From Oscillospiraceae bacterium (GTDB lineage Bacteria; Bacillota; Clostridia; Oscillospirales; Ruminococcaceae), in the NCBI GenBank assembly GCA_017545185.1, contig JAFWQJ010000033.1, positions 62,001 through 126,000 on the forward strand: a stretch of DNA of 64,000 nt, read 5' to 3'. How positions within the stretch are numbered: position 1 is the first letter of the stretch; each line of letters opens with the position of its first letter. A program made the position numbers and the translations under genes. The notes under the pieces are model-generated. The model searched no databases, was not told where the DNA came from, and saw only the letters and a program-made list of their open reading frames with translations. Positions 1 to 64,000 of the stretch are shown one piece after another.

Positions 1-4
1 TTTA

Positions 5-475
5 TCATCTCTGCATAAGCCAGTAGATCACGCCGTACACCGCAGACGCGGCGGTGCCGTAGAGGATGACGGGGCCCGCGATCGTGAAGATCTTTGTCCC
101 GACGCCGAGGATGAAGCCTTCTGTTTTCGCCTCGACCGCGGCCGCCGCGACGGCATTTGCAAATCCCGTGACCGGCACGAGCGTCCCCGCGCCGCCGTGC
201 TTGGCAAGCTTCTGATACAGTCCGGTGCCGGTCAGCATGGCCGCGCAGAACACAAGGATCACGGATGTCCACGCGCCGGCGGTGTCGGCGTCCAGCCCGC
301 GCCGGAGCAGAAACTGCCGGATGACCTCGCCCGTCAGGCAGATGCCCCCGCCGGTGAAAAACGCTTTCAGTACCGTTGCGGCGCAGTTTGTTTTCCGCGA
401 GGTCTGCGCGACCATTTCGCGGTACATGTCCCTGTCCGGGTCACGCAGCCCCTGTGAATGCAGCCGTTCTGTCAT
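5..475 (-). CDS. spoVAC: Stage V sporulation protein AC (SpoVAC)
   Basis: A 156-residue, mostly hydrophobic protein with about four membrane segments, matching the SpoVAC family in length and in its glycine-rich core (GGGICLTGE near the first helix, TLVPVTGFANA in the third). SpoVA proteins form the inner-spore-membrane route by which dipicolinic acid enters the forespore and leaves at germination. Two upstream in-frame starts exist (GTG at 484, ATG at 481), but AGGAG at 484-488 lies 8 nt from the ATG at 475, so that start is chosen. spoVAD and spoVAE would be expected beyond the left edge, which cannot be checked here. Confidence 0.85.
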   Translation of the reverse strand: MTERLHSQGLRDPDRDMYREMVAQTSRKTNCAATVLKAFFTGGGICLTGEVIRQFLLRRGLDADTAGAWTSVILVFCAAMLTGTGLYQKLAKHGGAGTLVPVTGFANAVAAAAVEAKTEGFILGVGTKIFTIAGPVILYGTAASAVYGVIYWLMQR

Positions 476-548
476 ACGCATCACTCCTATCTGCTGACAT
501 TTTGTGCAGATACCGGAATTTTATGCTTTGTGATATGCGATTTTCGCC

Positions 549-577
549 TTGCTTTTTCTCTCGGATTCGTGTATAAT
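549..577 (+). promoter_or_regulatory. Promoter for the UPF0158 gene
   Basis: TTGCTT (549-554), a 17-nt spacer and a perfect TATAAT (572-577) form a sigma-A-type promoter 65 nt upstream of the GTG start at 643. Confidence 0.65.
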
Positions 578-642
578 ATAGGTGTCAGCTTACACACAAA
601 TCTGAATCAGATAGGATGAGAACCATGGAAGAATAATATCAA

Positions 643-1122
643 GTGAAATTATCCGTGTTAGTGGATTCGCTGGATTACTGTTCTGATGTTGAATCGGACG
701 GATACTATGTCATGCAGGGAACCAATGAAGTCGTCCCGTACGGCGAGGACCTCTCAGAGGAGTGTCTGCAGGAGGATCCGCTCTGGGAATATCTGCAGTC
801 ACATCCGTGCATTCAGCTGCCGACCTCTCGCGAGCTGGAAAGATACGCGCCGGAATGGAACAAAGATATCGTATATCAGTACATTGATGAAATGATCGCC
901 GATGCGAAGCAAAAGGATCTTCTGACCCATGCATACAGATCCAAATTTCACAACAAGATCACGCCTGCATTTCCGGGAAGCTCCAAATTCCGCTCGGAAC
1001 TCGGTGCACTTGGCCGCATGGATGAATTCCATCAGTATGTCGTGGAAAAGTTTCGGGCGCATCAGCTCGAATTTATCAAAAAATGGTGCAAAGAAAACAA
1101 TGTGGAGATCATCACGGAATGA
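643..1122 (+). CDS. UPF0158 family protein
   Basis: A 159-residue soluble acidic protein. The amino-terminal MKLSVLVDSLDY and the overall pattern (a short helical opening, then aromatic and acidic blocks such as EYLQSHPCIQLP and RMDEFHQYVVEKFR) match the uncharacterised UPF0158 family, which has no known function. The start is GTG at 643. Its 5' end is odd: an in-frame ATG at 625 with good SD spacing (AGGA at 613-616) is followed by two codons and a TAA at 634-636, so the frame is interrupted nine codons or fewer from the upstream ATG. Translation may reinitiate at GTG 643. It has its own promoter and is monocistronic. Confidence 0.7.
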   Translation: MKLSVLVDSLDYCSDVESDGYYVMQGTNEVVPYGEDLSEECLQEDPLWEYLQSHPCIQLPTSRELERYAPEWNKDIVYQYIDEMIADAKQKDLLTHAYRSKFHNKITPAFPGSSKFRSELGALGRMDEFHQYVVEKFRAHQLEFIKKWCKENNVEIITE

Positions 1123-1166
1123 TCTGTGATCGCGGACAGAAAACCGCCAGCTTATCTGAAACGCAA

Positions 1167-1199
1167 AACGGGTGCCGACTGTTATGGTCAGCACCCGTT
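1167..1199. terminator. Bidirectional-looking hairpin terminator
   Basis: A 9-bp stem (AACGGGTGC at 1167-1175 with GCACCCGTT at 1191-1199) lies between the converging ends of the UPF0158 and flavodiiron genes. On the minus strand it runs into TTTT, so it best serves the flavodiiron gene. Confidence 0.5.
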
Positions 1200-1235
1200 C
1201 GTATATTATCATGGGATCAAAGGAACAATGTATCT

Positions 1236-1282
1236 TTTGCGGGTTCGGGCAAACCCATTTGAAATCATCGCAAAGCGATGCC
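1236..1282 (-). repeat. Short stop-anchored repeat, partial copy (family R2)
   Basis: Read on the minus strand it starts at the flavodiiron stop codon (TAA followed by GGCATCGC), forms the hairpin ATCGC-AAA-GCGAT (1267-1279), and then a second stem GGGTT/AACCC (1241-1256). The same order is seen after ldhA (3461-3540) and the S26-like gene (37941-38011), but here the distal hairpin is missing. Confidence 0.55.
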
Positions 1283-3073
1283 TTATTCGATCGGCTCAAA
1301 GTCCGCGGCACCGTGCTTGCAGAGCGGGCATACAAAGTCCTCGGGGAGCTCCTCGCCCTCGTAGACATACCCGCAGATCGTGCAGACCCAGCCCTTTTTG
1401 CCCTCGGTCTGCGGCTTCGGCTTGACCTTCTCCTGATAGTAGGTATAGGTCATCGTCTCGGCATCGTTGATGACGCGTGCCTCGGTGACCTCGCAGATAA
1501 ACATGCCGTGCGTGCCGAGGTCGATATACTGCTCGACCTTGAGCGACAGCATCGCATTGATGTAATGCGGCAGCATCACAAGGCCGTTATCGGTGCGCAC
1601 CGGCTGACAGTCCGCGAACTTGTCGGCATTTCTGCCGCTGCGGAAGCCGAAGTTCTCGAATACCTTGAACGGCGCGTCCACGGACAGGCAGTTGACATTC
1701 ATGATGCCGGTCTGTTTGATGACATGATGCGAATAGTTCTCCTTGTTGATCGTGACGGCGACGCGGTTCGGCGTATTCGTGACCTGCGTGACCGTGTTGA
1801 CGATCAGGCCGTTGTCCTTGGTGCCGTCATTCGAGGTGACGACATACAGCCCGTAGCCGATGCGGAACAGCGCGGAAAGATCGTTCTTGTCCGCGGTATC
1901 GCTCTGCATGGCGCGGTAATCGCGGCACATTTCCTCTGCGAGCGCCTTGATCTGCTGATTGCTCTCGTCATTCAGCGCCGACTTGATATGCACGGTATTC
2001 TCCGCAAATGTGAGGTTTTTGCAGCCCTCGAGCATCTTCTTCATGACCTTCTCGGCCTGCGGCGCCCATGTGCCGTTCTCGATGAAGCCGACGGTTCTGT
2101 TCGAGAAATTGCGCTCGGTGAGCTCCTCGATAAAGATGCGCATGAACGGGAAGATCTCCGCATTATAGGTCGTCGTCGCAAGAACGATCTTGCCGTAGCG
2201 GAACGCATCCTCAACGCACTCCGCCATATCCTCGCGGGCGAGATCATTGAGCGCGACCTTCGGGCAGCCGTTCGCCTTCAGTTCATCCGCGAGCTTTTCG
2301 GCAGCGCGCTTGGTATTGCCGTAGACAGAGGTATAGAACACGGCAATGCCCTCGGTCTCTGTGCCGTAGGACGACCATGTGTCATACAGCCCGATATAGT
2401 AGCCGAGGTTCTCGGTCAGCACGGGGCCGTGCAGCGGGCAGATGATCTGAATATCGAGCCCTGCGGCCTTTTTCAGGACAGCCTGCACCTGTGCGCCGTA
2501 CTTGCCGACGATACCGAAATAATAGCGTCTTGCCTCGCAGGCCCAGTCCTCCTCAACATCGAGCGCGCCGAACTTGCCGAAGCCGTCCGCAGAAAAGAGC
2601 ACCTTGTCCGTGCTGTCGTAGGTCATCAGGACTTCCGGCCAGTGCACCATCGGCGCTGCGACAAATGTCAGCGTATGCTTGCCGAGCTCCAGCGTATCCT
2701 TTTCCTTGACGATGATGCGGCGGTCGGCGTAATCACAGCCAAAGAAATTCTGCATCATCTGGAACGCCTTTGCAGAAGCGACGACGGTCGCATCCGGGTA
2801 AAGGTTCAGGAAGTTTGCGATATTGGCGGAGTGATCGGGCTCCATGTGCTGCACAACGAGATAATCGGGCTTTCTGCCGTTCAGCACAGCAGAAAGGTTA
2901 TCGAGCCACTCATGCGTAAAATTGCGGTCAACGGTGTCCATGACGGCGATCTTCTCGTCCATGATGACATAGGAATTATACGCCATGCCGTTCGGGACAT
3001 CATACTGCCCCTCGAACAGGTCGATCTGATGGTCGTTGACGCCGATATAGCGGATGTCGGTTGTAATATTCAT
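1283..3073 (-). CDS. Flavodiiron protein fused to flavin reductase-like and rubredoxin domains
   Basis: A 596-residue cytosolic oxygen/NO reductase. Residues 1-240 are the metallo-beta-lactamase-like diiron domain, with HMEPDH at 76-81 (His76, Glu78, Asp80, His81), His144, Asp163 and His215 as iron ligands. Residues 244-385 are the FMN-binding flavodoxin domain (YTSVYGNTK). Residues 405-535 resemble a flavin reductase domain (RIGYGLYVVTS). Residues 558-596 are a rubredoxin with two Cys pairs (CTICGY and CPLCKHG). Family members reduce O2 to water or NO to N2O; the fused domains probably feed electrons from reduced pyridine nucleotide (inference). Start at 3073 behind AAAGGAG. Probably monocistronic; its stop codon abuts an R2 repeat. 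Confidence 0.9.
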   Translation of the reverse strand: MNITTDIRYIGVNDHQIDLFEGQYDVPNGMAYNSYVIMDEKIAVMDTVDRNFTHEWLDNLSAVLNGRKPDYLVVQHMEPDHSANIANFLNLYPDATVVASAKAFQMMQNFFGCDYADRRIIVKEKDTLELGKHTLTFVAAPMVHWPEVLMTYDSTDKVLFSADGFGKFGALDVEEDWACEARRYYFGIVGKYGAQVQAVLKKAAGLDIQIICPLHGPVLTENLGYYIGLYDTWSSYGTETEGIAVFYTSVYGNTKRAAEKLADELKANGCPKVALNDLAREDMAECVEDAFRYGKIVLATTTYNAEIFPFMRIFIEELTERNFSNRTVGFIENGTWAPQAEKVMKKMLEGCKNLTFAENTVHIKSALNDESNQQIKALAEEMCRDYRAMQSDTADKNDLSALFRIGYGLYVVTSNDGTKDNGLIVNTVTQVTNTPNRVAVTINKENYSHHVIKQTGIMNVNCLSVDAPFKVFENFGFRSGRNADKFADCQPVRTDNGLVMLPHYINAMLSLKVEQYIDLGTHGMFICEVTEARVINDAETMTYTYYQEKVKPKPQTEGKKGWVCTICGYVYEGEELPEDFVCPLCKHGAADFEPIE

Positions 3074-3125
3074 TGCAATACTCCTTTACTGTTTATTTTC
3101 TGCGGTTTTTCTGTTGATGTTCTCA

Positions 3126-3465
3126 TCCAAAGGGCTGCCGCCCTTTGGAAACCTGCACGCGCAGAAAGCTGACGGCTGACTGTCGTCAGCCTGACGCTTT
3201 CAGCGCGCTGCGGATTGCTCTGCAATCCGCCTAGGGAGGCCCTCTCTTACAGGGCCCCCCTCTCATCAAAACGCTCCCCCGGAGCGTTTTGATGATTCAC
3301 CCCTGCGGTGCGCCTGACGATAGGGGAGTTTCGCTCGTTGCGACGAGCGACAAGGGCGCTGCCCTTGACCCGCCAGCTTTTTGAAAAAAGCTGGATCAAA
3401 AACTATTATGAGGCTGCAAACGGTTTGCTTACCGCCCGACCGGTTACGCCCCTTCTATCCACACA
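3126..3465 (+). repeat. Long structured repeat R1, copy 1
   Basis: About 340 bp of consecutive hairpins between the flavodiiron and ldhA genes, with a close relative at 31850-32195. Stems include 3128-3149, 3160-3207 (with a symmetric TGAC/TGAC internal loop), 3211-3231, 3265-3293, 3331-3350 and 3373-3394. Several stems differ from the second copy in sequence but remain paired. No convincing ORF is present. It runs directly into an R2 repeat at 3461. An RNA or a non-autonomous mobile element are both possible. Confidence 0.75.
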
Positions 3466-3540
3466 ATGGGGTCTGGGGACTAGTCCCCAGCGGGGGCTTG
3501 GGGGCAGCGCCCCCATTCTAAATCATCGCGAAGCGATACC
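3461..3540 (-). repeat. Short stop-anchored repeat, full copy (family R2)
   Basis: On the minus strand it begins at the ldhA stop codon: TAA, then GGTATCGC, the hairpin ATCGC-TTC-GCGAT (3525-3537), a G/C stem (3500-3514), and a distal stem CTGGGGAC/GTCCCCAG (3473-3490). The same series recurs at 37941-38011 and 44070-44155. Confidence 0.65.
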
Positions 3541-4557
3541 TTATTTCTGCGTCCCGTGGACGATTTCGCCGTCTTTCCAGACCAGTTCGTTTGCGCAGGC
3601 TCCGTCATCGTGCAGCGACTTCATATTGAGGACAGTTGTCTCAGCAATATTGGTCAGTGCTTCCTCGGTCAGGAACGCCTGATGCGACGTCACGATCACA
3701 TTCGGCATGGAAATGAGCCGCGCCAGAATATCGTCATTCAGGATATGCCCGGAGAGATCCTCATAGAAATACTCGGTCTCCTCCTCGTACACATCCAGAC
3801 ACGCCGCACCGATCTGCCGCGCCTTGATGCCTTCCAGCAGGCACTCCGCGTCGATCAGCGCGCCGCGGGACGTATTGATGAGCACCACGCCTTTTTTCAT
3901 CAGCTTGATCGAATCGCAGTTGACCAGATGCCTTGTCTCGTCGGTCAGCGGGCAGTGCAGCGAAATGATATCGCTGCGGGAGAACAGCTCCTCCAGCGTC
4001 ACATATTCGATATCGGAATCCTTTGCCGGGAACTTGTCGTATGCGATCACATGCATCCCGAAGCCGCGGCAGATATCAATGAACACGCGGCCGATCTTTC
4101 CGGTGCCGACGACGCCGACGGTCTTGCCGTGCAGATCAAAGCCGGTCATGCCGTTCAGCGAGAAGTTGAAATCTCTCGTGCGGATATACGCCTTGTGGAT
4201 GCGCCGCACAGAGGTCAGCAGAAGTGCCATTGCGTGCTCCGCGACCGCATAGGGCGAATATGCCGGCACATGCGCCACGCGCAGCCCGCAGTTTGCCGCC
4301 GCCTTCAGATCGACATTGTTATAGCCCGCACAGCGCAGCGCAACATATTTGCACTCCAGATCGGCGAGCTTTTCGAGCACATCGGCATTCAGGGTATCGT
4401 TGACGAAGCAGCAGACGCCGTCGCAGTTGCGCGCCAGCTCCGCGGTATCCTCGGTCAGTCTTGTTTCGTAGAATTTGAACTTGATGCCGTGCTCCGCGCC
4501 GAAGCGCTCAAAGGACGGCTTATCATACGCTTTTGCGTCAAAAAATGCAAATCTCAT
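3541..4557 (-). CDS. ldhA: D-lactate dehydrogenase (2-hydroxyacid dehydrogenase family)
   Basis: A 338-residue NAD-dependent enzyme of the D-isomer 2-hydroxyacid dehydrogenases, reducing pyruvate to D-lactate to regenerate NAD+ in fermentation. Visible features are the Rossmann motif GVVGTGKIGR in the middle, the catalytic arginine in INTSRGALID, and the catalytic histidine in TSHQAFLTEEA, which is the LdhA form of that motif. The length is normal. Start at 4557 with GGAG 9 nt upstream. It lies behind a small hypothetical gene, with a hairpin terminator between them, and its stop codon is the first codon of an R2 repeat. A related 2-hydroxyacid specificity cannot be excluded. Confidence 0.88.
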   Translation of the reverse strand: MRFAFFDAKAYDKPSFERFGAEHGIKFKFYETRLTEDTAELARNCDGVCCFVNDTLNADVLEKLADLECKYVALRCAGYNNVDLKAAANCGLRVAHVPAYSPYAVAEHAMALLLTSVRRIHKAYIRTRDFNFSLNGMTGFDLHGKTVGVVGTGKIGRVFIDICRGFGMHVIAYDKFPAKDSDIEYVTLEELFSRSDIISLHCPLTDETRHLVNCDSIKLMKKGVVLINTSRGALIDAECLLEGIKARQIGAACLDVYEEETEYFYEDLSGHILNDDILARLISMPNVIVTSHQAFLTEEALTNIAETTVLNMKSLHDDGACANELVWKDGEIVHGTQK

Positions 4558-4578
4558 GAAAAAATTCTCCGTGATTCA

Positions 4579-4617
4579 AAACGGGGCAGGCGGGCGCGCG
4601 TCCCGACCTACCCCGTT
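4579..4617 (-). terminator. Terminator of the 74-residue hypothetical gene
   Basis: An imperfect G/C-rich inverted repeat with arms CGGGGYAGG/CCTRCCCCG, flanked by AAAC and ending in GTTTTG on the minus strand. It lies just after the stop at 4624 and before the ldhA ribosome-binding site. Confidence 0.55.
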
Positions 4618-4623
4618 TGCGCT

Positions 4624-4848
4624 TTAGTTCAGGTTCACCGTGTCCATCATGCTTGCGAGCTGATCGTAATATTTCTTCGATTCAGCCTCTGTATCAAACA
4701 TCATGTTGATGACACTTTCCGCACTCTTGAAGCCGATGCGGATGCCGTACTGCTGCTTGCCCTTCGCGAGCGCCTCCTCAAGGGTAAAGCGCTTCATGAA
4801 CGAAACGGATTCAGCATTGATCATGGTATCTCTGACTCTCAAAAACAT
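4624..4848 (-). CDS. Small hypothetical protein
   Basis: 74 residues, no signal peptide and no membrane segment. The sequence starts MFLRVRDTMINAESVSF and ends in a charged helix (DTEAESKKYYDQLASMMD). I do not recognise the family. The start at 4848 is chosen because AAAGGAGG lies 7 nt upstream; the frame extends eight codons further without a better site. It sits between msmX and ldhA and is bounded by hairpins on both sides, so it is probably its own short transcript or a read-through product. Confidence 0.6.
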   Translation of the reverse strand: MFLRVRDTMINAESVSFMKRFTLEEALAKGKQQYGIRIGFKSAESVINMMFDTEAESKKYYDQLASMMDTVNLN

Positions 4849-4900
4849 AACAGATCCTCCTTTTGCTGCCATTCAAGGCGCATGATTGTAATATGTGCAT

Positions 4901-4936
4901 AACGACCCGTCCTGCCGGACAGCAGAACGGGTCGTT
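4901..4936 (-). terminator. Terminator of the sugar-ABC ATPase gene
   Basis: Perfect 11-bp stem (AACGACCCGTC-type arms at 4901-4911 and 4926-4936) immediately after the stop at 4952. The minus-strand arm ends in GTCGTT; the U tract is weak. Confidence 0.6.
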
Positions 4937-4951
4937 TGTACGAACAGGTAA

Positions 4952-6091
4952 TCAGTTGATAATCGTCTTTTCGGTTTCCTTGTCGAAGAGGTGGATCTTC
5001 TCCGCATCGAAGACGACGTCGATCTCGTCCTGCGGACGAGCGGTAGACTTCGGGGAAACACGGGCGGTGATCTTGTAGCCCTCGAAATCGAGGTACAGAT
5101 AGGTCTCAGCACCCATCAGCTCGGTAATCTCAACATTGCACTTGACGATACCGGTCGTCGCGTTTGCGAGGTACTGCGGCTCATCGTGGACGTTCTCCGG
5201 ACGGATGCCCATGATAACTTCCTTGTCAATGTAGTGCTCGAGATCCGGGGTGACCTTGCTCTGCGGCAGCTCGACCTCAGCGGTCATGCCTCTGTAGTTC
5301 TTGGTATCCTGCGAGCCGAACACAACGACGTACTTGCCGTCACGGTAGGTGAGGACAGCGTCGATGAAGTTCATCTGCGGAGAACCGAGGAAGCCTGCAA
5401 CGAACTTGTTGCACGGGGTCTCGTAGAGGTTCTGCGGGGAGTCGATCTGCTGCACGAAGCCGCCCTTCATGACGACGATGCGGTCGCCCATGGTCATAGC
5501 CTCGGTCTGGTCATGCGTAACATAGATGAAGGTTGTGCCGAGACGCTTGTGAAGCAGGGAGATCTCGGTTCTCATCTGTGCACGGAGCTTTGCGTCCAGG
5601 TTGGACAGCGGCTCGTCAAGCAGGAAGACCTGCGGGTTACGGACGATTGCACGGCCGAGCGCCACACGCTGACGCTGACCGCCGGACATTGCCTTCGGCT
5701 TACGGTTGAGCAGCGGGGTCAGGTCAAGGATTCTTGCAGCCTCCTCGACCTTTCTTGCGATCTCATCCTTCGGCACCTTGCGGAGCTTCAGGCCGAATGC
5801 CATGTTATCAAAAACCGTCATATGCGGATAAAGAGCGTAGTTCTGGAACACCATTGCGATATCGCGGTCCTTCGGAGCGATGTCGTTGACCAGACGGTCG
5901 CCGATGTAGAGCTCACCCTCGGAGATCTCCTCCAGACCTGCGATCATACGCAGGGTCGTAGACTTACCGCAGCCGGACGGGCCGACCAGAACGATAAACT
6001 CCTTGTCGCGGATCTCAAGGTTTACATCGGATACAGCGACAACGCCGCCGGGATACTTCTTGTAAATACCCCGCAAAGACAAACTTGCCAT
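4952..6091 (-). CDS. msmX: MsmX/UgpC-type ABC transporter ATPase
   Basis: 379 residues, the ATPase subunit of carbohydrate importers of the CUT1 class, acting on the cytosolic face of the membrane. It has Walker A (GPSGCGKST, about residue 38), signature MSGGQRQRV, Walker [13 protein letters not shown], the H-loop VTHDQTEAM, and a C-terminal OB-type regulatory region ([10 protein letters not shown]). MsmX-type ATPases often serve several sugar transporters from a solitary locus, and no permease or binding-protein gene is adjacent here. AGGAGG lies 8 nt from the ATG at 6091, whereas the ATG two codons upstream is too close, so 6091 is the start. Supplying a cellodextrin importer would fit the cellobiose phosphorylase at 47659 (inference). 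Confidence 0.9.
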
Positions 6092-6270
6092 TCTCATGTC
6101 CTCCTGTGATTTCTCAAAAATTATCCATGCAGAGCCGACAGCACCGGACGGACGATCCGGCATGTCTCATCCTGCAAGTATGCGCCTGACCGCATACATA
6201 ATGAAACAAATTTAACCTGCGGAAATCCGTGCCGGAACGGACAGTTCAAGCACATAAAACCGCTGATACA

Positions 6271-6299
6271 ATCATACCAGATTTTCGGCGTTCGGTCAA
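6271..6299 (-). promoter_or_regulatory. Promoter of the sugar-ABC ATPase gene
   Basis: On the minus strand: TTGACC (6299-6294), 17-nt spacer, TATGAT (6276-6271). A 5' leader of about 175 nt follows, in which I recognise no riboswitch. Confidence 0.65.
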
Positions 6300-6326
6300 G
6301 ATGATTATTGACCAAACTTCATTCCT

Positions 6327-7097
6327 TTACTTTATCCAATATGACGAAAGATTTTCCGCGCAAAAAGCGCAGACAGTTGAAATATCTGAATTTTTCAGCG
6401 CAGATTCTATATCTTTGTTGAAAAGTGGCAAATAGCGTTTTTCGGGCAGATCCGGGGGTAACTGCAGCATTCCGATCTGTACGCGGAGCAGGTTTTCAAC
6501 ATGATTGCCGACCGCGGCAAACATGCGCCGGACCTGATGATACTTCCCCTCATGCAGTTCCAGAACCGCAAGATCAGACGCGATCGCACAGCATTCCGCC
6601 GGCTGACATGCCTCCTCGCGGCCGCCCTCACGGAGCAGAATGCCGTCCCGGAATTTCCGGACATATTCCGGCCGGAACGGGTCGCGCAGCCTTGCTAAAT
6701 AATACTTCGCGACATGGTGCTTCGGGGAGATCATTCTGTGCGCGGTCACGCCGTCATCGGTGATGAGCAGCAGACCGGAGGTATCCTTATCGAGTCTGCC
6801 GACCGGTGCAAGCTTCGGCAGCCGGTCAGCGGGGTCAAGCAGATCGAGCACGGTTTTCTGCTTCGGGTCGCGGGCGGCTGTAATGACGCCCTCCGGCTTA
6901 TGGAGCAGGAACCAGTGAAATTCGCTGTAGGAAACGGGACTGCCGCGCAGCGTCACCGCATCGGTCTCAGGCTGCACAGCCGCATCCGGCTTCCGGATGA
7001 CCGTCCCGTTGACGGTCACGGCGCCGTGCCGGATCAGCTCGCCCAGTTCCCTGCGGGAGAGCGCGGTCTGTCCGGATAAGAAACGGTCAAGCCGCAT
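6327..7097 (-). CDS. rsuA: 16S rRNA pseudouridine synthase RsuA family
   Basis: 256 residues. An N-terminal S4 RNA-binding domain (MRLDRFLSGQTALSRREL, about 1-50) is followed by the RsuA/RluB-type catalytic domain with the nucleophilic aspartate in GRLDKDTSGLL (about residue 105) and the helper motif EGKYHQVRRMFAAVGNHV. It isomerises a specific uridine of small-subunit rRNA. The C-terminal 20 residues after the family fold are an unremarkable extension. It reads away from the DUF4830 gene, with which it shares a divergent intergenic region of about 70 bp. Confidence 0.85.
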   Translation of the reverse strand: MRLDRFLSGQTALSRRELGELIRHGAVTVNGTVIRKPDAAVQPETDAVTLRGSPVSYSEFHWFLLHKPEGVITAARDPKQKTVLDLLDPADRLPKLAPVGRLDKDTSGLLLITDDGVTAHRMISPKHHVAKYYLARLRDPFRPEYVRKFRDGILLREGGREEACQPAECCAIASDLAVLELHEGKYHQVRRMFAAVGNHVENLLRVQIGMLQLPPDLPEKRYLPLFNKDIESALKNSDISTVCAFCAENLSSYWIK

Positions 7098-7167
7098 ATC
7101 AGAACCTCACAAGGTATATCAGCGGGATATCCCGCATAGATATCATTCAGAAAAGGGGGTGATCGCC

Positions 7168-7587
7168 GTGCAGAGAACGAAGAAGCGGTTTCTCCGCACC
7201 ATGATTTTATGTCTGCTTCTGCTTCTGCTTGCCGCCGTTTGGCTGATGCGGAAACAGCCGCAGCAGGATGCTGTCATTCTGCCGGATGCAGCCGCTGCCG
7301 AAGCATGGCTGACGCTGCGCGGCTGGCAGCTCGGGGAACCGTCCGTCCGCGATACACAGATCCCGGATGCATGGAGCACCGCAGCGGGCCAGCGCTGGCT
7401 GACAGTGCAGCATCAGCAGGGGCTTTCGCCGGAGCAGTACGCAGGACAGTGTGCAAAGCAATATCTATACCCCGTGGAGAACGGGATCTCACCGCACTGC
7501 AAAGCGGAGCTGCTGATCGCCGGGGATGCGCTCGCGGGCGCACAGATTTATGACGAAGAAACGCAGCTTATTTATCCTGTTCGCTGA
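7168..7587 (+). CDS. DUF4830-like anchored protein
   Basis: 139 residues: a basic start (MQRTKKRFLR), one membrane anchor or signal segment (TMILCLLLLLLAAVWLM, about 11-27), and an extracytoplasmic domain with the spacing of DUF4830 (AWLTLRGWQLGEP, IPDAW, LSPEQYAGQCAKQYLYPV, GAQIYDEE). Its function is unknown. The start is GTG at 7168, preceded by AAAGGGGGTGATC; longer versions of the frame run into rsuA on the other strand and are rejected. Its last 20 bases overlap the 3' end of nrdR tail to tail. Confidence 0.65.
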   Translation: MQRTKKRFLRTMILCLLLLLLAAVWLMRKQPQQDAVILPDAAAAEAWLTLRGWQLGEPSVRDTQIPDAWSTAAGQRWLTVQHQQGLSPEQYAGQCAKQYLYPVENGISPHCKAELLIAGDALAGAQIYDEETQLIYPVR

Positions 7588-8053
7588 CTGCGTTCTCTGC
7601 GTTTTCGGCCTTCTCCTGCATTTCGCTGATGACGCGGACGAAATCCGCGGCGTCGGAAAAGCGCAGATACACCGAAGCAAAGCGGACATAGGCGACCGGG
7701 TCGATCTTGATGAGCCGCTCCATGACCATGCTGCCGATGCGGTCGGGGGAGACCTCCGCGACCATTTCATTTGCAAGCTCGGTTTCGATCTCATCGACGA
7801 GCTGATTGACCTGCTCGTTTTTGACCGGCCGCTTCTTGATCGAGTTGTAGATGCCGCCCATGAGCTTGTTGCGGTTGAACGGCTCGATCGAACCGTCGCG
7901 CTTGGTCACCATGAGCATGGGTCGTTCCACACATTCAAAGGTCGTGAAGCGCTTGCCGCACACCGTGCAGCATCTGCGGCGTTTTTTCTTTCCTTCCACA
8001 GAGCGCGAATCAATGACCTTTGTATCCTCATACCCGCAGAACGGACAACGCAT
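7568..8053 (-). CDS. nrdR: Transcriptional repressor NrdR
   Basis: 161 residues. The N-terminal zinc ribbon has two Cys pairs (CPFCGY at 3-8 and CTVCGKRFTTFE), followed by an ATP-cone domain (KRDGSIEPFNRNKLMGGI). NrdR senses ATP/dATP and represses ribonucleotide reductase genes by binding NrdR boxes. Start at 8053, where the family begins MRCPFCG, with GGGAG 8 nt upstream; the longer frame has no support. The nrd operon is not in the window. Confidence 0.95.
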   Translation of the reverse strand: MRCPFCGYEDTKVIDSRSVEGKKKRRRCCTVCGKRFTTFECVERPMLMVTKRDGSIEPFNRNKLMGGIYNSIKKRPVKNEQVNQLVDEIETELANEMVAEVSPDRIGSMVMERLIKIDPVAYVRFASVYLRFSDAADFVRVISEMQEKAENAENAVSEQDK

Positions 8054-8167
8054 AGAGGACACTCCCTTCTGTTTTGTAATCTCCGGTTTTCTTTTTCTTT
8101 TTATATCACATGCGTCTGACCGCATGGATTCAGCATTCTTTTCTCTTTGTATCCTGTGTGCTTCCGG

Positions 8168-8968
8168 TCATCGCCCGCCGGGGCTCCCGGCCTTCTGGAT
8201 CAGCCTGTTCAGCTTCTGCCAGTCCTCGGCCAGCTCCGCGGTACTGCCGAACGCCTCGCGGTAAAGCTCCAGCGTGACGGCACCGTCAAAGCCCTGCTGC
8301 TGCAGCGCCGCAAGGAACGGCGCGATCTGAAAGCGCCCTTTGCCGATGCGCAGGCAGTCTCCGAGCCCGCCGTGGTCGCTGATATGCACATGCACGATAT
8401 GCTTTCCGACAGCGCGCACCGCCTCCGTGATATCCACACCGGAGCGCACCGCCTGCTTGGTATCAAAGGTCAGCTTTGCGTCATCGCCGAGCAGCCGGCA
8501 GAATTCCCGCAGGAATTTCAGGCTCTGGCTTTCAAACTTCACGACATTCTCCTGCGTGACGGTCACGCCGTAGGGCTTTGCCGCCTCACAGAGCATCCGG
8601 AAACGCTCGCAGTAGATCTCCGTTGTCACCCTGCCGGGATTGGCGCCGTGCAGGACGTAATACTGTGCACCGGCACGCTGCATCAGCTCAAACACATGCT
8701 TTGCCTCATCGAGGAAGTCGGCGCAGCGGCGCGGATATTTGGAAAACAGCATAAAGCCTTCCTGTGCCGCCGTCCACGGATGCACCGAAACACAGCGCAC
8801 GCCGAAGCGTTTCAGCAGCGCGCAGAGGTCATTTGCAAAGACCGGTTTGCATTCAGAGGGGGCATTGAGGAACAGCTCCACATTCTGGATCCCGTGCAGA
8901 CAAAGGTCATAGAGCGCGTCCTCGGTCGGCTTCGGAAACAGACATGCAGTTGAAACAGCAGCGATCAT
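8168..8968 (-). CDS. Sugar phosphate isomerase/epimerase-like TIM-barrel protein
   Basis: 266 residues with the pattern of the xylose isomerase-like TIM barrel (AP endonuclease family 2 superfamily): VTQENV for the metal-binding glutamate, LTFDTKQA, VHISDHG and the late VTLELYREAF. Such proteins use a divalent metal to isomerise sugars or inositols, or act as endonuclease IV; the substrate cannot be told from sequence alone. Start at 8968 behind GGAGGAGG. Single gene with its own promoter, which overlaps the secDF terminator. Confidence 0.75.
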   Translation of the reverse strand: MIAAVSTACLFPKPTEDALYDLCLHGIQNVELFLNAPSECKPVFANDLCALLKRFGVRCVSVHPWTAAQEGFMLFSKYPRRCADFLDEAKHVFELMQRAGAQYYVLHGANPGRVTTEIYCERFRMLCEAAKPYGVTVTQENVVKFESQSLKFLREFCRLLGDDAKLTFDTKQAVRSGVDITEAVRAVGKHIVHVHISDHGGLGDCLRIGKGRFQIAPFLAALQQQGFDGAVTLELYREAFGSTAELAEDWQKLNRLIQKAGSPGGR

Positions 8969-9037
8969 GGTTTCCTCCTCCGTCTGCGGCAGCGAATATA
9001 CGCAGCATACGGCAATATTCGCATTTTATACGGCTTT

Positions 9038-9067
9038 ATTATAACACGAAGCACCCTGCAAACGCAA
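9038..9067 (-). promoter_or_regulatory. Promoter of the isomerase gene
   Basis: Minus strand TTGCGT (9067-9062), 18-nt spacer, TATAAT (9043-9038). The -35 element lies inside the loop of the secDF terminator. Confidence 0.5.
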
Positions 9068-9076
9068 GGTGCTTCG
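9047..9076 (-). terminator. secDF terminator
   Basis: A perfect 9-bp stem (CGAAGCACC at 9047-9055, GGTGCTTCG at 9068-9076) lies 90 nt after secF. There is no clean U tract, since the downstream bases are shared with the next promoter. Confidence 0.55.
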
Positions 9077-9165
9077 TTGATTTTCAGAGAATCCCACAAG
9101 GACGGGGAGCATTCCGGATTATTTTTTGTTTTTTCGTATGCATTCTTCGCCGGAACGCGGGGTTT

Positions 9166-10167
9166 TTACGCTGTTTCCTCGGTCTTTGCAGCCTTCTTCT
9201 CACGCATCTTCCACGCAGTCCAGAGCATCGGAGCGAGGCACAGCGAGGAGTAGCATCCGGAGATCATACCGACGGTCATCGGGATGCTGAACCGCATGAT
9301 CGAAGTCACATTGTTGACCGCCGCAAGGATCGTGACGATCAGCATGGCGGTAATGGTCGTGATCGAGGTGCGGATCGTTCTGCGCATGGTCTGGCTCAGC
9401 GAGATGTTGACCAGCTCCGGCAGCTTGGTAGTCGGCGGCAGCAGACCCTGGTTCTCACGGATACGGTCGTAGATAACGATCGTGTCGTTGACCGAGTAAC
9501 CGAGGATCGTCAGGATAACAGCCATGAAGTTCGAGTCGATCTCAAAGCGGCAGATGACGAACGTACCGAACACGATCACGAGGTCATGCAGCAGCGCGAC
9601 GACTGCGAACACACCGGCACTCCAGCCGGAAATACGCTTGAATCTCCAGGAGATATACAGGATCAGAACGATCGAAGCAAAGATCGCGGCAACGGAGCAC
9701 TTCAGCAGGAAGCGCTTACCGGATTTTGCGGCAACGTCGTTGGATTCCAGAGACTTGATGTCGTTATCCTTGAAATTGTCCTGCAGCTTGCTGAGCAGTG
9801 CATCCTGCATGTCAGCAGAGAAGCCCTGCTTCATGGAGAAGCTGAGCGTCAGGGACTGCTCCTTCTCGCCGGTGAAGGTCTCACCGGTCTGCACATTGAC
9901 AGCCGTGCCGAGGTAATCCTTCGCGATATTCGCGACGGCATTTTCGTCGATCGTGCCGGAATAGCTGTAGGTCGCGATCGTACCGCCCTTGAACTCAATG
10001 GAGATCAGCACGCCGAAAATGAAGCAGCAGAGCACCACGAGCACCATGAGCACGGAGGACAGCGTAAAGAACTTCTTGCGGTTTCCGTAGAAGTCCCGCA
10101 CCTTGACCTGCTCAAGGATCGACTGGATATTCGTATTGGTCTTGTTCTTCTTGTTAGACTTACTCAT
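9166..10167 (-). CDS. secF: Protein translocase subunit SecF
   Basis: 333 residues: a cytosolic lysine-rich start, TM1 (about 37-57), a large extracytoplasmic domain, then five C-terminal membrane segments with family motifs (GYSVNDTIVIYDRIRENQ and the RTIRTSITT stretch). With SecD it uses the proton or sodium gradient to help release proteins emerging from SecYEG. Its ATG overlaps the secD stop by 4 nt, indicating translational coupling. Confidence 0.93.
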   Translation of the reverse strand: MSKSNKKNKTNTNIQSILEQVKVRDFYGNRKKFFTLSSVLMVLVVLCCFIFGVLISIEFKGGTIATYSYSGTIDENAVANIAKDYLGTAVNVQTGETFTGEKEQSLTLSFSMKQGFSADMQDALLSKLQDNFKDNDIKSLESNDVAAKSGKRFLLKCSVAAIFASIVLILYISWRFKRISGWSAGVFAVVALLHDLVIVFGTFVICRFEIDSNFMAVILTILGYSVNDTIVIYDRIRENQGLLPPTTKLPELVNISLSQTMRRTIRTSITTITAMLIVTILAAVNNVTSIMRFSIPMTVGMISGCYSSLCLAPMLWTAWKMREKKAAKTEETA

Positions 10168-11621
10168 TTTTCAGCACCTCCGTACAGCTTTCTGTTCTGG
10201 AAGCACTGGAACTTCGAGAGGGAGGTCAGCATCAGGCGGGAAGCCAGAACACCCATGATAAAGTTGAAGATAACACCGGTCAGCAGCGTAAAGCCGAATG
10301 CGTAGATCGTGCCCTCGGTGGAAACGCCGAACCAGCGGAACAGGAACGAAAGGATCTTTGCAAAGAAGCTGGACGACACGCCGAATGCGCCCATCAGGAT
10401 GATCGAAACGATGATAACGGTCATGTTGCCGTCGAGGATCGAGGTAAAGGAACGCTTGTAAGCGGCCTTCAGGGAAGCATCCAGCGACTTGCCGGTGTTC
10501 AGCTCCTCCTTGATGCGCTCGCCGGTGATGATGTTACAGTCAACGCCCATACCGATCGCGAGGATGATACCTGCGATACCCGGAATGGTCAGCGTGTTGG
10601 AATCCTCAAATGCGAACCAGCCGGAGATCACAGCCAGCGTGCCCGCGACCTGACCGAGCAGTGCGACCGCCGCGACAAAGCCCGGCAGACGGTACAGCAC
10701 GATCATGTAGATCATAATGAGAACGAGTGCGATCGCGCCGGACGTCATCATGATCTTCAGTGCGCCGTTGCCCATGCTCGGGGAAATGGTCTTGTAGGAT
10801 TCGGTCGTCAGATTGAACGGCAGTGCACCGCCGTTGATCTTGTCGGCCAGTGCCTTAGCGCCGTCGTAGTCAAAGCTGCCGGTGATCTGTGCATGACCGT
10901 CGCTGATGACGGCATTGACGGACGGATAGGAAATGCAGTTGCTGTCCATCCAGATCGAAATTACGTGATTGGAATTGGAGCCGTTCACATCGAGGTACTC
11001 GGCATTGCCGTTCATGGCTTCCTGCGTCGCCTGTGCAAATGCCTTTGAACCGTCGGCTTTCAGCACGAGGGAAACAGCATAATTGCCGGTGCGGTTGCCG
11101 GAGCCGTCTGTTTCCAGAGAAACATAAGCCTCCTCAACGTCGCTGCCTTCGATGATGACGTCGCCGCCCGGTGTGACGGTCGCCTCGCCGTGCTCGTCCA
11201 CATCGGTCGAATAAACAAGACCCTTGCGGAACTGGAGCTTTGCGGTATCGCCGAGCTCCTTGACGGCTGCGGTCGGATCGAAGTTCTTTTCACCGCTCTG
11301 CCACGGGAAACGGACGATGACCTTGTCATTGCCCTCGTCGGTATAGACCTCATAGTCATTGATGCCGAGATTGACCAGACGGTCCTTCATGACTCTTTCA
11401 ACAGCCTCTAACTGTTCTTTTGTTGCATCGGTGCCGTCCGCAGGACCGAACGTGACATCGACACCGCCCTGAATATCAATGCCCAGACGGATGTCCTCCA
11501 GACCCTTGATATACCGGGTTGTCACATCACCGTACTGATTTCTGACGCCGAACACGGTCGAAGCCGCAAACGCAAGGATCAGAAAGAACACGATGAAAAA
11601 GACGGATTTTTTGCTCTTCAC
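10164..11621 (-). CDS. secD: Protein translocase subunit SecD
   Basis: 485 residues with an N-terminal membrane segment, the conserved LGIDIQGGVDVTFGP element just after it, a periplasm-type domain, and a C-terminal bundle with the family motif GMGVDCNIITGERIKEEL. The start is GTG at 11621 (7 nt from AAGGAGG); a TTG two codons upstream is too close to the ribosome site. First gene of secDF, driven by a consensus promoter at 11687-11715. Confidence 0.93.
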   Translation of the reverse strand: MKSKKSVFFIVFFLILAFAASTVFGVRNQYGDVTTRYIKGLEDIRLGIDIQGGVDVTFGPADGTDATKEQLEAVERVMKDRLVNLGINDYEVYTDEGNDKVIVRFPWQSGEKNFDPTAAVKELGDTAKLQFRKGLVYSTDVDEHGEATVTPGGDVIIEGSDVEEAYVSLETDGSGNRTGNYAVSLVLKADGSKAFAQATQEAMNGNAEYLDVNGSNSNHVISIWMDSNCISYPSVNAVISDGHAQITGSFDYDGAKALADKINGGALPFNLTTESYKTISPSMGNGALKIMMTSGAIALVLIMIYMIVLYRLPGFVAAVALLGQVAGTLAVISGWFAFEDSNTLTIPGIAGIILAIGMGVDCNIITGERIKEELNTGKSLDASLKAAYKRSFTSILDGNMTVIIVSIILMGAFGVSSSFFAKILSFLFRWFGVSTEGTIYAFGFTLLTGVIFNFIMGVLASRLMLTSLSKFQCFQNRKLYGGAEK

Positions 11622-11686
11622 TGCCAAGCCTCCTTGTTTTTTGAACTAATCGGGCATAGCAGTCGCGTATGCCGACAAGTATTTCT

Positions 11687-11715
11687 ATTATAGTGCATTT
11701 CCTTATAATTGTCAA
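11687..11715 (-). promoter_or_regulatory. secDF promoter
   Basis: Full consensus on the minus strand: TTGACA (11715-11710), 17-nt spacer, TATAAT (11692-11687). A small hairpin, GGCATA/TATGCC (11653-11673), lies in the leader. Confidence 0.8.
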
Positions 11716-11839
11716 GGGATTCCGCAAAATTTTGCTGTTGATATTGTGCTTTTTGCGGTTTTTTACGCTTCCGGTATCCGCACAGCGGATGCAAAGCCTG
11801 CGCCGTTTCCGCATCACGCAGACGGCGGGCTTTCACCGT

Positions 11840-11964
11840 GGGGGAGCAGAAAAGCCGCAGAAGCCGCGAACAGCGGCGTGTATTCGGCAAAACGGGAGCG
11901 TCTCGTAACATGTTCCCGAAGGAAAACAGCTGTCGGCTCTGCCGACCGCGGGGGCTCCCCCGCC
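11840..11964 (-). repeat. Stop-anchored structured repeat (family R3), copy 1
   Basis: In the purB sense direction it begins at the stop codon (TAAG), then a GCGGGGG/CCCCCGC stem, a GTCGGC-AGA-GCCGAC stem, a GGGAAC/GCTCCC-type stem, and GCCGC/GCGGC, ending in CTGCTCCC. Copies occur at 23096-23203 and, inverted and altered, at 37641-37790. Confidence 0.65.
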
Positions 11965-13398
11965 TTAGACCGTCAGCTCAACATCCGCCGCGGATTCCGC
12001 ATCCTTCAGCACCGGCTGTACAAATTCCGCGAGGAATTCCTCGACCTGCTGCACGCTTCTGCCGGTGTAGTTTGCCGGATCGAGCTTGCCTTCCAGTTCT
12101 TCCGCGGTCACGCCGAAGATCGGGTCATTGACGATGCGCTCGCAGAGATCATTTTTCAGACCCTTCTGCTTGACCTCGGCACCCGCCGCCATGGAATGGA
12201 TGCGGATATGCTCGTGCAGCTCCTGACGGTCGCCGCCGGCCGCTGCTGCGTCCATGATGACGTTTTCGGTCGCCATGAAGGGCAGCTCGTTCATGACGCG
12301 CTGCCGGATGACGGCCGGATACACGACCATGCCGGAGGTGACGTTCATCATGATATTGAGGATCGCATCTGCCGCGAGGAAGCCCTCTGCAACAGCAATG
12401 CGCTTGTTTGCGGAATCGTCGAGCGTGCGCTCAAACCACTGTGTACCTGCGGTGAATGCCGGATTCAGCGTATCGGTGATGAGGTAGCGCGCCAGTGCAG
12501 TGATGCGCTCGCTGCGCATCGGGTTGCGCTTGTAGGCCATGGCCGACGAACCGATCTGTCCCGCCTCGAACGGCTCCTCCATTTCCTTGAACGACTGCAG
12601 CAGACGCAGGTCATTCGCGAATTTCATCGCGCTCTGCGCAATGCCGGAGAGCACGTTCAGCACCTGTGCATCGACCTTGCGGGAGTAGGTCTGACCGGAG
12701 ACCGGCACGACCGCATCCGCGGCAAAGCCCATTTCGACCGCGATCTTCTGCTCCATCGCACGGATCTTCGCGCCGTCGCCATGGAACAGCTCCATGAAGG
12801 ACGCCTGCGTACCCGTGGTGCCCTTGGAACCGAGCAGCTTCATTCTGCCGAGCTGGAAATCCAGTTCTTCGAGATCCATGAGCAGCTCGTTCATCCAGAG
12901 CGTCGCACGCTTGCCGACGGTCGTCAGGTGTGCGGGCTGGCAGTGCGTATACGCAAGGCAGGGCTGTGCCTTCCATTCATCCGCGAACTTCGCGAGATTG
13001 CCGAGCACGGTCACAAGCTTGGTGCGGATCAGCTTCAGCGCATCCCGCATGATGATGATGTCGGTATTGTCACCGACATAGCAGGAGGTCGCGCCGAGGT
13101 GAATGATGCCCTTTGCGTTCGGGCAGACAAGTCCGTATGCATAAACATGGGACATGACGTCATGGCGGCATTCCTTTTCGCGCTTTGCTGCAGCCTCATA
13201 ATCAATGTCATTGATATGCGCTTCCAGCTCCGCGACCTGCTCCGCGGTGACGTTCAGTCCCAGCTCGTGTTCTGCTCTTGCAAGTGCGACCCACAGGCGG
13301 CGCCATGTGGAAAACTTCTTGTCTGCGGAAAAGAGATACTGCATCTCCTTGCTCGCATAACGGGTGCAAAACGGGGATTCATAGCTGTTGGTACTCAT
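11965..13398 (-). CDS. purB: Adenylosuccinate lyase
   Basis: 477 residues of the fumarase/aspartase superfamily. It cleaves SAICAR and adenylosuccinate, releasing fumarate, in purine synthesis. The signature loop SSAMAYKRNP is at 284-293, with TSCYVGDN at 104-111 and the histidine of AYTHCQPAH at about 152. Start at 13398 behind AAGGAGG; the upstream extension in the same frame overlaps the next small gene and is rejected. Eleven nt separate it from the 69-residue gene before it, so they are probably co-transcribed. Its stop codon begins an R3 repeat. Confidence 0.93.
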   Translation of the reverse strand: MSTNSYESPFCTRYASKEMQYLFSADKKFSTWRRLWVALARAEHELGLNVTAEQVAELEAHINDIDYEAAAKREKECRHDVMSHVYAYGLVCPNAKGIIHLGATSCYVGDNTDIIIMRDALKLIRTKLVTVLGNLAKFADEWKAQPCLAYTHCQPAHLTTVGKRATLWMNELLMDLEELDFQLGRMKLLGSKGTTGTQASFMELFHGDGAKIRAMEQKIAVEMGFAADAVVPVSGQTYSRKVDAQVLNVLSGIAQSAMKFANDLRLLQSFKEMEEPFEAGQIGSSAMAYKRNPMRSERITALARYLITDTLNPAFTAGTQWFERTLDDSANKRIAVAEGFLAADAILNIMMNVTSGMVVYPAVIRQRVMNELPFMATENVIMDAAAAGGDRQELHEHIRIHSMAAGAEVKQKGLKNDLCERIVNDPIFGVTAEELEGKLDPANYTGRSVQQVEEFLAEFVQPVLKDAESAADVELTV

Positions 13399-13409
13399 GG
13401 GTATCCTCC

Positions 13410-13619
13410 TTAAAAATTGGTGATCGAAAGATTGCCGCCGTTGATCCGGTGCGAGAAATGACGGATCACCGTCTCTTTTTCCAGATCGGCAAGCACAACG
13501 TCCCGGCAATTGCTGCACAGAACGGTATATTTCATTACAGCATCCGCGAAGGAATCAAAATATTCGGTCTCGACCTTCGGAGAGCTGACCTTGATCGCAT
13601 AACAAAGCATATAACGCAT
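13410..13619 (-). CDS. Small conserved-looking hypothetical protein
   Basis: 69 residues, cytosolic, starting MRYMLCYAIKVSSPK, with two cysteines in VLCSNCRD and a basic end (RHFSHRINGG). I do not recognise the family. The ATG at 13619 is 7 nt from AGGAG, whereas the preceding in-frame ATG overlaps the ribosome site. It lies 2 nt after the lipoprotein gene and 11 nt before purB, so these probably form one transcript. Confidence 0.6.
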   Translation of the reverse strand: MRYMLCYAIKVSSPKVETEYFDSFADAVMKYTVLCSNCRDVVLADLEKETVIRHFSHRINGGNLSITNF

Positions 13620-13621
13620 AT

Positions 13622-14236
13622 TCATTCTCCTTTGCGCGCGTAATTCCACGCTCTGCCTTCGCCCTCGGTATAATACGCGGGTTCCCATGGCGAAAACGCG
13701 GAAGAAGAACCGACATACAATAACGCGCCGCCCTTTATGATGACCGCTATGCCGTGCTCAACCTCCCAGTCACACCATCGGCTGAGCGTATAAGCGGCAA
13801 TATTTTCATCATCCGGCACATAGATGTACATATCGTACAGGTCAAACAACGGGCGCATCTCTGCGGCAGGCGTATCCTCCGTAACCTTGTGATAGGCATC
13901 TGTTTCCGCATATTCCTCGCCCAGCGCGTCCTTTTCCATTTCAATGGACCACAGGCAATATTGCTTTGCGCCTTCACAGATATCGGCAAACAGTGCATCG
14001 GACATATTTTCCAGATCATCCGCACAGCGGCGGACATATTCCTCTGAAACGCCGTCCTGCGTGCTGACACTGATCTCCCGGTTCAGTGTCTTGCTGTAAA
14101 ATGAATAGCCGTCACCGGACTTTTTCAGCTCCGCATGGTTTTTCGCCTGCTCTGTTCCGGATTCAGCCGGAACCTTGCTGCCGCAGGCTGTCAGAAGAAA
14201 ACCCGCAGCCGTCAGCAGAAATGCAATCCGTCTCAT
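13622..14236 (-). CDS. Putative lipoprotein, DUF6985-like C-terminal part
   Basis: 204 residues. A signal peptide ending in the lipobox LLTAC (Cys18) predicts a membrane-anchored lipoprotein. The C-terminal part (CDWEVEHGIAVIIKGGALLYVGS) resembles the end of DUF6985-type domains, which have unknown function; that match is tentative. The gene starts 1 nt after the stop of the SDR gene, so translation is probably coupled. Confidence 0.6.
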   Translation of the reverse strand: MRRIAFLLTAAGFLLTACGSKVPAESGTEQAKNHAELKKSGDGYSFYSKTLNREISVSTQDGVSEEYVRRCADDLENMSDALFADICEGAKQYCLWSIEMEKDALGEEYAETDAYHKVTEDTPAAEMRPLFDLYDMYIYVPDDENIAAYTLSRWCDWEVEHGIAVIIKGGALLYVGSSSAFSPWEPAYYTEGEGRAWNYARKGE

Positions 14237-14237
14237 T

Positions 14238-15008
14238 TCAGATCGCCGGCATCACTCTGCCGCCGGAGACCGGGATATAGGCACCGGTCGTAAACGATGC
14301 GAGCGGAGACGCCAGAAATGCACACATCTGCGCGATTTCCGCATCGGTTCCGCGCCGTCCGAGCGGCACGGTCTTTTCGTATTCCGGCTGCGCCTCGGTA
14401 TGGTCGCGGCGGTCGTTTTCGGTGACAGTCCAGCCCGGCGCGACCTGATTGACCGTGATCTGATGCGGGCCGAGTTCCTTTGCAAGCACGCGGACAAGTC
14501 CGTCCAGACCGCGCTTTCCGGCGACATAAGCACCGAAATCCGGCTCTGCAAGCGATGCGCATTCCGTGTTGATGACGACGATCCGGCCGCCGTTTCCGCG
14601 CGCGATCATCTCCGGCACAAAGGCTTTCGTCATGTGGACGGTCTGCATCACGCAGGAATCAAACTGACTTGCGAAATCCGCGAGCGGCTGTTCCAGCACG
14701 GACTTCCGCTCATACTGCACAACGGCATTGTGCACAAGGATATCCGGCACGCCGAACTTCGCAATCACGTCATTTTTCATGCGCGCAACGTCCTCCGCGG
14801 AGGTGATGTCCGCCTGCACGGTCATAACTCTCCGGCCGGTTTTGCGTCGCAGCTCACCGGCGAGAAGATCCGCTTCATCCTTATTCTGAAAGTAGTGCAG
14901 CACCAGATCGGCACCGCAGTCTGCGAAGGTCCGCGCAATCACTCTGCCGAGCATACCGGACGCGCCGGTGATGACGGCAAGATTGCCGCGAAGGTCAATC
15001 GTCAGCAT
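14238..15008 (-). CDS. SDR-family oxidoreductase
   Basis: 256 residues, a classical short-chain dehydrogenase/reductase: TGASGMLGR cofactor motif (14-22), HNAVV in place of NNAG, and the catalytic YVAGK with its upstream serine in NTECAS. It is similar in build to 3-oxoacyl-ACP reductases, but the altered NNAG motif and the neighbouring phosphopantetheinyl transferase do not settle the substrate. Start at 15008 behind AAAGGGGG. Confidence 0.8.
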   Translation of the reverse strand: MLTIDLRGNLAVITGASGMLGRVIARTFADCGADLVLHYFQNKDEADLLAGELRRKTGRRVMTVQADITSAEDVARMKNDVIAKFGVPDILVHNAVVQYERKSVLEQPLADFASQFDSCVMQTVHMTKAFVPEMIARGNGGRIVVINTECASLAEPDFGAYVAGKRGLDGLVRVLAKELGPHQITVNQVAPGWTVTENDRRDHTEAQPEYEKTVPLGRRGTDAEIAQMCAFLASPLASFTTGAYIPVSGGRVMPAI

Positions 15009-15069
15009 AAAGTTTCCCCCTTTGATCTGGATATCGCTCCCGCAATATCGTTATAAAGAGACTGTATGT

Positions 15070-15711
15070 TCAATTCCGGCTCCGCAAAATTCTGCCCGCC
15101 GGACATTCTGATTTCAAACTGATTTCATTCTGACAGCAAAGTGATACTGCGATCATATCACCGGTCAGAATGTGGAAAAACTGCACGCGCTCCGCTTCCG
15201 GGTGCCGGAAGATCACCGCGCCGTTTTCAGAGAACGAGAACCCGAGCGTTGAAAAATCCAGCCCGATGCCCTCGCCGGTGTATTTTGCGTAGGCTTCCTT
15301 TAATGTCCAGAAGCGCGAAAATACGAGTTTTTCGTCATCCGCTGCTTTGATCTGCGCGATCTCCTCCGCCGTGCAGACCTTTTGCAGCAGCGATTCCCGC
15401 ACCGCCCGCGGGACCTCTGCGTCCACGCCGAGCGGAACGGTACCGACGGCCGCGACTGCAAGACCCTTGCAGTGCGAGATGTTGATATACAGAAAATCGT
15501 GTATCAGCTGCGGTTTTCCGAGGCCGACCCTGCGGATCACCGCATGGCGCAGCCCGAAATCCTCCGCCAGTGCCGCCCCGAGCAGATCGAGTGCGGCAAA
15601 ATGTGCATCCTTATGCTTCAGCCGTTTCTCCGTGACCGGGAGTGCTTCTGCATACACGCGAAACACAAGCTCCTGCGTGTTTTTATCATAACCGGAGAAC
15701 AGCTCCGTCAT
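15070..15711 (-). CDS. 4'-phosphopantetheinyl transferase (Sfp type)
   Basis: 213 residues. It moves the phosphopantetheine arm from coenzyme A to a carrier protein serine. The two metal/CoA motifs are visible: GVDAE (about 105-109) and FWTLKEAYAKYTGEGI (about 133-148), with the substrate-side NISHCKG before them. Its ATG overlaps the deoC stop by 4 nt. The target could be the fatty-acid carrier protein or a secondary-metabolite carrier; no synthase is nearby. Confidence 0.85.
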   Translation of the reverse strand: MTELFSGYDKNTQELVFRVYAEALPVTEKRLKHKDAHFAALDLLGAALAEDFGLRHAVIRRVGLGKPQLIHDFLYINISHCKGLAVAAVGTVPLGVDAEVPRAVRESLLQKVCTAEEIAQIKAADDEKLVFSRFWTLKEAYAKYTGEGIGLDFSTLGFSFSENGAVIFRHPEAERVQFFHILTGDMIAVSLCCQNEISLKSECPAGRILRSRN

Positions 15712-16355
15712 GCTTCGTCAAACAGAATTTTTGCCGCGCTGCAGCCGATGCGGTCGCAGCCTGCGGCGAGAAATGCCTCCATATCCTCGCGGGTACGGAT
15801 GCCGCCTGCCGCCTTGATCTTCACGTTTTCGCCGATGTGCTGCTTGAAAAGCCCGATATCGGCGAGCTGTGCGCCGGCCTTGCCGCAGCCCGTCGAGGTC
15901 TTGATATAGTCCGCGCCGCCCTCGGTGACAAGCTCGCAGCAGCGTACTTTTTCGTCATCGGTCAGGCAGCAGGTCTCGATGATGACCTTCAGGATCTGAC
16001 CGTCGCAGGCCTTGCGGACTGCCTTGATCTCGTCCAGCACGACGTTATCCTCGCCGTTTTTCAGCGCAGATACGTTGATGACCATGTCGATCTCGTCGGC
16101 GCCGTCGGAGACTGCGTCCGCAGCTTCAAACGCCTTCACCGATGCCGGCTGATAGCCGAGCGGGAAGCCGATGACCGTGCAGACATTCAGCTCCGGAAAC
16201 TTCGTTTTTGCGCGGTTTACGTAATAGGACGGAATGCAGACCGAGGCCGTGCCGTACTGCAGCGCCTCCTTGCAGATCTGCTCGATGTCCTCCCATTTTG
16301 CATCCTGTTTGAGGACGGTGTGGTCAATGTGAGAAAGAATTTCCGCATTTGTCAT
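15708..16355 (-). CDS. deoC: Deoxyribose-phosphate aldolase
   Basis: 215 residues, a class I aldolase that splits 2-deoxyribose 5-phosphate into glyceraldehyde 3-phosphate and acetaldehyde. The Schiff-base lysine lies in YIKTSTGCG; the N-terminal DHTVLKQDA and VIGFPLG motifs are also present. Length is normal. It follows the small membrane-protein gene by 5 nt and overlaps the Sfp gene, making a tight three-gene set. Confidence 0.93.
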   Translation of the reverse strand: MTNAEILSHIDHTVLKQDAKWEDIEQICKEALQYGTASVCIPSYYVNRAKTKFPELNVCTVIGFPLGYQPASVKAFEAADAVSDGADEIDMVINVSALKNGEDNVVLDEIKAVRKACDGQILKVIIETCCLTDDEKVRCCELVTEGGADYIKTSTGCGKAGAQLADIGLFKQHIGENVKIKAAGGIRTREDMEAFLAAGCDRIGCSAAKILFDEA

Positions 16356-16360
16356 AACAG

Positions 16361-16753
16361 TTACCTCTTTTCATCGTGATACATCATGGTTCGCGCCGCG
16401 CCCGTCACAAATGCGACAAGCGCGCTCAGCAGCAGAGAAGCGGCCGCCAGTCCGACGGATACGCAATATCCGAGGCTGTACTGCAGCTTCAGACCGATCC
16501 CAAACATTCCCGCATCTGCTGCGAGAATGATGCCTTTCTGCAGCAGATACGGCAGATATTCCTTTGCAAACACCCGGATGCTGTTCCGGTGCGAGGTAAA
16601 AATGTCCAGTTCCCATGCCGACAGTGCAAAATCCGCGAGCAGCACAAACAGTACCGGACCGAAATAAACATAATCCGCCGGGCTGCCGTATTCAAACAGC
16701 CAACAGAGCATCAGATGCAGCGGAAACACCAGCAGAACCGCAAATTTCTTCAT
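16361..16753 (-). CDS. Small integral membrane protein, unknown
   Basis: 130 residues with about four membrane segments (1-20, 28-48, 72-92, 98-120) and a charged central turn (WELDIFTSHRNSIR). I recognise no family. It starts 6 nt after the gyrA stop and ends 5 nt before deoC, so it is probably read from the gyrA transcript. Confidence 0.6.
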   Translation of the reverse strand: MKKFAVLLVFPLHLMLCWLFEYGSPADYVYFGPVLFVLLADFALSAWELDIFTSHRNSIRVFAKEYLPYLLQKGIILAADAGMFGIGLKLQYSLGYCVSVGLAAASLLLSALVAFVTGAARTMMYHDEKR

Positions 16754-16759
16754 TGCAGG

Positions 16760-19444
16760 TTATTCGTCACCGGATTCCTCTCCGGCTTCTTCCTCCGCTT
16801 CATCGTCCGGCTCTGCGGGCTCCTCAGGCTGTGCAGCCTCAGCCGTTTCCTCTGCGGCAGCCTCTGCCTCCTGTGCCTGCAGCTCCTCCTCGGAAAGCTG
16901 CTCGACCTCGGTGATCTCGGCGTCGTCCTCATGCTCGGTGCGCGTGAAGGACATGACTCTGCCGTCCTCGGAAACGCGCATCACGCGGACGCCCTTCGCG
17001 ATCCTGCCCATGATGCGGATATCGCTCGTGCGGATGCGGATGATGATGCCGTCGCTCGAAATCATCATGATATCGTCGGTTTCGTCCACGACCTTGATGC
17101 CGCAGACCTTGCCGCGCTCGTCATCCGGCTTGTAATTCGTGATGCCGAAGCCGCCGCGGTTCTGAATGCGGTAGCTCTCGATATCGGTGCGCTTGCCGAA
17201 GCCCTTTTCCGTGACGGTCAGCAGCGCCGCGCCCTCGCGGACACGCGCCATGGAGACGATCTCGTCATCGCCGCGCAGCTTCATGATGCGCACGCCGTGG
17301 GCGCTTCTGCCCTGCGGACGGATGCAGGTCTCCTCCACGCGGATCGCCATGCCGTCTCTGGTGGCCACGATCAGCTGATCGGAGCCGCCCGTGATGCGGA
17401 CGCCCTCGATCTCGTCGCCTTCTTCGAGCTTGATCGCGATCAGGCCGTTTTTGCGGACATTTTTGTATGCAGGCAGCGCGGTCCGCTTGATCTTGCCGTT
17501 CTTCGTGACGATCACGATATAGCTTTCGTCATTGAACTCGCTGACCTTCATCATCGCCGCGATCTTTTCATTTTCGGCAAGCGGCAGCATATTGACGATG
17601 TTCGTGCCCTTGGAATCCTTGCCGCCCATCGGGATCTCATAGCATTTGAGATCGAACATGATGCCCCTGTTCGTGAAGAACAGCACATGGTCATGGCTGG
17701 AGCCGACGAACATCTCGGAGACAAAGTCCTCCTCACGCTGCTTCATGCCGGTGACGCCTCTGCCGCCGCGGCGCTGTGATTTGTACACCGCCAGCGGAAC
17801 ACGCTTGATATAGCCGAAATTCGTGTATGTGACGACGCAGTCCTCGACCGGGATCAGATCCTCGATATCCATTTCGCCGCTGATGCTCTCGATCTGCGTT
17901 CTGCGCTCGTCGCCGAACTTGCCGCGGATCTCCTCGAGATCGTCGCGGATGATGCCGAGCACGCGCTCTCTGTGTGCGAGGATATCGCGCAGATCGTTGA
18001 TCTTTTCACAGAGCGACAGCACCTCGTTGAGAATCTTGTCGCGTTCCAGACCGGTCAGCTGACCGAGACGCATCTGCACGATCGCGTCAGCCTGTGCGTC
18101 GGAAAGTCCGACCGATGCATATTCCTTCTCAGACGGATCGACCGTGCCGCCCATTGCTGCGCGGTAGCCCGGGTCGTCCAGCAGCGTATGAAGATCGACA
18201 TTTGCAAAGCGCTCGATCAGGCGCTGCTTGCCCTCCGGGATCGTCTTGGACGAACGCAGGATCTCAACGACCTCGTCGATGAAGTCCAGCGCCACGACAA
18301 AGCCCTGCAGGATATGCGCACGCTCTCTCGCCTTGCGGAGATCGAAACGGCAGGCACGCTGCACGACGTCGATCTGATGATCGAGATAATACTGCAGGAT
18401 CTCTTTCAGGGAGAGCTCCTTCGGGATGCCGTTGACCAGTGCCAGGTTGATGACGCCGTAGGTATCCTGCAGCTGGGTATAGCGGAACAGCTGATTGAGG
18501 ATCAGGTTCGCATTTGCGTCCTTTTTCAGTTCAATGCAGATGCGCAGACCCTGACGGTCGGATTCGTCGCGGATATCGTGGATGCCCTCGACGCGCTTTT
18601 CCTTTGCCAGCTCCGCGATCGACTTGATGAGCTCCGCCTTGTTGACCATGTACGGGATCTCCGTGACGATGATGCACTGGCGGTTCTTGATCTCGGTGAT
18701 CTCGGTCTTGGAGCGGACCGTCAGCTTGCCGCGGCCGGTCGCATAGGCTGCGCGGAGTCCCGCTCTGCCCATGATGATGCCGCCGGTCGGGAAGTCCGGC
18801 CCCTTGATGAAGGTCATCAGCTGTTCGAGCGTCGCGTCCGGATTCTCGATCAGATAATCAAGGCCGTCAATGACCTCGCCGAGATTGTGCGGCGGGATAT
18901 GCGACGCCATGCCGACCGCGATGCCCTCCGAGCCGTTGACCAGCAGATTCGGGAATCTTGCCGGCAGCACGGACGGCTCCTTCAGACGGTCGTCGTAGTT
19001 CGACTGGAAGTCAACCGTTTCCTTCTGGATATCCGTCAGCATGTTGACGGACATTTTTGTCATTTTCGCTTCGGTATAACGGTAAGCGGCAGGCGGGTCG
19101 CCGTCCACGGAGCCGAAGTTTCCGTGACCGTCCACCAGCGGATACCGCATGGAAAAGCTCTGCGCCAGACGCACCAATGCCATATAGACGGATGCATCGC
19201 CGTGCGGGTGATACTCACCGAGCACGGTACCGACGATGTCCGCGCACTTACGGTACGGCTTATCCGGCGTCAGGCTTTTTTCAAAAAGCGTATACAGGAT
19301 GCGGCGGTGCACCGGCTTTAAGCCGTCCCGCACATCCGGCAGCGCACGGGAGGTGATAACGGACATCGAATACGCAAGGAACGATGAGCGCATTTCCTCC
19401 TCAATATCGCGGTGAATCATGATTGCATTGCTTGTATCGTACAA
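16760..19444 (-). CDS. gyrA: DNA gyrase subunit A
   Basis: 894 residues. Breakage-reunion domain with catalytic Tyr123 ([10 protein letters not shown]), HPHGD at 79-83, and a six-bladed C-terminal DNA-wrapping domain carrying the GyrA box QRRGGRG. A long acidic C-terminal tail (from about 845, E/A-rich) is present. The start is TTG at 19444, 8 nt from a perfect AAAGGAGG. The QRDR helix reads [11 protein letters not shown], so the positions equal to E. coli Ser83 and Asp87 are Ala and Met. It follows the two YcxB-like genes. Confidence 0.95.
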
Positions 19445-19458
19445 GGCGGTTGCCTCCT

Positions 19459-20085
19459 TTATGCGTTACAAAGCTGCTTCAGCTTTGCGATTTCGTCGTC
19501 GGAAAAATCCTTCTTCGGGATCACGTAGAAATTCTGTTTCACAACATATGCCATAAAATATTCCGGAAATTCCAGTATCTTCAGACCCGTACCGAACGGC
19601 AGCTCCGTCGGCGGGATCTGTTCTGCATCCGCAGGCTCCTCCGGGAACAACTGCTGGAATCCGTTTTCCGGTTTTTCCTCCGCGGCAGATGTTTCCGGCT
19701 CCGGTTCTGCGGGCGTTTCCTCTGCGGCAGGCTTCGGCGCATCCTTTGTGCGGATCACAAGCCCCTCGTCATAGACGGAAAGCTCGTAGGTATCCTGCTC
19801 GACATCCTTCAGAGCCTCATGCACCGAGCGGCGCAGCTTGAACGTCTTATACCAGCGCACCAGAATGATCGCGACACACGCGACGATCAGCAGATAGGCA
19901 AGCGTCTGCGAAGTGTCCTTCAGGGCTGCGTGCACATAGACGCCCGCGATCGCGAGCAGTACGGCTGTCAGCAGGATATTCTGCGGATATACGTATTTTT
20001 TCTGGAATGCACGGAATGCATCGTCGAACATGGCAAGCGGGATATGATAGCTGCGGGTCAGGATCGGTTTTCCGGATTTATTCAT
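19459..20085 (-). CDS. YcxB-like membrane protein (second of a pair)
   Basis: 208 residues: two adjacent membrane helices near the start (about 40-58 and 60-78), then a cytosolic region with a Glu/Pro/Ala-rich spacer and a C-terminal YcxB-like end (QNFYVIPKKDFSDDEIAKLKQL). Function unknown. It overlaps the preceding paralogue by 8 nt and lies directly before gyrA. The longer frame upstream belongs to the neighbour's reading frame shadow. Confidence 0.65.
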   Translation of the reverse strand: MNKSGKPILTRSYHIPLAMFDDAFRAFQKKYVYPQNILLTAVLLAIAGVYVHAALKDTSQTLAYLLIVACVAIILVRWYKTFKLRRSVHEALKDVEQDTYELSVYDEGLVIRTKDAPKPAAEETPAEPEPETSAAEEKPENGFQQLFPEEPADAEQIPPTELPFGTGLKILEFPEYFMAYVVKQNFYVIPKKDFSDDEIAKLKQLCNA

Positions 20086-20956
20086 CCTCTGCTTCCTCCG
20101 CTTCTGCTGATTCCTTGGCTTCCTCCGCGATGATGCGCTCCCATTCGCTGTCCACATCGAGCTCCGGCAGATCGACGACCTCGGTATGCTCCGCCTCCAG
20201 CTCTGCGTCGGCCTCGGCATCGTATTCCTCGAGTGCTTCTTCCGCCTCGTCCTCGTCCATATCGACGCGGTGCCCGTCCGCATCGTAAAGATGCAGCTTG
20301 TTGACGCCGTAATACTTATCGCAGACCGCGGAAGTCATTGCGGCTTCGTCGATCTCGGTCTCCTCAGTTTCGCCCTCGATCATGGATTTCATTTCCAGCA
20401 GGTGATAGCCTCCGGAGCAGCGTTCCTTTGCAAATTCCTGGATCTTCTCAAGCTCCTGCTTTTTCAGATCCCGTTTCGGGATATACAGGAACTGGTTGAC
20501 GATCTTGCTCTCCGCAAACAGGAAGCCGCGCTCATTTTCGTAGGCGGTCAGGCTGACGGTCGAGATCTTTGTGGTCGCTTCCTCGATCTCGTCCGCATCC
20601 ATGCTCTCTGCTTCGTTTTCCTCGAAGATCTCCATGACGGTGATGCTGTGCGGATAGAACGAGGTCTCCCGCCATTCACCGAACTGCAGCTTATTGTTCG
20701 CGAGGAATTTCCGGTTGACCGGCACCAGCCAGTAGGAGACCGCGATGATGACGCAGCCGATCGCATAAAACACGAAGGTGATGTTTTTCAGGATGATCAG
20801 CAGTGCCAGACAGACCGCGCAGAGGATCGCGCAGATCACCAGTCCGCTGCTCTTATCCTTGCTGCGTTCGCACTCCATGTAGATCCGGAACACATCTTCA
20901 AAATCACGGTCGTTCAGCTTGCTCCGGACCGTCAGGAGCTTTTCTTCCTTTGCCAT
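20078..20956 (-). CDS. YcxB-like membrane protein (first of a pair)
   Basis: 292 residues with membrane helices at 39-57 and 61-79, a YcxB-like domain ending NQFLYIPKRDLKKQELEKI, and a strongly acidic tail over the last 70 residues. Function unknown. It is placed 42 nt after gyrB and overlaps the next paralogue, so both are probably transcribed with the gyrase genes. The pair shares the two-helix, PKRD/PKKD layout, suggesting tandem duplication. Confidence 0.68.
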   Translation of the reverse strand: MAKEEKLLTVRSKLNDRDFEDVFRIYMECERSKDKSSGLVICAILCAVCLALLIILKNITFVFYAIGCVIIAVSYWLVPVNRKFLANNKLQFGEWRETSFYPHSITVMEIFEENEAESMDADEIEEATTKISTVSLTAYENERGFLFAESKIVNQFLYIPKRDLKKQELEKIQEFAKERCSGGYHLLEMKSMIEGETEETEIDEAAMTSAVCDKYYGVNKLHLYDADGHRVDMDEDEAEEALEEYDAEADAELEAEHTEVVDLPELDVDSEWERIIAEEAKESAEAEEAEDE

Positions 20957-20998
20957 TGTTCTGTTTCCTTTTTCGTATTTTTATTCGGGAACGGTCAA

Positions 20999-23026
<2,028 letters not shown>

Positions 23027-23095
23027 TCAGCATCACCGGCTGGCCGGGAATGCAGAATTATCATTTTTTCGGAACGGATTAAATTTCATTTTTTT

Positions 23096-23203
23096 GGGAG
23101 CAGTTCCTTCACAGAAGGCGCGGACAGCGCCGTGTACCCGGAAAAACGGGAGCGCTTCGCAAAATGCTCCCGAAGGGGAACGGCTGTCGGCCCTGCCGAC
23201 CGC
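23096..23203 (-). repeat. Stop-anchored structured repeat (family R3), copy 2
   Basis: In the remB sense direction: TAAGC, stem GTCGGC-AGG-GCCGAC, stem GGGAGC/GCTCCC, then GGCGC/GCGCC, ending CTGCTCCC. Compared with 11840-11964, the last stem has changed from GCCGC/GCGGC to GGCGC/GCGCC with pairing kept. Confidence 0.65.
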
Positions 23204-23458
23204 TTAGAACAGTGTTTTTGCGCGCTTTTTCAGCGTGGCGACCGAGATCGACGAAATATACGCGACCTCCTCGCCGTTTTCCATGCACACCACAAAGCTT
23301 TTCGGCATCTCCGCGGAGACCTCCACGGCTCTGCCCTCTTTTTTCATCCGGTTCAGATACATGCGCGTATCCTGCCCGATCGTCGTATTTTCCAGATCAA
23401 ACACGCCGATGACCGTCGTGTCATTGATCGAAATGCTCTCGCCCAGATGGATATACAT
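23204..23458 (-). CDS. remB: RemB-like DUF370 regulator
   Basis: 84 residues of the DUF370/RemA-RemB family (MYIHLGESISI; VIGVFDLENTT; VAYISSISVATLKKR). Bacillus relatives are DNA-binding regulators of matrix genes or are co-encoded with recF. Its place between recF and gyrB is the same as in Bacillus subtilis. Start at 23458 behind AGGAGG. Its stop codon begins an R3 repeat. Confidence 0.85.
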   Translation of the reverse strand: MYIHLGESISINDTTVIGVFDLENTTIGQDTRMYLNRMKKEGRAVEVSAEMPKSFVVCMENGEEVAYISSISVATLKKRAKTLF

Positions 23459-23522
23459 AAAGCCTCCTGATATCGCGTCATACTGCCGTTTATCCGGATT
23501 TTTTGCCGATATTGCGCTCCGC

Positions 23523-24644
23523 TTACTGTTGTATCAGCGTGCCGTTTTCCATGTAATATGCATGTCCCTCCGGCACCTTTCCCACAGCCTCCGGCTGCGG
23601 CGTTGTCAGAAAGATCTGCATATCCTGCACGATCTCATACACAAGCTTCTGACGCTGCGCATCCAGCTCGCCCATGACGTCATCCAGCAAAATCACAGGT
23701 GTTTCATCCTTATTCTCATAAAAGACTGCCGCCTGCGCCAGCTTCAGAACAAGGGCAAGACTTTTCTGCTGCCCCTGCGAGCCGAAGTCCCGCACGGAAA
23801 GCCCGCCGATCCTGCAGGTGAAATCATCCCTGCCGGCACCCTTTGCCGTGAACCCGAGCCGGATATCGTCCGCCGCGGATCTCCGGAGCTGTTCATAATA
23901 ATATTGCTGCATCTCCGCCGTCGGCTTTTCCGGGATCTCCGAATTGCGGAACAGATTGGAATGATACCGGACGGAGAGCTTTTCGCTGCCGTCCGTGATG
24001 CGCGCATAAAGCTGCTCACAAACCGCCGAAAGCTGCTGCAGATATGCATATCTGAGACAGGTCAGCAGACTGCCGTGTGCGGCAAGCTGCAGATCCCAGT
24101 CTGCAAGATCACGTTCATGCGCCTTCCCGAGCTGGATCTGCTTCAGCACGGCATTGCGCTGTGCGGTCAGCTGATCGAACCGCCGCAGACAGCCGAGCAT
24201 CGCCGGCGTCAGCTGCGAGCCGCACAGATCCATGAAGCCGCGGCGCTTTTCCGGCCCGGAGCGGATCAGCTCCCGGTCATCCGGCGAAAAGCTCACGCAC
24301 TGAAACTGCGAGAACAGTCCGCTGCCGCCTTTCAGCGGCACGCCGTTCAGCAGGATCTTTTTTTGTTTGCCCTCACCGCGGGCAAGGTGGATCTGAACCT
24401 CCTGCTCCCGGCGGGAATCCCGGAACCGCATTTTCAGGTGCATGGCAGGGGACTTCATCCGGATATAATCCTTTTCCCTTGCGCCGCGGAAGCTCCGGCA
24501 GCCGGTACAGCTCCAGATCGCTTCCAGCAGGTTCGTCTTGCCCTGCGCATTGTTCCCGAAAATGAGATTCAGATCGGGCGCGGGCTTCATCCGGATATCC
24601 GTCAGATTCCGGAACCCGTCAACCTCTAACGATAAAACACGCAT
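23523..24644 (-). CDS. recF: DNA replication and repair protein RecF
   Basis: 373 residues. SMC-like ATPase that loads RecA at single-strand gaps. Walker A is FGNNAQGKTNLLEAI (29-43), the signature-like FGSQGQQKSLAL lies in the C-terminal third, and Walker B is VILLDDVMGELD. Start immediately follows the rlbA stop with no gap, consistent with translational coupling. Confidence 0.95.
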   Translation of the reverse strand: MRVLSLEVDGFRNLTDIRMKPAPDLNLIFGNNAQGKTNLLEAIWSCTGCRSFRGAREKDYIRMKSPAMHLKMRFRDSRREQEVQIHLARGEGKQKKILLNGVPLKGGSGLFSQFQCVSFSPDDRELIRSGPEKRRGFMDLCGSQLTPAMLGCLRRFDQLTAQRNAVLKQIQLGKAHERDLADWDLQLAAHGSLLTCLRYAYLQQLSAVCEQLYARITDGSEKLSVRYHSNLFRNSEIPEKPTAEMQQYYYEQLRRSAADDIRLGFTAKGAGRDDFTCRIGGLSVRDFGSQGQQKSLALVLKLAQAAVFYENKDETPVILLDDVMGELDAQRQKLVYEIVQDMQIFLTTPQPEAVGKVPEGHAYYMENGTLIQQ

Positions 24645-24878
24645 TTACGTTGTTTCTTCGAGCGGTGCCTCCACGGTGACGGCATAGTCCTCCACCGTGA
24701 CGGTATCGCCGTTGCGGATCTTCTTGCCGCGCATCGTGCAGACCTCGCCGTTCACTTTGACATGACCGTCCTGTATGATGCCCTTTGCCAGTCCGCCCGT
24801 ATCGACCAGACCGGCCAGCTTCATGAGCTGTTCCAGCTTGATGAACGGCGTGCGGATCTGAATATTGATCTGTTCCAT
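24645..24878 (-). CDS. rlbA: S4-domain RNA-binding protein RlbA/YaaA
   Basis: 77 residues, a single S4-type RNA-binding domain ([32 protein letters not shown]). It is the conserved small gene between dnaN and recF in Firmicutes; relatives are linked to ribosome assembly. Start at 24878, where the family begins; the longer frame is inside dnaN-side sequence and lacks a ribosome site. Confidence 0.9.
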
Positions 24879-24897
24879 GCAGCGTTCCTTTCGGTGC

Positions 24898-26007
24898 TTA
24901 TCTTCTGACCTGAACCGGCATGATGACCGCGACAGAGCCGTCGCCGTCTGCTTCCATGACCTTGACCGCACGGTCTGCCGCCGTCAGGAACAGACGCACT
25001 CTGTCACCCTGCACGGCACGGACAGCCTCGAGCAGATACCGGTTATTGAAGCCGATGACCAGCTTTTCGCCGGTGATATCGCAGGAGATCTGGTCATCAA
25101 CGCTGCCGACGACATTCTGGCAGCTGATGAGCACGCGGTCCTCCTCGAACTGGAAGCGCACGGCTGTCTTGTTCTTTTCCGAGATCAGCAGGCCGCAGCG
25201 TTCCAGGCTGTCGATCAGCTCGCGGCGGTTCATCAGGACCTCGGTCTTTGCGTTTTCCGGAATGCTCCGGCGGTAGTTGATAAATTCACCGGCAAGCAGT
25301 CTGGTATAGACCGTGTACTTGCCGATCTCAAAGATCGCATGATGCTGGTCAAGGCGGATCGCGCACGGATGCTCGTTGTTTTCGTCATCCTCGAGCAGAT
25401 GCTGGATCTCGCGCAGCGCCTTTGCCGGAACGACGAACTTCATCGGCTCCTGACCCGGCAGCGGTTCGGTGCGCAGCGCCATGCGGTAATTATCCAGTGC
25501 AACGATGTTCAGCACATCGTCTGCCATTTCGATCAGTTCGCCGGTGAAGATCGGCTTGGTCTCATCGAGCGAAACGGCATAGATCGTCTGGTCGATCATA
25601 TTCTTCAGCAGGCTCTGCGGGATGACCGCGCCCTGCTGCTGTTCGACATCCGGCAGTTCCGGATATTCGTCTGCATTCATGCCGGCCAGCTGGCAGGATG
25701 TGCCGCCGCCGGTAATCGTGATCTTCAGTCTTTCGTCAGTCTCGATGACCAGAACGCCGTCCGGCATTCTGCGGATGATCTCGGAGAAGAAGCGGCTGTC
25801 AGCCAGCAGCATGCCTTCCTCCTCGACAGCCGCGGGGATCTGCGTGCGGATGCCGAGCTCCAGATCATAGCCGGTCAGCGACAGCTCCTGTCCCGAGGCA
25901 CAGATGCGGATCGCCGCAAGTGCTTCCATCGGTGTTTTGACGCTTGTTGCTTTTGCCACGTTCGGCAGAACTTCATAGAGGTCGTTTTTCTGACAGGTGA
26001 TCTTCAT
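24898..26007 (-). CDS. dnaN: DNA polymerase III beta sliding clamp
   Basis: 369 residues with the three-domain clamp pattern, starting [17 protein letters not shown] and ending with the family C-terminal VIMPVQVR. It forms a ring on DNA that tethers polymerase and partner proteins. Start at 26007 with AAAGGA about 9 nt upstream; a 58-codon upstream extension runs into the origin region and is rejected. Confidence 0.96.
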
Positions 26008-26564
26008 CTGGATCGTTCCTTTCGGTTTCAGATTTTCTGCGGCGGATTTCCACAAGGGATGTTTTCCGCGACCGGAGCAGTCCGGTATCGGATAATAGGT
26101 ATTTTTCAGGAGCCGCAGTAGGGGGTGTGGAAATGTTGAGAGGCAGAAGCGGCAGTCAGAGAATGCCTGCTGCAGCCGCAAAAAACGAACTGCGCGGATG
26201 CCTCGGATCTTTCCACGGCCGCAGTTGAGTGATTGTGGAGTATGTGGACAGAAGAAAATGACAAAAAGGCAACAGTTTGAAAAGTGGAAACTCCGGAAAT
26301 AATTGTTGAAAACTTCGTTGAAAGTGTGAATACTCGGAGTATATCGCTATGTTTTCAACATCCGCAGGGTGGAGAACAGGAAAATGCCCGCAGATACAGG
26401 GTCACTTTTCAACATTTTATTCAACAGCTGTTGAAACATTCAAAATCGAACAAATGCTCCCTGTAACCATTTTGTCATATTTTCCGGACGGTTGAATTTA
26501 CCGTTTTTGACACCGTTCGGTAAAATTCTGTCAATTGCACAAAGAAGTGGAAAAGTCCGGAATA
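26008..26564. other. Candidate replication origin, dnaA-dnaN intergenic region
   Basis: 557 bp without a gene. A cluster of TGTTGAAAA-type nonamers lies at 26304-26312, 26316-26324 (CGTTGAAAG), 26352-26360, 26406-26414, 26418-26426 and 26429-26437; the last two form a perfect 16-bp palindrome (26420-26435). Further TGTGGA-type sites lie at 26234, 26243 and TTTCCACA near 26046. These differ from the E. coli-type TTATCCACA box. AT-rich stretches at about 26411-26480 could be the unwinding region. The location beside dnaA and dnaN makes oriC likely, but function is inference. Confidence 0.7.
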
Positions 26565-27926
26565 TTATTTTCCGGAACCGTCGCGGATCGTCTTGGTGAT
26601 CGTTTCGATCGCATCGCGGAGGTTCGTATCCTTCTTCATATTTTTCTCGACATACTTGACCGCATATACAATAGTAGAGTGATCGCGGTTGCCGAATTCC
26701 TCGCCGATCGCGGCCAGTGTCATCTGTGTGATCTCATGCACCAGATAGATCGCGACCTTGCGGGCATTGGAGATCTGCTGCGAGCGCTTCTTTGAGCGGA
26801 TGTCATCCGCGGTGACGCCGTACAGGTTGGAGACCTCCTGAATGATGTTCTCGACCGTGACCGGTGTCGGCTGTTCGTCCGTCAGGATATCGCGGATGAC
26901 ATTCTGCGCCATGGAGATCGACGGCGAAGAATCCGCAAAGGACTTCATGGCGTTCAGACGCTTGACCGCGCCCTCCAGCTGACGGATATTCGTTTTCAGA
27001 CGGTTCGCGATAAATTCCGCGACATCATCCGGAATATTGAGATCGAGCAGCTCTGCCTTGCGGCGGATGATCGCAACTCTCGTTTCAAAGTCCGGCATCG
27101 AGATATCGGTGATCAGTCCGGATTCAAAGCGTGTGCGGATGCGGTCCTCCAGAATCTTGATATCGCGCGGCGGACGGTCGGATGTCAGAACGATCTGTCT
27201 GCCGGCGGAATGCAGAATATTGAAGGTGTGGAAAAATTCTTCCTGTGTGGATTCCTTGCCGCTGATGAACTGCACATCGTCAACCAGCAGCACATCCGCA
27301 GTGCGGTATTTCTCATGGAACTGGGAGGTATCCTTTTTCTGCTGGATCGCTTCGATCAGCTCATTCGTGAAGGTCTCGCCGGTGACATAAATGATCTTCA
27401 TGTCCGGATTGCGCTTCTTCATCTCATGGGAGATCGCAGTCAGCAGATGCGTCTTGCCGAGACCGGACGGACCGTAGATAAACAGCGGATTATAGGTATT
27501 GCCGTTGTTGTCGCCGCGCGCGATGCTCGTGCAGGCTGCATAGGCAAACTGGTTCGAGCCGCCGACGATGAACGTATCAAAGGTATACGCATATTCGCCG
27601 TCCTTGATGGTCTTTTCCAGTGCATCTGCGGTGTTCTGATCCTGCTCGGCAGCATCGGCCGCATCGTCGGTGCCGTTCTGCACAAGGAGGCGGAGCTGTA
27701 CCGGGAAGCCGAGGATCTGCTCAAAGCCCTCCTGCAGCAAATGCGCGTAATTGTTGTTGACGACAAGGCGCTGAAAATCGGAAGCACAATAAAAAACAGC
27801 GTCTGTTCCCTCCAGACGCGCAGGCTTCAGCGTATCCAGCCAGAGATTCCGTGCAATGTCGCCGACTTTTCCGTTCTTTGTGCAGTATGCCTTGACAGCA
27901 TCAAACACTTCTTCAAAGGAATTCAA
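26565..27926 (-). CDS. dnaA: Chromosomal replication initiator DnaA
   Basis: 453 residues. Domain I (about 1-75), a short Asp/Ala-rich linker, AAA+ domain with Walker A YGPSGLGKTHL and Walker B LLVDDVQFISG, and the DNA-binding domain IV with the signature RDHSTIVYAVKYVEKN. It binds DnaA boxes and opens oriC. The frame continues far upstream, but the likely start is TTG at 27926 (10 nt from GAGGA), giving MNSFEEVFDAV; GTG at 27935 is nearly fused to the ribosome site and is the alternative. It has a clear promoter at 28039-28067. Confidence 0.93.
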   Translation of the reverse strand: MNSFEEVFDAVKAYCTKNGKVGDIARNLWLDTLKPARLEGTDAVFYCASDFQRLVVNNNYAHLLQEGFEQILGFPVQLRLLVQNGTDDAADAAEQDQNTADALEKTIKDGEYAYTFDTFIVGGSNQFAYAACTSIARGDNNGNTYNPLFIYGPSGLGKTHLLTAISHEMKKRNPDMKIIYVTGETFTNELIEAIQQKKDTSQFHEKYRTADVLLVDDVQFISGKESTQEEFFHTFNILHSAGRQIVLTSDRPPRDIKILEDRIRTRFESGLITDISMPDFETRVAIIRRKAELLDLNIPDDVAEFIANRLKTNIRQLEGAVKRLNAMKSFADSSPSISMAQNVIRDILTDEQPTPVTVENIIQEVSNLYGVTADDIRSKKRSQQISNARKVAIYLVHEITQMTLAAIGEEFGNRDHSTIVYAVKYVEKNMKKDTNLRDAIETITKTIRDGSGK

Positions 27927-28038
27927 TCTGTTCACATCCTCATTTCTATATTTAACAAATACACATCCCGTCCTGCACGGAAACAGCGGCGTTTTTCGGG
28001 CTGAAAAGCCGGATTTCGTGCAGTCGTATACACGATAT

Positions 28039-28067
28039 ATTATAGCATAATGCGAAGATAATTTCAA
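28039..28067 (-). promoter_or_regulatory. dnaA promoter
   Basis: Minus strand TTGAAA (28067-28062), 17-nt spacer, TATAAT (28044-28039), about 110 nt from the dnaA start. No canonical DnaA box was seen next to it. Confidence 0.75.
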
Positions 28068-28417
28068 GCGATTCGCAGAATCATTGGCGGTTTATACAAA
28101 AGGTCGCAGGGGAAGCAAGGGATATTTATAAAACGGCTTCAGCGGCCTTTTTTGTTATGTTTTTTTGCTTTGGAACGCCCTTCGGACACGCTTCCGGAGA
28201 TCGTATTTCCGGTCACCCGCATGTAAAATCATATATCCGGAACATGTGACGCAGTCAGCCGGTTTGTCGTCAGAACAGTCAGAGGGTCCGTGCTTTTTTT
28301 GCGGAAACATTCCCCGCCGGACGGATGTGCAGGCAGTCTCCGGCAGGGGGACAGCCCGGTTTTTGCGCCCGCGCTCCCTTTCGGTGCGGAAATGCAGTAT
28401 TTTTTTCAAAAAACCTC

Positions 28418-28446
28418 TTGTAAAATCGCGCGGAATCATGTATAAT
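28418..28446 (+). promoter_or_regulatory. Promoter of the YfhO-SHOCT gene
   Basis: TTGTAA (28418-28423), 17-nt spacer, TATAAT (28441-28446). The rest of the dnaA-yfhO divergent region (28070-28417) shows no gene; its only visible structure is a short GGC/GCC hairpin followed by TTTTTT at about 28133-28155. Confidence 0.7.
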
Positions 28447-28509
28447 AGTAGAGTATGCTCTTTATTCGTGTACGGACGAATAGAAAGGCAAAGGTAAAGG
28501 AGGAATTTG

Positions 28510-31500
28510 ATGGCAAAATCGAAAAAGAAAGCCGCTGCCGTTCAGGCGGCTCCCGTGACACCGGCAACCGTAAATGCCGGAGGCGGAGGCGTGAAGGGAT
28601 GGCTTTCCCGCAACTGGTGCTATATCGCGGCATTTATCCTGCCGGTTGCGCTGATCTATGCGGCCTATGCACTTTTCGGGATGTACCCGTTCGGGGAGCA
28701 TTCCGTGCTGTGCCTTGACCTGAACGGTCAGTATGTGTATTATTTTGAGGCGATCCGGGATGCGTTCCACGGGGACGGCAGCATCCTCTATAACTGGTCG
28801 CGCAATCTCTCCGGCGGCTATCAGGGCGTCATCGGCTATTATCTCGCCAGCCCCTTTACGCTGATCGTGATTTTGCTGCCGCGCACGATGCTGCTCGGCG
28901 CGCTGCTCATCATGATCTTAGCGAAGCTCGGCGCTGCATCCGTGACATTCTGCTACTACGCACGGAAGTCCAAGCATGTGAAGCCGCTTCTGGGCGTCAT
29001 GCTCGGCACGATGTTCGGCATGTGCGCTTACGGCATCATCCAGACGATCGACCCGATGTGGCTGGACGGCCTTGTGTTCCTGCCGCTGATCGTGCTCGGC
29101 ATTGAGTATCTGGTCGATGACGGCAGAAAGATCAATTTCATCATTCCGCTGGCACTGATGTGCGTCGCAAACTTCTATATCGGCTTCATGTGCTGCATCT
29201 TCTCCGCGATCTATTTCTTCTTCTATGTCTGCTTCGGTTCGGACACCGCGTTCCTTGCACCGAAGCACAGAAAGGAGATCCCGGTCGTATTCGGCAGAAT
29301 GGCACTGGCCTCCGGCGTTGCGATCGCCTGTGCAGCCTTCATGATCCTGCCGGTCTACAATGCACTGGCACTCGGCAAGTTTGATTTTACCAAGCCGGAC
29401 TGGTCGATGAAGTGGCAGTTCTCGCCGCTGGAATTCATCGCGCAGTTCTGCGTCAATCAGTATAATTCCGTCAATGTCGAGGGCAAGCCGGAAATCTACT
29501 GCGGCGTGCTCGCGTTCCTGACGCTGCCGCTGTTCTTCCTCAACCGCCGCATTCCGTGGAACAAGAAGGTCGGCTATGCATTCCTGACCGTGTTCATGTT
29601 CCTCTGCATGATCGCAAGACCGATCGACATGCTCTGGCACGGCGGACAGATGCCGAACTGGCTCCCGTTCCGCTATTCGTTCATCTTCTCGTTCATTCTG
29701 CTGAGCATGGCAGCCATGACGCTGCGCTATGCGTCCAGCATCAAGAAAACCTATTTAGCTGGCAGCTTTGCCGTCATGTTCGTGCTGCTGATGATCATTG
29801 ACAAAAAGCAGTATCTGAACATGAAGGGCGTTGTGTATCTCGATACCTACAAGTCGATCTGGATGACGGTCCTGCTGCTGGCGATCTACAGCATCTTCAT
29901 TGTGCTGCTGAGCAAGAAGAATCTGTCCAAGGGGCTTTATGCGACGGTCATGGCCTGTATGATGATCGTGGTCAGCGCAGAGCTCACCTATAACGCAAAA
30001 TGTGAATTTGAGGATATCCACACGGAGGTCTGCTATTCCTCCAGAAAATCCTACCGCGAATATGTCCAGAGCGGCCGCGATATGGTCAAGCGTCTGACCG
30101 AGCGTGACGGCAGCTTCTACAGAGCAGAAAAGACCTATGTCCGTACCGTCAACGATAACGCGGGCTTCGGTCTGCGCGGCATCACGCATTCCAGCTCGGT
30201 CATGAACGCAAAGATCCTGACCTTCATTGAGACGATGGGCTACACCACAAGCTCGTATTTCTCCAGATACGACGGCAATACGCCGCTTGCGGACAGCGTG
30301 CTCGGCATCAAGTATGTCTTTGACAAGGACGACCCGAACGAGAATCTGCTCAAGAAGGGCATCAATTCCGATGTCGGCGCGGCATACGAAAAGATCTATA
30401 CCGATAAAGCAAAGACGCAGTCCGAAACGGATATGGACGTCAATGTCTATCAGAATCCGAATGCGCTCGGCATCGGCTATATGGTCAGCAAGGATATCCT
30501 GCGCGTCAATGCGTTCGGCAATGACAACCCGTTCAACAGCCAGAATATCCTGCTTTCCACAATTTCCGGCAATACCACGTTTACCGCGGGCGGCGGCTTC
30601 GACGACTGGCACAAGTATTACACGCCGATGGCCGTGACCCTCACCGATGAAATGGTCGAAATGGGTCTGACGAACCCGCGTCTGAATCAGTGCTATGAGG
30701 ATGCTTACGGCACACAGAGAAGATTCCGCGAGGTCGGCTGGGATCCGGCAGATGTCAACTCTCATGCGGCTGACCCGACCGTCGATCTGTTCCTCGAAAC
30801 AGTATCCGATGAACCGCTCTATATGTTCATCAAGACCGAGAACCAGAGCAAGGTCAACCTCTGGCTGACGGATCAGTGGAATACCGACCCGAACGCCATG
30901 CTCAATACCGACGGCTCCGCGGCCAGCTCTCTCGGCTCTTACTTCGAGGGCGACGATTACCGCATCCTGTATATCGGCACCTATCCCGCCGGCCAGAAGC
31001 TGCAGCTCCGTCTGACGCTGCTGACGGATTCTGCCGGTACGAAGGAAAAATACTGTATCGTCAAGGAGTTCCAGTTCTATCACTTCCATTCCGACCTGTT
31101 CGAGCAGGATATCAAGAAGCTGCAGAACGAGGAATCCCAGTGGAAGCTGACGAAATTCGGCGGCAGAACGCTCGTCGGTACGATCACCGCAAAGGAAAAT
31201 GAGATCATGATGACCTCGATCCCTGCGGAGCCGGGCTGGAAGGTCTGGGTTGACGGCAAGCGCTACAAGCATCCGGAAACGGTCGATAACAGAGCCGTGG
31301 ATGCGGACTTCGTCACGCTGTTCAAGGCGATGATCGGTGTGGAGCTCTCTCCGGGTACGCATACGGTCAAGATGAAGTATACGCCGCCCGGCCTGAACGG
31401 CGGTCTGTTCCTCCTGCTGATCGGCCTTGCCTGCATCGTACTGTTCTATCGCTATGATAAGGAGCACAACAAGGTGCTTGCGATGATCCGCGAGAATAAG

Positions 31501-31734
31501 AAGAAGGGCATCTACGAGCTGCCGTTCAAGGATGATCCGGAGCCGGAAGCAAGGAAGAAGGCTGCGGCTGCCAAGAAGAAGGAAGCAGAGGAGAAGGTCA
31601 AGGAAAAGGTCAAGGAAGAGATCTCTGCTGACATGGTCGCGGACGAACTGAAGAAGCTGAAGGAACTGCTGGACGAAGGCGTCCTCACCAAGGAAGAATT
31701 CGACGAGCAGAAAAAGAAGCTTCTGAAGAAATAA
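28510..31734 (+). CDS. YfhO-family membrane protein with C-terminal SHOCT domain
   Basis: 1074 residues. A lysine-rich start is followed by a membrane segment (NWCYIAAFILPVALIYAAY, about 32-50) and many further helices in the first half, a large extracytoplasmic part (about 470-940), a last helix (about 962-982), and a charged cytosolic tail ending in a SHOCT domain (LKKLKELLDEGVLTKEEFDE, last 32 residues). YfhO proteins are GT-C-like and implicated in glycosylating lipoteichoic acid or other envelope polymers; SHOCT is a short oligomerisation module. Start at 28510 behind AAAGGAGG. Its stop is followed directly by a partial R3 repeat. Confidence 0.85.
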   Translation: MAKSKKKAAAVQAAPVTPATVNAGGGGVKGWLSRNWCYIAAFILPVALIYAAYALFGMYPFGEHSVLCLDLNGQYVYYFEAIRDAFHGDGSILYNWSRNLSGGYQGVIGYYLASPFTLIVILLPRTMLLGALLIMILAKLGAASVTFCYYARKSKHVKPLLGVMLGTMFGMCAYGIIQTIDPMWLDGLVFLPLIVLGIEYLVDDGRKINFIIPLALMCVANFYIGFMCCIFSAIYFFFYVCFGSDTAFLAPKHRKEIPVVFGRMALASGVAIACAAFMILPVYNALALGKFDFTKPDWSMKWQFSPLEFIAQFCVNQYNSVNVEGKPEIYCGVLAFLTLPLFFLNRRIPWNKKVGYAFLTVFMFLCMIARPIDMLWHGGQMPNWLPFRYSFIFSFILLSMAAMTLRYASSIKKTYLAGSFAVMFVLLMIIDKKQYLNMKGVVYLDTYKSIWMTVLLLAIYSIFIVLLSKKNLSKGLYATVMACMMIVVSAELTYNAKCEFEDIHTEVCYSSRKSYREYVQSGRDMVKRLTERDGSFYRAEKTYVRTVNDNAGFGLRGITHSSSVMNAKILTFIETMGYTTSSYFSRYDGNTPLADSVLGIKYVFDKDDPNENLLKKGINSDVGAAYEKIYTDKAKTQSETDMDVNVYQNPNALGIGYMVSKDILRVNAFGNDNPFNSQNILLSTISGNTTFTAGGGFDDWHKYYTPMAVTLTDEMVEMGLTNPRLNQCYEDAYGTQRRFREVGWDPADVNSHAADPTVDLFLETVSDEPLYMFIKTENQSKVNLWLTDQWNTDPNAMLNTDGSAASSLGSYFEGDDYRILYIGTYPAGQKLQLRLTLLTDSAGTKEKYCIVKEFQFYHFHSDLFEQDIKKLQNEESQWKLTKFGGRTLVGTITAKENEIMMTSIPAEPGWKVWVDGKRYKHPETVDNRAVDADFVTLFKAMIGVELSPGTHTVKMKYTPPGLNGGLFLLLIGLACIVLFYRYDKEHNKVLAMIRENKKKGIYELPFKDDPEPEARKKAAAAKKKEAEEKVKEKVKEEISADMVADELKKLKELLDEGVLTKEEFDEQKKKLLKK

Positions 31735-31770
31735 GCGCGGAGCCCGCGCGGGTATTTCCCTCCGGGAGCG
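31735..31770 (+). repeat. Stop-anchored repeat (family R3), 5' part only
   Basis: It begins at the base after the yfhO TAA: stem GCGCGG-AGC-CCGCGC, then the shared stretch GGTATTTCCCTCCGGGAGCG. The same unit occurs twice in tandem at 37641-37720. Confidence 0.55.
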
Positions 31771-31782
31771 TAACCGAAAATG

Positions 31783-31817
31783 AAAAAGGACGCTGATTGA
31801 TGATCGGCGTCCTTTTT
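31783..31817 (+). terminator. yfhO terminator
   Basis: An 11-bp stem AAAAAGGACGC (31783-31793) / GCGTCCTTTTT (31807-31817) with a terminal T run. A near twin lies at 37890-37927. Confidence 0.8.
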
Positions 31818-31849
31818 GTTGTCTGTTTTTTTCCGCGCCTGTGCGGATA

Positions 31850-32195
31850 GAACCAAAGGGCTCCCGCCCTTTGGAAACCTGAGCGCGCCGGATGCTGACG
31901 GCTGACTTTCGTCAGCCTGACGCATTCGGCGCGCTGCGGATTGCTCTGCAATCCGCCTAGGGAGGCCCTCTCTTACAGGGTCCCCCTCTCATCAAAACGC
32001 TCCCCCGGAGCGTTTTGATGATTCACCCCTGCGGTGCGCCTGACGATAGGGGAGTTTCGCCGTCTGCGGACGGCGACAAGGGCGCTGCCCTTGACCCGCA
32101 AGCCTTTGAAAAGGCTTGACCGAAACTTTTGTGAGGCTGCAAACGGTTAGCATATCGCTTGACCGGTTACGTCCTTTCATGCATCGCAGATACAT
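31850..32195 (+). repeat. Long structured repeat R1, copy 2
   Basis: Same order of hairpins as 3126-3465: 31853-31874, 31882-31934 (with the same TGAC/TGAC internal loop), 31936-31956, 31991-32019, 32057-32076 and 32099-32118. It ends in ATGCATCGCAGATAC, the leader also seen at the end of the R2 copy at 38000. It fills the gap between yfhO and spoIIP and contains no convincing ORF. Confidence 0.75.
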
Positions 32196-32257
32196 TATTC
32201 CTTGTGCTGCTGCATAGGAATGTACCGAACGGGCATACTGGAAAGGAGCGGGCATAT

Positions 32258-33388
32258 ATGAAAGAAACGGTCAAACGGGTGATCTTGCTCTGCGGGACAG
32301 GCGCAGTCCTGCTTGCGGGGCGGCGGGCAGTCCCTATGATGCAGGCGGTGACGGTCGGCGGAATGCAGGCAGCGGCACTTCCGCAGTCCTCGGATACGCC
32401 GGAATCGGCACCGCAGGAACAGCCTGAAAGCAGCCCGCCGTCCGATGAGAGCGGCACGGTCACGCAGCCGGTTCTGCTGGCCCCTGCGCCGCAGAATCAG
32501 TCCGCCGCGGAGATCATCAACATTGAATCGGACGGCTCAAAAGCGATGTGGTATTCCCGCCTGTATCAGCCGGGGGATTCCGGTGACGGCGGCGATATCC
32601 TTGACAGGCATTTCGGGGCGCAGTCCGGCAATATGTTCCTGACGCTGCCGGGCGGCGGACAGGTACGGAACAGCACCTTCTGGAGCAATGCCGACCTGTT
32701 GGCGGAGAGCAAAATCATGCCGGAGCTGCCGCTGAAAACCGACGGTTCTCCGATGGTTCTGATCTATCACACGCACACGACGGAAAGCTATGTTCCCGAA
32801 AAAACCGGACGCTATGACGAAAGCTTCAACTTCCGTACGACCGAGCCGGACAGCAATATGGTCACAGTCGGGGATGCGATCGCAGAGCAGCTGGCCGCTG
32901 CCGGCATCGGGGTCATCCATGCAAGGGAGATCCACGATTTTCCGGTCTGGACGGGCAGTTATCATAACAGCGCGGAGACCGTCCGGCAGATCCTTGCGGA
33001 TTATCCGTCGGTCTGCATTGCGCTGGATATTCACCGCGACGCGATCTCCGACGGCAAGACTGTCATTGCACCGGTCGCGGAAATCGACGGGCGGCAGTCT
33101 GCGCAGATCATGATTATTTCCGGCTGCGACGACGGCACCATGGGTATGCCGGATTACCGCAGGAATTTTCATTTTGCCAGCAGACTGCAGGAGACCGCCG
33201 AGACCATGTTTCCGGGTCTGACGCGGCCGATCCTGTTTGACTACCGCAAATATAATCAGGATCTGACCGCCGGGAGCCTGCTGATCGAGGTCGGTTCGCA
33301 GGGGAATACGCTCGAGGAAGCGCGCTATGCCGGAACGCTGACCGGTCTTGCGCTGAGTGAGACAATCAAAGGGATCGCTGCGGGGTGA
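32258..33388 (+). CDS. spoIIP: Stage II sporulation protein P
   Basis: 376 residues: N-terminal membrane anchor (about 5-20), a Pro/Ser/Glu-rich linker (40-85) and the SpoIIP peptidoglycan hydrolase domain with IYHTHTTESY (169-178) and CIALDIHRDA. With SpoIID and SpoIIM it degrades septal peptidoglycan so the mother cell can engulf the forespore. Start at 32258 behind AAAGGAG. The usual neighbour gpr is not present in the window. Confidence 0.9.
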   Translation: MKETVKRVILLCGTGAVLLAGRRAVPMMQAVTVGGMQAAALPQSSDTPESAPQEQPESSPPSDESGTVTQPVLLAPAPQNQSAAEIINIESDGSKAMWYSRLYQPGDSGDGGDILDRHFGAQSGNMFLTLPGGGQVRNSTFWSNADLLAESKIMPELPLKTDGSPMVLIYHTHTTESYVPEKTGRYDESFNFRTTEPDSNMVTVGDAIAEQLAAAGIGVIHAREIHDFPVWTGSYHNSAETVRQILADYPSVCIALDIHRDAISDGKTVIAPVAEIDGRQSAQIMIISGCDDGTMGMPDYRRNFHFASRLQETAETMFPGLTRPILFDYRKYNQDLTAGSLLIEVGSQGNTLEEARYAGTLTGLALSETIKGIAAG

Positions 33389-33397
33389 TTTATGCTG

Positions 33398-33530
33398 CCG
33401 GTCAGGCACTTCGACTGTGGTCTGCAGTCATATCAAAAGTTTTTGGTCCAGAGACAGCGTCCCTTTGAAATCCCATTATGTTAATAATAAGGAATATCAC
33501 CATGATATCGCAAGCCTGCCGCCTGACCGG
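33398..33530. repeat. Spaced 10-bp inverted repeat after spoIIP
   Basis: CCGGTCAGGC at 33398-33407 is the reverse complement of GCCTGACCGG at 33521-33530, 113 bp apart, in the 183-bp gap between spoIIP and the next gene. Purpose unknown; it could be chance. Confidence 0.35.
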
Positions 33531-33571
33531 AGGGGGCAGCATCCATATTATCAATCCGCGGAGGCACATCT

Positions 33572-33934
33572 ATGAGAAGAAACATGAAAAAAGCCGCACT
33601 GATCGCGGCGTTCGGGTATTTGTCGGTCATGTCACTCTCCTGCGGGATGCTGAAAGCTGCGCAGATCACAAGGCAGACGCTCTACGGCGGGCGGCCGGTC
33701 ATGGCGCAGATCGCGAAGCAGGCGCTGCCGGACAGCCGCACCGCATACAGCGTTTCCCTCGGCGGCGGGGAGTGGCAGTTCCGCTGGTCATCCCTGAACC
33801 GCGAAGCGATCTACGAAAAAACAGAGCAGCTCCCGCCGTGCATGGTGAAGCTGCTCATTCGGATCCTATTGCGGGCAGATTCCGCTGCCGATCAGACCGC
33901 CGAATGGATCAGCGGCATGTACGAAAGTGCATGA
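33572..33934 (+). CDS. Hypothetical secreted or anchored protein
   Basis: 120 residues. A basic start and hydrophobic segment (MKKAALIAAFGYLSVMSLSCGML) could be a signal peptide, with a lipobox-like cysteine after LSC; the rest is soluble (SLGGGEWQFRWSSLNREAIYEK). I recognise no family. Start at 33572 with GGAGG 7 nt upstream. Its 3' end overlaps the convergent papain-like gene by 43 nt. It may be co-transcribed with spoIIP. Confidence 0.5.
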   Translation: MRRNMKKAALIAAFGYLSVMSLSCGMLKAAQITRQTLYGGRPVMAQIAKQALPDSRTAYSVSLGGGEWQFRWSSLNREAIYEKTEQLPPCMVKLLIRILLRADSAADQTAEWISGMYESA

Positions 33935-34491
33935 TCGTTCTGCTCCTGATAATACTGGTTCAGCTCACCGCGGTAAATGAGCTTTGCGTCCGGCAGATAG
34001 CGCAGATCGTCCGGAGAATAAAGGCTCGGCGGCTTGTCAAGCGTGACGCCGCACTCCTCCAGCACGTATGCCACAAACTGAGAGCAGACAAATTTGTTCT
34101 GCAGCTCGCTCTCGATCTGAAGGCGCACGCGCAGCAGGCCGATGATGCTGTACGAATAAAACTTGCGGCACTCCTGAAAGTGCTCGATCATGCGTTCAAA
34201 GTGGGTATATTGCGCTTCTGTCAGCGGGATCTCGTAGATCTCGCAGGGGATCACGGAGAATTTTCCGAAGGTTCCCGTACCGATCTGTTCCGTGTTGAAT
34301 GTCGCGGGGAGCGGGATGCGTGTATAATTGCGGCAGAAGCTGTAAAGTTCATGCAGAGATGCGTCGGCTGACAGTGAGACATGGGAATACGGCATTCTTG
34401 ACAGCACGCGGATCGCGCGCGCAACGCCGGTTCCGGTTCTCGTGACGACAACATAAACGGAACGGGTCTTTTTCTGGATGTCTGTAAGCAT
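33892..34491 (-). CDS. YiiX/NlpC-P60-like papain-fold hydrolase
   Basis: 199 residues with the layout of permuted NlpC/P60 (YiiX-type) proteins: an early histidine in MPYSHVSLSAD and a late cysteine in NKFVCSQFVAYVLEECG, which would make the catalytic pair. Family enzymes cleave peptide or amide bonds, some on lipids; the substrate is unknown. No signal peptide. The start at 34491 is 9 nt from AAAGGA; the ATG at 34500 abuts that site and is rejected. It converges with the 120-residue gene. Confidence 0.7.
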   Translation of the reverse strand: MLTDIQKKTRSVYVVVTRTGTGVARAIRVLSRMPYSHVSLSADASLHELYSFCRNYTRIPLPATFNTEQIGTGTFGKFSVIPCEIYEIPLTEAQYTHFERMIEHFQECRKFYSYSIIGLLRVRLQIESELQNKFVCSQFVAYVLEECGVTLDKPPSLYSPDDLRYLPDAKLIYRGELNQYYQEQNDHALSYMPLIHSAV

Positions 34492-34569
34492 TCTTTGCAT
34501 TCCTTTCGCGGAATTATTTGCAGGAACGTGAAAAAAATCTTTTTCCTGCATAAAAATTGAAAAAAGGGG

Positions 34570-34598
34570 TTGCAAAAATCTCTGATTTCTGGTATAAT
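34570..34598 (+). promoter_or_regulatory. tRNA-Arg promoter
   Basis: TTGCAA (34570-34575), 17-nt spacer, TATAAT (34593-34598), 20 bp before the tRNA. Confidence 0.8.
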
Positions 34599-34618
34599 AA
34601 GGACTGTACTTATGATAT

Positions 34619-34695
34619 GCGCCTGTAGCTCAGCTGGATAGAGTGTCAGACTCCGACTCTGAAGGTCGTGCGTTCGAATCGCATCAGGCGTACCA
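34619..34695 (+). tRNA. tRNA-Arg (anticodon CCG)
   Basis: 77 nt with encoded CCA. Acceptor GCGCCTG/CAGGCGT (first pair G-U), D arm GCTC/GAGT, anticodon stem TCAGA/TCTGA around CTCCGAC (anticodon CCG), and T arm with TTCGAAT. It reads CGG codons. Its 3' end is partly duplicated at 34798-34820. Confidence 0.93.
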
Positions 34696-34720
34696 GAATC
34701 GCCCCTCCGGGGCAGCGAAG

Positions 34721-34749
34721 AGCACTCCGGTATGGGGTGCTTTTCTTTT
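34721..34749 (+). terminator. tRNA-Arg terminator
   Basis: A hairpin GCACTCC/GGGGTGC followed by TTTTCTTTT, 26 nt after the tRNA. Confidence 0.65.
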
Positions 34750-34797
34750 ATGAAGCACAAGGGACAGTGTGTCAATTCGCCTGCGGAGGCTCTCCGC

Positions 34798-34820
34798 TCG
34801 GATCGCATCAGGCGTATCCA
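34798..34820 (+). pseudogene. tRNA-Arg 3'-end remnant
   Basis: Bases 34798-34820 repeat the tRNA-Arg T-arm and acceptor end (34674-34695) with one change and one inserted base before CCA. A second terminator follows, and the flank carrying CAGTGTGTC is also repeated (34765 and 34872). It looks like a degraded tandem duplication. Confidence 0.6.
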
Positions 34821-34824
34821 AGTT

Positions 34825-34856
34825 CCCCCCATGCGCTGCGTGGGGGATTTTATTTT
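34825..34856 (+). terminator. Second terminator of the duplicated tRNA-Arg unit
   Basis: CCCCCCA/TGGGGG stem followed by ATTTTATTTT. It mirrors the terminator at 34721-34749, although the stem sequence has diverged. Confidence 0.6.
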
Positions 34857-34957
34857 GCAGAGTACAGGGGGCAGTGTGTCGAATCGTCTGCGGAGACACG
34901 CTGTTTTTGGCTGCGCACCCATGTTACTTTTCGGCGAACATATCACGAAAATCACGT

Positions 34958-35013
34958 ATTTACGTAAATGTAACTTTGCATTGCTTGCGCAACGGTCTGT
35001 TTTGTGCTATACT
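34958..35013 (+). promoter_or_regulatory. XRE gene promoter with upstream palindrome
   Basis: TTGCGC (34985-34990), 17-nt spacer, TATACT (35008-35013). Just upstream is the perfect 12-bp palindrome ATTTACGTAAAT (34958-34969), flanked by GTTAC (34923) and GTAAC (34970). It could be an operator for the regulator itself (inference). Confidence 0.55.
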
Positions 35014-35063
35014 CGCATCAGGGACAGGCGAACGGCCTGCCGAAACTGAAAGGAGCTTTTACT

Positions 35064-35510
35064 ATGCTGAATGAAAATCTGAAAACGCTGCGGAAGGAAA
35101 AAGGATTCTCGCAGGAAGAACTTGCCTCGAAGGTACACGTTGTACGCCAGACCGTTTCCAAATGGGAGAAGGGCGTCTCCGTGCCGGATGCCGAAATGCT
35201 CGTGCAGATCGCCGAGGTCTTTGAGGTGCCGGTCAGCCGTCTGCTCGGTGCGGAGCTTGCCGAACCGGAAGCCGATGCGTCCGGTCAGCGCAACGAGATC
35301 GCCGAACAGCTGATGAAGATCAACGAACAGCTGGTCATCAAAAATAACCGCACCCGCAAGATCATCAAATGGCTTATCATCATCTTTGTGGGGATTCCCG
35401 CCGTGCTGACGCTGCTGACTGCCGTTGCCGTGTTCCTGTTCAAGACGGAGCGCACCGTGCCGGTCATGCATGAACAAGTTGAGACCGGCTATATTGACAT
35501 GATGCTTTGA
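35064..35510 (+). CDS. XRE-family regulator with C-terminal membrane anchor
   Basis: 148 residues. An N-terminal helix-turn-helix of the Cro/CI type (LKTLRKEKGFSQEELASKV, RQTVSKWEKG, about 5-60), then a charged helix and one membrane segment (about 108-130, WLIIIFVGIPAVLTLLTAVAVFLF), and a short outer tail. It would be a membrane-bound DNA-binding regulator. The target is unknown; an upstream palindrome suggests autoregulation. Start at 35064 behind AAAGGAG. Confidence 0.8.
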   Translation: MLNENLKTLRKEKGFSQEELASKVHVVRQTVSKWEKGVSVPDAEMLVQIAEVFEVPVSRLLGAELAEPEADASGQRNEIAEQLMKINEQLVIKNNRTRKIIKWLIIIFVGIPAVLTLLTAVAVFLFKTERTVPVMHEQVETGYIDMML

Positions 35511-35519
35511 GCATTTCCT

Positions 35520-35547
35520 CTCCCCGCTGAGGCGGGGAGATTTTTTT
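35520..35547 (+). terminator. XRE gene terminator
   Basis: An 8-bp stem CTCCCCGC/GCGGGGAG followed by ATTTTTTT, overlapping the metG 3' end. Confidence 0.85.
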
Positions 35548-37570
35548 ATTCTTCTTCGTCTGCGGATGCAAACTGCGATTCGTGCCGCGTAAAGAAGTCC
35601 GTGCGCGGCGGCAGGAATTTCAGCTTGTGGTCAGCGCCCGTGAAATAGCTGACCGGCTCGAAGATCGTATCCCAAGACCAGATTCGCTCGTCAACCTGCA
35701 GATATTCCCGCAGCTTTTCGGTGCCGATCGGCGCCATCGGGTGCAGCAGGACACCCGCAATGCGGATCATATAAAACAGATTGCTGAGTACCTGCAGCGT
35801 TTCCTCGCGGCTCTGCTCGTCGGGCTTCAATGCCTTTGCCATATACTTGCTGGCATTGCGGATATAGCCGTCGAGCACGTAGGTGCACTGGTGGAATGCG
35901 AATTTTGACATGTGCCGCTCGTATTCGAGCACGGCCTTTTTCGCCTCTGCGAGGAATTTTTCCTCCGGCTGCAGATCCGGCAGAATGCCGTCCGTCACCT
36001 TCTGCGCGGTATAGAACGCAGTACGGATGATGCGGTTGTAGACATTCGAGAGCAGCAGGCCGTCCTTGATGACCGGATCCTGCTCGTTCGGATCGGCGTC
36101 CGGGTTATAGGGCTTCGGCATAAAGCTGACGGAACGCTGTCCGAGCCCTAAGCCGAGCCAGTGCATACGCAGCTGTTCCGGGGTATAGTAATTGAGCAGA
36201 TCGTCCGCCATCGGCGGCTTGACTGCACCGGAGCTGGATGCCTTTTTATCCAAGAACAGAATGTGGTGATTCGCAACGATGACCGGCATCTGCAGATCAC
36301 CCTCGGCAGGAGATGCGGTCTTTTCCGCGGCGGCCTGCTGCGCCATCCACATGGCGGGCTCGGCAATGCCGTAGAAATAGATGTTATCCTGACCGATGAA
36401 CTGGTAGACTGTCGCGTCCTTGCTGCACCAGTAATCTTTATAGGTTTCGGGATCCTTGCCCTGCGATTCGAGATAGGCCTGCGTGAACGAGATCGGTGCC
36501 CAGAGCGATTCCGGCCAGACCCACACAGTCAGACCCTCTGCGCCCTCCAGAACCGGTGCAGGCACGCCCCATTCGATATTGCCGGTCAGGCGGAACGGCA
36601 CGAGCGTTTTGCCGGTGCGGTAGCGGATGCCGTTTGCCGTCAGGATGCGGCAGGCCTCGTCGCAGTCGGTCAGCTTTGCAAACTCGATCGTGAACGAGGG
36701 CTTTTTCGGCTCCTCGAGATAGTTATGTTCCGGCATCTGATCTTTCAGCGTCAGATACTTTTCATCAAACTCGCGCTTGATATAAATGACAGGGGGCTTT
36801 AAGAATTCCCCGATCGTTTTCCACACGACAGGGCGGATCGACTTATCCTTCTGCATCTCCGCGACCCAGTCCTGCAGCAGCTTTTCGTAGTCGCGCAGCC
36901 TGAAATACCAGTTCGTGACCGGCTTCATGGTCGGGGTCTCGCCGGTCAGCGTGGAGACCGGGTTCAGCAGGTTCTCCGGCATATACTGATGCCCTAAGTC
37001 GCATTCATCCGCATAGCCCTTTTCCGAGGTGCAGCCCTCGACCGGACATTTTCCGACGACCTGACGGCCGTTCAGGAACACGCCTGCCTTTTCGTCAAAG
37101 AACTGCATGGTCGTGATCTGGTCAAGCTGTCCCTTATCGTAAAGCGACTGCAGGAATTTCAGCGTATATTTCGCGTGGATCTCCTTTGTTCTGCCGAGCC
37201 CCGAGGCACCGAACAGATTGGGCGAGATCGCATAGGCTGCAAGCGTAGCCTTTTGCTTGTCGTGATTGCGCTGCACAAATTCCTCCAGCGTACCGGAAAA
37301 TTCGCCGTCTGCGACCTTTTTGCGCCAGCCCTCCGCGATCGGGGAGCCGTAGCAGTCTGTGCCGCTGACGAAGATCACATTTTCCTTGCCGATGCGGTCG
37401 CGCAGAAAGCGGGCATAGGTATCTGCAAACACGAGCATTCCGCCGACATGGCCGAAGTGCAGCTCCTTGTTGCCGTAGGGCATACCGCCGGTGACGACTG
37501 CGCGCTTCGGGAATACCGGGCGCGGGATTTCAAACGGTTTTTTGCTGCCGTTATCCTGATTCTTTGACAT
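35546..37570 (-). CDS. metG: Methionyl-tRNA synthetase (class I)
   Basis: 674 residues. It charges tRNA-Met with methionine. The HIGH motif is HFGH (LHFGHVGGM), the zinc knuckle is CPVEGC with a later Cys and GH, and the KMSKS loop is replaced by KKASSSG, a form also known in some clostridial enzymes. An anticodon-binding helical domain follows; there is no C-terminal EMAP-like dimerisation domain. The start is ATG at 37570 behind GAAAGGA; over 100 upstream codons in frame are repeat-derived and are rejected. It has a clear promoter. Confidence 0.93.
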   Translation of the reverse strand: MSKNQDNGSKKPFEIPRPVFPKRAVVTGGMPYGNKELHFGHVGGMLVFADTYARFLRDRIGKENVIFVSGTDCYGSPIAEGWRKKVADGEFSGTLEEFVQRNHDKQKATLAAYAISPNLFGASGLGRTKEIHAKYTLKFLQSLYDKGQLDQITTMQFFDEKAGVFLNGRQVVGKCPVEGCTSEKGYADECDLGHQYMPENLLNPVSTLTGETPTMKPVTNWYFRLRDYEKLLQDWVAEMQKDKSIRPVVWKTIGEFLKPPVIYIKREFDEKYLTLKDQMPEHNYLEEPKKPSFTIEFAKLTDCDEACRILTANGIRYRTGKTLVPFRLTGNIEWGVPAPVLEGAEGLTVWVWPESLWAPISFTQAYLESQGKDPETYKDYWCSKDATVYQFIGQDNIYFYGIAEPAMWMAQQAAAEKTASPAEGDLQMPVIVANHHILFLDKKASSSGAVKPPMADDLLNYYTPEQLRMHWLGLGLGQRSVSFMPKPYNPDADPNEQDPVIKDGLLLSNVYNRIIRTAFYTAQKVTDGILPDLQPEEKFLAEAKKAVLEYERHMSKFAFHQCTYVLDGYIRNASKYMAKALKPDEQSREETLQVLSNLFYMIRIAGVLLHPMAPIGTEKLREYLQVDERIWSWDTIFEPVSYFTGADHKLKFLPPRTDFFTRHESQFASADEEE

Positions 37571-37609
37571 AATTGTTGTCCTTTCTGACAAAATATTATA
37601 TTCCAATTT

Positions 37610-37638
37610 ATTATACCACATTTCCCCCAAAAAATCAA
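37610..37638 (-). promoter_or_regulatory. metG promoter
   Basis: Minus strand TTGATT (37638-37633), 17-nt spacer, TATAAT (37615-37610), only about 40 nt from the metG start, leaving no room for a T-box. Confidence 0.75.
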
Positions 37639-37640
37639 GC

Positions 37641-37790
37641 GGGCGCGGAGCCCGCGCTGGCATTTCCCTCCGGGGGCGGTGAGCGCGGAGCCCCCGCAGG
37701 CATTTCCCTCCGCGGGCGGTTAGCGGAGTTCTCCCAATTAGCCAAGTACACGCCGCTGATCGCGGCTTCTTTGGCGTTGCTGCTCCCAGC
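37641..37790 (+). repeat. Structured repeat (family R3), variant with tandem 40-bp head units
   Basis: Two tandem 40-bp units (37641-37680 and 37681-37720) match the R3 head after yfhO (31735-31770). A normal R3 tail follows (CCAAGTACACGCCGCTGATC and the closing CTGCTCCC). Unlike the other copies, no sense-strand gene ends at its head. With R2 and a terminator it fills the 441-bp metG / S26-like gap. A degraded GTGAATAGTGAAT simple repeat lies at about 37828-37865. Confidence 0.6.
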
Positions 37791-37889
37791 GCTGAAGCAC
37801 GAAGCAAGTATACCGGGAATCTTTTTTGTGAATAGTGAATGACGAAGAATGAATAGTGAGTAATGCGTTGCCCGAGATACAGAAAAAAC

Positions 37890-37927
37890 AAAAAGGGCGC
37901 CGATTATCACATATCAGCGTCCTTTTT
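37890..37927 (-). terminator. Terminator after the S26-like gene
   Basis: AAAAAGGGCGC (37890-37900) pairs with GCGTCCTTTTT (37917-37927) with one wobble. On the minus strand it follows the S26-like gene and its R2 repeat. Confidence 0.6.
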
Positions 37928-37940
37928 CATGATACATAAT

Positions 37941-38011
37941 TGGGTCTGGGGGTACGCCCACAGCGGGAGTTTGAGGGCGGAGCCCTCATTATAAATGCAT
38001 CGCAGATACCT
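37941..38011 (-). repeat. Short stop-anchored repeat (family R2)
   Basis: In the sense of the gene ending at 38012: stop TAA, one base, GGTATCTGCGATG, then stem TGAGGGC-TCC-GCCCTCA (37972-37988) and a distal G/C stem. It keeps the layout of 3461-3540 with a different stem sequence. Confidence 0.65.
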
Positions 38012-39373
38012 TTATAATTTCTTCTGCTCGCTGTCTAAGAATGCCATGAGGTCGCTGAAGTCTGAGGACTTGATCTGCGGCTTTTTCACGACCTTCTTGA
38101 CGGTCTTTTTCACGGGCTTTGCGGCCGGTGCTGCCTCCGCCGGTTTCTCTGCCGGTGCTGCCGGCTTGATGACCGGGGCAGGAGCTTCCTCCTTCGCCGG
38201 ACGTCCGCCGTTCAGGATCTCCTCGACGGTCTCGGCCTTGCGGACGGGCTCCTCCTTCTTGCGGCCTGCTGACGGGAAGTCGCCGAATGCGGCATCCTGT
38301 GCGGCTCTTGCAAGCTCTGCGGCATGGCGGAGACGATCCTCCTGCGCTTCCTGCTGCTTCTTCTCCGCTTCGATCTGCTCGGCAGACGGGATCCGGATAT
38401 GACCCGTCGCGGTCAGGCGCGGGATGTCCTCGGTCGGCGTCGGCTTGAGCGGCTGCTGTGCGGTCGTCAGCGGCTGATCGCCGGTTTTCGGGATCGAAAG
38501 CGTATGCGTTTTCGTGATGATCTCAGTGGTATAAAGCGGGACGCCGTCCGGTGTTTCGGTCTGGCGGCGCTGCTCCATGTGCGTGCGGACAGCCGCGATG
38601 CGCTCTGCACGGCGGGCGGCTTCCTCCTCCTCCAGTCTCGCGATCTCCTCGTCGCTCATGCGTTCCCGCGGGGAAGGCTTCGCGTTCGGATCCTCATAGA
38701 AAGCATCGTCAAAGGTCTGGGTCTTTTTGCGCTCCTTTGCAAGACGCTCGGCGTCGCGCTCCGCGATCTTCGCCTGCTTCTGCTGGATCGACTTGACAAA
38801 CGCGAGGTCGGTGTCCTCGTCATCGAAGTCCGGTTCGGTATCTCTGTTGCGGAAGATCGCCGCGAGCAGATACAGGAACAGGATCACGCAGGGGAGCACC
38901 AGTCCGACGACCTGACCGTAGGTGCTGGTCAGCTTGCCGATCAGCCAGCCGAGCCCGGTGCTTCTGTTCCGGCAGATGCCGATGATAGAATCCTCGCTCG
39001 CTTCGACGGCGGTCGTATTGGTCAGCGTGGTCAGATAGTAGGTTTTTGCGGTCTGCTCCTCCTCGGTGGAGCTGGAATCGACGATCAGGCTTGCGACTGC
39101 GATGCGCGGTGCGTTCTGCTTGTCGCGGTAAAGGACAATGTCCTGTGTATTGATCTGCTTGGTCTGCTCCGCAATGACCAGCGAGCCTGCCGGTACGATA
39201 TCGCCCATATCGTCGGCGGTATAGTAGCAGTAGCAGCGGTTCAGGATCTGCGGAGCTTTGCCGGAGCGGAACAGCAGATTGATTGCGCCGGTCAGTGCTG
39301 CGATCAGCAGCATACAGAATATCAGCAGGGCACCCAGACAGGAGATACCCTTATTTCGTCTGTTCTTTGCCAT
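38012..39373 (-). CDS. Signal peptidase S26-like membrane protein lacking the catalytic serine
   Basis: 453 residues: TM1 (12-34), an outer domain of about 120 residues with SipW/signal-peptidase-I-like strands (DIVPAGSLVIAE; NTQDIVLYR), TM2 (153-174), then a long charged, probably disordered cytosolic tail with a KKTVKKVVKKPQIKSSD end. The position of the S-x-MxP nucleophile reads ADDMGD, so peptidase activity is unlikely; it may be a scaffold or sensor. The start is uncertain: ATG 39373 has a weak ribosome site, while AAAGGAG lies about 35 nt upstream within the frame. Confidence 0.6.
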   Translation of the reverse strand: MAKNRRNKGISCLGALLIFCMLLIAALTGAINLLFRSGKAPQILNRCYCYYTADDMGDIVPAGSLVIAEQTKQINTQDIVLYRDKQNAPRIAVASLIVDSSSTEEEQTAKTYYLTTLTNTTAVEASEDSIIGICRNRSTGLGWLIGKLTSTYGQVVGLVLPCVILFLYLLAAIFRNRDTEPDFDDEDTDLAFVKSIQQKQAKIAERDAERLAKERKKTQTFDDAFYEDPNAKPSPRERMSDEEIARLEEEEAARRAERIAAVRTHMEQRRQTETPDGVPLYTTEIITKTHTLSIPKTGDQPLTTAQQPLKPTPTEDIPRLTATGHIRIPSAEQIEAEKKQQEAQEDRLRHAAELARAAQDAAFGDFPSAGRKKEEPVRKAETVEEILNGGRPAKEEAPAPVIKPAAPAEKPAEAAPAAKPVKKTVKKVVKKPQIKSSDFSDLMAFLDSEQKKL

Positions 39374-39539
39374 GATTTTATACAGCAGTCCGGAAAGCGG
39401 GCTGCACTCCTTTCTGTTTTTATTCAAAAGGCGGCGGGTAATTCTGAGCCCATTATCCACTATAGTATAGCACACTTTTTTGAAAAATACAATTCTTTTT
39501 CCGTTTTTTTACGCAAGAAATTTTTTTCGCTCTGAAAGC

Positions 39540-39568
39540 TTGACTTTTTTGGGGAAATGTGCTATAAT
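39540..39568 (+). promoter_or_regulatory. Promoter of the tRNA-Thr pair
   Basis: TTGACT (39540-39545), 17-nt spacer, TATAAT (39563-39568), about 35 bp before the pseudo-tRNA. Confidence 0.8.
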
Positions 39569-39602
39569 AATCTAGCGTTCTCAATGAAGCGCGAAAATAG
39601 GT

Positions 39603-39695
39603 GCTGGTGTGGCTCAGTTGTGTAGACTGCGTTTTCCTGCGGAAAACGCGGCGCATTCATAATGCGCAGGTCATCGGTTCGAGTCCTCACACAAA
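39603..39695 (+). pseudogene. tRNA-Thr-derived pseudo-tRNA with hairpin insert
   Basis: It matches the tRNA-Thr at 39709 through the acceptor 5' arm, D arm, anticodon arm and T loop. It carries an insert with a perfect 9-bp stem (GCGTTTTCC-TGC-GGAAAACGC) between the D and anticodon arms. The anticodon loop reads TTCATAA (CAU instead of CGU), and the 3' arms of the T stem and acceptor are lost. Translation function is unlikely, but it shares a strong promoter with tRNA-Thr. Confidence 0.75.
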
Positions 39696-39708
39696 ATCAA
39701 CCCAATAT

Positions 39709-39781
39709 GCTGGTGTGGCTCAGTTGGTAGAGCAGCGCATTCGTAATGCGCAGGTCATCGGTTCGAGTCCGATCACCAGCT
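39709..39781 (+). tRNA. tRNA-Thr (anticodon CGT)
   Basis: 73 nt. Acceptor GCTGGTG/CACCAGC, D arm GCTC/GAGC, anticodon stem GCGCA/TGCGC with loop TTCGTAA (anticodon CGU), T arm ATCGG/CCGAT with TTCGAGT. CCA is not encoded. It reads ACG codons. Confidence 0.95.
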
Positions 39782-39783
39782 TA

Positions 39784-39817
39784 AATTCCCCGTCTTAACA
39801 AAGGCGGGGAATTTTTT
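39784..39817 (+). terminator. tRNA-Thr terminator
   Basis: AATTCCCCG (39784-39792) / CGGGGAATT (39805-39813) followed by TTTT. Confidence 0.85.
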
Positions 39818-39944
39818 ATAACGGGGATTTGTTTTATAGTGAATAGTGAAAAAGAATTTTTTTGCGGAACAAAATTCCTCTGTTTCCTGACTTCATGGAT
39901 AGGAGGCGCAGCGGATCCGGCGTCTCCCGAAGGGCGGTGTCAAT

Positions 39945-40502
39945 ATGACAGATCAACAGATCATTTCACTGTTTCAGGCAAGAGACGAATCTGCCGTCTC
40001 TGCACTGTCTGAAAAATATCGCAAGACCTGCATGAATATCGCACGCAGACACCTGCGTTCCGATCAGGACGCGGAGGAATGCGTCAACGATGTTCTGCTC
40101 AAGCTCTGGCAGAGCATTCCCCCTGCCGAGCCGCGCAGTCTGGAAGCATTTGTCGTGACGGTCACGCAGCGCACGGCGATCAACATGGCGGAGCGCGTGC
40201 AGGCGCAGAAGCGCGGCGGCGGTCAGGCGGCAGCCTCACTGGATGAGATCGCAGAGGCCGTGCCCGCAGCGAACAGCGTCGAGGCTGCGGTCAGCCACAG
40301 AATCCTGACTGCTGCCGTCGAGCGGTTTCTCGATACGCTTTCCGACGATGCACAGACGATCTTCGTCGAGCGGTATCACAATGAAACGGCACCGCGCGAG
40401 ATTGCAGAAAAATTCGGGCTCTCCGGCGTATACGTCCGCAAATCACTGATGCAGACGCGCCGGAAGCTGAAGCACTTTCTCAATGAGGAGGGATTGTTAT
40501 GA
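39945..40502 (+). CDS. ECF-type sigma-70 family factor (first of three)
   Basis: 185 residues. Region 2 (about 15-80: YRKTCMNIARRHLRSDQDAEECVNDVLLKLW) and region 4 (about 120-180: LSDDAQTIFVERYHNETAPREIAEKFGLSGVYVRKSL) of an extracytoplasmic-function sigma factor. It would direct RNA polymerase to its own promoters when released by its partner. Start at 39945, with a weak ribosome site. Its stop overlaps the next gene by 4 nt, which marks that gene as its likely anti-sigma. Confidence 0.85.
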   Translation: MTDQQIISLFQARDESAVSALSEKYRKTCMNIARRHLRSDQDAEECVNDVLLKLWQSIPPAEPRSLEAFVVTVTQRTAINMAERVQAQKRGGGQAAASLDEIAEAVPAANSVEAAVSHRILTAAVERFLDTLSDDAQTIFVERYHNETAPREIAEKFGLSGVYVRKSLMQTRRKLKHFLNEEGLL

Positions 40503-42103
40503 CAAACCGGCAGATCAAGGATATGATGCGGGATATCGATCCGAAATATCAGCAGAAGGCAAACGAAAGAGCGGCAGCCGTGACCCATACGGCGCACCGC
40601 AGCATGATTCCGTCTTTGCTGGTCTGCGGCGCGGCTGCCTGCTGCGCGGTCTTTGCGGCGGCGATCATTCTGCCGCGGCTCAAAACCGATCAGATCGAAA
40701 TTGCGGCATCCGATGCGCAGAACGAATCCGCGGAGGATTCTCAGTTTGAGGTGATCACGGAGCCTGCCGAGCGGTTCGAGCTCGGGACATGGGATGCAGT
40801 CCGGCTGATGTCGCCTGCCTATGCGCCGTATATTCTGGATATTTCCGGGGAGCCGCAGGACGATCTTCGTATGGAGCTGACGGCGGCAAGCGCTGTTGCA
40901 GAGCTGGAAGCAAAGAATGCGGGAACCGTCTGGCAGCCGTGTGACCCGGATATGCCGTATCCGGACGGCGAAAGCTATTTCATTTTCGTGTATAACGGCG
41001 GCGACTCCTACCGGCTGACCGCATACAGCGACAATACCATTGCGCTTGACCGCGGCGATTCCGTCACGCGCTGGCAGTTCCCGGAGGGCATCTATACGGC
41101 AGTTGCGGCGGCGGCAAATCCTGCGCAGCCTGCCCCGAATGAATCCTTTGCGAAAAATCCGCTTGCAGGTCATCTGACATGGTGCCGGGAAGATACGATC
41201 AATGCAAAGGATATCTGGCAGAACACGAATGTCACTGCAAAGGAATGCGACATGACGACCAAGGACGGCGTGTTCTATAAGATGTGCAACACCATGGACT
41301 ATTATAACCGGGTCTCCTGCGTTACAGTCAGCGGCACCCGCCCCGATGGCGGTCAGTTTATTGCAGACCGTTCTACGCTCCGTGCCGATCTGAATGCCGG
41401 AAAAGCATCGGAGATTCTGGAATATTTCTACTCCGCGGATGCGGATGCGCTGATGAACGGCTGCGAGGGCTGCGCAAGGGATGAAAGCGGTGCGTTTATC
41501 ACGGCCAAGGACGGCGAAATGTTCTACCGTGCAGAGGAGTACAGCCATAGATGCAGTGCAGACCCATTCATCAGGCACCGTATTGACTGCCCTCCGGTCG
41601 AAAAAAATCAGCTCAGGCCGGATGAAATGGAGTTTGATGATTACGATTTCTATAACTGCCGTTTACAGATTCTGGAAGGCATGGGTCTCAGTACCTTTGA
41701 ATGGAGCAAGCAGATCCTCGGTTATCTGTACGAATTTGACACATGGGACATCATCGGTACGGAGACCGTCAACGGCAGAGATTGCGTGCATATCAAGGGC
41801 AAGCCAAACGATAAATTCATCTTTAAGGAATTTGTCTCGGATTTTGATATGTATACGGATACGGAGACCGGCGTCATTGTCAAGCTGCTCGGTTACAACG
41901 AAAACGGCACGCTTTCGCACTTTGTCAACACGCTGGATCTGAAATTCGAGGATGACGCAGAGCCGTTTGAGATGCCGGATCTCTCGGCGTATCAGATGCA
42001 TGAGATGCAGGAACCGGTTTTTGCAGAGGACGTCAACGGCGTTCCCGACCCGGAAGCCTTCGCAGACGAACCGACGGAACCGGTCAGGGATATGGATTCT
42101 TAA
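40499..42103 (+). CDS. Membrane-anchored putative anti-sigma regulator
   Basis: 534 residues: short cytosolic part (1-36, starting MTNRQIKDMMRDIDPKYQQK), one membrane segment (37-59), and a large outer region. The C-terminal half (WDIIGTETVNGRDCVHIKG and DMYTDTETGVIVKLLGY) looks like the LolA/RseB-type half-barrel fold used in sigma-factor sensing. No zinc-finger anti-sigma motif is visible, so the cytosolic part would bind sigma through another helix (inference). It is translationally coupled to the sigma gene upstream. Confidence 0.65.
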   Translation: MTNRQIKDMMRDIDPKYQQKANERAAAVTHTAHRSMIPSLLVCGAAACCAVFAAAIILPRLKTDQIEIAASDAQNESAEDSQFEVITEPAERFELGTWDAVRLMSPAYAPYILDISGEPQDDLRMELTAASAVAELEAKNAGTVWQPCDPDMPYPDGESYFIFVYNGGDSYRLTAYSDNTIALDRGDSVTRWQFPEGIYTAVAAAANPAQPAPNESFAKNPLAGHLTWCREDTINAKDIWQNTNVTAKECDMTTKDGVFYKMCNTMDYYNRVSCVTVSGTRPDGGQFIADRSTLRADLNAGKASEILEYFYSADADALMNGCEGCARDESGAFITAKDGEMFYRAEEYSHRCSADPFIRHRIDCPPVEKNQLRPDEMEFDDYDFYNCRLQILEGMGLSTFEWSKQILGYLYEFDTWDIIGTETVNGRDCVHIKGKPNDKFIFKEFVSDFDMYTDTETGVIVKLLGYNENGTLSHFVNTLDLKFEDDAEPFEMPDLSAYQMHEMQEPVFAEDVNGVPDPEAFADEPTEPVRDMDS

Positions 42104-42119
42104 CAATACCGTACAGAGG

Positions 42120-42153
42120 AAGGGAGAGCACCGGCTCTTCCTTCTTCTTTTTT
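42120..42153 (+). terminator. Terminator of the first sigma operon
   Basis: A 10-bp stem (42120-42129 with 42134-42143, one G-U pair) followed by a T-rich run. Confidence 0.8.
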
Positions 42154-42237
42154 CGGTCTGAAACCGGACGGCAAACGAATTGTAACGCTTTTCGCAGTCC
42201 TGTAAAAGAATCGGAACCATTTGTAAAGCCTCCGTTG

Positions 42238-42266
42238 TTGGATTCCTGTATAATACGTGGTATAAT
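42238..42266 (+). promoter_or_regulatory. Promoter of the VWA lipoprotein gene
   Basis: TTGGAT (42238-42243), 17-nt spacer, TATAAT (42261-42266); a second TATAAT lies at 42249. The leader is about 210 nt and has no structure I recognise. Confidence 0.6.
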
Positions 42267-42476
42267 AATAACAAGAAAAATTACTGTGTGTAAAGATGAC
42301 GGCCGCATAAAATATTTTCAAAAATCATAAGGAATTTGTTTGCGGCGAACGTATAATAGGTGTAAAGGGTAAGGCGCTGCCCGATACGCACGAGAGAAAA
42401 AGAGAACACACACAGGAATTTTTGAGAACAACGGAAATCTGAATAAAACGCCGTCCCTGACGGCAGGAGGTATATG

Positions 42477-44069
42477 ATGAAACAGAATACAATGCTGAAA
42501 GCAATGCCGCTCGCATTTGCGGCCATGATGACGTTAACAGGCTGCGGCGCAGACTCTGCGGCAACAATGTTTGACGCAACAATGAAGAACGATTGCGCTC
42601 CCGCTGCCGAATATTCCATGGGAGCGGATGAATGCTATGAGGCCGAGGCCGGCAGCTGGGATGTGCCGGACTTCAACACCGAGGAATACAGCGCGATCAC
42701 CGAAAACAGCTTTCAGAGCGTGACCGCAAATCCGCTTTCCACATTCTCCGCGGATGTTGACACCGCTTCCTATTCCAATCTCCGCCGCATCATCCGCGAC
42801 GGCGGCAGCATCCCGCAGGATGCCGTCCGCATCGAGGAAATGATCAACTATTTCCACTACAATTATCCGGAGCCGCAGGCAGGCGAGCCGTTCTCCGTCA
42901 CGACAGAGATCGCGGAATGCCCGTGGAATCCCGACACCAAGCTGATGATGGTCGGCATGAAGGCGAAGGATATTGATATGCAGGAGCGCAAGCCGATGAA
43001 CCTCGTGTTCCTGATCGACGTTTCCGGTTCGATGTATTCCGCCGACAAGCTGCCGCTCGTGCAGAAGGCATTTTGTATGCTGACCGAGGAGCTCAATGAA
43101 AATGACCGCGTTTCGATCGTGACCTACGCAGGCGCAGACCGCGTCGAGCTGGAGGGCGCGGCCGGAAATGAGGGCATCCGCATCCGCGAGGCGATCGAGA
43201 TGCTCGAAGCAGGCGGCTCGACCGCAGGCGCGGCGGGCATCAACACCGCGTATGATATCGCGCAGAAATACTTTATCGAGGGCGGCAACAACCGCATCAT
43301 TCTTGCAACGGACGGCGACCTGAACGTCGGCATCACCAGCGAGGCGGAGCTCAAAAAGCTCGTCGAGAAGCAGCGCAAAAAGGGCGTGTTCCTCTCCGTG
43401 CTCGGCTTCGGCACCGGCAACATCAAGGACAACAAAATGGAGACGCTCGCAGACAACGGCAACGGCAATTACGCTTACATCGACAGCGAAAATGAAGCAA
43501 AGCGCGTCCTTGTTGAGGAAATGGGCGGCACGCTGGAGACCGTCGCGAAGGACGTCAAGTTCCAGGTCGAGTTCAATCCGGCATATATCAAGGGCTATCG
43601 TCTGATCGGCTACGAGAACAGAATGCTCTCCGCAGAGGATTTTGCGGACGATACCAAGGACGCGGGCGAGATCGGCGCGGGTCATACCGTGACGGCGCTC
43701 TATGAGATCGCTGACCTGAACAGCACAATGGAATTTGCGGCCTCTGACCTCAAATACAGCGAGGGTGCGGCTTCCGGTACCGAAAACGGCGAATACTGCA
43801 CGGTTTCCGTCCGCTATAAGGAGCCGGACGGTGACGAGAGCACACTGCTCACCTATCCGGTCGCAGAAAGCGCATACCGGCAGGTCATGTCCGACAACAT
43901 GCGGTTTGCATCGGCGGTCGCGGCATTCGGTCTGGTGCTGCGCGACAGCGAATACAAGGGCACCGCAACAAAGGACACGGTGCTCGGCATGGTCACGGAA
44001 AACGATACTGCGAATGACCAGTACAAGCAGGAGTTTGTCGAGTTGGTGAAAGCGGCACAGATTTCATAA
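42477..44069 (+). CDS. VWA-domain lipoprotein (YfbK-like)
   Basis: 530 residues. A lipoprotein signal peptide with lipobox LTGC (Cys23), an N-terminal YfbK-type region (FSADVDTASYSNLRR, about 65-170), a von Willebrand A domain (175-345) with intact MIDAS DVSGSM (181-186), and a C-terminal DUF3520-like part. Such proteins bind a metal ion and probably protein partners outside the membrane; the role is unknown. Of two adjacent ATGs, the second (42477) has the better ribosome spacing. It lies between two sigma/anti-sigma pairs and is followed by an R2 repeat. Confidence 0.85.
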   Translation: MKQNTMLKAMPLAFAAMMTLTGCGADSAATMFDATMKNDCAPAAEYSMGADECYEAEAGSWDVPDFNTEEYSAITENSFQSVTANPLSTFSADVDTASYSNLRRIIRDGGSIPQDAVRIEEMINYFHYNYPEPQAGEPFSVTTEIAECPWNPDTKLMMVGMKAKDIDMQERKPMNLVFLIDVSGSMYSADKLPLVQKAFCMLTEELNENDRVSIVTYAGADRVELEGAAGNEGIRIREAIEMLEAGGSTAGAAGINTAYDIAQKYFIEGGNNRIILATDGDLNVGITSEAELKKLVEKQRKKGVFLSVLGFGTGNIKDNKMETLADNGNGNYAYIDSENEAKRVLVEEMGGTLETVAKDVKFQVEFNPAYIKGYRLIGYENRMLSAEDFADDTKDAGEIGAGHTVTALYEIADLNSTMEFAASDLKYSEGAASGTENGEYCTVSVRYKEPDGDESTLLTYPVAESAYRQVMSDNMRFASAVAAFGLVLRDSEYKGTATKDTVLGMVTENDTANDQYKQEFVELVKAAQIS

Positions 44070-44155
44070 TACAGCGGTATCTCCGATGGATCAATAATGG
44101 GGCTCCGCCCCAAACCCCGCTTAAGGGACAAAGTCCCTTAAGAATCCCATTTTAA
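44070..44155 (+). repeat. Short stop-anchored repeat (family R2)
   Basis: Six bases after the VWA stop it begins GGTATCTCCGATG, then GGGGC-TCC-GCCCC and TTAAGGGAC/GTCCCTTAA stems. It is in the sense orientation of the gene it follows, like the other copies. Confidence 0.6.
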
Positions 44156-44175
44156 AGATCATGTTGAACAAACTG

Positions 44176-44208
44176 AGGCGCGGTGCAAATGTACCGCGCC
44201 TTTGTTTT
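44176..44208. terminator. Bidirectional terminator between converging genes
   Basis: AGGCGCGGT (44176-44184) / ACCGCGCCT (44193-44201), followed by TTGTTTT on the plus strand. It serves the VWA gene and, reversed, the anti-sigma gene at 44216. Confidence 0.75.
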
Positions 44209-44215
44209 ATCATAA

Positions 44216-44869
44216 TCAGTTGTCTGCCTTCCAGAGCACATATTCCGTATCGGTCACATCGTCGTAGTAGAACACATAGTTGATCGGGCTGTCATCATTC
44301 AGCTTGACCTCGATGCGCTCCTCGTATGGATTCGGTTCCCACGGCAGCAGCTTCGCGAGCCGGAACATTTTGAGCGTATAGCCCCTGCCTGCCTTTTTAT
44401 CCTTGTTAAAGGGCTGGTTTGTTCCGAAGTGATTGCCGTCTGTATCGCTGATCGTCGGCCAGACAAAGGCAGAATAGGCCGCTGCCTTGCCCTTTATGCA
44501 GAGCCAGAGCCTGTCATCGGAATCCTTCTCGACACGGACATTCTCCGCGAGATTGTATTTTTCGTAGTCCATGGTGCAGTCCGTGATCGCCCACATATAC
44601 CCGGCAAACAGTCCGGCAGCGACCAGAATGGCTGCGATCGTCGCGGCGGCGACCTTTACAAGGCGCATCCGTTTTTTGATCTTCCTGATCGCGGAGATAT
44701 CCTTATCCGCTTCAACTGTGATTTTACGGTTCATTTTATCCAGTTCCGCAGCGCATTCCTTGCATTCCGCAAGATGCTCTGTGACGGTTTTTTTTGAGAG
44801 TTCACTGCATACGCCGTCTGCATAGAGCGGCAGCAGGTCACGGATCAGTTCACAATTCTTCTTGCTCAT
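44216..44869 (-). CDS. Zinc-finger anti-sigma factor
   Basis: 217 residues. The N-terminal cytosolic domain carries the zf-HC2/ZAS motif (HLAECKECAAEL, with an earlier Cys), followed by a helix rich in Lys/Arg, one membrane segment (about 70-92), and an outer domain. ZAS proteins hold their cognate ECF sigma inactive at the membrane. It overlaps the sigma gene (44866) by 4 nt. Confidence 0.85.
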   Translation of the reverse strand: MSKKNCELIRDLLPLYADGVCSELSKKTVTEHLAECKECAAELDKMNRKITVEADKDISAIRKIKKRMRLVKVAAATIAAILVAAGLFAGYMWAITDCTMDYEKYNLAENVRVEKDSDDRLWLCIKGKAAAYSAFVWPTISDTDGNHFGTNQPFNKDKKAGRGYTLKMFRLAKLLPWEPNPYEERIEVKLNDDSPINYVFYYDDVTDTEYVLWKADN

Positions 44870-45354
44870 TTTGATTCCTCCTCTAATGCTTCAATAATCA
44901 TCAGCTTTGCGCGGTGAAAGGTCACGCGCGCCCAGCTTTCGGTCTTTCCGAACAGATCGCCGATCTGCCGGAAGCTGAGCTCTCCGAATACCCGCAGCGA
45001 AAAGACCTCCTTCTGCGGATCCTTCATCCCGTGGAGAATGCGGTGGATATGCATGGCCTGCTCGGTGTTTTCGAGATGCTCCTCAACGGAAACGCCCGTA
45101 TCTGCGTGTGTTTCCGGGATCTCCTCACCGGTATAGCGGTTCTGCCGCCTGCAGTGCGTCAGGTAGAGATTTTTTGCGATCTGACAGAGCCACACACGGA
45201 CGTCGCAGTCCCCGCGGAATTTGTCTGAGGCTTTGACCGCCTTGAAAAATGTTTCCTGCGTCAGCTCCTCCGCGAGCGATTCGTCCCGCGAGATCGAGCA
45301 CAGATACAGATAAACGGAATGAAAATATTGGTTGTAAAGCGCTTCAACATCCAT
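44866..45354 (-). CDS. ECF-type sigma factor (second of three)
   Basis: 162 residues with region 2 (YNQYFHSVYLYLCSISRDESLAE) and region 4 (LRVFGELSFRQIGDLFGKTESWARVTFHRAK). It is probably released by the zinc-finger anti-sigma encoded immediately after it. Start at 45354 behind AAAGGGGG; the longer frame lacks a ribosome site. Confidence 0.88.
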   Translation of the reverse strand: MDVEALYNQYFHSVYLYLCSISRDESLAEELTQETFFKAVKASDKFRGDCDVRVWLCQIAKNLYLTHCRRQNRYTGEEIPETHADTGVSVEEHLENTEQAMHIHRILHGMKDPQKEVFSLRVFGELSFRQIGDLFGKTESWARVTFHRAKLMIIEALEEESK

Positions 45355-45433
45355 GAGGTTTCCCCCTTTCTGTCCGTAAGACAACGCAGGACGGTTTTCG
45401 TTACAGGAAATCAAAAAAATTTATTCTCTCTTT

Positions 45434-45462
45434 ATTTTATCGTGCCGCGTGACGTTTGTCAA
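45434..45462 (-). promoter_or_regulatory. Promoter of the second sigma operon
   Basis: Minus strand TTGACA (45462-45457), 17-nt spacer, TAAAAT (45439-45434). Divergent from the promoter at 45472. Confidence 0.7.
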
Positions 45463-45471
45463 GCGGGGGCA

Positions 45472-45500
45472 TTGACCGCATTTTCATAATCAGGTATAAT
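45472..45500 (+). promoter_or_regulatory. Promoter of the third sigma operon
   Basis: TTGACC (45472-45477), 17-nt spacer, TATAAT (45495-45500). It lies back to back with the opposite promoter, 9 bp between the two -35 boxes. Confidence 0.75.
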
Positions 45501-45560
45501 ATTGTGTAACCTTTCATGGGCTTGCTGCGTTCATAAGGGCAGAGGAAGGAGGTGCACGGG

Positions 45561-46115
45561 ATGCAGGAGGAAACGCTCATCAGGCTGCTGCGGCAGCAGA
45601 ATGAGAATGCCTTGCGCGATGTGATCCGGCAGTACAGTGCGTATGTCAGCACGGTCATCCGGAACGTCGGCAAAGGCGCCTTCAATGAAAGCGATGTGGA
45701 GGAAATGGCCGCAGACGTATTCGTTGCCGTCTGGCAGAATGCGGATAAGCTGAACGGCAAAAGGCTTCGTCCGTATCTCGGCGTTCTGGCGCGGAATCAG
45801 GCGATCGACTGTCTGCGCCGGATGCATTTCACGGTGCCGCTCGATGAAGTCACGCTGACAAGCGGCAGCGATATCGCGGCGGAAACGGAGCAGAAAATGC
45901 TCTCCGAAGCCGTGCGGTCGGTGATCGGCGGCATGGCGGAGAACGACCGGGATATCTTGCTGCGGTTTTACTTCTTCTGTGAGCATATCCCGCAGATCGC
46001 GGCGAGCCTGCAGCTCTCGGAAACGGCTGCAAAAACAAGACTGTTCCGCGCAAGGAAAAAGCTGCTCGCGGAACTCAGGGAAAGGGGTTATTGCTATGAA
46101 AATGAATCTGTTTGA
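45561..46115 (+). CDS. ECF-type sigma factor (third of three)
   Basis: 184 residues. Region 2 (VSTVIRNVGKGAFNESDVEEMAADVFVAVW) and region 4 (DRDILLRFYFFCEHIPQIAASLQLSETAAKTRLFRARKKL). Start at 45561 with AGGAGG 8 nt upstream; an upstream GTG three codons earlier overlaps that site. It overlaps the following gene by 20 nt. Confidence 0.88.
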   Translation: MQEETLIRLLRQQNENALRDVIRQYSAYVSTVIRNVGKGAFNESDVEEMAADVFVAVWQNADKLNGKRLRPYLGVLARNQAIDCLRRMHFTVPLDEVTLTSGSDIAAETEQKMLSEAVRSVIGGMAENDRDILLRFYFFCEHIPQIAASLQLSETAAKTRLFRARKKLLAELRERGYCYENESV

Positions 46116-47316
46116 TCTGTTCAAAGGCTATGACGGGGCGCTCCCGGAAATCAAGGAGGAGCCCTGCAATACCGACCGCATTGAACAGCTCGTGATGCAG
46201 AAAACCGGAACGTCCCGTATCCGGCAGACGAAGAAACGGCGTCTGCCCGTGATGATCGCGGCAGCGGCGGCGGCCGTTGCGGTATTCGGCGTCAGCGCCG
46301 CGGCGGTCTCCGGACGGCTCGATCTGTTCAAAAATATCCTCGGGCGGACGGTGCTCTCGGATGCGGAAAATCTGCCGCTGATGAGCGATGCCGCAGACCC
46401 GTCTGCCATGGAGCCGTTCCTGCATGAGAACGAAACAGTCTTTGCGGGCAGCGACAGCCTGCAGGTTTCGGCGGTCGGCATGTACGGCGACAGCAATACC
46501 GTGATGCTCTCGCTGGAACTGATCCCGCAGAACGGGACCGTGCTGCCGGAAGATGCCGTATTTGTGCCGTATTTCTACCGCGCAGACGGTTCTCTGATCG
46601 AGGGCGGCACCGGCAGCGCGGAAGCGCTCACCGCAGACCCGTCCGGCCATGCGTATTACCTGACCTATTATCTCGCGGCACCGGAGCTTGCGGGCAGCAC
46701 GATCCGTGCGGAGCTGAAAAATGCGTATACACCGGCGCAGATCGGCGCAGTCCGTGCGGGCATTCAGGCGGCGCAGGAACAGTGGCGCGCAGACTACGGC
46801 GCGGATTCCATGAGCACGGACGACTGGAAGGCACTCTGGCAGGCGGAAAACCTTGACGGCCGCACCGCCGAAACGGAAGCTTCTTTGCTGGAAAGCAGCG
46901 GGGCGGTCATCTCCGGCACATGGTCTGCGGAGATTGCCGTGCAGGATGCTGCGGCACCGCGGGCCTTTGCTGCGGATGATTTCCGCGTCACGGCGGACAG
47001 CCTCTCGCTGACAGCGGAGAATCACAGCGATACGGCGGACGTCGGGTTCATGGTCACGCTGAACGACGGAACCAGACTGCTCGATCTGAGCGGTACCTCG
47101 GAGACACAGGCGCTCTATGATGCGGGCATTCTCTCCGCGGGCGATGCCGTGAAGCAGTTTGCTTACGGCCACGGCACGGATGACGGCATGGTCTGGTGCT
47201 ACAGCGAACCGGTGCAGACCTCTGATATCGCGGCGGTCACGGCGCTGGTCTATACCTACGAAAACGTGGTGCAGGTCACCGCTTCACCGCTTGCAGCGCT
47301 GTCTGCGGCGGAGTAA
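46096..47316 (+). CDS. Membrane-anchored putative anti-sigma protein
   Basis: 406 residues: cytosolic 1-50 (MKMNLFDLFKGYDGALPEIKEE), membrane segment 51-72 (alanine-rich), and an outer domain that is acidic and strand-rich. Its build resembles DUF4179-type anti-sigma proteins, but the match is weak. It begins inside the sigma gene (20-nt overlap) behind AAAGGGG. The outer domain would be the sensor (inference). Confidence 0.6.
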   Translation: MKMNLFDLFKGYDGALPEIKEEPCNTDRIEQLVMQKTGTSRIRQTKKRRLPVMIAAAAAAVAVFGVSAAAVSGRLDLFKNILGRTVLSDAENLPLMSDAADPSAMEPFLHENETVFAGSDSLQVSAVGMYGDSNTVMLSLELIPQNGTVLPEDAVFVPYFYRADGSLIEGGTGSAEALTADPSGHAYYLTYYLAAPELAGSTIRAELKNAYTPAQIGAVRAGIQAAQEQWRADYGADSMSTDDWKALWQAENLDGRTAETEASLLESSGAVISGTWSAEIAVQDAAAPRAFAADDFRVTADSLSLTAENHSDTADVGFMVTLNDGTRLLDLSGTSETQALYDAGILSAGDAVKQFAYGHGTDDGMVWCYSEPVQTSDIAAVTALVYTYENVVQVTASPLAALSAAE

Positions 47317-47331
47317 CGAACAGTACAGACC

Positions 47332-47363
47332 GGGTGCCGGCAGAGAAGCCGGCACCCTTTTTG
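47332..47363 (+). terminator. Terminator of the third sigma operon
   Basis: GGGTGCCGG / CCGGCACCC with an 8-nt loop, followed by TTTTT. Confidence 0.85.
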
Positions 47364-47559
47364 CGCTGCGCTGTACGGATCGTTTCACGACGGCCAAACG
47401 GCAGCAACATCCTTTTATGAGGATTGCACAGCATTAAAGCAAACGGATTCCGCGGAAAACAGACCGAACCTTGTCAAATCCGACAGGAATCCGCAGTTTT
47501 CACGGGTAGTTTGTGGAATATGCTGTAGGATGACATGGAAAATTCGTGAATTTGGCGGG

Positions 47560-47588
47560 TTGTAATTTTGTGCAAGTTGTGCTATAAT
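47560..47588 (+). promoter_or_regulatory. Promoter of the cellobiose phosphorylase gene
   Basis: TTGTAA (47560-47565), 17-nt spacer, TATAAT (47583-47588). No obvious cre-like operator was found beside it. Confidence 0.75.
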
Positions 47589-47658
47589 TAGGTATATCTG
47601 TGCAGTTTATGCACTTGATTGAATATTTGAATGATATATGCAAAAGGAGCGTACAACC

Positions 47659-50121
47659 ATGAAACAATTCGGTCACTTCGATGACGCGCGCAAGGAATAC
47701 GTCATCCAGTCTCCGCGGACGCCTTATCCGTGGATCAATTACCTCGGAACGCAGGCTTTCTTCTCCCTGATCTCCAACACCGCCGGCGGCTACAGCTTCT
47801 ATAAGGATGCCCGTCTGCGCCGCATCACCCGTTACCGCTACAACAATGTGCCGATCGACATGGGCGGCCGGTACTTCTATATCTCCGACAACGGCACGAT
47901 CTGGAATCCGGGCTGGTCGCCGGTCAAGACGGAGCTCGATTTCTACGAGTGCCGCCACGGCATGGGCTATACCGTCATCACCGGCAAGAAGAATAACCTG
48001 AAGGCTGAAGTCACTTTCTTCGTTCCGCAGAACTATGACGGTGAAGTTCAGCAGGTCGTTCTGACCAACGAAGGCTCCGCTGCTAAAACATTCAAGTTCT
48101 TCTCGTTCGCTGAGTGGTGTCTCTGGGATGCGCAGGATGACTGCACCAACTTCCAGAGAAACTTCTCCACCGGCCGCGTTGAGGTCGAGGGCTCGACCAT
48201 TTACCACAAGACCGAATACAGAGACAGACGCGATCATTATGCATTCTATACCGTGAACGATGAGATCGACGGCTACGATACCGACCGCGATTCGTTCATC
48301 GGCCTTTATAACGGCTTCGGCGATCCGCAGGCTGTGCTGGACGGCAAGGCGACCAATTCCTTCGCGGACGGCTGGTCCCCGATCGCTTCCCACTACAAGG
48401 AGATCACCCTTGCGGCAGGCGAAAGCAAGACGCTTGTCTTTATCCTCGGTTATGTCGAAATGCCCGCAGACAAGAAGTTTGAAGCGGACGGCGTGACGAT
48501 CAACAAGGAAAAGGCCTACAAGATGATCGAGCAGTACAACACGCCTGAAAAGGTCGCTGCCGGTCTCGCAGAGCTGAAGGCTGCATGGGACAAGCTCCTC
48601 GGCATCTTCAATGTCAATACCTCGGATGACAAGGTCAATCGCATGGTCAATATCTGGAATCAGTATCAGTGCATGGTCACCTTCAACCTGTCCCGTTCCG
48701 CTTCCTACTTCGAGAGCGGCATCGGCAGAGGCATGGGCTTCCGTGACTCGAATCAGGATATCCTCGGCTTCGTCCACCAGATCCCGGACAGAGCAAGAGA
48801 GAGACTGATCGACCTGGCTTCCACGCAGCTCGAGGACGGCGGATGCTATCACCAGTATCAGCCGCTCACCAAGAAGGGCAATTCCGATATCGGCGGCGAC
48901 TTCTCCGATGACCCGCTGTGGATGATCCTTTCCGTCGGCGCTTATATCAAGGAATCCGGAGACTGGGGCATCCTCGATCAGCCGGTCCCGTATGACAATG
49001 ACGAGTCCAAGGCAAAGCCGATGCTCGATCACCTGACGGTCTCCTTCTATCACATCGTCAACAATCTGGGTCCGCACGGCCTGCCGCTCGCAATGCGCGC
49101 AGACTGGAACGACTGCATCAACCTCTCCTGCTTCTCCGATAAGCCGGGCGAGAGCTTCCAGACCTACACCAACCCGAAGTTCAAGGCTGAGGGAGGTTAT
49201 TCCAAGGTTGCAGAGTCCGTCATGGTCGCTGCGCTGTTCACCTATGTCGGCCCGACCTACGTCGGCATCCTGAAGCACCTCGGCAAGGACGATGAGGCTG
49301 CAAAGGCACAGGCTGAGATCGACAAGATGAAGAAGAATGTCATGGAATCCGCATTCGACGGCGAATGGTTCCTCCGTGCCTACGACGCTTCCGGTGCCAA
49401 GATGGGCTCCAAGGAGTGCGAGGAAGGCAAGATCTTCATCGAGCCGCAGGGCTTCGCGGTCATGTCCGAGATCGGCAAGGATCAGGGCGCGGATATCAAG
49501 ACGCTCGATTCGATCGACAAGTATCTCAATACCAAGTACGGCCTTGTGCTGAACAACCCGGCATTCTCCAAGTACTATATCCAGTACGGCGAGATCTCGA
49601 CCTATCCGGGCGGCTACAAGGAAAATGCGGGTATCTTCACGCACAACAATGCATGGATCATCTGCGCAGAGGCGTATGCCGGCAGAGGTGACAAGGCATT
49701 TGAGTATTACAGCAAGATCGCACCGGCATTCAACGAGGAGATCTCCGATCTGCACAAGACCGAGCCGTATGTCTACGGTCAGATGATCGCAGGCAAGGAC
49801 GCTTCCCGCTTCGGCGAAGGCAAGAACTCCTGGCTGACCGGTACGGCTGCATGGAACTTCGTTGCGATCTCGCAGTATATCCTCGGTATCTCCGCAGACT
49901 TTGACGGTCTGAAGGTCGATCCGTCCATTCCGAAGGCATGGGACGGCTTCACCGCGACCAGAAAGTTCCGCGGCGCGACCTATCAGATCACGGTCAAGAA
50001 TCCGGATCATGTGTCCAAGGGCATCAAGTCCCTGACCGTGGACGGCAAGGCTGTCGAGGGCAATGTCGTTCCGGTGCTTCCGGCAGGCGGCACCTACGAA
50101 GTCGTGGCAGTGCTCGGCTGA
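47659..50121 (+). CDS. Cellobiose phosphorylase (GH94)
   Basis: 820 residues, full length for GH94 and close in sequence feel to the Ruminococcus albus enzyme. It splits cellobiose with phosphate into glucose 1-phosphate and glucose in the cytosol. The N-terminal beta-sandwich ([19 protein letters not shown]) is followed by the helical (alpha/alpha)6 barrel. The motif RADWNDC at 480-486 holds the general acid (Asp482 or Asp485), and [16 protein letters not shown] is a later conserved region. Start at 47659 behind AAAGGAG. It has its own promoter and terminator, so it is monocistronic. Confidence 0.92.
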
Positions 50122-50136
50122 TCTGCAAAACGAAAT

Positions 50137-50173
50137 AAAAGCGAGGCAGCGCTCCGGCGCTGCATCGCTTTTT
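50137..50173 (+). terminator. Cellobiose phosphorylase terminator
   Basis: A long stem (AAAAGCGA...GCAGCGC / GCGCTGC...TCGCTTTT) with a TCC-type loop, ending in TTTTT. Confidence 0.85.
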
Positions 50174-50204
50174 GCATTTGTCTGATATTCAGGGAGGTAT
50201 TACA

Positions 50205-50852
50205 ATGGCTGGTAACCAAAAAACAGCGCAGAGCGGAAAGAAACATACGCTGCGCAATCTGATCGTTATTCTGGCGGTACTGCTGGTTGCGGCGTTCATC
50301 GCGGGCTTTTTCATCTACTGCCGTACATGGCGTCTGTTCCCGAACATGCCGGGTATTGTTGATGTCATGACCGGAACGGATCACTTCACGCGCAAGGATC
50401 ATGTCGGTCTTTACGAGCACGGCAATAACAGTGATATCACCGGTTCGGGAAGTCAGGAAACTGACAGACTGGTGCTTCTGAAGGTAAACGCTTTCAAGTA
50501 CGATCTGAAAAAGGAACCCGTCGTCGTGGATACGACTTCATTCTCGACGTATTCGCTGTATCCCTGCGACAAACCGGCAGATATCTCGCTGATCTTTGAC
50601 AAGAACGACAAGCTTTGCTGCACGGAGATTGTGTATCATTATACGGAAGATCAGATGAAGAATTTTGATCAGGAAATGAACCAGATGATCTATGCGGTTG
50701 ACCGCAGATTCCGTAAGAATGCGCTGTTTTCGGTCTATGCGAGCCTTGCAGATAAGCTCGGCTACAAGCGTTACTACGTGGTGCGCGTCGGCTCCGCAGA
50801 GGACACGCAGCTCGTCGTGCAGGAGTTTTACCGGACGAAGGCTTATAATTGA
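50205..50852 (+). CDS. Hypothetical membrane-anchored protein
   Basis: 215 residues: basic start (AGNQKTAQSGKKHTLRN), one membrane segment (about 18-40, LIVILAVLLVAAFIAGFFIYC) and an outer domain with a short Asn/Asp/Gly-rich part. No family recognised. Start at 50205 with GGGAGG 7 nt upstream. The gap to the preceding gene carries a terminator, so it may have a separate promoter I could not place. Confidence 0.6.
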   Translation: MAGNQKTAQSGKKHTLRNLIVILAVLLVAAFIAGFFIYCRTWRLFPNMPGIVDVMTGTDHFTRKDHVGLYEHGNNSDITGSGSQETDRLVLLKVNAFKYDLKKEPVVVDTTSFSTYSLYPCDKPADISLIFDKNDKLCCTEIVYHYTEDQMKNFDQEMNQMIYAVDRRFRKNALFSVYASLADKLGYKRYYVVRVGSAEDTQLVVQEFYRTKAYN

Positions 50853-50929
50853 TCCGGGTTTCATCAGCAGAAAAAAGGGCGTCGGCTGTCTGGCCGGCGC
50901 CCTTCGTTTGCGGGATCCATATAACATCG

Positions 50930-51502
50930 CTAATACCCTGCGCGGCGGAGCAGAGCAGGACCGTTTTCCCTGAGCCAGCGGTCGCAGCGGTTGTAATCCG
51001 GGAACGCCCGATACACCGCTGCATAAAAGCTCCGCGAATGATTCGGGTGCAGCCGGTGGCAAAGCTCATGCACGATCACACTGTCCAGCACCTCCGGCGG
51101 CGCAAGCATCAGCAGACAGTTGAAATTCAGATTTCCTGCTGAGGAGCAGCTTCCCCAGCGCGTTTTCTGGCAGCGGATCGTGATGCGCCCGTAGCTGACG
51201 CCGATTTTGTCGGCATAAACTGCGGTGCGCTGCGGGATCACCGCTTTTGCTTTTTCTGCCAGCTTCGCGAGCTCCCCGGCCGTGAGCGGCGGCTCCTGAT
51301 GCTGCTGCAGATCGGCCAGACAGCGCTGGCGATGCCGCTCAATAAACGCCGCCTTCCGGATCAGAAAGCGCTCGATCTCCGGAAGCGGCATCCGCAGCGG
51401 TGCGCGCACCGTGATGCTTCCGTCCGAGCGGACCTCCGCCGACAGCGTTCTGCGCTTGCTGCGGATCAGCCTGATCTCTGCCGAGATGCCCTCAATCTGC
51501 AT
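50930..51502 (-). CDS. YgjP-like (DUF45/WLM) zinc metallopeptidase
   Basis: 190 residues of the YgjP/UPF family: an N-terminal strand-rich half, RWGSCS at 115-120, and the zinc site HELCH (145-149) with LHPNHS (151-156) giving the third ligand. Function is unproven; relatives are predicted peptidases. Start at 51502 behind GGAGGGG; the frame runs further upstream into the LRAT gene without a ribosome site. Confidence 0.85.
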   Translation of the reverse strand: MQIEGISAEIRLIRSKRRTLSAEVRSDGSITVRAPLRMPLPEIERFLIRKAAFIERHRQRCLADLQQHQEPPLTAGELAKLAEKAKAVIPQRTAVYADKIGVSYGRITIRCQKTRWGSCSSAGNLNFNCLLMLAPPEVLDSVIVHELCHRLHPNHSRSFYAAVYRAFPDYNRCDRWLRENGPALLRRAGY

Positions 51503-51561
51503 AACCCCTCCCGCCGTTCTCCGGCAAACAGACGGGAGCCGCCGAAGCGACCCCCGCAAGA

Positions 51562-52431
51562 TTATCTGAAAACAGGTCTGTGGAACTGCCAGTTCTGATT
51601 GTTCAGCAGGGAACCGAGCATTCCGTTCACCTGCAGCGATTCGCTGACGCCGGTCTTGCACCAGATCGCGAAATGCTCGCAGTTATTGGTGAAAAAGTTG
51701 TAGCTTGTTTCGCCCAGACGCGATCTCGCTCTTGCGACGGTCTCCTCCGGCGAATACAGATGATAGCCGTAGGTCCGTTGCAGCGTCCGCGCAAGTTCCT
51801 CCGAATAAGTATTCGTATGCGGCGTGACAGGTCCGCCCAGACGCACCGGCGGCTCATAGGGCTTCGGGAAATCCAGAATGAAATATTCCGAATCGTCCCG
51901 CAGGAAATTGCGCAGATTCGTCGCATGGACGACTGCATGGCCGATCGTTTTGCTCGCCGGAATATTGTAATGCACGATGCAGGTATCACTGACATAAATG
52001 CCGTAATGCTCGTAGATTCCGCCGCGCCGGACAACACCGATGATGTCGCCGTACTGCGCCTGCACCGGCTGCTGCATCGCAAGCGGGTCAGGCGCGGGCG
52101 TCGGCTGATAGCCCGTAACATAACCCGGCATCTGTCCCATATTGCGGATCGCCTCCGCGCGGGCGGCTCTGCGGATCATGGTCTGCTCGAGCATCTCCTG
52201 TGTGCCTCGGTCGAGCACCTGTCCGTATTTGTCGATGATCCGGCATTCGCCGCTCACGACATGCCGCTGCAGCGTGCAGTCCGCGCCGTAATCGAGATCC
52301 TCCCAGCAGTAATCCTTGTCCATGATCGAGAAGCCGGTATCCGGATTCTGCATCTGCAGGTTTTCGCTCAGATTATCGAGCTTGTTCGCAAGCTTATCCA
52401 TTCCGCGGCTGACCGCATCCCAAAATTCCAT
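51562..52431 (-). CDS. LRAT-domain protein
   Basis: 289 residues. Residues 126-270 form an LRAT/NlpC-P60-like papain-fold domain with His142 in YEHYGIYV and the nucleophile in NCEHF (Cys251). Such proteins act as lipid acyltransferases, thioesterases or hydrolases. The N-terminal 100 residues (MEFWDAVSRGMDKLANKLDNL...) form an extra helical part with Cys and Tyr residues, not recognised. No signal peptide. It lies 24 nt after the zinc-ribbon gene, so the two are probably one transcript. Confidence 0.8.
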   Translation of the reverse strand: MEFWDAVSRGMDKLANKLDNLSENLQMQNPDTGFSIMDKDYCWEDLDYGADCTLQRHVVSGECRIIDKYGQVLDRGTQEMLEQTMIRRAARAEAIRNMGQMPGYVTGYQPTPAPDPLAMQQPVQAQYGDIIGVVRRGGIYEHYGIYVSDTCIVHYNIPASKTIGHAVVHATNLRNFLRDDSEYFILDFPKPYEPPVRLGGPVTPHTNTYSEELARTLQRTYGYHLYSPEETVARARSRLGETSYNFFTNNCEHFAIWCKTGVSESLQVNGMLGSLLNNQNWQFHRPVFR

Positions 52432-52455
52432 TGCCTTGACTGTCCTCCTTTGGCA

Positions 52456-53469
52456 TCAATCATTCGCGCGCGAGATCCAGAATACATATTTTCCGCTGCG
52501 CTCATAGTAACCGACGGAAAGCGCGCCGTCATAGTAGTCATAATGTGCGAGATTGCTGTCGTCCACGACGGCATGTTCACCGAAAACGCCGTCCGCAAAC
52601 TTCGTAAATTCGTTGAAAATCTTTTCGATCTCGTCCTTCGTCCAGATATATTTTCCCTTGTAGTCGATGTGGTTCCCGAACTGGTAATCGACTGCCCGGA
52701 GATAGCTGCCCTGCGCGGCATCGCCGTTGTGGATATACAGATCGACGGCGGCCGGGAGCTGCAGATCACTGTAGCCCGGAACCGGGAATGCATCGGCGAT
52801 ATAGCGGTAGGTCGAATTGGATGAACCGCCCTCGTCCGGGGTATCGCCGCAGTACAGGTCGGCATTTTTGCCCCAGTCGATGCCGAGATGCATCATCGCT
52901 TTTTTCGCATCGGCCTCGCTGAGCGCATGACCGTCTCTGTTATCCGCCCTTGTGTACAGTCCGGGCGGCAGGAACACATCGCCTGCGTCATAGGAATGGA
53001 ACGGCATCGCGCCGAGCGTTTTGTAATAGTCGGCTGCCGATGATCCGCCGCCGGCAGGATTTTCTGCGGGCTTTGCGGTGGTTTCCTTCGGCTTTTCGGT
53101 TTCGGGCGCGCGGGTCGTTTCGGGTGCTTTGGTTTCAGGCGGCTCGGTCTTTTCAGTTGCGGGCGGGGCGGTCGTTTCCGGAACGGTCGTCTCCGGGACG
53201 GTCGTTGTCTCCGGCGCCTCGGTTTCCGGTGCTTCGGTCGCAGGCGCAGCGGTCGCCTCCGCGACCGGCGGAACTGCAGGCTGTTTGACCGGTTTATTCA
53301 GCGCTCTGAATGCGATGATTCCGCCGCCGATCAGCGCAATGCAGATCATAGCCGTCAGAATGATGTTTGCGTTTTTTCCGCTTTCCCGCGCGGTTTTGAC
53401 AGACAGTCCGCACCGCGGGCAATATTTATACTGTTTCGGCACTGTAGCTCGGCAATTCGGGCATTTCAT
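52456..53469 (-). CDS. Zinc-ribbon membrane protein with Pro/Thr-rich linker
   Basis: 337 residues: a cytosolic zinc ribbon (Cys3, Cys6, Cys17, Cys20), one membrane segment (34-55), a Pro/Thr/Glu-rich linker (63-145, repeats of PETxAPET type) and an outer domain (146-337) that I do not recognise. The build fits a membrane-tethered surface protein whose zinc ribbon faces inside. The start is ATG 53469 (8 nt from AAGGAG); a GTG three codons upstream is less likely. First gene before the LRAT gene, with its own promoter. Confidence 0.7.
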   Translation of the reverse strand: MKCPNCRATVPKQYKYCPRCGLSVKTARESGKNANIILTAMICIALIGGGIIAFRALNKPVKQPAVPPVAEATAAPATEAPETEAPETTTVPETTVPETTAPPATEKTEPPETKAPETTRAPETEKPKETTAKPAENPAGGGSSAADYYKTLGAMPFHSYDAGDVFLPPGLYTRADNRDGHALSEADAKKAMMHLGIDWGKNADLYCGDTPDEGGSSNSTYRYIADAFPVPGYSDLQLPAAVDLYIHNGDAAQGSYLRAVDYQFGNHIDYKGKYIWTKDEIEKIFNEFTKFADGVFGEHAVVDDSNLAHYDYYDGALSVGYYERSGKYVFWISRAND

Positions 53470-53572
53470 TGGTAACACTCCTTCTTCAGATCAGGAAACA
53501 AGCTTCTCTCTATCACGCTGCATCCGGCAGCGGCTTGATAATGCGGCCATGAGTTTATGTGCTGATAACTTT

Positions 53573-53601
53573 ATTATAGCACATTTCGGCTGAAATTGCA
53601 A
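53573..53601 (-). promoter_or_regulatory. Promoter of the zinc-ribbon/LRAT operon
   Basis: Minus strand TTGCAA (53601-53596), 17-nt spacer, TATAAT (53578-53573). Confidence 0.75.
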
Positions 53602-53674
53602 CGAGACTGTGCGCTTTCACAAAACTTTTACAAATTTTGTGGAAAACAATATAAAATATACTATTTGTATTCAG

Positions 53675-53698
53675 AAAGGCTCCGGGATCCCCGGAGCC
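53675..53698 (-). terminator. Terminator of the WYL gene
   Basis: A 9-bp stem GGCTCCGGG (53678-53686) / CCCGGAGCC (53690-53698), followed on the minus strand by TTT. It begins 6 nt after the WYL stop. Confidence 0.7.
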
Positions 53699-53704
53699 TT
53701 TGGC

Positions 53705-54754
53705 TTATGTAGGATCGGATTCCCGCGGATAGCGCTTTGCGAGATTATGAACGATCTCCGCAAGACTGCTGCGCAGCGATTCCGGTGACAGCACGGTCAC
53801 ATACTGCCCGTACTGGAGCGCCCAGTGCTGCATTGCAGTCGGATGTACCTGAACGGTGACCTGCAGCAGACTGGGCTGTTCCGCCCGGCTGATTTCCGCG
53901 CAGCTGCCGAACCAGTCGAGAATATCACCGAGAATCTTCGTATCTGCGAGAAATTCACAGGTAACCGTTTCCCCGCTGTACATATACAGCTGCTCGGCGA
54001 GATTTTCCGGCAGCGTATGCTGGCCGCTGAGCTGCTCAACCGGCAGGCGCTCGAACTGCTCGATGATCCGGATATCCGTGATCCGGTCGATGCGGTAATG
54101 CGAGATCGTCCGGTGCGGCTCCTTGCAGCAGATCAGATAGTATCTGCCGTGCGAGACTGCGATCTCATAGGGGCTGACGAGATATTCCCGCGCATCACCG
54201 GTGCTTCGCAGCCGCGGCGTCTGGACGGGTTTGTCGGTTTCGTCCAGCTGATAGGAGCAGTACTGAAAGCTGACCATTCGGTTCCGGCGGATCGCCTCGC
54301 ACAAAATATCCACAGAGTATAATAATTGCTTGGCCGGCGGCGTATGCAGAAAGACCATTTGTTGTTCCGACTGTGCCTGACGGCTCATCGGGGACGAATG
54401 GAGCATCAGCTTCTGGATCAGTGCACTGCGCTGCGTATCCGGAACCGCCGGCATCGCGGCCAGCAGATCGGTCATCAGGCGCAGCTCGCTTGCTTCAAAC
54501 TGCGGCTCGAGATACCAGTCAGTCTGCAGGATCTCGGTCGAGCCGTCCGGCAGCGTGCGCGTTTTTTTCGCGGAGCAGAGCGGATAACCTGCCGCCGTGA
54601 GCTCATCAAGATAGGTTTTCAGCGTGCGGCGGTTCATTTTGATGCCGTACCGCGCGAGCATCCGTTCAGCGATCGTCTGCTGTGACATTCTGTGCGCTTC
54701 GTCAGTTTCCTCCTGCAGAAGCGTCAGAAGCTGGAAAATCAGTTGTCCTTTCAC
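53705..54754 (-). CDS. WYL-domain transcriptional regulator
   Basis: 349 residues: N-terminal winged helix-turn-helix (about 1-60, SQQTIAERMLARYGIKMNRR), a WYL domain (about 145-230, RMVSFQYCSYQ; YLVSPYEIAVSHGRYYLICC), and a WCX-like C-terminal region. WYL domains sense nucleotide or small-molecule ligands. Its start overlaps the LCP stop by 4 nt, so it is the second gene of a coupled pair. Confidence 0.85.
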   Translation of the reverse strand: MKGQLIFQLLTLLQEETDEAHRMSQQTIAERMLARYGIKMNRRTLKTYLDELTAAGYPLCSAKKTRTLPDGSTEILQTDWYLEPQFEASELRLMTDLLAAMPAVPDTQRSALIQKLMLHSSPMSRQAQSEQQMVFLHTPPAKQLLYSVDILCEAIRRNRMVSFQYCSYQLDETDKPVQTPRLRSTGDAREYLVSPYEIAVSHGRYYLICCKEPHRTISHYRIDRITDIRIIEQFERLPVEQLSGQHTLPENLAEQLYMYSGETVTCEFLADTKILGDILDWFGSCAEISRAEQPSLLQVTVQVHPTAMQHWALQYGQYVTVLSPESLRSSLAEIVHNLAKRYPRESDPT

Positions 54755-56130
54755 GGCTGCACCTCACTTTCGGGTTCCTCCGGCAGAATCGGCTGTGTCA
54801 CAGTATCGACAAAAAGCTGGTGATTGCGGTCAAAATCGACTGCGAGAACCATTTGTCCGTCCGGCGCGGTCTGATCCGAGAAGGTGCCGTCAGCCGGAAG
54901 CCGAAGCTTCTGCATGTCGTAGGCGATCAGCTTGACGGGCATCTCCAGCGAGAGCAGATACATGTTTACACCGCTGATATTGGTCGTGAGCTCGGGCATG
55001 GCGCTGTACAGAATGCGCGGAATCGCGGCAGGATTCGGATGTTTGATCTTGTGCAGGATCTGGTCGAGTACCGTGCGCTGCCGCTCCGTGCGTTCGTAAT
55101 CGGCGTTTCCGACGTAGCGGATCCGCGAATAGGCAAGTGCCTGCTTGCCGTTCAGGACGAATGTGCCGCCGCTCGGCAGGAAATCATCGGTCGGCTCATC
55201 GCCCATGATGCCGTTGACTTCGCTTTCGAGAATCACGTTGATCGCCTCCGCCTCACGGTCGGAAACGGTCAGCTTCAATCCGCCGAGTGCGTCAGCGATA
55301 TGGACGAATGCCTTGAAATTGACGCAGACATATTCGTCGATCGGTATCCCGAAATTGTTGACGATCGTGTCCATCAGCAGCGTCGCGCCGCCGTATGCAT
55401 AAGCAGCATTCAGCTTGTCTGTTCCGTGACCCGGGATGCTGACGTAGGAATCCCGCAGGAGCGAGGTCATTGTGACGGATTTGTTGTGCCCGCTGAAGCT
55501 GAGTACGATCATTGTATCTGCACGGCCGCGCTCCTGATCTCTGCTGTCTGTGCCGATAATCAGGATGTTCCGGATCGCTGCGTCCTCCTCAGCCAGCCCT
55601 GCAGTCAGAGAACGGGTGCCCGTCTCCTGATAGCTGATCCTTCGGATCGCGAGGACTGCGGCTGCTGAATAGAGTCCGAACAGGATCGCAGCGGATGTCA
55701 GAATGCCGGTCACCGTGCGGAAAACGCAGCCGTGACGGTGCTTTTTGTGCTTTTTCTTCTTTTTCGGCGGCTTTCGTACCGGCTCCTCATATTCCGGCAG
55801 ACGCCGGCTGTTATCATAGCGCCGTCTCGGCTGGGACTGATCCTCGTTGGGCAGCCGTTCCTGATAGGACGCACGGCGGATCGGTGCACGGATCGGGTCA
55901 GGCGCCGGCGGACTTTGCCTTTTTTGCGGTACGGGCCGCCGTTCCTGCTGCGGTACCGGACGCTGTGCCGCCGGACGCCGCTGCACAGGATGATATTGCG
56001 GCGCCTTTCCTGCGATTCTGTATTCCTTTGTATCATGCAGCCTTGCGGCATCCGGCCGTGAACCTGTTTCGGGTTCCGGCCTGATCGCAGGCATGATTTT
56101 TGTATGGGAAAGACTGTTGCGCTTGTTCAT
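54751..56130 (-). CDS. LytR-CpsA-Psr (LCP) family cell-wall enzyme
   Basis: 459 residues. A long basic, Pro/Arg-rich cytosolic part (1-135), one membrane segment (136-162), and the outer LCP domain with IIGTDSRDQERGRADTMIV (191-209), LLRDSYVSIPGHG and KLNAAYAYGG. LCP enzymes transfer wall teichoic acid or capsule polymers from a lipid carrier to peptidoglycan. The basic cytosolic extension is unusually long. It lies next to parS-like sites, in the place where parA/parB would be expected in many Firmicutes. Confidence 0.88.
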   Translation of the reverse strand: MNKRNSLSHTKIMPAIRPEPETGSRPDAARLHDTKEYRIAGKAPQYHPVQRRPAAQRPVPQQERRPVPQKRQSPPAPDPIRAPIRRASYQERLPNEDQSQPRRRYDNSRRLPEYEEPVRKPPKKKKKHKKHRHGCVFRTVTGILTSAAILFGLYSAAAVLAIRRISYQETGTRSLTAGLAEEDAAIRNILIIGTDSRDQERGRADTMIVLSFSGHNKSVTMTSLLRDSYVSIPGHGTDKLNAAYAYGGATLLMDTIVNNFGIPIDEYVCVNFKAFVHIADALGGLKLTVSDREAEAINVILESEVNGIMGDEPTDDFLPSGGTFVLNGKQALAYSRIRYVGNADYERTERQRTVLDQILHKIKHPNPAAIPRILYSAMPELTTNISGVNMYLLSLEMPVKLIAYDMQKLRLPADGTFSDQTAPDGQMVLAVDFDRNHQLFVDTVTQPILPEEPESEVQP

Positions 56131-56162
56131 GTCCGTCTTCCTTTCTCTGTTTCTGTTCTTCT

Positions 56163-56192
56163 ATTATACTCCTTTTTGCGGCGTTCTGTCAA
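56163..56192 (-). promoter_or_regulatory. LCP-WYL operon promoter
   Basis: Minus strand TTGACA (56192-56187), 18-nt spacer, TATAAT (56168-56163). Confidence 0.7.
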
Positions 56193-56259
56193 CCTGATTT
56201 TGCAACTGTAGACAGATTGTTACCGCATCTTCAGAATCTCGAAAGAAAAATATCATAAA

Positions 56260-56275
56260 TGTTCCACGTGGAACA
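56260..56275. other. parS-like centromere site 1
   Basis: Perfect 16-bp palindrome TGTTCCACGTGGAACA, the core of ParB-binding sites. It lies between the LCP and rsmG genes, with site 2 starting 26 bp on. Confidence 0.75.
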
Positions 56276-56285
56276 ATCGAGGCAA

Positions 56286-56301
56286 TGTTCCACGTGGAAC
56301 A
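56286..56301. other. parS-like centromere site 2
   Basis: Same palindrome as site 1 with no mismatch. Confidence 0.75.
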
Positions 56302-56344
56302 TTTACAGCCGGATTGCATTCTGCTGCATTCCGGCTGTGTCATT

Positions 56345-57055
56345 TTATAGAGGACTTCGCTTGATTTTTGCGAATCTGCGCGGATATTGCTCGGGCGTTT
56401 TCGCATTTTTATGCACGCGGATCAGATACTTTTGTTCCCCGCACAGCATGTATCCGAGCGGTTCATCACAGCTGCAGCCGAGCGCAGCCGCAGCGGAGCC
56501 GAATCGTTCCGTTTCCGGATCATATTGCTTTCCCTTCATTGCTAGCAAATATCCGTCCAGCTTCAAAAACGGAACGGAAAGCTCTGTGAGCATGGAGCCG
56601 TTTGCCATTGCGCGGGATACAGCCGCATCAAATTGTCCGCGGTACTGCGGGTTATATGCAAGCTCCTCTGCTCTGCCGCTGACGGCAGATGCATGAAGCT
56701 GCAGACGATCAACAGCCCTCTGGCAAAATGCAATTTTATTGTGCTCGCTGTCCAGCATTGTGACTGTCAGCGCCGGGCGCATGATTGCCAGTGGGATCGC
56801 AGGGATCCCGCCGCCGGTTCCGATATCCAGCACGGCGCCTTCCGCCGGCAGAAAACGCATCAGATATGCCGCGTCAAGAAAATGCCGGATCCAAATTTCT
56901 GACGATCCGCGGACAGCCGTGATATTCTGCCTTTGTGACTCGTCAATCAGCATTTCCTCGTAGATTCGCAGTTTTTCATGTTGCGCGTTTGTCAGAGTGA
57001 TCTGATATTCCGCGAATAGATCACGGCAGGAACTGTATTGCGTCGGGTCAATCAT
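56345..57055 (-). CDS. rsmG: 16S rRNA (guanine527-N7)-methyltransferase
   Basis: 236 residues. SAM-dependent RsmG, with the motif VLDIGTGGGIPAIPLAI (about 70-86) and later VSRAMA. It methylates G527 of 16S rRNA. The start ATG 57055 lies inside the end of mnmG (8-nt overlap). A hairpin follows the stop, and the parS-like pair lies beyond it. Confidence 0.93.
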   Translation of the reverse strand: MIDPTQYSSCRDLFAEYQITLTNAQHEKLRIYEEMLIDESQRQNITAVRGSSEIWIRHFLDAAYLMRFLPAEGAVLDIGTGGGIPAIPLAIMRPALTVTMLDSEHNKIAFCQRAVDRLQLHASAVSGRAEELAYNPQYRGQFDAAVSRAMANGSMLTELSVPFLKLDGYLLAMKGKQYDPETERFGSAAAALGCSCDEPLGYMLCGEQKYLIRVHKNAKTPEQYPRRFAKIKRSPL

Positions 57056-58922
57056 GGCAGCCACCTGCTTTCAGATATGTCATCAGGATCGAAATGTCCG
57101 CGGGCGAAATACCGGAGATTCTTGCGGCATGTGCAAGGTTTTCCGGTCTGAGTTTTCCGAGCTTTTCGACAGCTTCCGAAGAAAGACCGTGAACAGCAGG
57201 ATAGTTCAACTCTTTCGGTAGGCGGATATGCTCAAGATGCTCTAAATGCGCGTTCTGCTGATCCTGACGGGCGATATATTGTTCGTACTTGATCCTGCAG
57301 CTGACCTCTGCCGGCTCCTCACCGCGCAAATCGAGGTCAAGAGACAAAATGCGCGTAATATCAGACAATTGAACCTGCGGACGGCGCAGAAGCGCATCCA
57401 GTTTGATTGCTTGTTTCAGCGGGGATGTACCGATTTCCTCAAGAAAACCGGCTATTGAATCCGGATGAACCGTTGTGTTTTTGATCTGTTCGATTGCCCG
57501 GTTTATGCGCTCTGATTTTGCAATATATTGCGACCAACGATCATCACTGATAAGACGGTACTTTCTGCCGATCACGGTCAGCCGTGCGTCTGCATTTGAG
57601 TGACGGAGCGACAGACGGTATTCACTGCGGGCGGTCATCATGCGGTAGGGATCCTGCGTACCCTTGGTAACAAGGTCGTCGATCAGTGTACCGATATAGG
57701 AGCTTTTGCGGGATAATGATAATTCTTCCTCGCCTGAAACATAAGCAGATGCGTTGATTCCGGCAATCAGCCCCTGCGCTGCCGCTTCTTCATAGCCGGA
57801 TGTCCCGTTGAATTGTCCGGCTGCATAGAGTCCGTGAAATCCGCGGATTGCCAGCGTGTGAAACAGACAGTTCGGGTTGATGCAGTCGTATTCGATTGCG
57901 TAGGCGGGGCGCATGATCTCGATTTGCTCGAAACCGGCGACGCTGCGCATCATTTTGAGCTGGACAAACTCTGGCAGCGATGTGCTGAACCCCTGCAGAT
58001 ACATTTCCTCCGTGTTCAGGCCGGTCGGCTCTACAAAAATCTGGTGCCGTTCTCTCTCTGAAAACCGTGTGACTTTGTCCTCTATGGACGGGCAGTACCG
58101 CGGGCCGATCCCGTGGATCACTCCGCTGTAAAGCGGCGATTCTCCGAGGTTTTCGCGGATGATCCGGTGTGTCGTCGGGTTGGTGTTTGCAATATAGCAG
58201 ACAGCATCGTTCCGGACTGAGCCGCGCTCAGCGAGAAACGAGAACGGCTGCGGATCAGGGTCGCCGTACTGCGCCTGCAGCTTGCTGAAATCAATGCTCC
58301 TGCGGTGTACGCGGCAGGGTGTTCCTGTCTTAAAACGCCGCAGTTCGATACCGTGTTTTATTAGCTTTTCTGGTAAGTAACGGGCAGGCAGACAGGCGTC
58401 CGGGCCGCTTGGCTCACCGATCTTACCGATATAGACCATACCGTTCAGGAATGTTCCGGAACAAATGACGGCGGCTTTGCAGATAAAATCGCCGCCGTGT
58501 CTGGTTTGGATTCCTGTCACACAGTTGTTATTATCTATTATAATGTCTGTAACTTCATTTTGTATGATAAAGAGATTCGGCGTATCTTCGCACTTTTTCT
58601 TCATATAAAGATGATATGCGCTGCGATCCTCCTGCGCACGCGGGCTGTGTACAGATACGCCCTTGCTGAGATTCAGCATCCGCATCTGGATACAGCATGC
58701 GTCCCCTGCTTCTCCCATGACGCCGCCGAGTGCGTCAATTTCACGGACAAGATGCCCCTTTGCACTTCCGCCGATTGACGGATTGCACGGCATGTTTCCG
58801 ATCTGATCCAGCGATATCGTGAAAAGCGCAGTTCTGCATCCGCGTCGTGCGGATGCAATGGCCGCCTCAATTCCTGCATGTCCCGCACCGATGACCGCAA
58901 CATCAAATTCAGCTAGTGGCAT
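57048..58922 (-). CDS. mnmG: tRNA uridine-34 modification enzyme MnmG (GidA)
   Basis: 624 residues with FAD-binding GAGHAG at 12-17, the family block PSIGGSAKGHLVREIDALGG, and a C-terminal helical domain (ISPADISILMTYL). With MnmE it adds the carboxymethylaminomethyl group to wobble uridine. Normal length. A parS-like pair lies between mnmE and mnmG. Confidence 0.95.
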   Translation of the reverse strand: MPLAEFDVAVIGAGHAGIEAAIASARRGCRTALFTISLDQIGNMPCNPSIGGSAKGHLVREIDALGGVMGEAGDACCIQMRMLNLSKGVSVHSPRAQEDRSAYHLYMKKKCEDTPNLFIIQNEVTDIIIDNNNCVTGIQTRHGGDFICKAAVICSGTFLNGMVYIGKIGEPSGPDACLPARYLPEKLIKHGIELRRFKTGTPCRVHRRSIDFSKLQAQYGDPDPQPFSFLAERGSVRNDAVCYIANTNPTTHRIIRENLGESPLYSGVIHGIGPRYCPSIEDKVTRFSERERHQIFVEPTGLNTEEMYLQGFSTSLPEFVQLKMMRSVAGFEQIEIMRPAYAIEYDCINPNCLFHTLAIRGFHGLYAAGQFNGTSGYEEAAAQGLIAGINASAYVSGEEELSLSRKSSYIGTLIDDLVTKGTQDPYRMMTARSEYRLSLRHSNADARLTVIGRKYRLISDDRWSQYIAKSERINRAIEQIKNTTVHPDSIAGFLEEIGTSPLKQAIKLDALLRRPQVQLSDITRILSLDLDLRGEEPAEVSCRIKYEQYIARQDQQNAHLEHLEHIRLPKELNYPAVHGLSSEAVEKLGKLRPENLAHAARISGISPADISILMTYLKAGGCHD

Positions 58923-58936
58923 ATTTCGCTCCTTTT

Positions 58937-58952
58937 TGTTCCACGTGGAACA
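58937..58952. other. parS-like centromere site 3
   Basis: TGTTCCACGTGGAACA, perfect palindrome, 14 bp upstream of mnmG. Confidence 0.75.
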
Positions 58953-58969
58953 ATCGTATGATTCATCAA

Positions 58970-58985
58970 TGTTCCACGTGGAACA
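58970..58985. other. parS-like centromere site 4
   Basis: Same palindrome; it directly abuts the mnmE stop codon at 58986. Sites 3 and 4 start 33 bp apart. Confidence 0.75.
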
Positions 58986-60332
58986 TTATTTTCCGACACA
59001 GAATTTTGAGAAAACACCGTCAATGACGTCATCGGTGACGTCCGTACCTTCGATTTCCCGCAAATACGACGCTGCCATTTCCAGATCGGCATACATCATA
59101 TCCAGCTCATTGCCGCTTTCAGCAACTTCTATCCCGGCACGGACTGCTTCCGCAGCATGCCGGATCAGCAGATTCTGCCGCTCGTTCAGCGGGATCGCGC
59201 CCGGTGACCCCGCCGTTTGCTCAAAGATCTGCCGGAGAACATCACGCAGCTGATCCGTTGATTTTTCGTAGATCGCCGCGATCTGCACAGTCGGAATCTG
59301 TAGTTCCGGCGGCGCTGCATCGGAGAGGTCTGTCTTATTCCAGATCAGAATAACGTGGTGCCGGCTGCATTTTTCAATCAGCGCGGTATCCTCATCGGTC
59401 ATACCTGTGTTTGCATCCGCGACATAAAGCACCAGATCTGCTGTATCGAGTGCCTGATATGCCTGCGAAATGCCGATGGATTCAATGGTATTTTCCGTCT
59501 CGCGAAGGCCGGCCGTATCCGATAAAAGCAGCGTAAATTCGCCGATTTTCACCTGTTCCGTTATGACATCGCGCGTCGTGCCTGCAATGTCGGTGACAAT
59601 ACTCCGGTTCGTTCCGCAGAGCCAGTTCATCACTGAGGATTTTCCCGCATTCGGCTTACCGAGCAGCACCGTTCGGATGCCGCTGCGGAGCACAAGTCCG
59701 TCCTGATAACGGGCGGACATATCGTACAGCTTTCGGTGGATTGCAGTCAGCTTTGCGGTCAGCGTCGTGCGCTCGAGTTCCGGCGGGCATTCCTCCGCAT
59801 CGTCCAGCCAGTAGGCGAGTGCGGACATCAGATCGACCAGCTCGCTGCTGATCTCGTGCATCTCGCGTCCGAGCTTTCCCTCTTTCGCATACTGCGCGAT
59901 CCGCAGCGCTGAGGCGCCGTCTGCCTGAATGATATCCATGACGGCTTCTGCCTGCGAGAGCGTCAGCTTGCCGTTCAGGAATGCGCGTTTCGTAAATTCG
60001 CCTGGTCCCGCCGGTTCTGCACCGTGCAGATACACGGTCATCAGGATTCTTTTTGTTAAATATATTCCTCCGTGACAGGTGATCTCGACCGTATCCTCTC
60101 CGGTATAGCTGTGCGGTGCACGAAATACCGTCAGCACCACATCGTCAAGTGTTTCCTGCCCGTCGGAAACAGTCCCGTAGGCACAGGTATAACCGCGCAT
60201 CTCCGTGACCTTGATATGATTTGCCGCTGTGAATATATCATCTGCGATCCGGATCGAATCCCCGCCGGATATCCGGATCATTGCGATGCCGCCGGCAGCA
60301 TCCGGCGTCGAAATGGCAGCAATTGTATTCAT
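58986..60332 (-). CDS. mnmE: tRNA modification GTPase MnmE (TrmE)
   Basis: 448 residues. N-terminal folate-binding domain (MNTIAAISTPDAAGGIAMIR), a central G domain (GKPNAGKSS, about 215-223; DIAGTTRD switch; NKTD), and the C-terminal CVGK. It works with MnmG in modifying wobble uridines. Start at 60332 behind GAGG. A terminator-like hairpin separates it from jag. Confidence 0.95.
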   Translation of the reverse strand: MNTIAAISTPDAAGGIAMIRISGGDSIRIADDIFTAANHIKVTEMRGYTCAYGTVSDGQETLDDVVLTVFRAPHSYTGEDTVEITCHGGIYLTKRILMTVYLHGAEPAGPGEFTKRAFLNGKLTLSQAEAVMDIIQADGASALRIAQYAKEGKLGREMHEISSELVDLMSALAYWLDDAEECPPELERTTLTAKLTAIHRKLYDMSARYQDGLVLRSGIRTVLLGKPNAGKSSVMNWLCGTNRSIVTDIAGTTRDVITEQVKIGEFTLLLSDTAGLRETENTIESIGISQAYQALDTADLVLYVADANTGMTDEDTALIEKCSRHHVILIWNKTDLSDAAPPELQIPTVQIAAIYEKSTDQLRDVLRQIFEQTAGSPGAIPLNERQNLLIRHAAEAVRAGIEVAESGNELDMMYADLEMAASYLREIEGTDVTDDVIDGVFSKFCVGK

Positions 60333-60341
60333 ATTTACCTC

Positions 60342-60370
60342 AAAAAGAAAGGGCGGCAAAAGCGCCGCCC
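60342..60370 (-). terminator. Terminator after jag
   Basis: GGGCGGC / GCCGCCC stem (60351-60357, 60364-60370), followed on the minus strand by TTTCTTTTT. It lies just before the mnmE ribosome site. Confidence 0.8.
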
Positions 60371-60377
60371 GATCGTA

Positions 60378-61391
60378 TCAGATATCAATTTTACCGTAGA
60401 CACCGGCATTCAGGGAATCCTCCGGCTTCGGTCTCTTGTAGTCCTTCTCGAAGCTCGTGGAAAGGTCGAGCTTGCGCGGACCCTCACCGCTCGGTCTGCG
60501 GTCGCGGCGGTCACGGCGGTCGTGGTTCCGCTGCTTGCCGCCTCTGCCGCGGTCATTCCGGTCGAAGCGGCCGTTTCCGCTGCGGAAGCCGCGCGCGTTC
60601 TTGTCATCCTTCTTGTAATCCGGTGCCGAATCGTTCGTGATGATGACCTTGCGGTTCGGCTCCTCGCCGGACGAATGCGAGGACACGCCCTCGATTTCGG
60701 TCACGGTCGAATGGATGATGCGGCGCTCGTAAGGATTCATCGGCTCCAGCGCGACGCTTCTGCCGGTGCGGAGTACGCTTTTGCTGATGCGCTGTGCGAG
60801 GTCCTGCAGTGCCTTTCTGCGCTTTTCGCGATAGCCGCAGGTGTCAATCGTCAGGCGGACATAGTCCTTGTCGCCGCGGTTGGCGACCATCGAGGTCAGA
60901 TACTGCAGCGCGTCGAGCGTATCGCCGCGGCGGCCGATCAGCGACCCTGCGCCGTTGCCCTCCAGCGTAAAGGAGATGCCGTTTTCCAGTCTGCCGGCGG
61001 CCTTGACCTCCGGTGCCAGCTGTGCGAGCACCTGCTCCAGATACGCAGCGCCGATCTGCATTTTTTCGAGCTGGATCTCCGGCGAGATCTCCTGCTCCTC
61101 TGCTTCCTCAGCTTCTTCTGCCTCTGCGTCCGAAGCGGTCAGCTCCGGCGCGTCCTCCGGCTCTGCCTCTATTTCAGCAGCAGGCGCCTCTGCCGGTGCC
61201 TCCTCCGCGGCAGCAGCTTCATAGCTTGCCTCAACGCGGAATTCTTCCTTTTTGCCGAACAGTCCGCTCAGAAGCGAGCGTTTCGGCTCTTCGATCACCT
61301 TGAAGTCAATTGCAGATGCGGGTACGCCGAATGCGTCCGCAGCCATCTGCTTCGCCTCCTCTAAGCTTGAGGCGGTGAAGATCTCGGTCAT
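60378..61391 (-). CDS. jag: RNA-binding protein Jag/KhpB
   Basis: 337 residues: Jag_N domain (1-50), an acidic Glu/Ala-rich linker (55-105), a KH domain with GRRG at 153-156, an R3H motif (Arg223...His227), and an Arg/Gly/Asp-rich tail (262-300) beyond the normal fold. KhpB-type proteins bind RNA and influence cell elongation. The RG-rich tail makes it longer than the 200-260 residues common in the family. Confidence 0.9.
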   Translation of the reverse strand: MTEIFTASSLEEAKQMAADAFGVPASAIDFKVIEEPKRSLLSGLFGKKEEFRVEASYEAAAAEEAPAEAPAAEIEAEPEDAPELTASDAEAEEAEEAEEQEISPEIQLEKMQIGAAYLEQVLAQLAPEVKAAGRLENGISFTLEGNGAGSLIGRRGDTLDALQYLTSMVANRGDKDYVRLTIDTCGYREKRRKALQDLAQRISKSVLRTGRSVALEPMNPYERRIIHSTVTEIEGVSSHSSGEEPNRKVIITNDSAPDYKKDDKNARGFRSGNGRFDRNDRGRGGKQRNHDRRDRRDRRPSGEGPRKLDLSTSFEKDYKRPKPEDSLNAGVYGKIDI

Positions 61392-61430
61392 GTCGTCATA
61401 TCCCCTTTCGTGAGAAGGTTCGGGAGGAAA

Positions 61431-62573
61431 TCAGTTCTCGTCGCTGTCGCGCGGAATTTCCTCTCCGTATTTCAAAGCGGCGCGTTTCCGTGCTGCTTCA
61501 ATGAGCTTTTTTTCGTATTCGGCGCGCTCCTTGCGGCTCATGCCGTCGTCGCCGTCACTGAACTTGGTATGATTGGAAGCGGTGCCGTTCTGTTCCGCCT
61601 GCATTGCTGCGGACTGCTCCATCATGCGCTGCATCCAGCCCGGACCCTTTGCGATCTGCTTGGCCTTTTCCTTTTCGTTGATCTTTTCGAGACGTTCGCC
61701 GGAAAGGAACTTATAGAGCAGCAGCTGGACGACCAGCGTCAGCACGGCGTTGACGAGCCAGTAGAAGCTCAGGCCGGCCGGTGCCTTCATGCCAATCCAG
61801 ACCGTCATCAGCGGAGACAGATAGAGCATTGCATTTGCCGCGCCCATCTGCTTGGCTGCTTCCGGATTGACCTTTTTGTTGTGTGCCTGTGTGATGATCG
61901 TCTGAAGCAGATACACAGCCGCTGCAAGGATCGGCAGCAGGACAAGCATCAGGTTGGTGAATGTCCAGCCGTTCTCCGGGTGCAGATTCGGCACGCCGGT
62001 GAGGTCGAAGCCGAGGAATGTGTTGTCAAAGCTTTTCAGCTTGTCCACAAAGCCGGGCATCGAGTTGAAGATATCCGGATGCTCTTTTGCGTGCTGCAGC
62101 AGCAGCAGCTCGGGACGGCCGTTGACATATTTTTCCGCCTTTTCGGCTGTTTCATAGAGGTTCTGGTTCACGAGCCACTGTGTCAGCAGCTCCTTTGCGC
62201 GGGTGAGTGTTTCCTCCGGCATCCGCAGGATATAGGTCAGCGGACGCAGCACGACGAAGAACACCGGGAACAGCAGGAAGATCATCAGGAAGGAGCCGAG
62301 GCAGCCTGCACTCGGGTTGATGCCTTCTTCGGTGAAGAGCTTGTTCTGCTCCTCCTGCTGCCGCTGGGGGTTATTCGGAAAGGCCTTCTTGATCTTGTTA
62401 ATCTTCGGTGCGATCATACCCTGACGCGCCTGATTGACCTGCATCTTATAGGTGCTGGGCAGCGTCAGGAGCTTGATCAGGATCGTGAACAGGATCATGG
62501 CGATTCCGTAGTTGTGTACGACCTGATAGATGCCGTACAGGATCGAGCCCATCAGTTTGGAAATGAGACCCAA
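61431..62573 (-). CDS. yidC: Membrane protein insertase YidC/OxaI
   Basis: 380 residues of the Oxa1/YidC family, with TM1 close to the start (LYGIYQVVHNYGIAMILFTI), a charged loop (RQGMIAPKINKIKKAFPNNP), three to four later helices, and a charged C-terminal tail. It inserts membrane proteins with or without SecYEG. There is no N-terminal lipobox, unlike SpoIIIJ of Bacillus. Confidence 0.92.
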   Translation of the reverse strand: MGLISKLMGSILYGIYQVVHNYGIAMILFTILIKLLTLPSTYKMQVNQARQGMIAPKINKIKKAFPNNPQRQQEEQNKLFTEEGINPSAGCLGSFLMIFLLFPVFFVVLRPLTYILRMPEETLTRAKELLTQWLVNQNLYETAEKAEKYVNGRPELLLLQHAKEHPDIFNSMPGFVDKLKSFDNTFLGFDLTGVPNLHPENGWTFTNLMLVLLPILAAAVYLLQTIITQAHNKKVNPEAAKQMGAANAMLYLSPLMTVWIGMKAPAGLSFYWLVNAVLTLVVQLLLYKFLSGERLEKINEKEKAKQIAKGPGWMQRMMEQSAAMQAEQNGTASNHTKFSDGDDGMSRKERAEYEKKLIEAARKRAALKYGEEIPRDSDEN

Positions 62574-62594
62574 GGTGACATTCCTCCGTTGTTA

Positions 62595-62945
62595 TCATTT
62601 GTGTGCGCGGTACCCGTGCCAGCGGGTGCGCGGTGCGAGCAGCCAGAGATATTCCAGCGCATGGCGCTGCGCCGGGGAAAGCGGATCGGGCTGCATGATC
62701 TTGTGGCGTCCGAGCAGATCGAATTTCAGCGGCACGGGATCCCAGCCGCCTCTTGAAAAGGGATTGCAGCGGCAGATCCGGAGCGTGCCGAGCCATGTGC
62801 CGCGGATGATCCCGAAGCGTTCGATCGCGCCGAGCGTATACGCAGAGCAGCTCGGACGGTACCGGCAGACCGCCGGAAAATGTGGCGAGATATGCCGCCT
62901 GTAAAACACGATCGGTGCGCTGTAAATGCGCCTGAGCAGTTTCAT
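62595..62945 (-). CDS. yidD: Membrane protein insertion efficiency factor YidD
   Basis: 116 residues with the compact YidD pattern of cysteines (CRYRPSCSAYT; GTLRICRCNPFSRGGWDPV). It helps membrane insertion next to YidC. It overlaps rnpA by 4 nt. The C-terminal 40 residues extend beyond the usual 70-80-residue core. Confidence 0.92.
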   Translation of the reverse strand: MKLLRRIYSAPIVFYRRHISPHFPAVCRYRPSCSAYTLGAIERFGIIRGTWLGTLRICRCNPFSRGGWDPVPLKFDLLGRHKIMQPDPLSPAQRHALEYLWLLAPRTRWHGYRAHK

Positions 62946-63352
62946 GCCTGCTTCTCCGCGGACTTTTTTCCGCCCGGCTTTCGCTTCTGATTCTGCGTGC
63001 AGGGGATCTCCCCGCTGCTGACGCCGCAGCAGTGCTTCACGCCGCGCGTACAGAATGCCTCCGTGAGGATATTCGCATTCTGATCCGGGAGCGTGCTCCT
63101 TGCGACGACGACGATATCAAGGCCGATCGGGAGCTTTAATTCCGCTGCGGAATAGGCAGCGCGGATGATGCGCTTTGCGCGGTTGCGTCTGACCGCATTG
63201 CCGATCTTTTTGCCTGCCGTGATGCCGAGCCGGTTGCACGGCAGACCGTTCGGCTTCACATAGATCAGTGCAGAGCCGAGCGAGCAGAATGCGCCGGAGC
63301 GGTAAAGCCGCTGAAAATTGGCGTTCTGATTCAGAGTCTCCGTGAACAGCAT
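62942..63352 (-). CDS. rnpA: Ribonuclease P protein component
   Basis: 136 residues. It supports the RNase P RNA in maturing tRNA 5' ends. The RNR signature is visible (GNAVRRNRAKRIIR), with the N-terminal NANFQRLYRSG. Start at 63352 behind GGAGGGAG; the longer frame runs into the hairpin. The Lys-rich C-terminal tail is an extension. Confidence 0.92.
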   Translation of the reverse strand: MLFTETLNQNANFQRLYRSGAFCSLGSALIYVKPNGLPCNRLGITAGKKIGNAVRRNRAKRIIRAAYSAAELKLPIGLDIVVVARSTLPDQNANILTEAFCTRGVKHCCGVSSGEIPCTQNQKRKPGGKKSAEKQA

Positions 63353-63399
63353 GTGATCTCCCTCCGGTCGGTGCGTTCGGCAGTTTGCGGTCCGGTAGC

Positions 63400-63433
63400 A
63401 AAAAAGAGCCACAATGATCATTGCGGCCCTCTT
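63400..63433 (-). terminator. Terminator-like hairpin between rpmH and rnpA
   Basis: A stem of about 10 bp with a bulge (GCCGCAATG/CATTGTGGC) followed by TTTTTT on the minus strand. It could be a partial terminator setting the rpmH to rnpA ratio. Confidence 0.6.
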
Positions 63434-63447
63434 AGTTGCGTATCGGA

Positions 63448-63582
63448 TCAGTAGGTCAGTCTTGCACGACCCTTTGCACGGCGGCGAGCCAGAACCTTGC
63501 GGCCGTTCGCGGTGGCCATACGCTTCCGGAAGCCATGCTCCATCTTACGGTGCCGCTTCTTCGGCTGATATGTTCTTTTCAT
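63448..63582 (-). CDS. rpmH: 50S ribosomal protein L34
   Basis: 44 residues, [18 protein letters not shown] at the start and a basic end ([12 protein letters not shown]). It is a small conserved subunit of the large ribosomal subunit and heads the rpmH-rnpA-yidD-yidC-jag set. It has a strong promoter at 63695-63723 with a leader of about 110 nt. Confidence 0.97.
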
Positions 63583-63694
63583 GGAAAACGTCACTCCTTT
63601 TCTTTTGTATCATCATGCTGCGGTGCAGCATCGGATTACAGTAATGATGCAAGGGCTTCTGACGGTGCAGATACAAATACCCCTGCAAGGTTTG

Positions 63695-63723
63695 ATTATA
63701 CAGGAAAAACGTGAAAAAGTCAA
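63695..63723 (-). promoter_or_regulatory. rpmH promoter
   Basis: Minus strand TTGACT (63723-63718), 17-nt spacer, TATAAT (63700-63695). Confidence 0.85.
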
Positions 63724-63822
63724 GGGGGCATCCCGATATTTGTGCACCCTGACAAGAAACCCTGCTGCATGGCAGGGGGTTATAGGCATTTCGTTCGGCC
63801 TGAAACAGCAGGCAGGAAACAG

Positions 63823-63878
63823 GCACGGTGGATTCTATGTGTTTTCCCTATTTCCCGATGAATTTGTTTCCGTGCCTG
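63823..63878. repeat. Inverted repeat after the histidine kinase gene
   Basis: AGGCACGG and CCGTGCCT (63823-63830 and 63871-63878) with flanking G/C extensions, around a 40-bp loop. It could be part of the kinase terminator. Confidence 0.4.
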
Positions 63879-63900
63879 CCCCTGCCTGTCTGTATCGCTG

Positions 63901-64000
63901 TTATTCCGCGTCCGGAACGCCGGGTGCGACGCTGTGGATCTCGAACCAGAAGGTCGAGCCCTTTCCGACGGTGCTGTCCACGCCGAAGGCATAGTCATGC
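63901..64000 (-). CDS. Sensor histidine kinase, C-terminal end only
   Basis: A partial frame of 32 residues to a TAA stop at 63903-63901. It contains VDSTVGKGSTFWFEI, the G2-type box of the HATPase domain of two-component kinases, followed by a short tail. The rest lies beyond the right edge. Confidence 0.75.
   Translation of the reverse strand, partial: HDYAFGVDSTVGKGSTFWFEIHSVAPGVPDAE

Follow-up and report, generated by a model that had tools for sequence, protein, structure and literature searches.

The BIMEs of Escherichia coli are mosaics of palindromes and linkers that lie at gene 3' ends and undergo concerted evolution, pneumococcal BOX elements are modular intergenic hairpins, and integron attC sites, which also lie at gene 3' ends, have variable paired stems and act as folded DNA. 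The REP/RAYT repeats of the GTAG and CGTC families are described, in passages of PMC3733652, as high-copy intergenic palindromes with alternative complementary stem bases among sub-families, mostly located in tandem or convergent gaps downstream of coding regions, with some types being species-specific and with G-T pairs reported as frequent; the terms Ruminococcus, Clostridi- and Firmicutes have no occurrence in the main text of that paper. Passages of a paper on RNA genes such as rRNA (PMC8794818) describe template switching, which can change both arms of a hairpin in one event, without G-U intermediates, and can also invert loops.

R1 and R2, located in a window of 64,000 nucleotides (the whole stretch of DNA that was analysed), are copies of a single chain of ~320 bp with nine hairpins each, and are members of a family comprising about forty intergenic hairpin-chain repeats found in this Ruminococcus-like host genome and in some relatives. 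The features of both copies and their neighbour genes are as follows, with the basis of an assignment in brackets at the end of the line.

1283..3073, minus strand: gene of a flavodiiron-type protein (ODP, flavodoxin, flavin reductase and rubredoxin-like domains), left of R1
3126..3149, plus strand: R1 hairpin P1, CCAAAGGGC..GCCCTTTGG, followed by AAACCTG (fold, family alignment)
3158..3207, plus strand: R1 hairpin P2, with a TGAC/TGAC internal loop, replaced by another hairpin in some copies
3210..3230, plus strand: R1 hairpin P3, GCGGATTGC TCT GCAATCCGC (fold)
3233..3261, plus strand: R1 hairpin P4, with a CTCTTAC loop of 7 nt (fold, alignment)
3263..3295, plus strand: R1 hairpin P5, with the core ACGCTCC CCC GGAGCGT (fold, alignment)
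3300..3326, plus strand: R1 hairpin P6, weak (fold)
3331..3350, plus strand: R1 hairpin P7, with the foot CGC/GCG, 4 paired hypervariable bp and a TGCG loop
3351..3367, plus strand: R1 hairpin P8 (fold, covariation)
3373..3394, plus strand: R1 hairpin P9, CCAGCTTTTT, GA, AAAAAGCTGG (fold, covariation)
3395..3448, plus strand: R1 3' tail, ATCAAAAACT..GACCGGTTACG, oriented towards the neighbouring gene's stop codon
3541..4557, minus strand: gene of a D-isomer 2-hydroxyacid dehydrogenase, right of R1
28507..31734, plus strand: gene of a YfhO-like membrane protein, left of R2
31783..31817, plus strand: intrinsic-terminator-like hairpin and T run, 3' of the YfhO-like gene and directly ahead of R2
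31853..32170, plus strand: R2, the second copy, full-length (family profile)
32057..32076, plus strand: R2 hairpin P7, with the inner stem CGTC/GACG
32077..32093, plus strand: R2 hairpin P8
32099..32118, plus strand: R2 hairpin P9, CAAGCCTTT, GA, AAAGGCTTG
32258..33388, plus strand: gene of a SpoIIP-like protein, right of R2, start approximate

A family profile of 320 columns places the two copies at 3127-3447 and 31853-32170, where the earlier note had located them, and their identity amounts to 90% over query positions 2-330 (blastn) or to 93.5% across 263 columns with another scoring. As that note had described, their differences often hit both arms of a stem, and all three stem changes that it quoted are present in the sequence, the GGATGC/GCATTC stem including one G-T pair. 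Both R1 and R2 contain the TGAC/TGAC internal loop, but its 5' TGAC is kept in only 8 of the 18 full-length copies of the own genome (by eye), hence the suggestion of a kinked, tandem G-A motif was dropped; in 7 of the 18 aligned copies a different hairpin takes its place. Folding of R1 surpasses all of 100 dinucleotide shuffles, with z scores of -14.7 as DNA and, as RNA, of -10.4 for the plus and -11.3 for the minus strand (again 100 shuffles, none as good in either case).

The own genome holds many more than the two copies initially proposed, yielding 51 blastn matches (40 of 87 first-look candidates were scored) and 44 profile hits within the 40 loci fetched. R1 was matched in 29 of 61 genomes, own included. 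Among 394 genomes sampled across the order, 35 contain the P7 core-hairpin pattern, with from single hits up to 81 in one genome; several of the 35 have just one or two, and in at least one case (G214) such a hit is unpaired. A reversed control pattern gave one hit each in 3 genomes of the order. The distribution is patchy and the stems are species-typical. Among 26 copies from other genera, several, though not all, show the P4-P9 order when inspected by eye. P7 is perfectly paired in 226 of 257 complete hairpins, those 226 displaying 26 different inner 4-bp stems, and the TGCG loop appears in 38 of 41 distinct P7 strings from a set gathered without the TGCG pattern. The flanks of P7 are TTT and C, and no constant GTAG or CGTC tag is seen by eye in the alignments. 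In assemblies of Ruminococcus the family is common.

Concerning location, none of 120 distinct hits lies by more than 30% within a called gene (some loci have two hits). Both neighbours are called for 101 hits: they are antisense on either side in 46 and sense on either side in 14, and 39 hits lie between convergent and 2 between divergent genes, compared with 5 divergent and 2 convergent among the 24 window gaps longer than 80 bp; in other genera 1 of 23 copies lies between divergent genes. Within tandem gaps, the bias of orientation (46:14) did not recur in six other-genus groups (7:6). By eye, 10 of 18 full-length copies are separated from their 3'-side gene by a terminator-like hairpin. 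A number of copies are located at contig ends. An orientation by replication strand was considered and set aside, as ten places listed for one contig (G003:C18) at about 372-492 kb lie five per strand.

The family thus resembles REPs in being high-copy and intergenic and in occupying tandem or convergent gaps, rarely divergent ones. However, a REP is one palindrome of 20-40 bp with a terminal GTAG or CGTC tag, whereas the present chain strings together about nine hairpins that differ from one another and follow a constant order; the GTAG families have a cognate Y1 transposase (RAYT) in the genome, whereas its domain, PF01797, was not found in the host genome; and the G-T pairs that passages of the REP paper call frequent are no commoner than A-C in P7-P9 of our family. 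The mosaic character, the location at gene 3' ends and the concerted evolution are those of BIMEs, likened here by description, although sequences and phylum differ and the chain is longer. By description as well, rather than by sequence, the family shares modular intergenic hairpins with BOX and variable yet paired stems with attC, but its copies adjoin ordinary chromosomal genes and form no cassette array. With respect to the template-switch hairpins of RNA genes, as presented in passages of PMC8794818, it differs in that there are tens of repeats per genome, hairpins are exchanged too and inverted loops are not seen. As for the match to a known mobile element, envisaged earlier as a refutation, the REP/BIME analogy holds without any match in sequence.

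A species of ~94% identity shares some of the sites, and there whole hairpins have been exchanged as blocks. In 18 comparable ortholog pairs from 20 sites the mean identity is 84% in the element vs 94% in the flanks, and in 11 of these pairs the closest paralog within the own genome equals or exceeds the ortholog in identity; locus L027, for example, is 97.5% identical to its paralog L028 and 60.5% to its own ortholog. P7 is identical in 8 of 17 ortholog pairs, and the remaining 9 together differ by 20 bp on both arms and by 4 on one. A search for a single near-identical donor of the swapped tract in R1's ortholog found none, the best candidate having 90.4% over 261 bases. Recurring palindromic modules are arranged as a mosaic and homogenised within the genome, as in BIMEs.

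Pairing is kept despite changed sequence, as the earlier note had proposed, and this holds across genera: in an alignment of 60 sequences (A1) 97.3% of the cells are paired vs 80.8% in shuffles, and covariation is 0.466 vs 0.145, a value reached in 0 of 500 shuffles, with slid structures giving at most 0.124. A four-way junction of P7-P9 through a closing helix was considered and rejected, with no convincing covariation (3.50 for own pairs vs 3.45 for swapped ones, which have an sd of 0.026 and a highest value of 3.53 in 200 shuffles). Mismatch types, on the other hand, do not follow those of a structured RNA. Among 3303 cells of P7-P9 there are 22 GT, 34 AC and 31 other mismatches, whereas RNase P of the same bacteria, used as a control, shows 224, 23 and 58 among 2468 cells, a ~tenfold G-T excess (Fisher p 1.3e-15). 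In stems P3, P5 and P7, keeping only hairpins at least 70% paired, the counts are 10 GT, 18 AC and 19 other among 2234, and copies with both neighbours antisense have 4 GT and 6 AC in these cleaned stems. Since G-T pairs do not exceed A-C mismatches in well-aligned stems, unlike in RNase P, the structured RNA that had been envisaged is not supported.

We consider most probable, at about 0.58, that R1 and R2 are members of a REP/BIME-like, high-copy, modular, non-coding DNA-hairpin mosaic whose copies multiply and become alike through DNA copying while their feet and loops are kept under constraint. Observed directly are the number of copies, their modular order, their position, the replacement of whole blocks at orthologous sites, and stems that are paired without G-U excess in well-aligned hairpins; the last two are the reason why a DNA-level origin better explains the strong covariation. 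In this family of Ruminococcus and related Oscillospirales, whose chains keep a constant succession of about nine hairpins and occupy intergenic sites, most of them at gene 3' ends, copies would spread within a genome and overwrite one another hairpin by hairpin. The copying mechanism itself we infer; it may be short-tract ectopic gene conversion, possibly aided by template switching at palindromes, and both arms would change together because DNA copying brings in a whole hairpin.

What the family does, if it has a function, we likewise infer. More tentatively, and with considerable doubt, the chain could be an element acting as DNA, whose hairpins extrude or fold as single strands, the alternative that the earlier note had named, while a factor reads the constant feet and loops (in P7, CGC..TGCG..GCG) and the inner stems drift species-typically as long as they remain Watson-Crick; no such factor was found. 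A trans-acting enzyme may spread the family, and neither enzyme nor carrier was found. Neither 72,556 plasmid records nor 50,697 phage records contain a match to the element; IMG/VR gave 54 pattern hits on 53 putatively viral contigs, 6 of them paired and 5 of these (on 4 contigs) with a P9-like hairpin too, the other 48 having unpaired inner stems and being read as chance. No clean insertion or empty site with target-site duplication was found, and G021, a genome that is without the element at the L008 and L021 sites, gives no readable clean junction or duplication there. Among the open-access papers listed in literature searches, judged by titles and abstract starts, no description of the family was found.

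It is unlikely that the hairpins are a neutral mutational product, with template switching correcting palindromes, conversion homogenising them and no function at all. Template switching can give multi-base compensatory stem changes (passages of PMC8794818), the strand-symmetric rarity of mismatches and the block changes fit, P9 is present in L034 whereas its ortholog L150 is without it between AAACTTTTG direct repeats, an arrangement that slippage would produce, and avoidance of divergent gaps could stem from selection against damage alone. But an order that stays constant from genus to genus would also have to be explained, and of the inverted loops that template switching can also produce, the P7 form CGCA appears in 0 of the 239 TTTCGC..GCGA hairpins whose inner stem is paired, 235 of them having TGCG, a count partly biased by the many loci fetched with the TGCG pattern; it was anchored at TTTCGC because a symmetric pattern matches the reverse complement of every native hairpin.

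Less likely still, the hairpins would be needed in RNA of both strands, for instance to terminate transcription from either side or to stabilise mRNA 3' ends between convergent genes, only Watson-Crick pairs serving both strands. The high share of convergent gaps relative to those of the window agrees with this, as do A-C and G-T mismatches about equally rare. Yet 60 of the 101 copies lie in tandem gaps, with mainly one strand transcribed, and their cleaned stems show no strand preference of mismatches, which are few (10 GT/AC in the 46, 0 in the 14); moreover, T-run terminator-like hairpins are separate from the element, and the fixed order of nine hairpins is left unexplained.

It is improbable that the family represents a structured non-coding RNA, or a 3'-UTR element, that is read from one strand and whose hairpins are maintained by selection on the folded RNA. 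The strong cross-genus covariation, the constant loops and the low folding energy on both strands would suit this reading, together with a possible base triple of P9 with the tail (columns 59/71 with 82), unusual for a plain repeat, and the P3-P5 stretch, where RNAalifold gives GT 69 vs AC 32, which is not DNA-like, although its P4 part is badly aligned (hand-set pairs give GT:AC of 9:13 for P3 and 40:39 for P5). Besides the lack of G-U excess, even in copies with both neighbours antisense, the tens of copies, the unrelated neighbour genes, the mixed orientation and the terminator-like hairpins towards the 3'-side gene argue against it. Rfam, in line with the initial failure to recognise a class, matched no family in the element: at gathering score it returned just tRNA and 5S rRNA in the window and 10 loci, none in the element, and up to E 5 no credible match to it, none being near gathering score.

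Finally, a non-autonomous transposon mobilised by a Y1 transposase (REP-associated or IS200/IS605) is very improbable: patchy distribution, species-typical stems and REP-like hairpin anatomy would fit, and the carriers G001, G023 and G031 have one or two PF01797 matches each, but this REP-type Y1 domain has 0 matches at E 0.001 in the own genome (G000) and in G021, G003, G002 and G004, all copy-rich assemblies of 94-99% completeness, short of complete.

Stem covariation is widely accepted as proof of functional RNA, and here is a family with strong covariation above shuffle controls that is yet better explained at the DNA level. One may then ask what makes such repeats spread if a REP-type transposase is not found. 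Since copies are found at contig ends and are common in Ruminococcus assemblies, the family may break assemblies, and it constitutes a rich natural set for watching hairpin exchange between sites. If the chain does act as DNA, the balance of G-T vs A-C would offer a general way of distinguishing DNA hairpins under selection from RNA.

The earlier note had claimed two copies of a 340-bp structured element with a shared order of hairpins. Both copies of this intergenic hairpin chain (about 320 bp), R1 and R2, proved to be real and mutually alike, with the sequence confirmed at the following positions:

Window 3126-3465: R1
Window 31850-32195: R2

Folded as DNA, R1 forms a chain of nine hairpins, P1 to P9 from 5' to 3', with a z of -14.7 against shuffles, the corresponding RNA folding values being -10.4 for the + strand and -11.3 for the - strand. 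It is flanked by two minus-strand genes, for a flavodiiron-type protein and a 2-hydroxyacid dehydrogenase. R2, which is immediately preceded by a terminator-like hairpin, has two plus-strand neighbours, a YfhO-like gene and a SpoIIP-like one. An Rfam search returned no match for the element.

The source genome (3.6 Mb, 94 contigs) contains at least 51 blastn matches to R1, ranging from full length to single parts, and may hold more, since 40 of the 87 first-look candidates were scored. A profile made from 18 full-length copies yielded 120 distinct hits at E <= 1e-10 in the loci first collected, and 326 hits (290 distinct rows) at E <= 1e-5 once pattern-fetched loci were included. R1 was matched in 29 of 61 genomes, the source genome counted, and the pattern TTTCGCNNNNTGCGNNNNGCGAC, which does not demand pairing of its N positions, was found in 35 of the 394 genomes sampled from the order (24 of 169 genera), with a maximum of 45+36 in one genome and only one or two in several; in the same scan the reversed pattern, used as control, matched 3 genomes, once each. 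Among the pattern matches listed in another scan are assemblies assigned to Ruminococcus, Oscillospiraceae, Angelakisella, Oscillibacter and Avoscillospira. Some species have a single inner stem across all listed copies, as with AGTC/GACT in all ten copies listed for one genome (G301) and likewise in ten for another (G363).

Concerning location, neighbours were called with a home-made codon-based gene caller, and no more than 30% of any of the 120 hits overlaps a called gene. In the 101 hits with both neighbours called, these are both antisense to the element in 46, convergent in 39, both sense in 14 and divergent in 2, and of the window gaps longer than 80 bp 5/24 are divergent and 2/24 convergent. 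Across six other-genus groups 1 of 23 is divergent and the tandem orientation bias is gone (7 vs 6). Stretches common to other loci occur in 11 of 24 window gaps, including those of R1 and R2, and account for 1913 of 7037 gap bases vs 0 of 9600 sampled coding bases. The gap at window 37571-38011 is a mosaic, with 363 of its 441 bases common to 15 other loci; a terminator-like hairpin and hairpin modules of other kinds lie in it, and the profile search found no R1-type copy there.

The surroundings of the copies also recur. An extra hairpin module (GGGGTCTGGGGACTAGTCCCCAG..GGGGGCAGCGCCCCC, window 3468-3516) follows R1 and adjoins other copies in the same or very similar form (e.g. L039, L136, L150). 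ATCGCGAAGCGATACC (window 3525-3540), which reaches the stop-codon side of the gene after R1, is also found beside other copies and, with 2 mismatches, at window 1267-1282. Near-alike terminator-like hairpins of the AAAAGGGTGCCGA..CAGCACCC or AAAAGGACGCCGAT..GGCGTCC type lie at many gene ends (window 31783-31817 and loci L006, L011, L013, L016, L020 and L021), as if terminators, too, had been copied from site to site.

The order P4-P5-P6-P7-P8-P9, with other stems, was seen by eye in several, not all, of 26 other-genus copies in 20 loci. In P7 four freely varying base pairs lie between the foot, CGC/GCG, and the loop, TGCG. Among 257 complete P7 hairpins 226 are paired without a mismatch, and 26 inner stems occur. 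That foot and loop are so constant is partly built in, as some loci were fetched with patterns demanding both and one search expression did likewise. In a set gathered without any such pattern, TGCG is present in 38 of 41 distinct P7 strings. By eye, P1 and P8 resemble each other in stem and linker and seem to be related modules.

The main point of the earlier note, that pairing is kept despite sequence change, holds in an alignment of 60 P7-P9 sequences from many species, where both pairing and covariation exceed shuffles: 97.3% of cells are paired vs 80.8%, and the covariation score is 0.466 vs 0.145 (0 of 500 shuffles as high; at most 0.124 with slid partners). Two-sided changes occur in 16 of 22 pairs; over all pairs 241 cells are two-sided changes, 11 one-sided and 36 unpaired. 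The number of further pair types did not differ from shuffles (33 vs 32.5). P9 columns 59/71 are coupled with column 82 in the tail, 3' of P9, a T-A or C-G pair accompanying A or G there, as a base triple might produce, or else a different pairing.

Orthologous sites in G021, a close relative, were identified for 20 sites of the source genome. At R1 the non-coding flanks are almost identical, while P2, P4, P6, P7, P8 and P9 differ with stems still paired, P5 is partly different, P3 the same and P1 different in the loop only. P7 is identical in 8 of the 17 ortholog pairs having both, and among the other 9, both arms are changed at 20 base pairs and a single arm at 4. Mean identity over 18 comparable pairs is 84% for the element vs 94% for the flanks, and the best copy elsewhere in the source genome equals or exceeds the ortholog in similarity in 11 of them and falls short of it in 7. 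Loci L027 and L028, separated by 6.6 kb, share 97.5% identity, whereas L027 is 60.5% identical to its ortholog, hence inter-site copying occurred in one lineage. Whole hairpins are also gained or lost, e.g. P9 between L034 and L150. A search for one near-identical donor of the sequence at R1's ortholog gave none. In comparisons with G021 (and G003), similarity stops at an element-holding gap (L013 vs L323; L021 vs L324 and L325), so that copies may be rearrangement points.

A stem maintained as RNA tolerates G-U pairs and not A-C mismatches. RNase P, present in 58 of 61 genomes, with 30 delivered as loci aligned as control, showed by RNAalifold consensus 224 GT, 23 AC and 58 other mismatches in 2468 cells, vs 22, 34 and 31 in 3303 cells for P7-P9 (174 distinct sequences, same procedure; Fisher 1.3e-15). 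P3, P5 and P7 hairpins at least 70% paired gave 10 GT, 18 AC and 19 other in 2234 cells, and cleaned stems with both neighbour genes antisense gave 4 GT and 6 AC. Five stems with hand-set pairs, uncleaned, gave 77 GT and 91 AC. The P3-P5 stretch by RNAalifold (74 sequences), its P4 part badly aligned, opposes the other counts with 69 GT and 32 AC, whereas hand-set pairs gave GT:AC ratios of 9:13 for P3 and 40:39 for P5. From these counts against the control we conclude that the RNA signature is absent from both strands in well-aligned stems.

Copies, hairpin order, location, block exchange and, in well-aligned stems, the missing surplus of G-U pairs were all observed. The reading that we favour is a mosaic repeat resembling REP/BIME, with hairpins swapped as DNA blocks. 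As described in PMC3733652, REPs share the kind of location and the alternative complementary stems. Unlike this element, however, a REP there is one palindrome with a tag, and G-T pairs are frequent in it; the main text of that paper makes no mention of Firmicutes, Clostridi- or Ruminococcus. We do not count the element as a member of the REP families. The coupling of P9 with the tail would suit a base triple, which would be unusual in a plain repeat.

Hairpins would be exchanged by short-tract conversion, with template switching, described for RNA genes (PMC8794818), possibly taking part. The loops would be under constraint, since inversion of the P7 loop was unseen (0 of 239, in a partly biased sample). 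The REP-type Y1 transposase domain PF01797 was not found in five copy-rich genomes searched and is present in three other carrier genomes. Four IMG/VR contigs filed as viral (L362, L373, L381 and L391) carry element-like copies with paired P7 and P9-like hairpins, so that phages may transfer the element.
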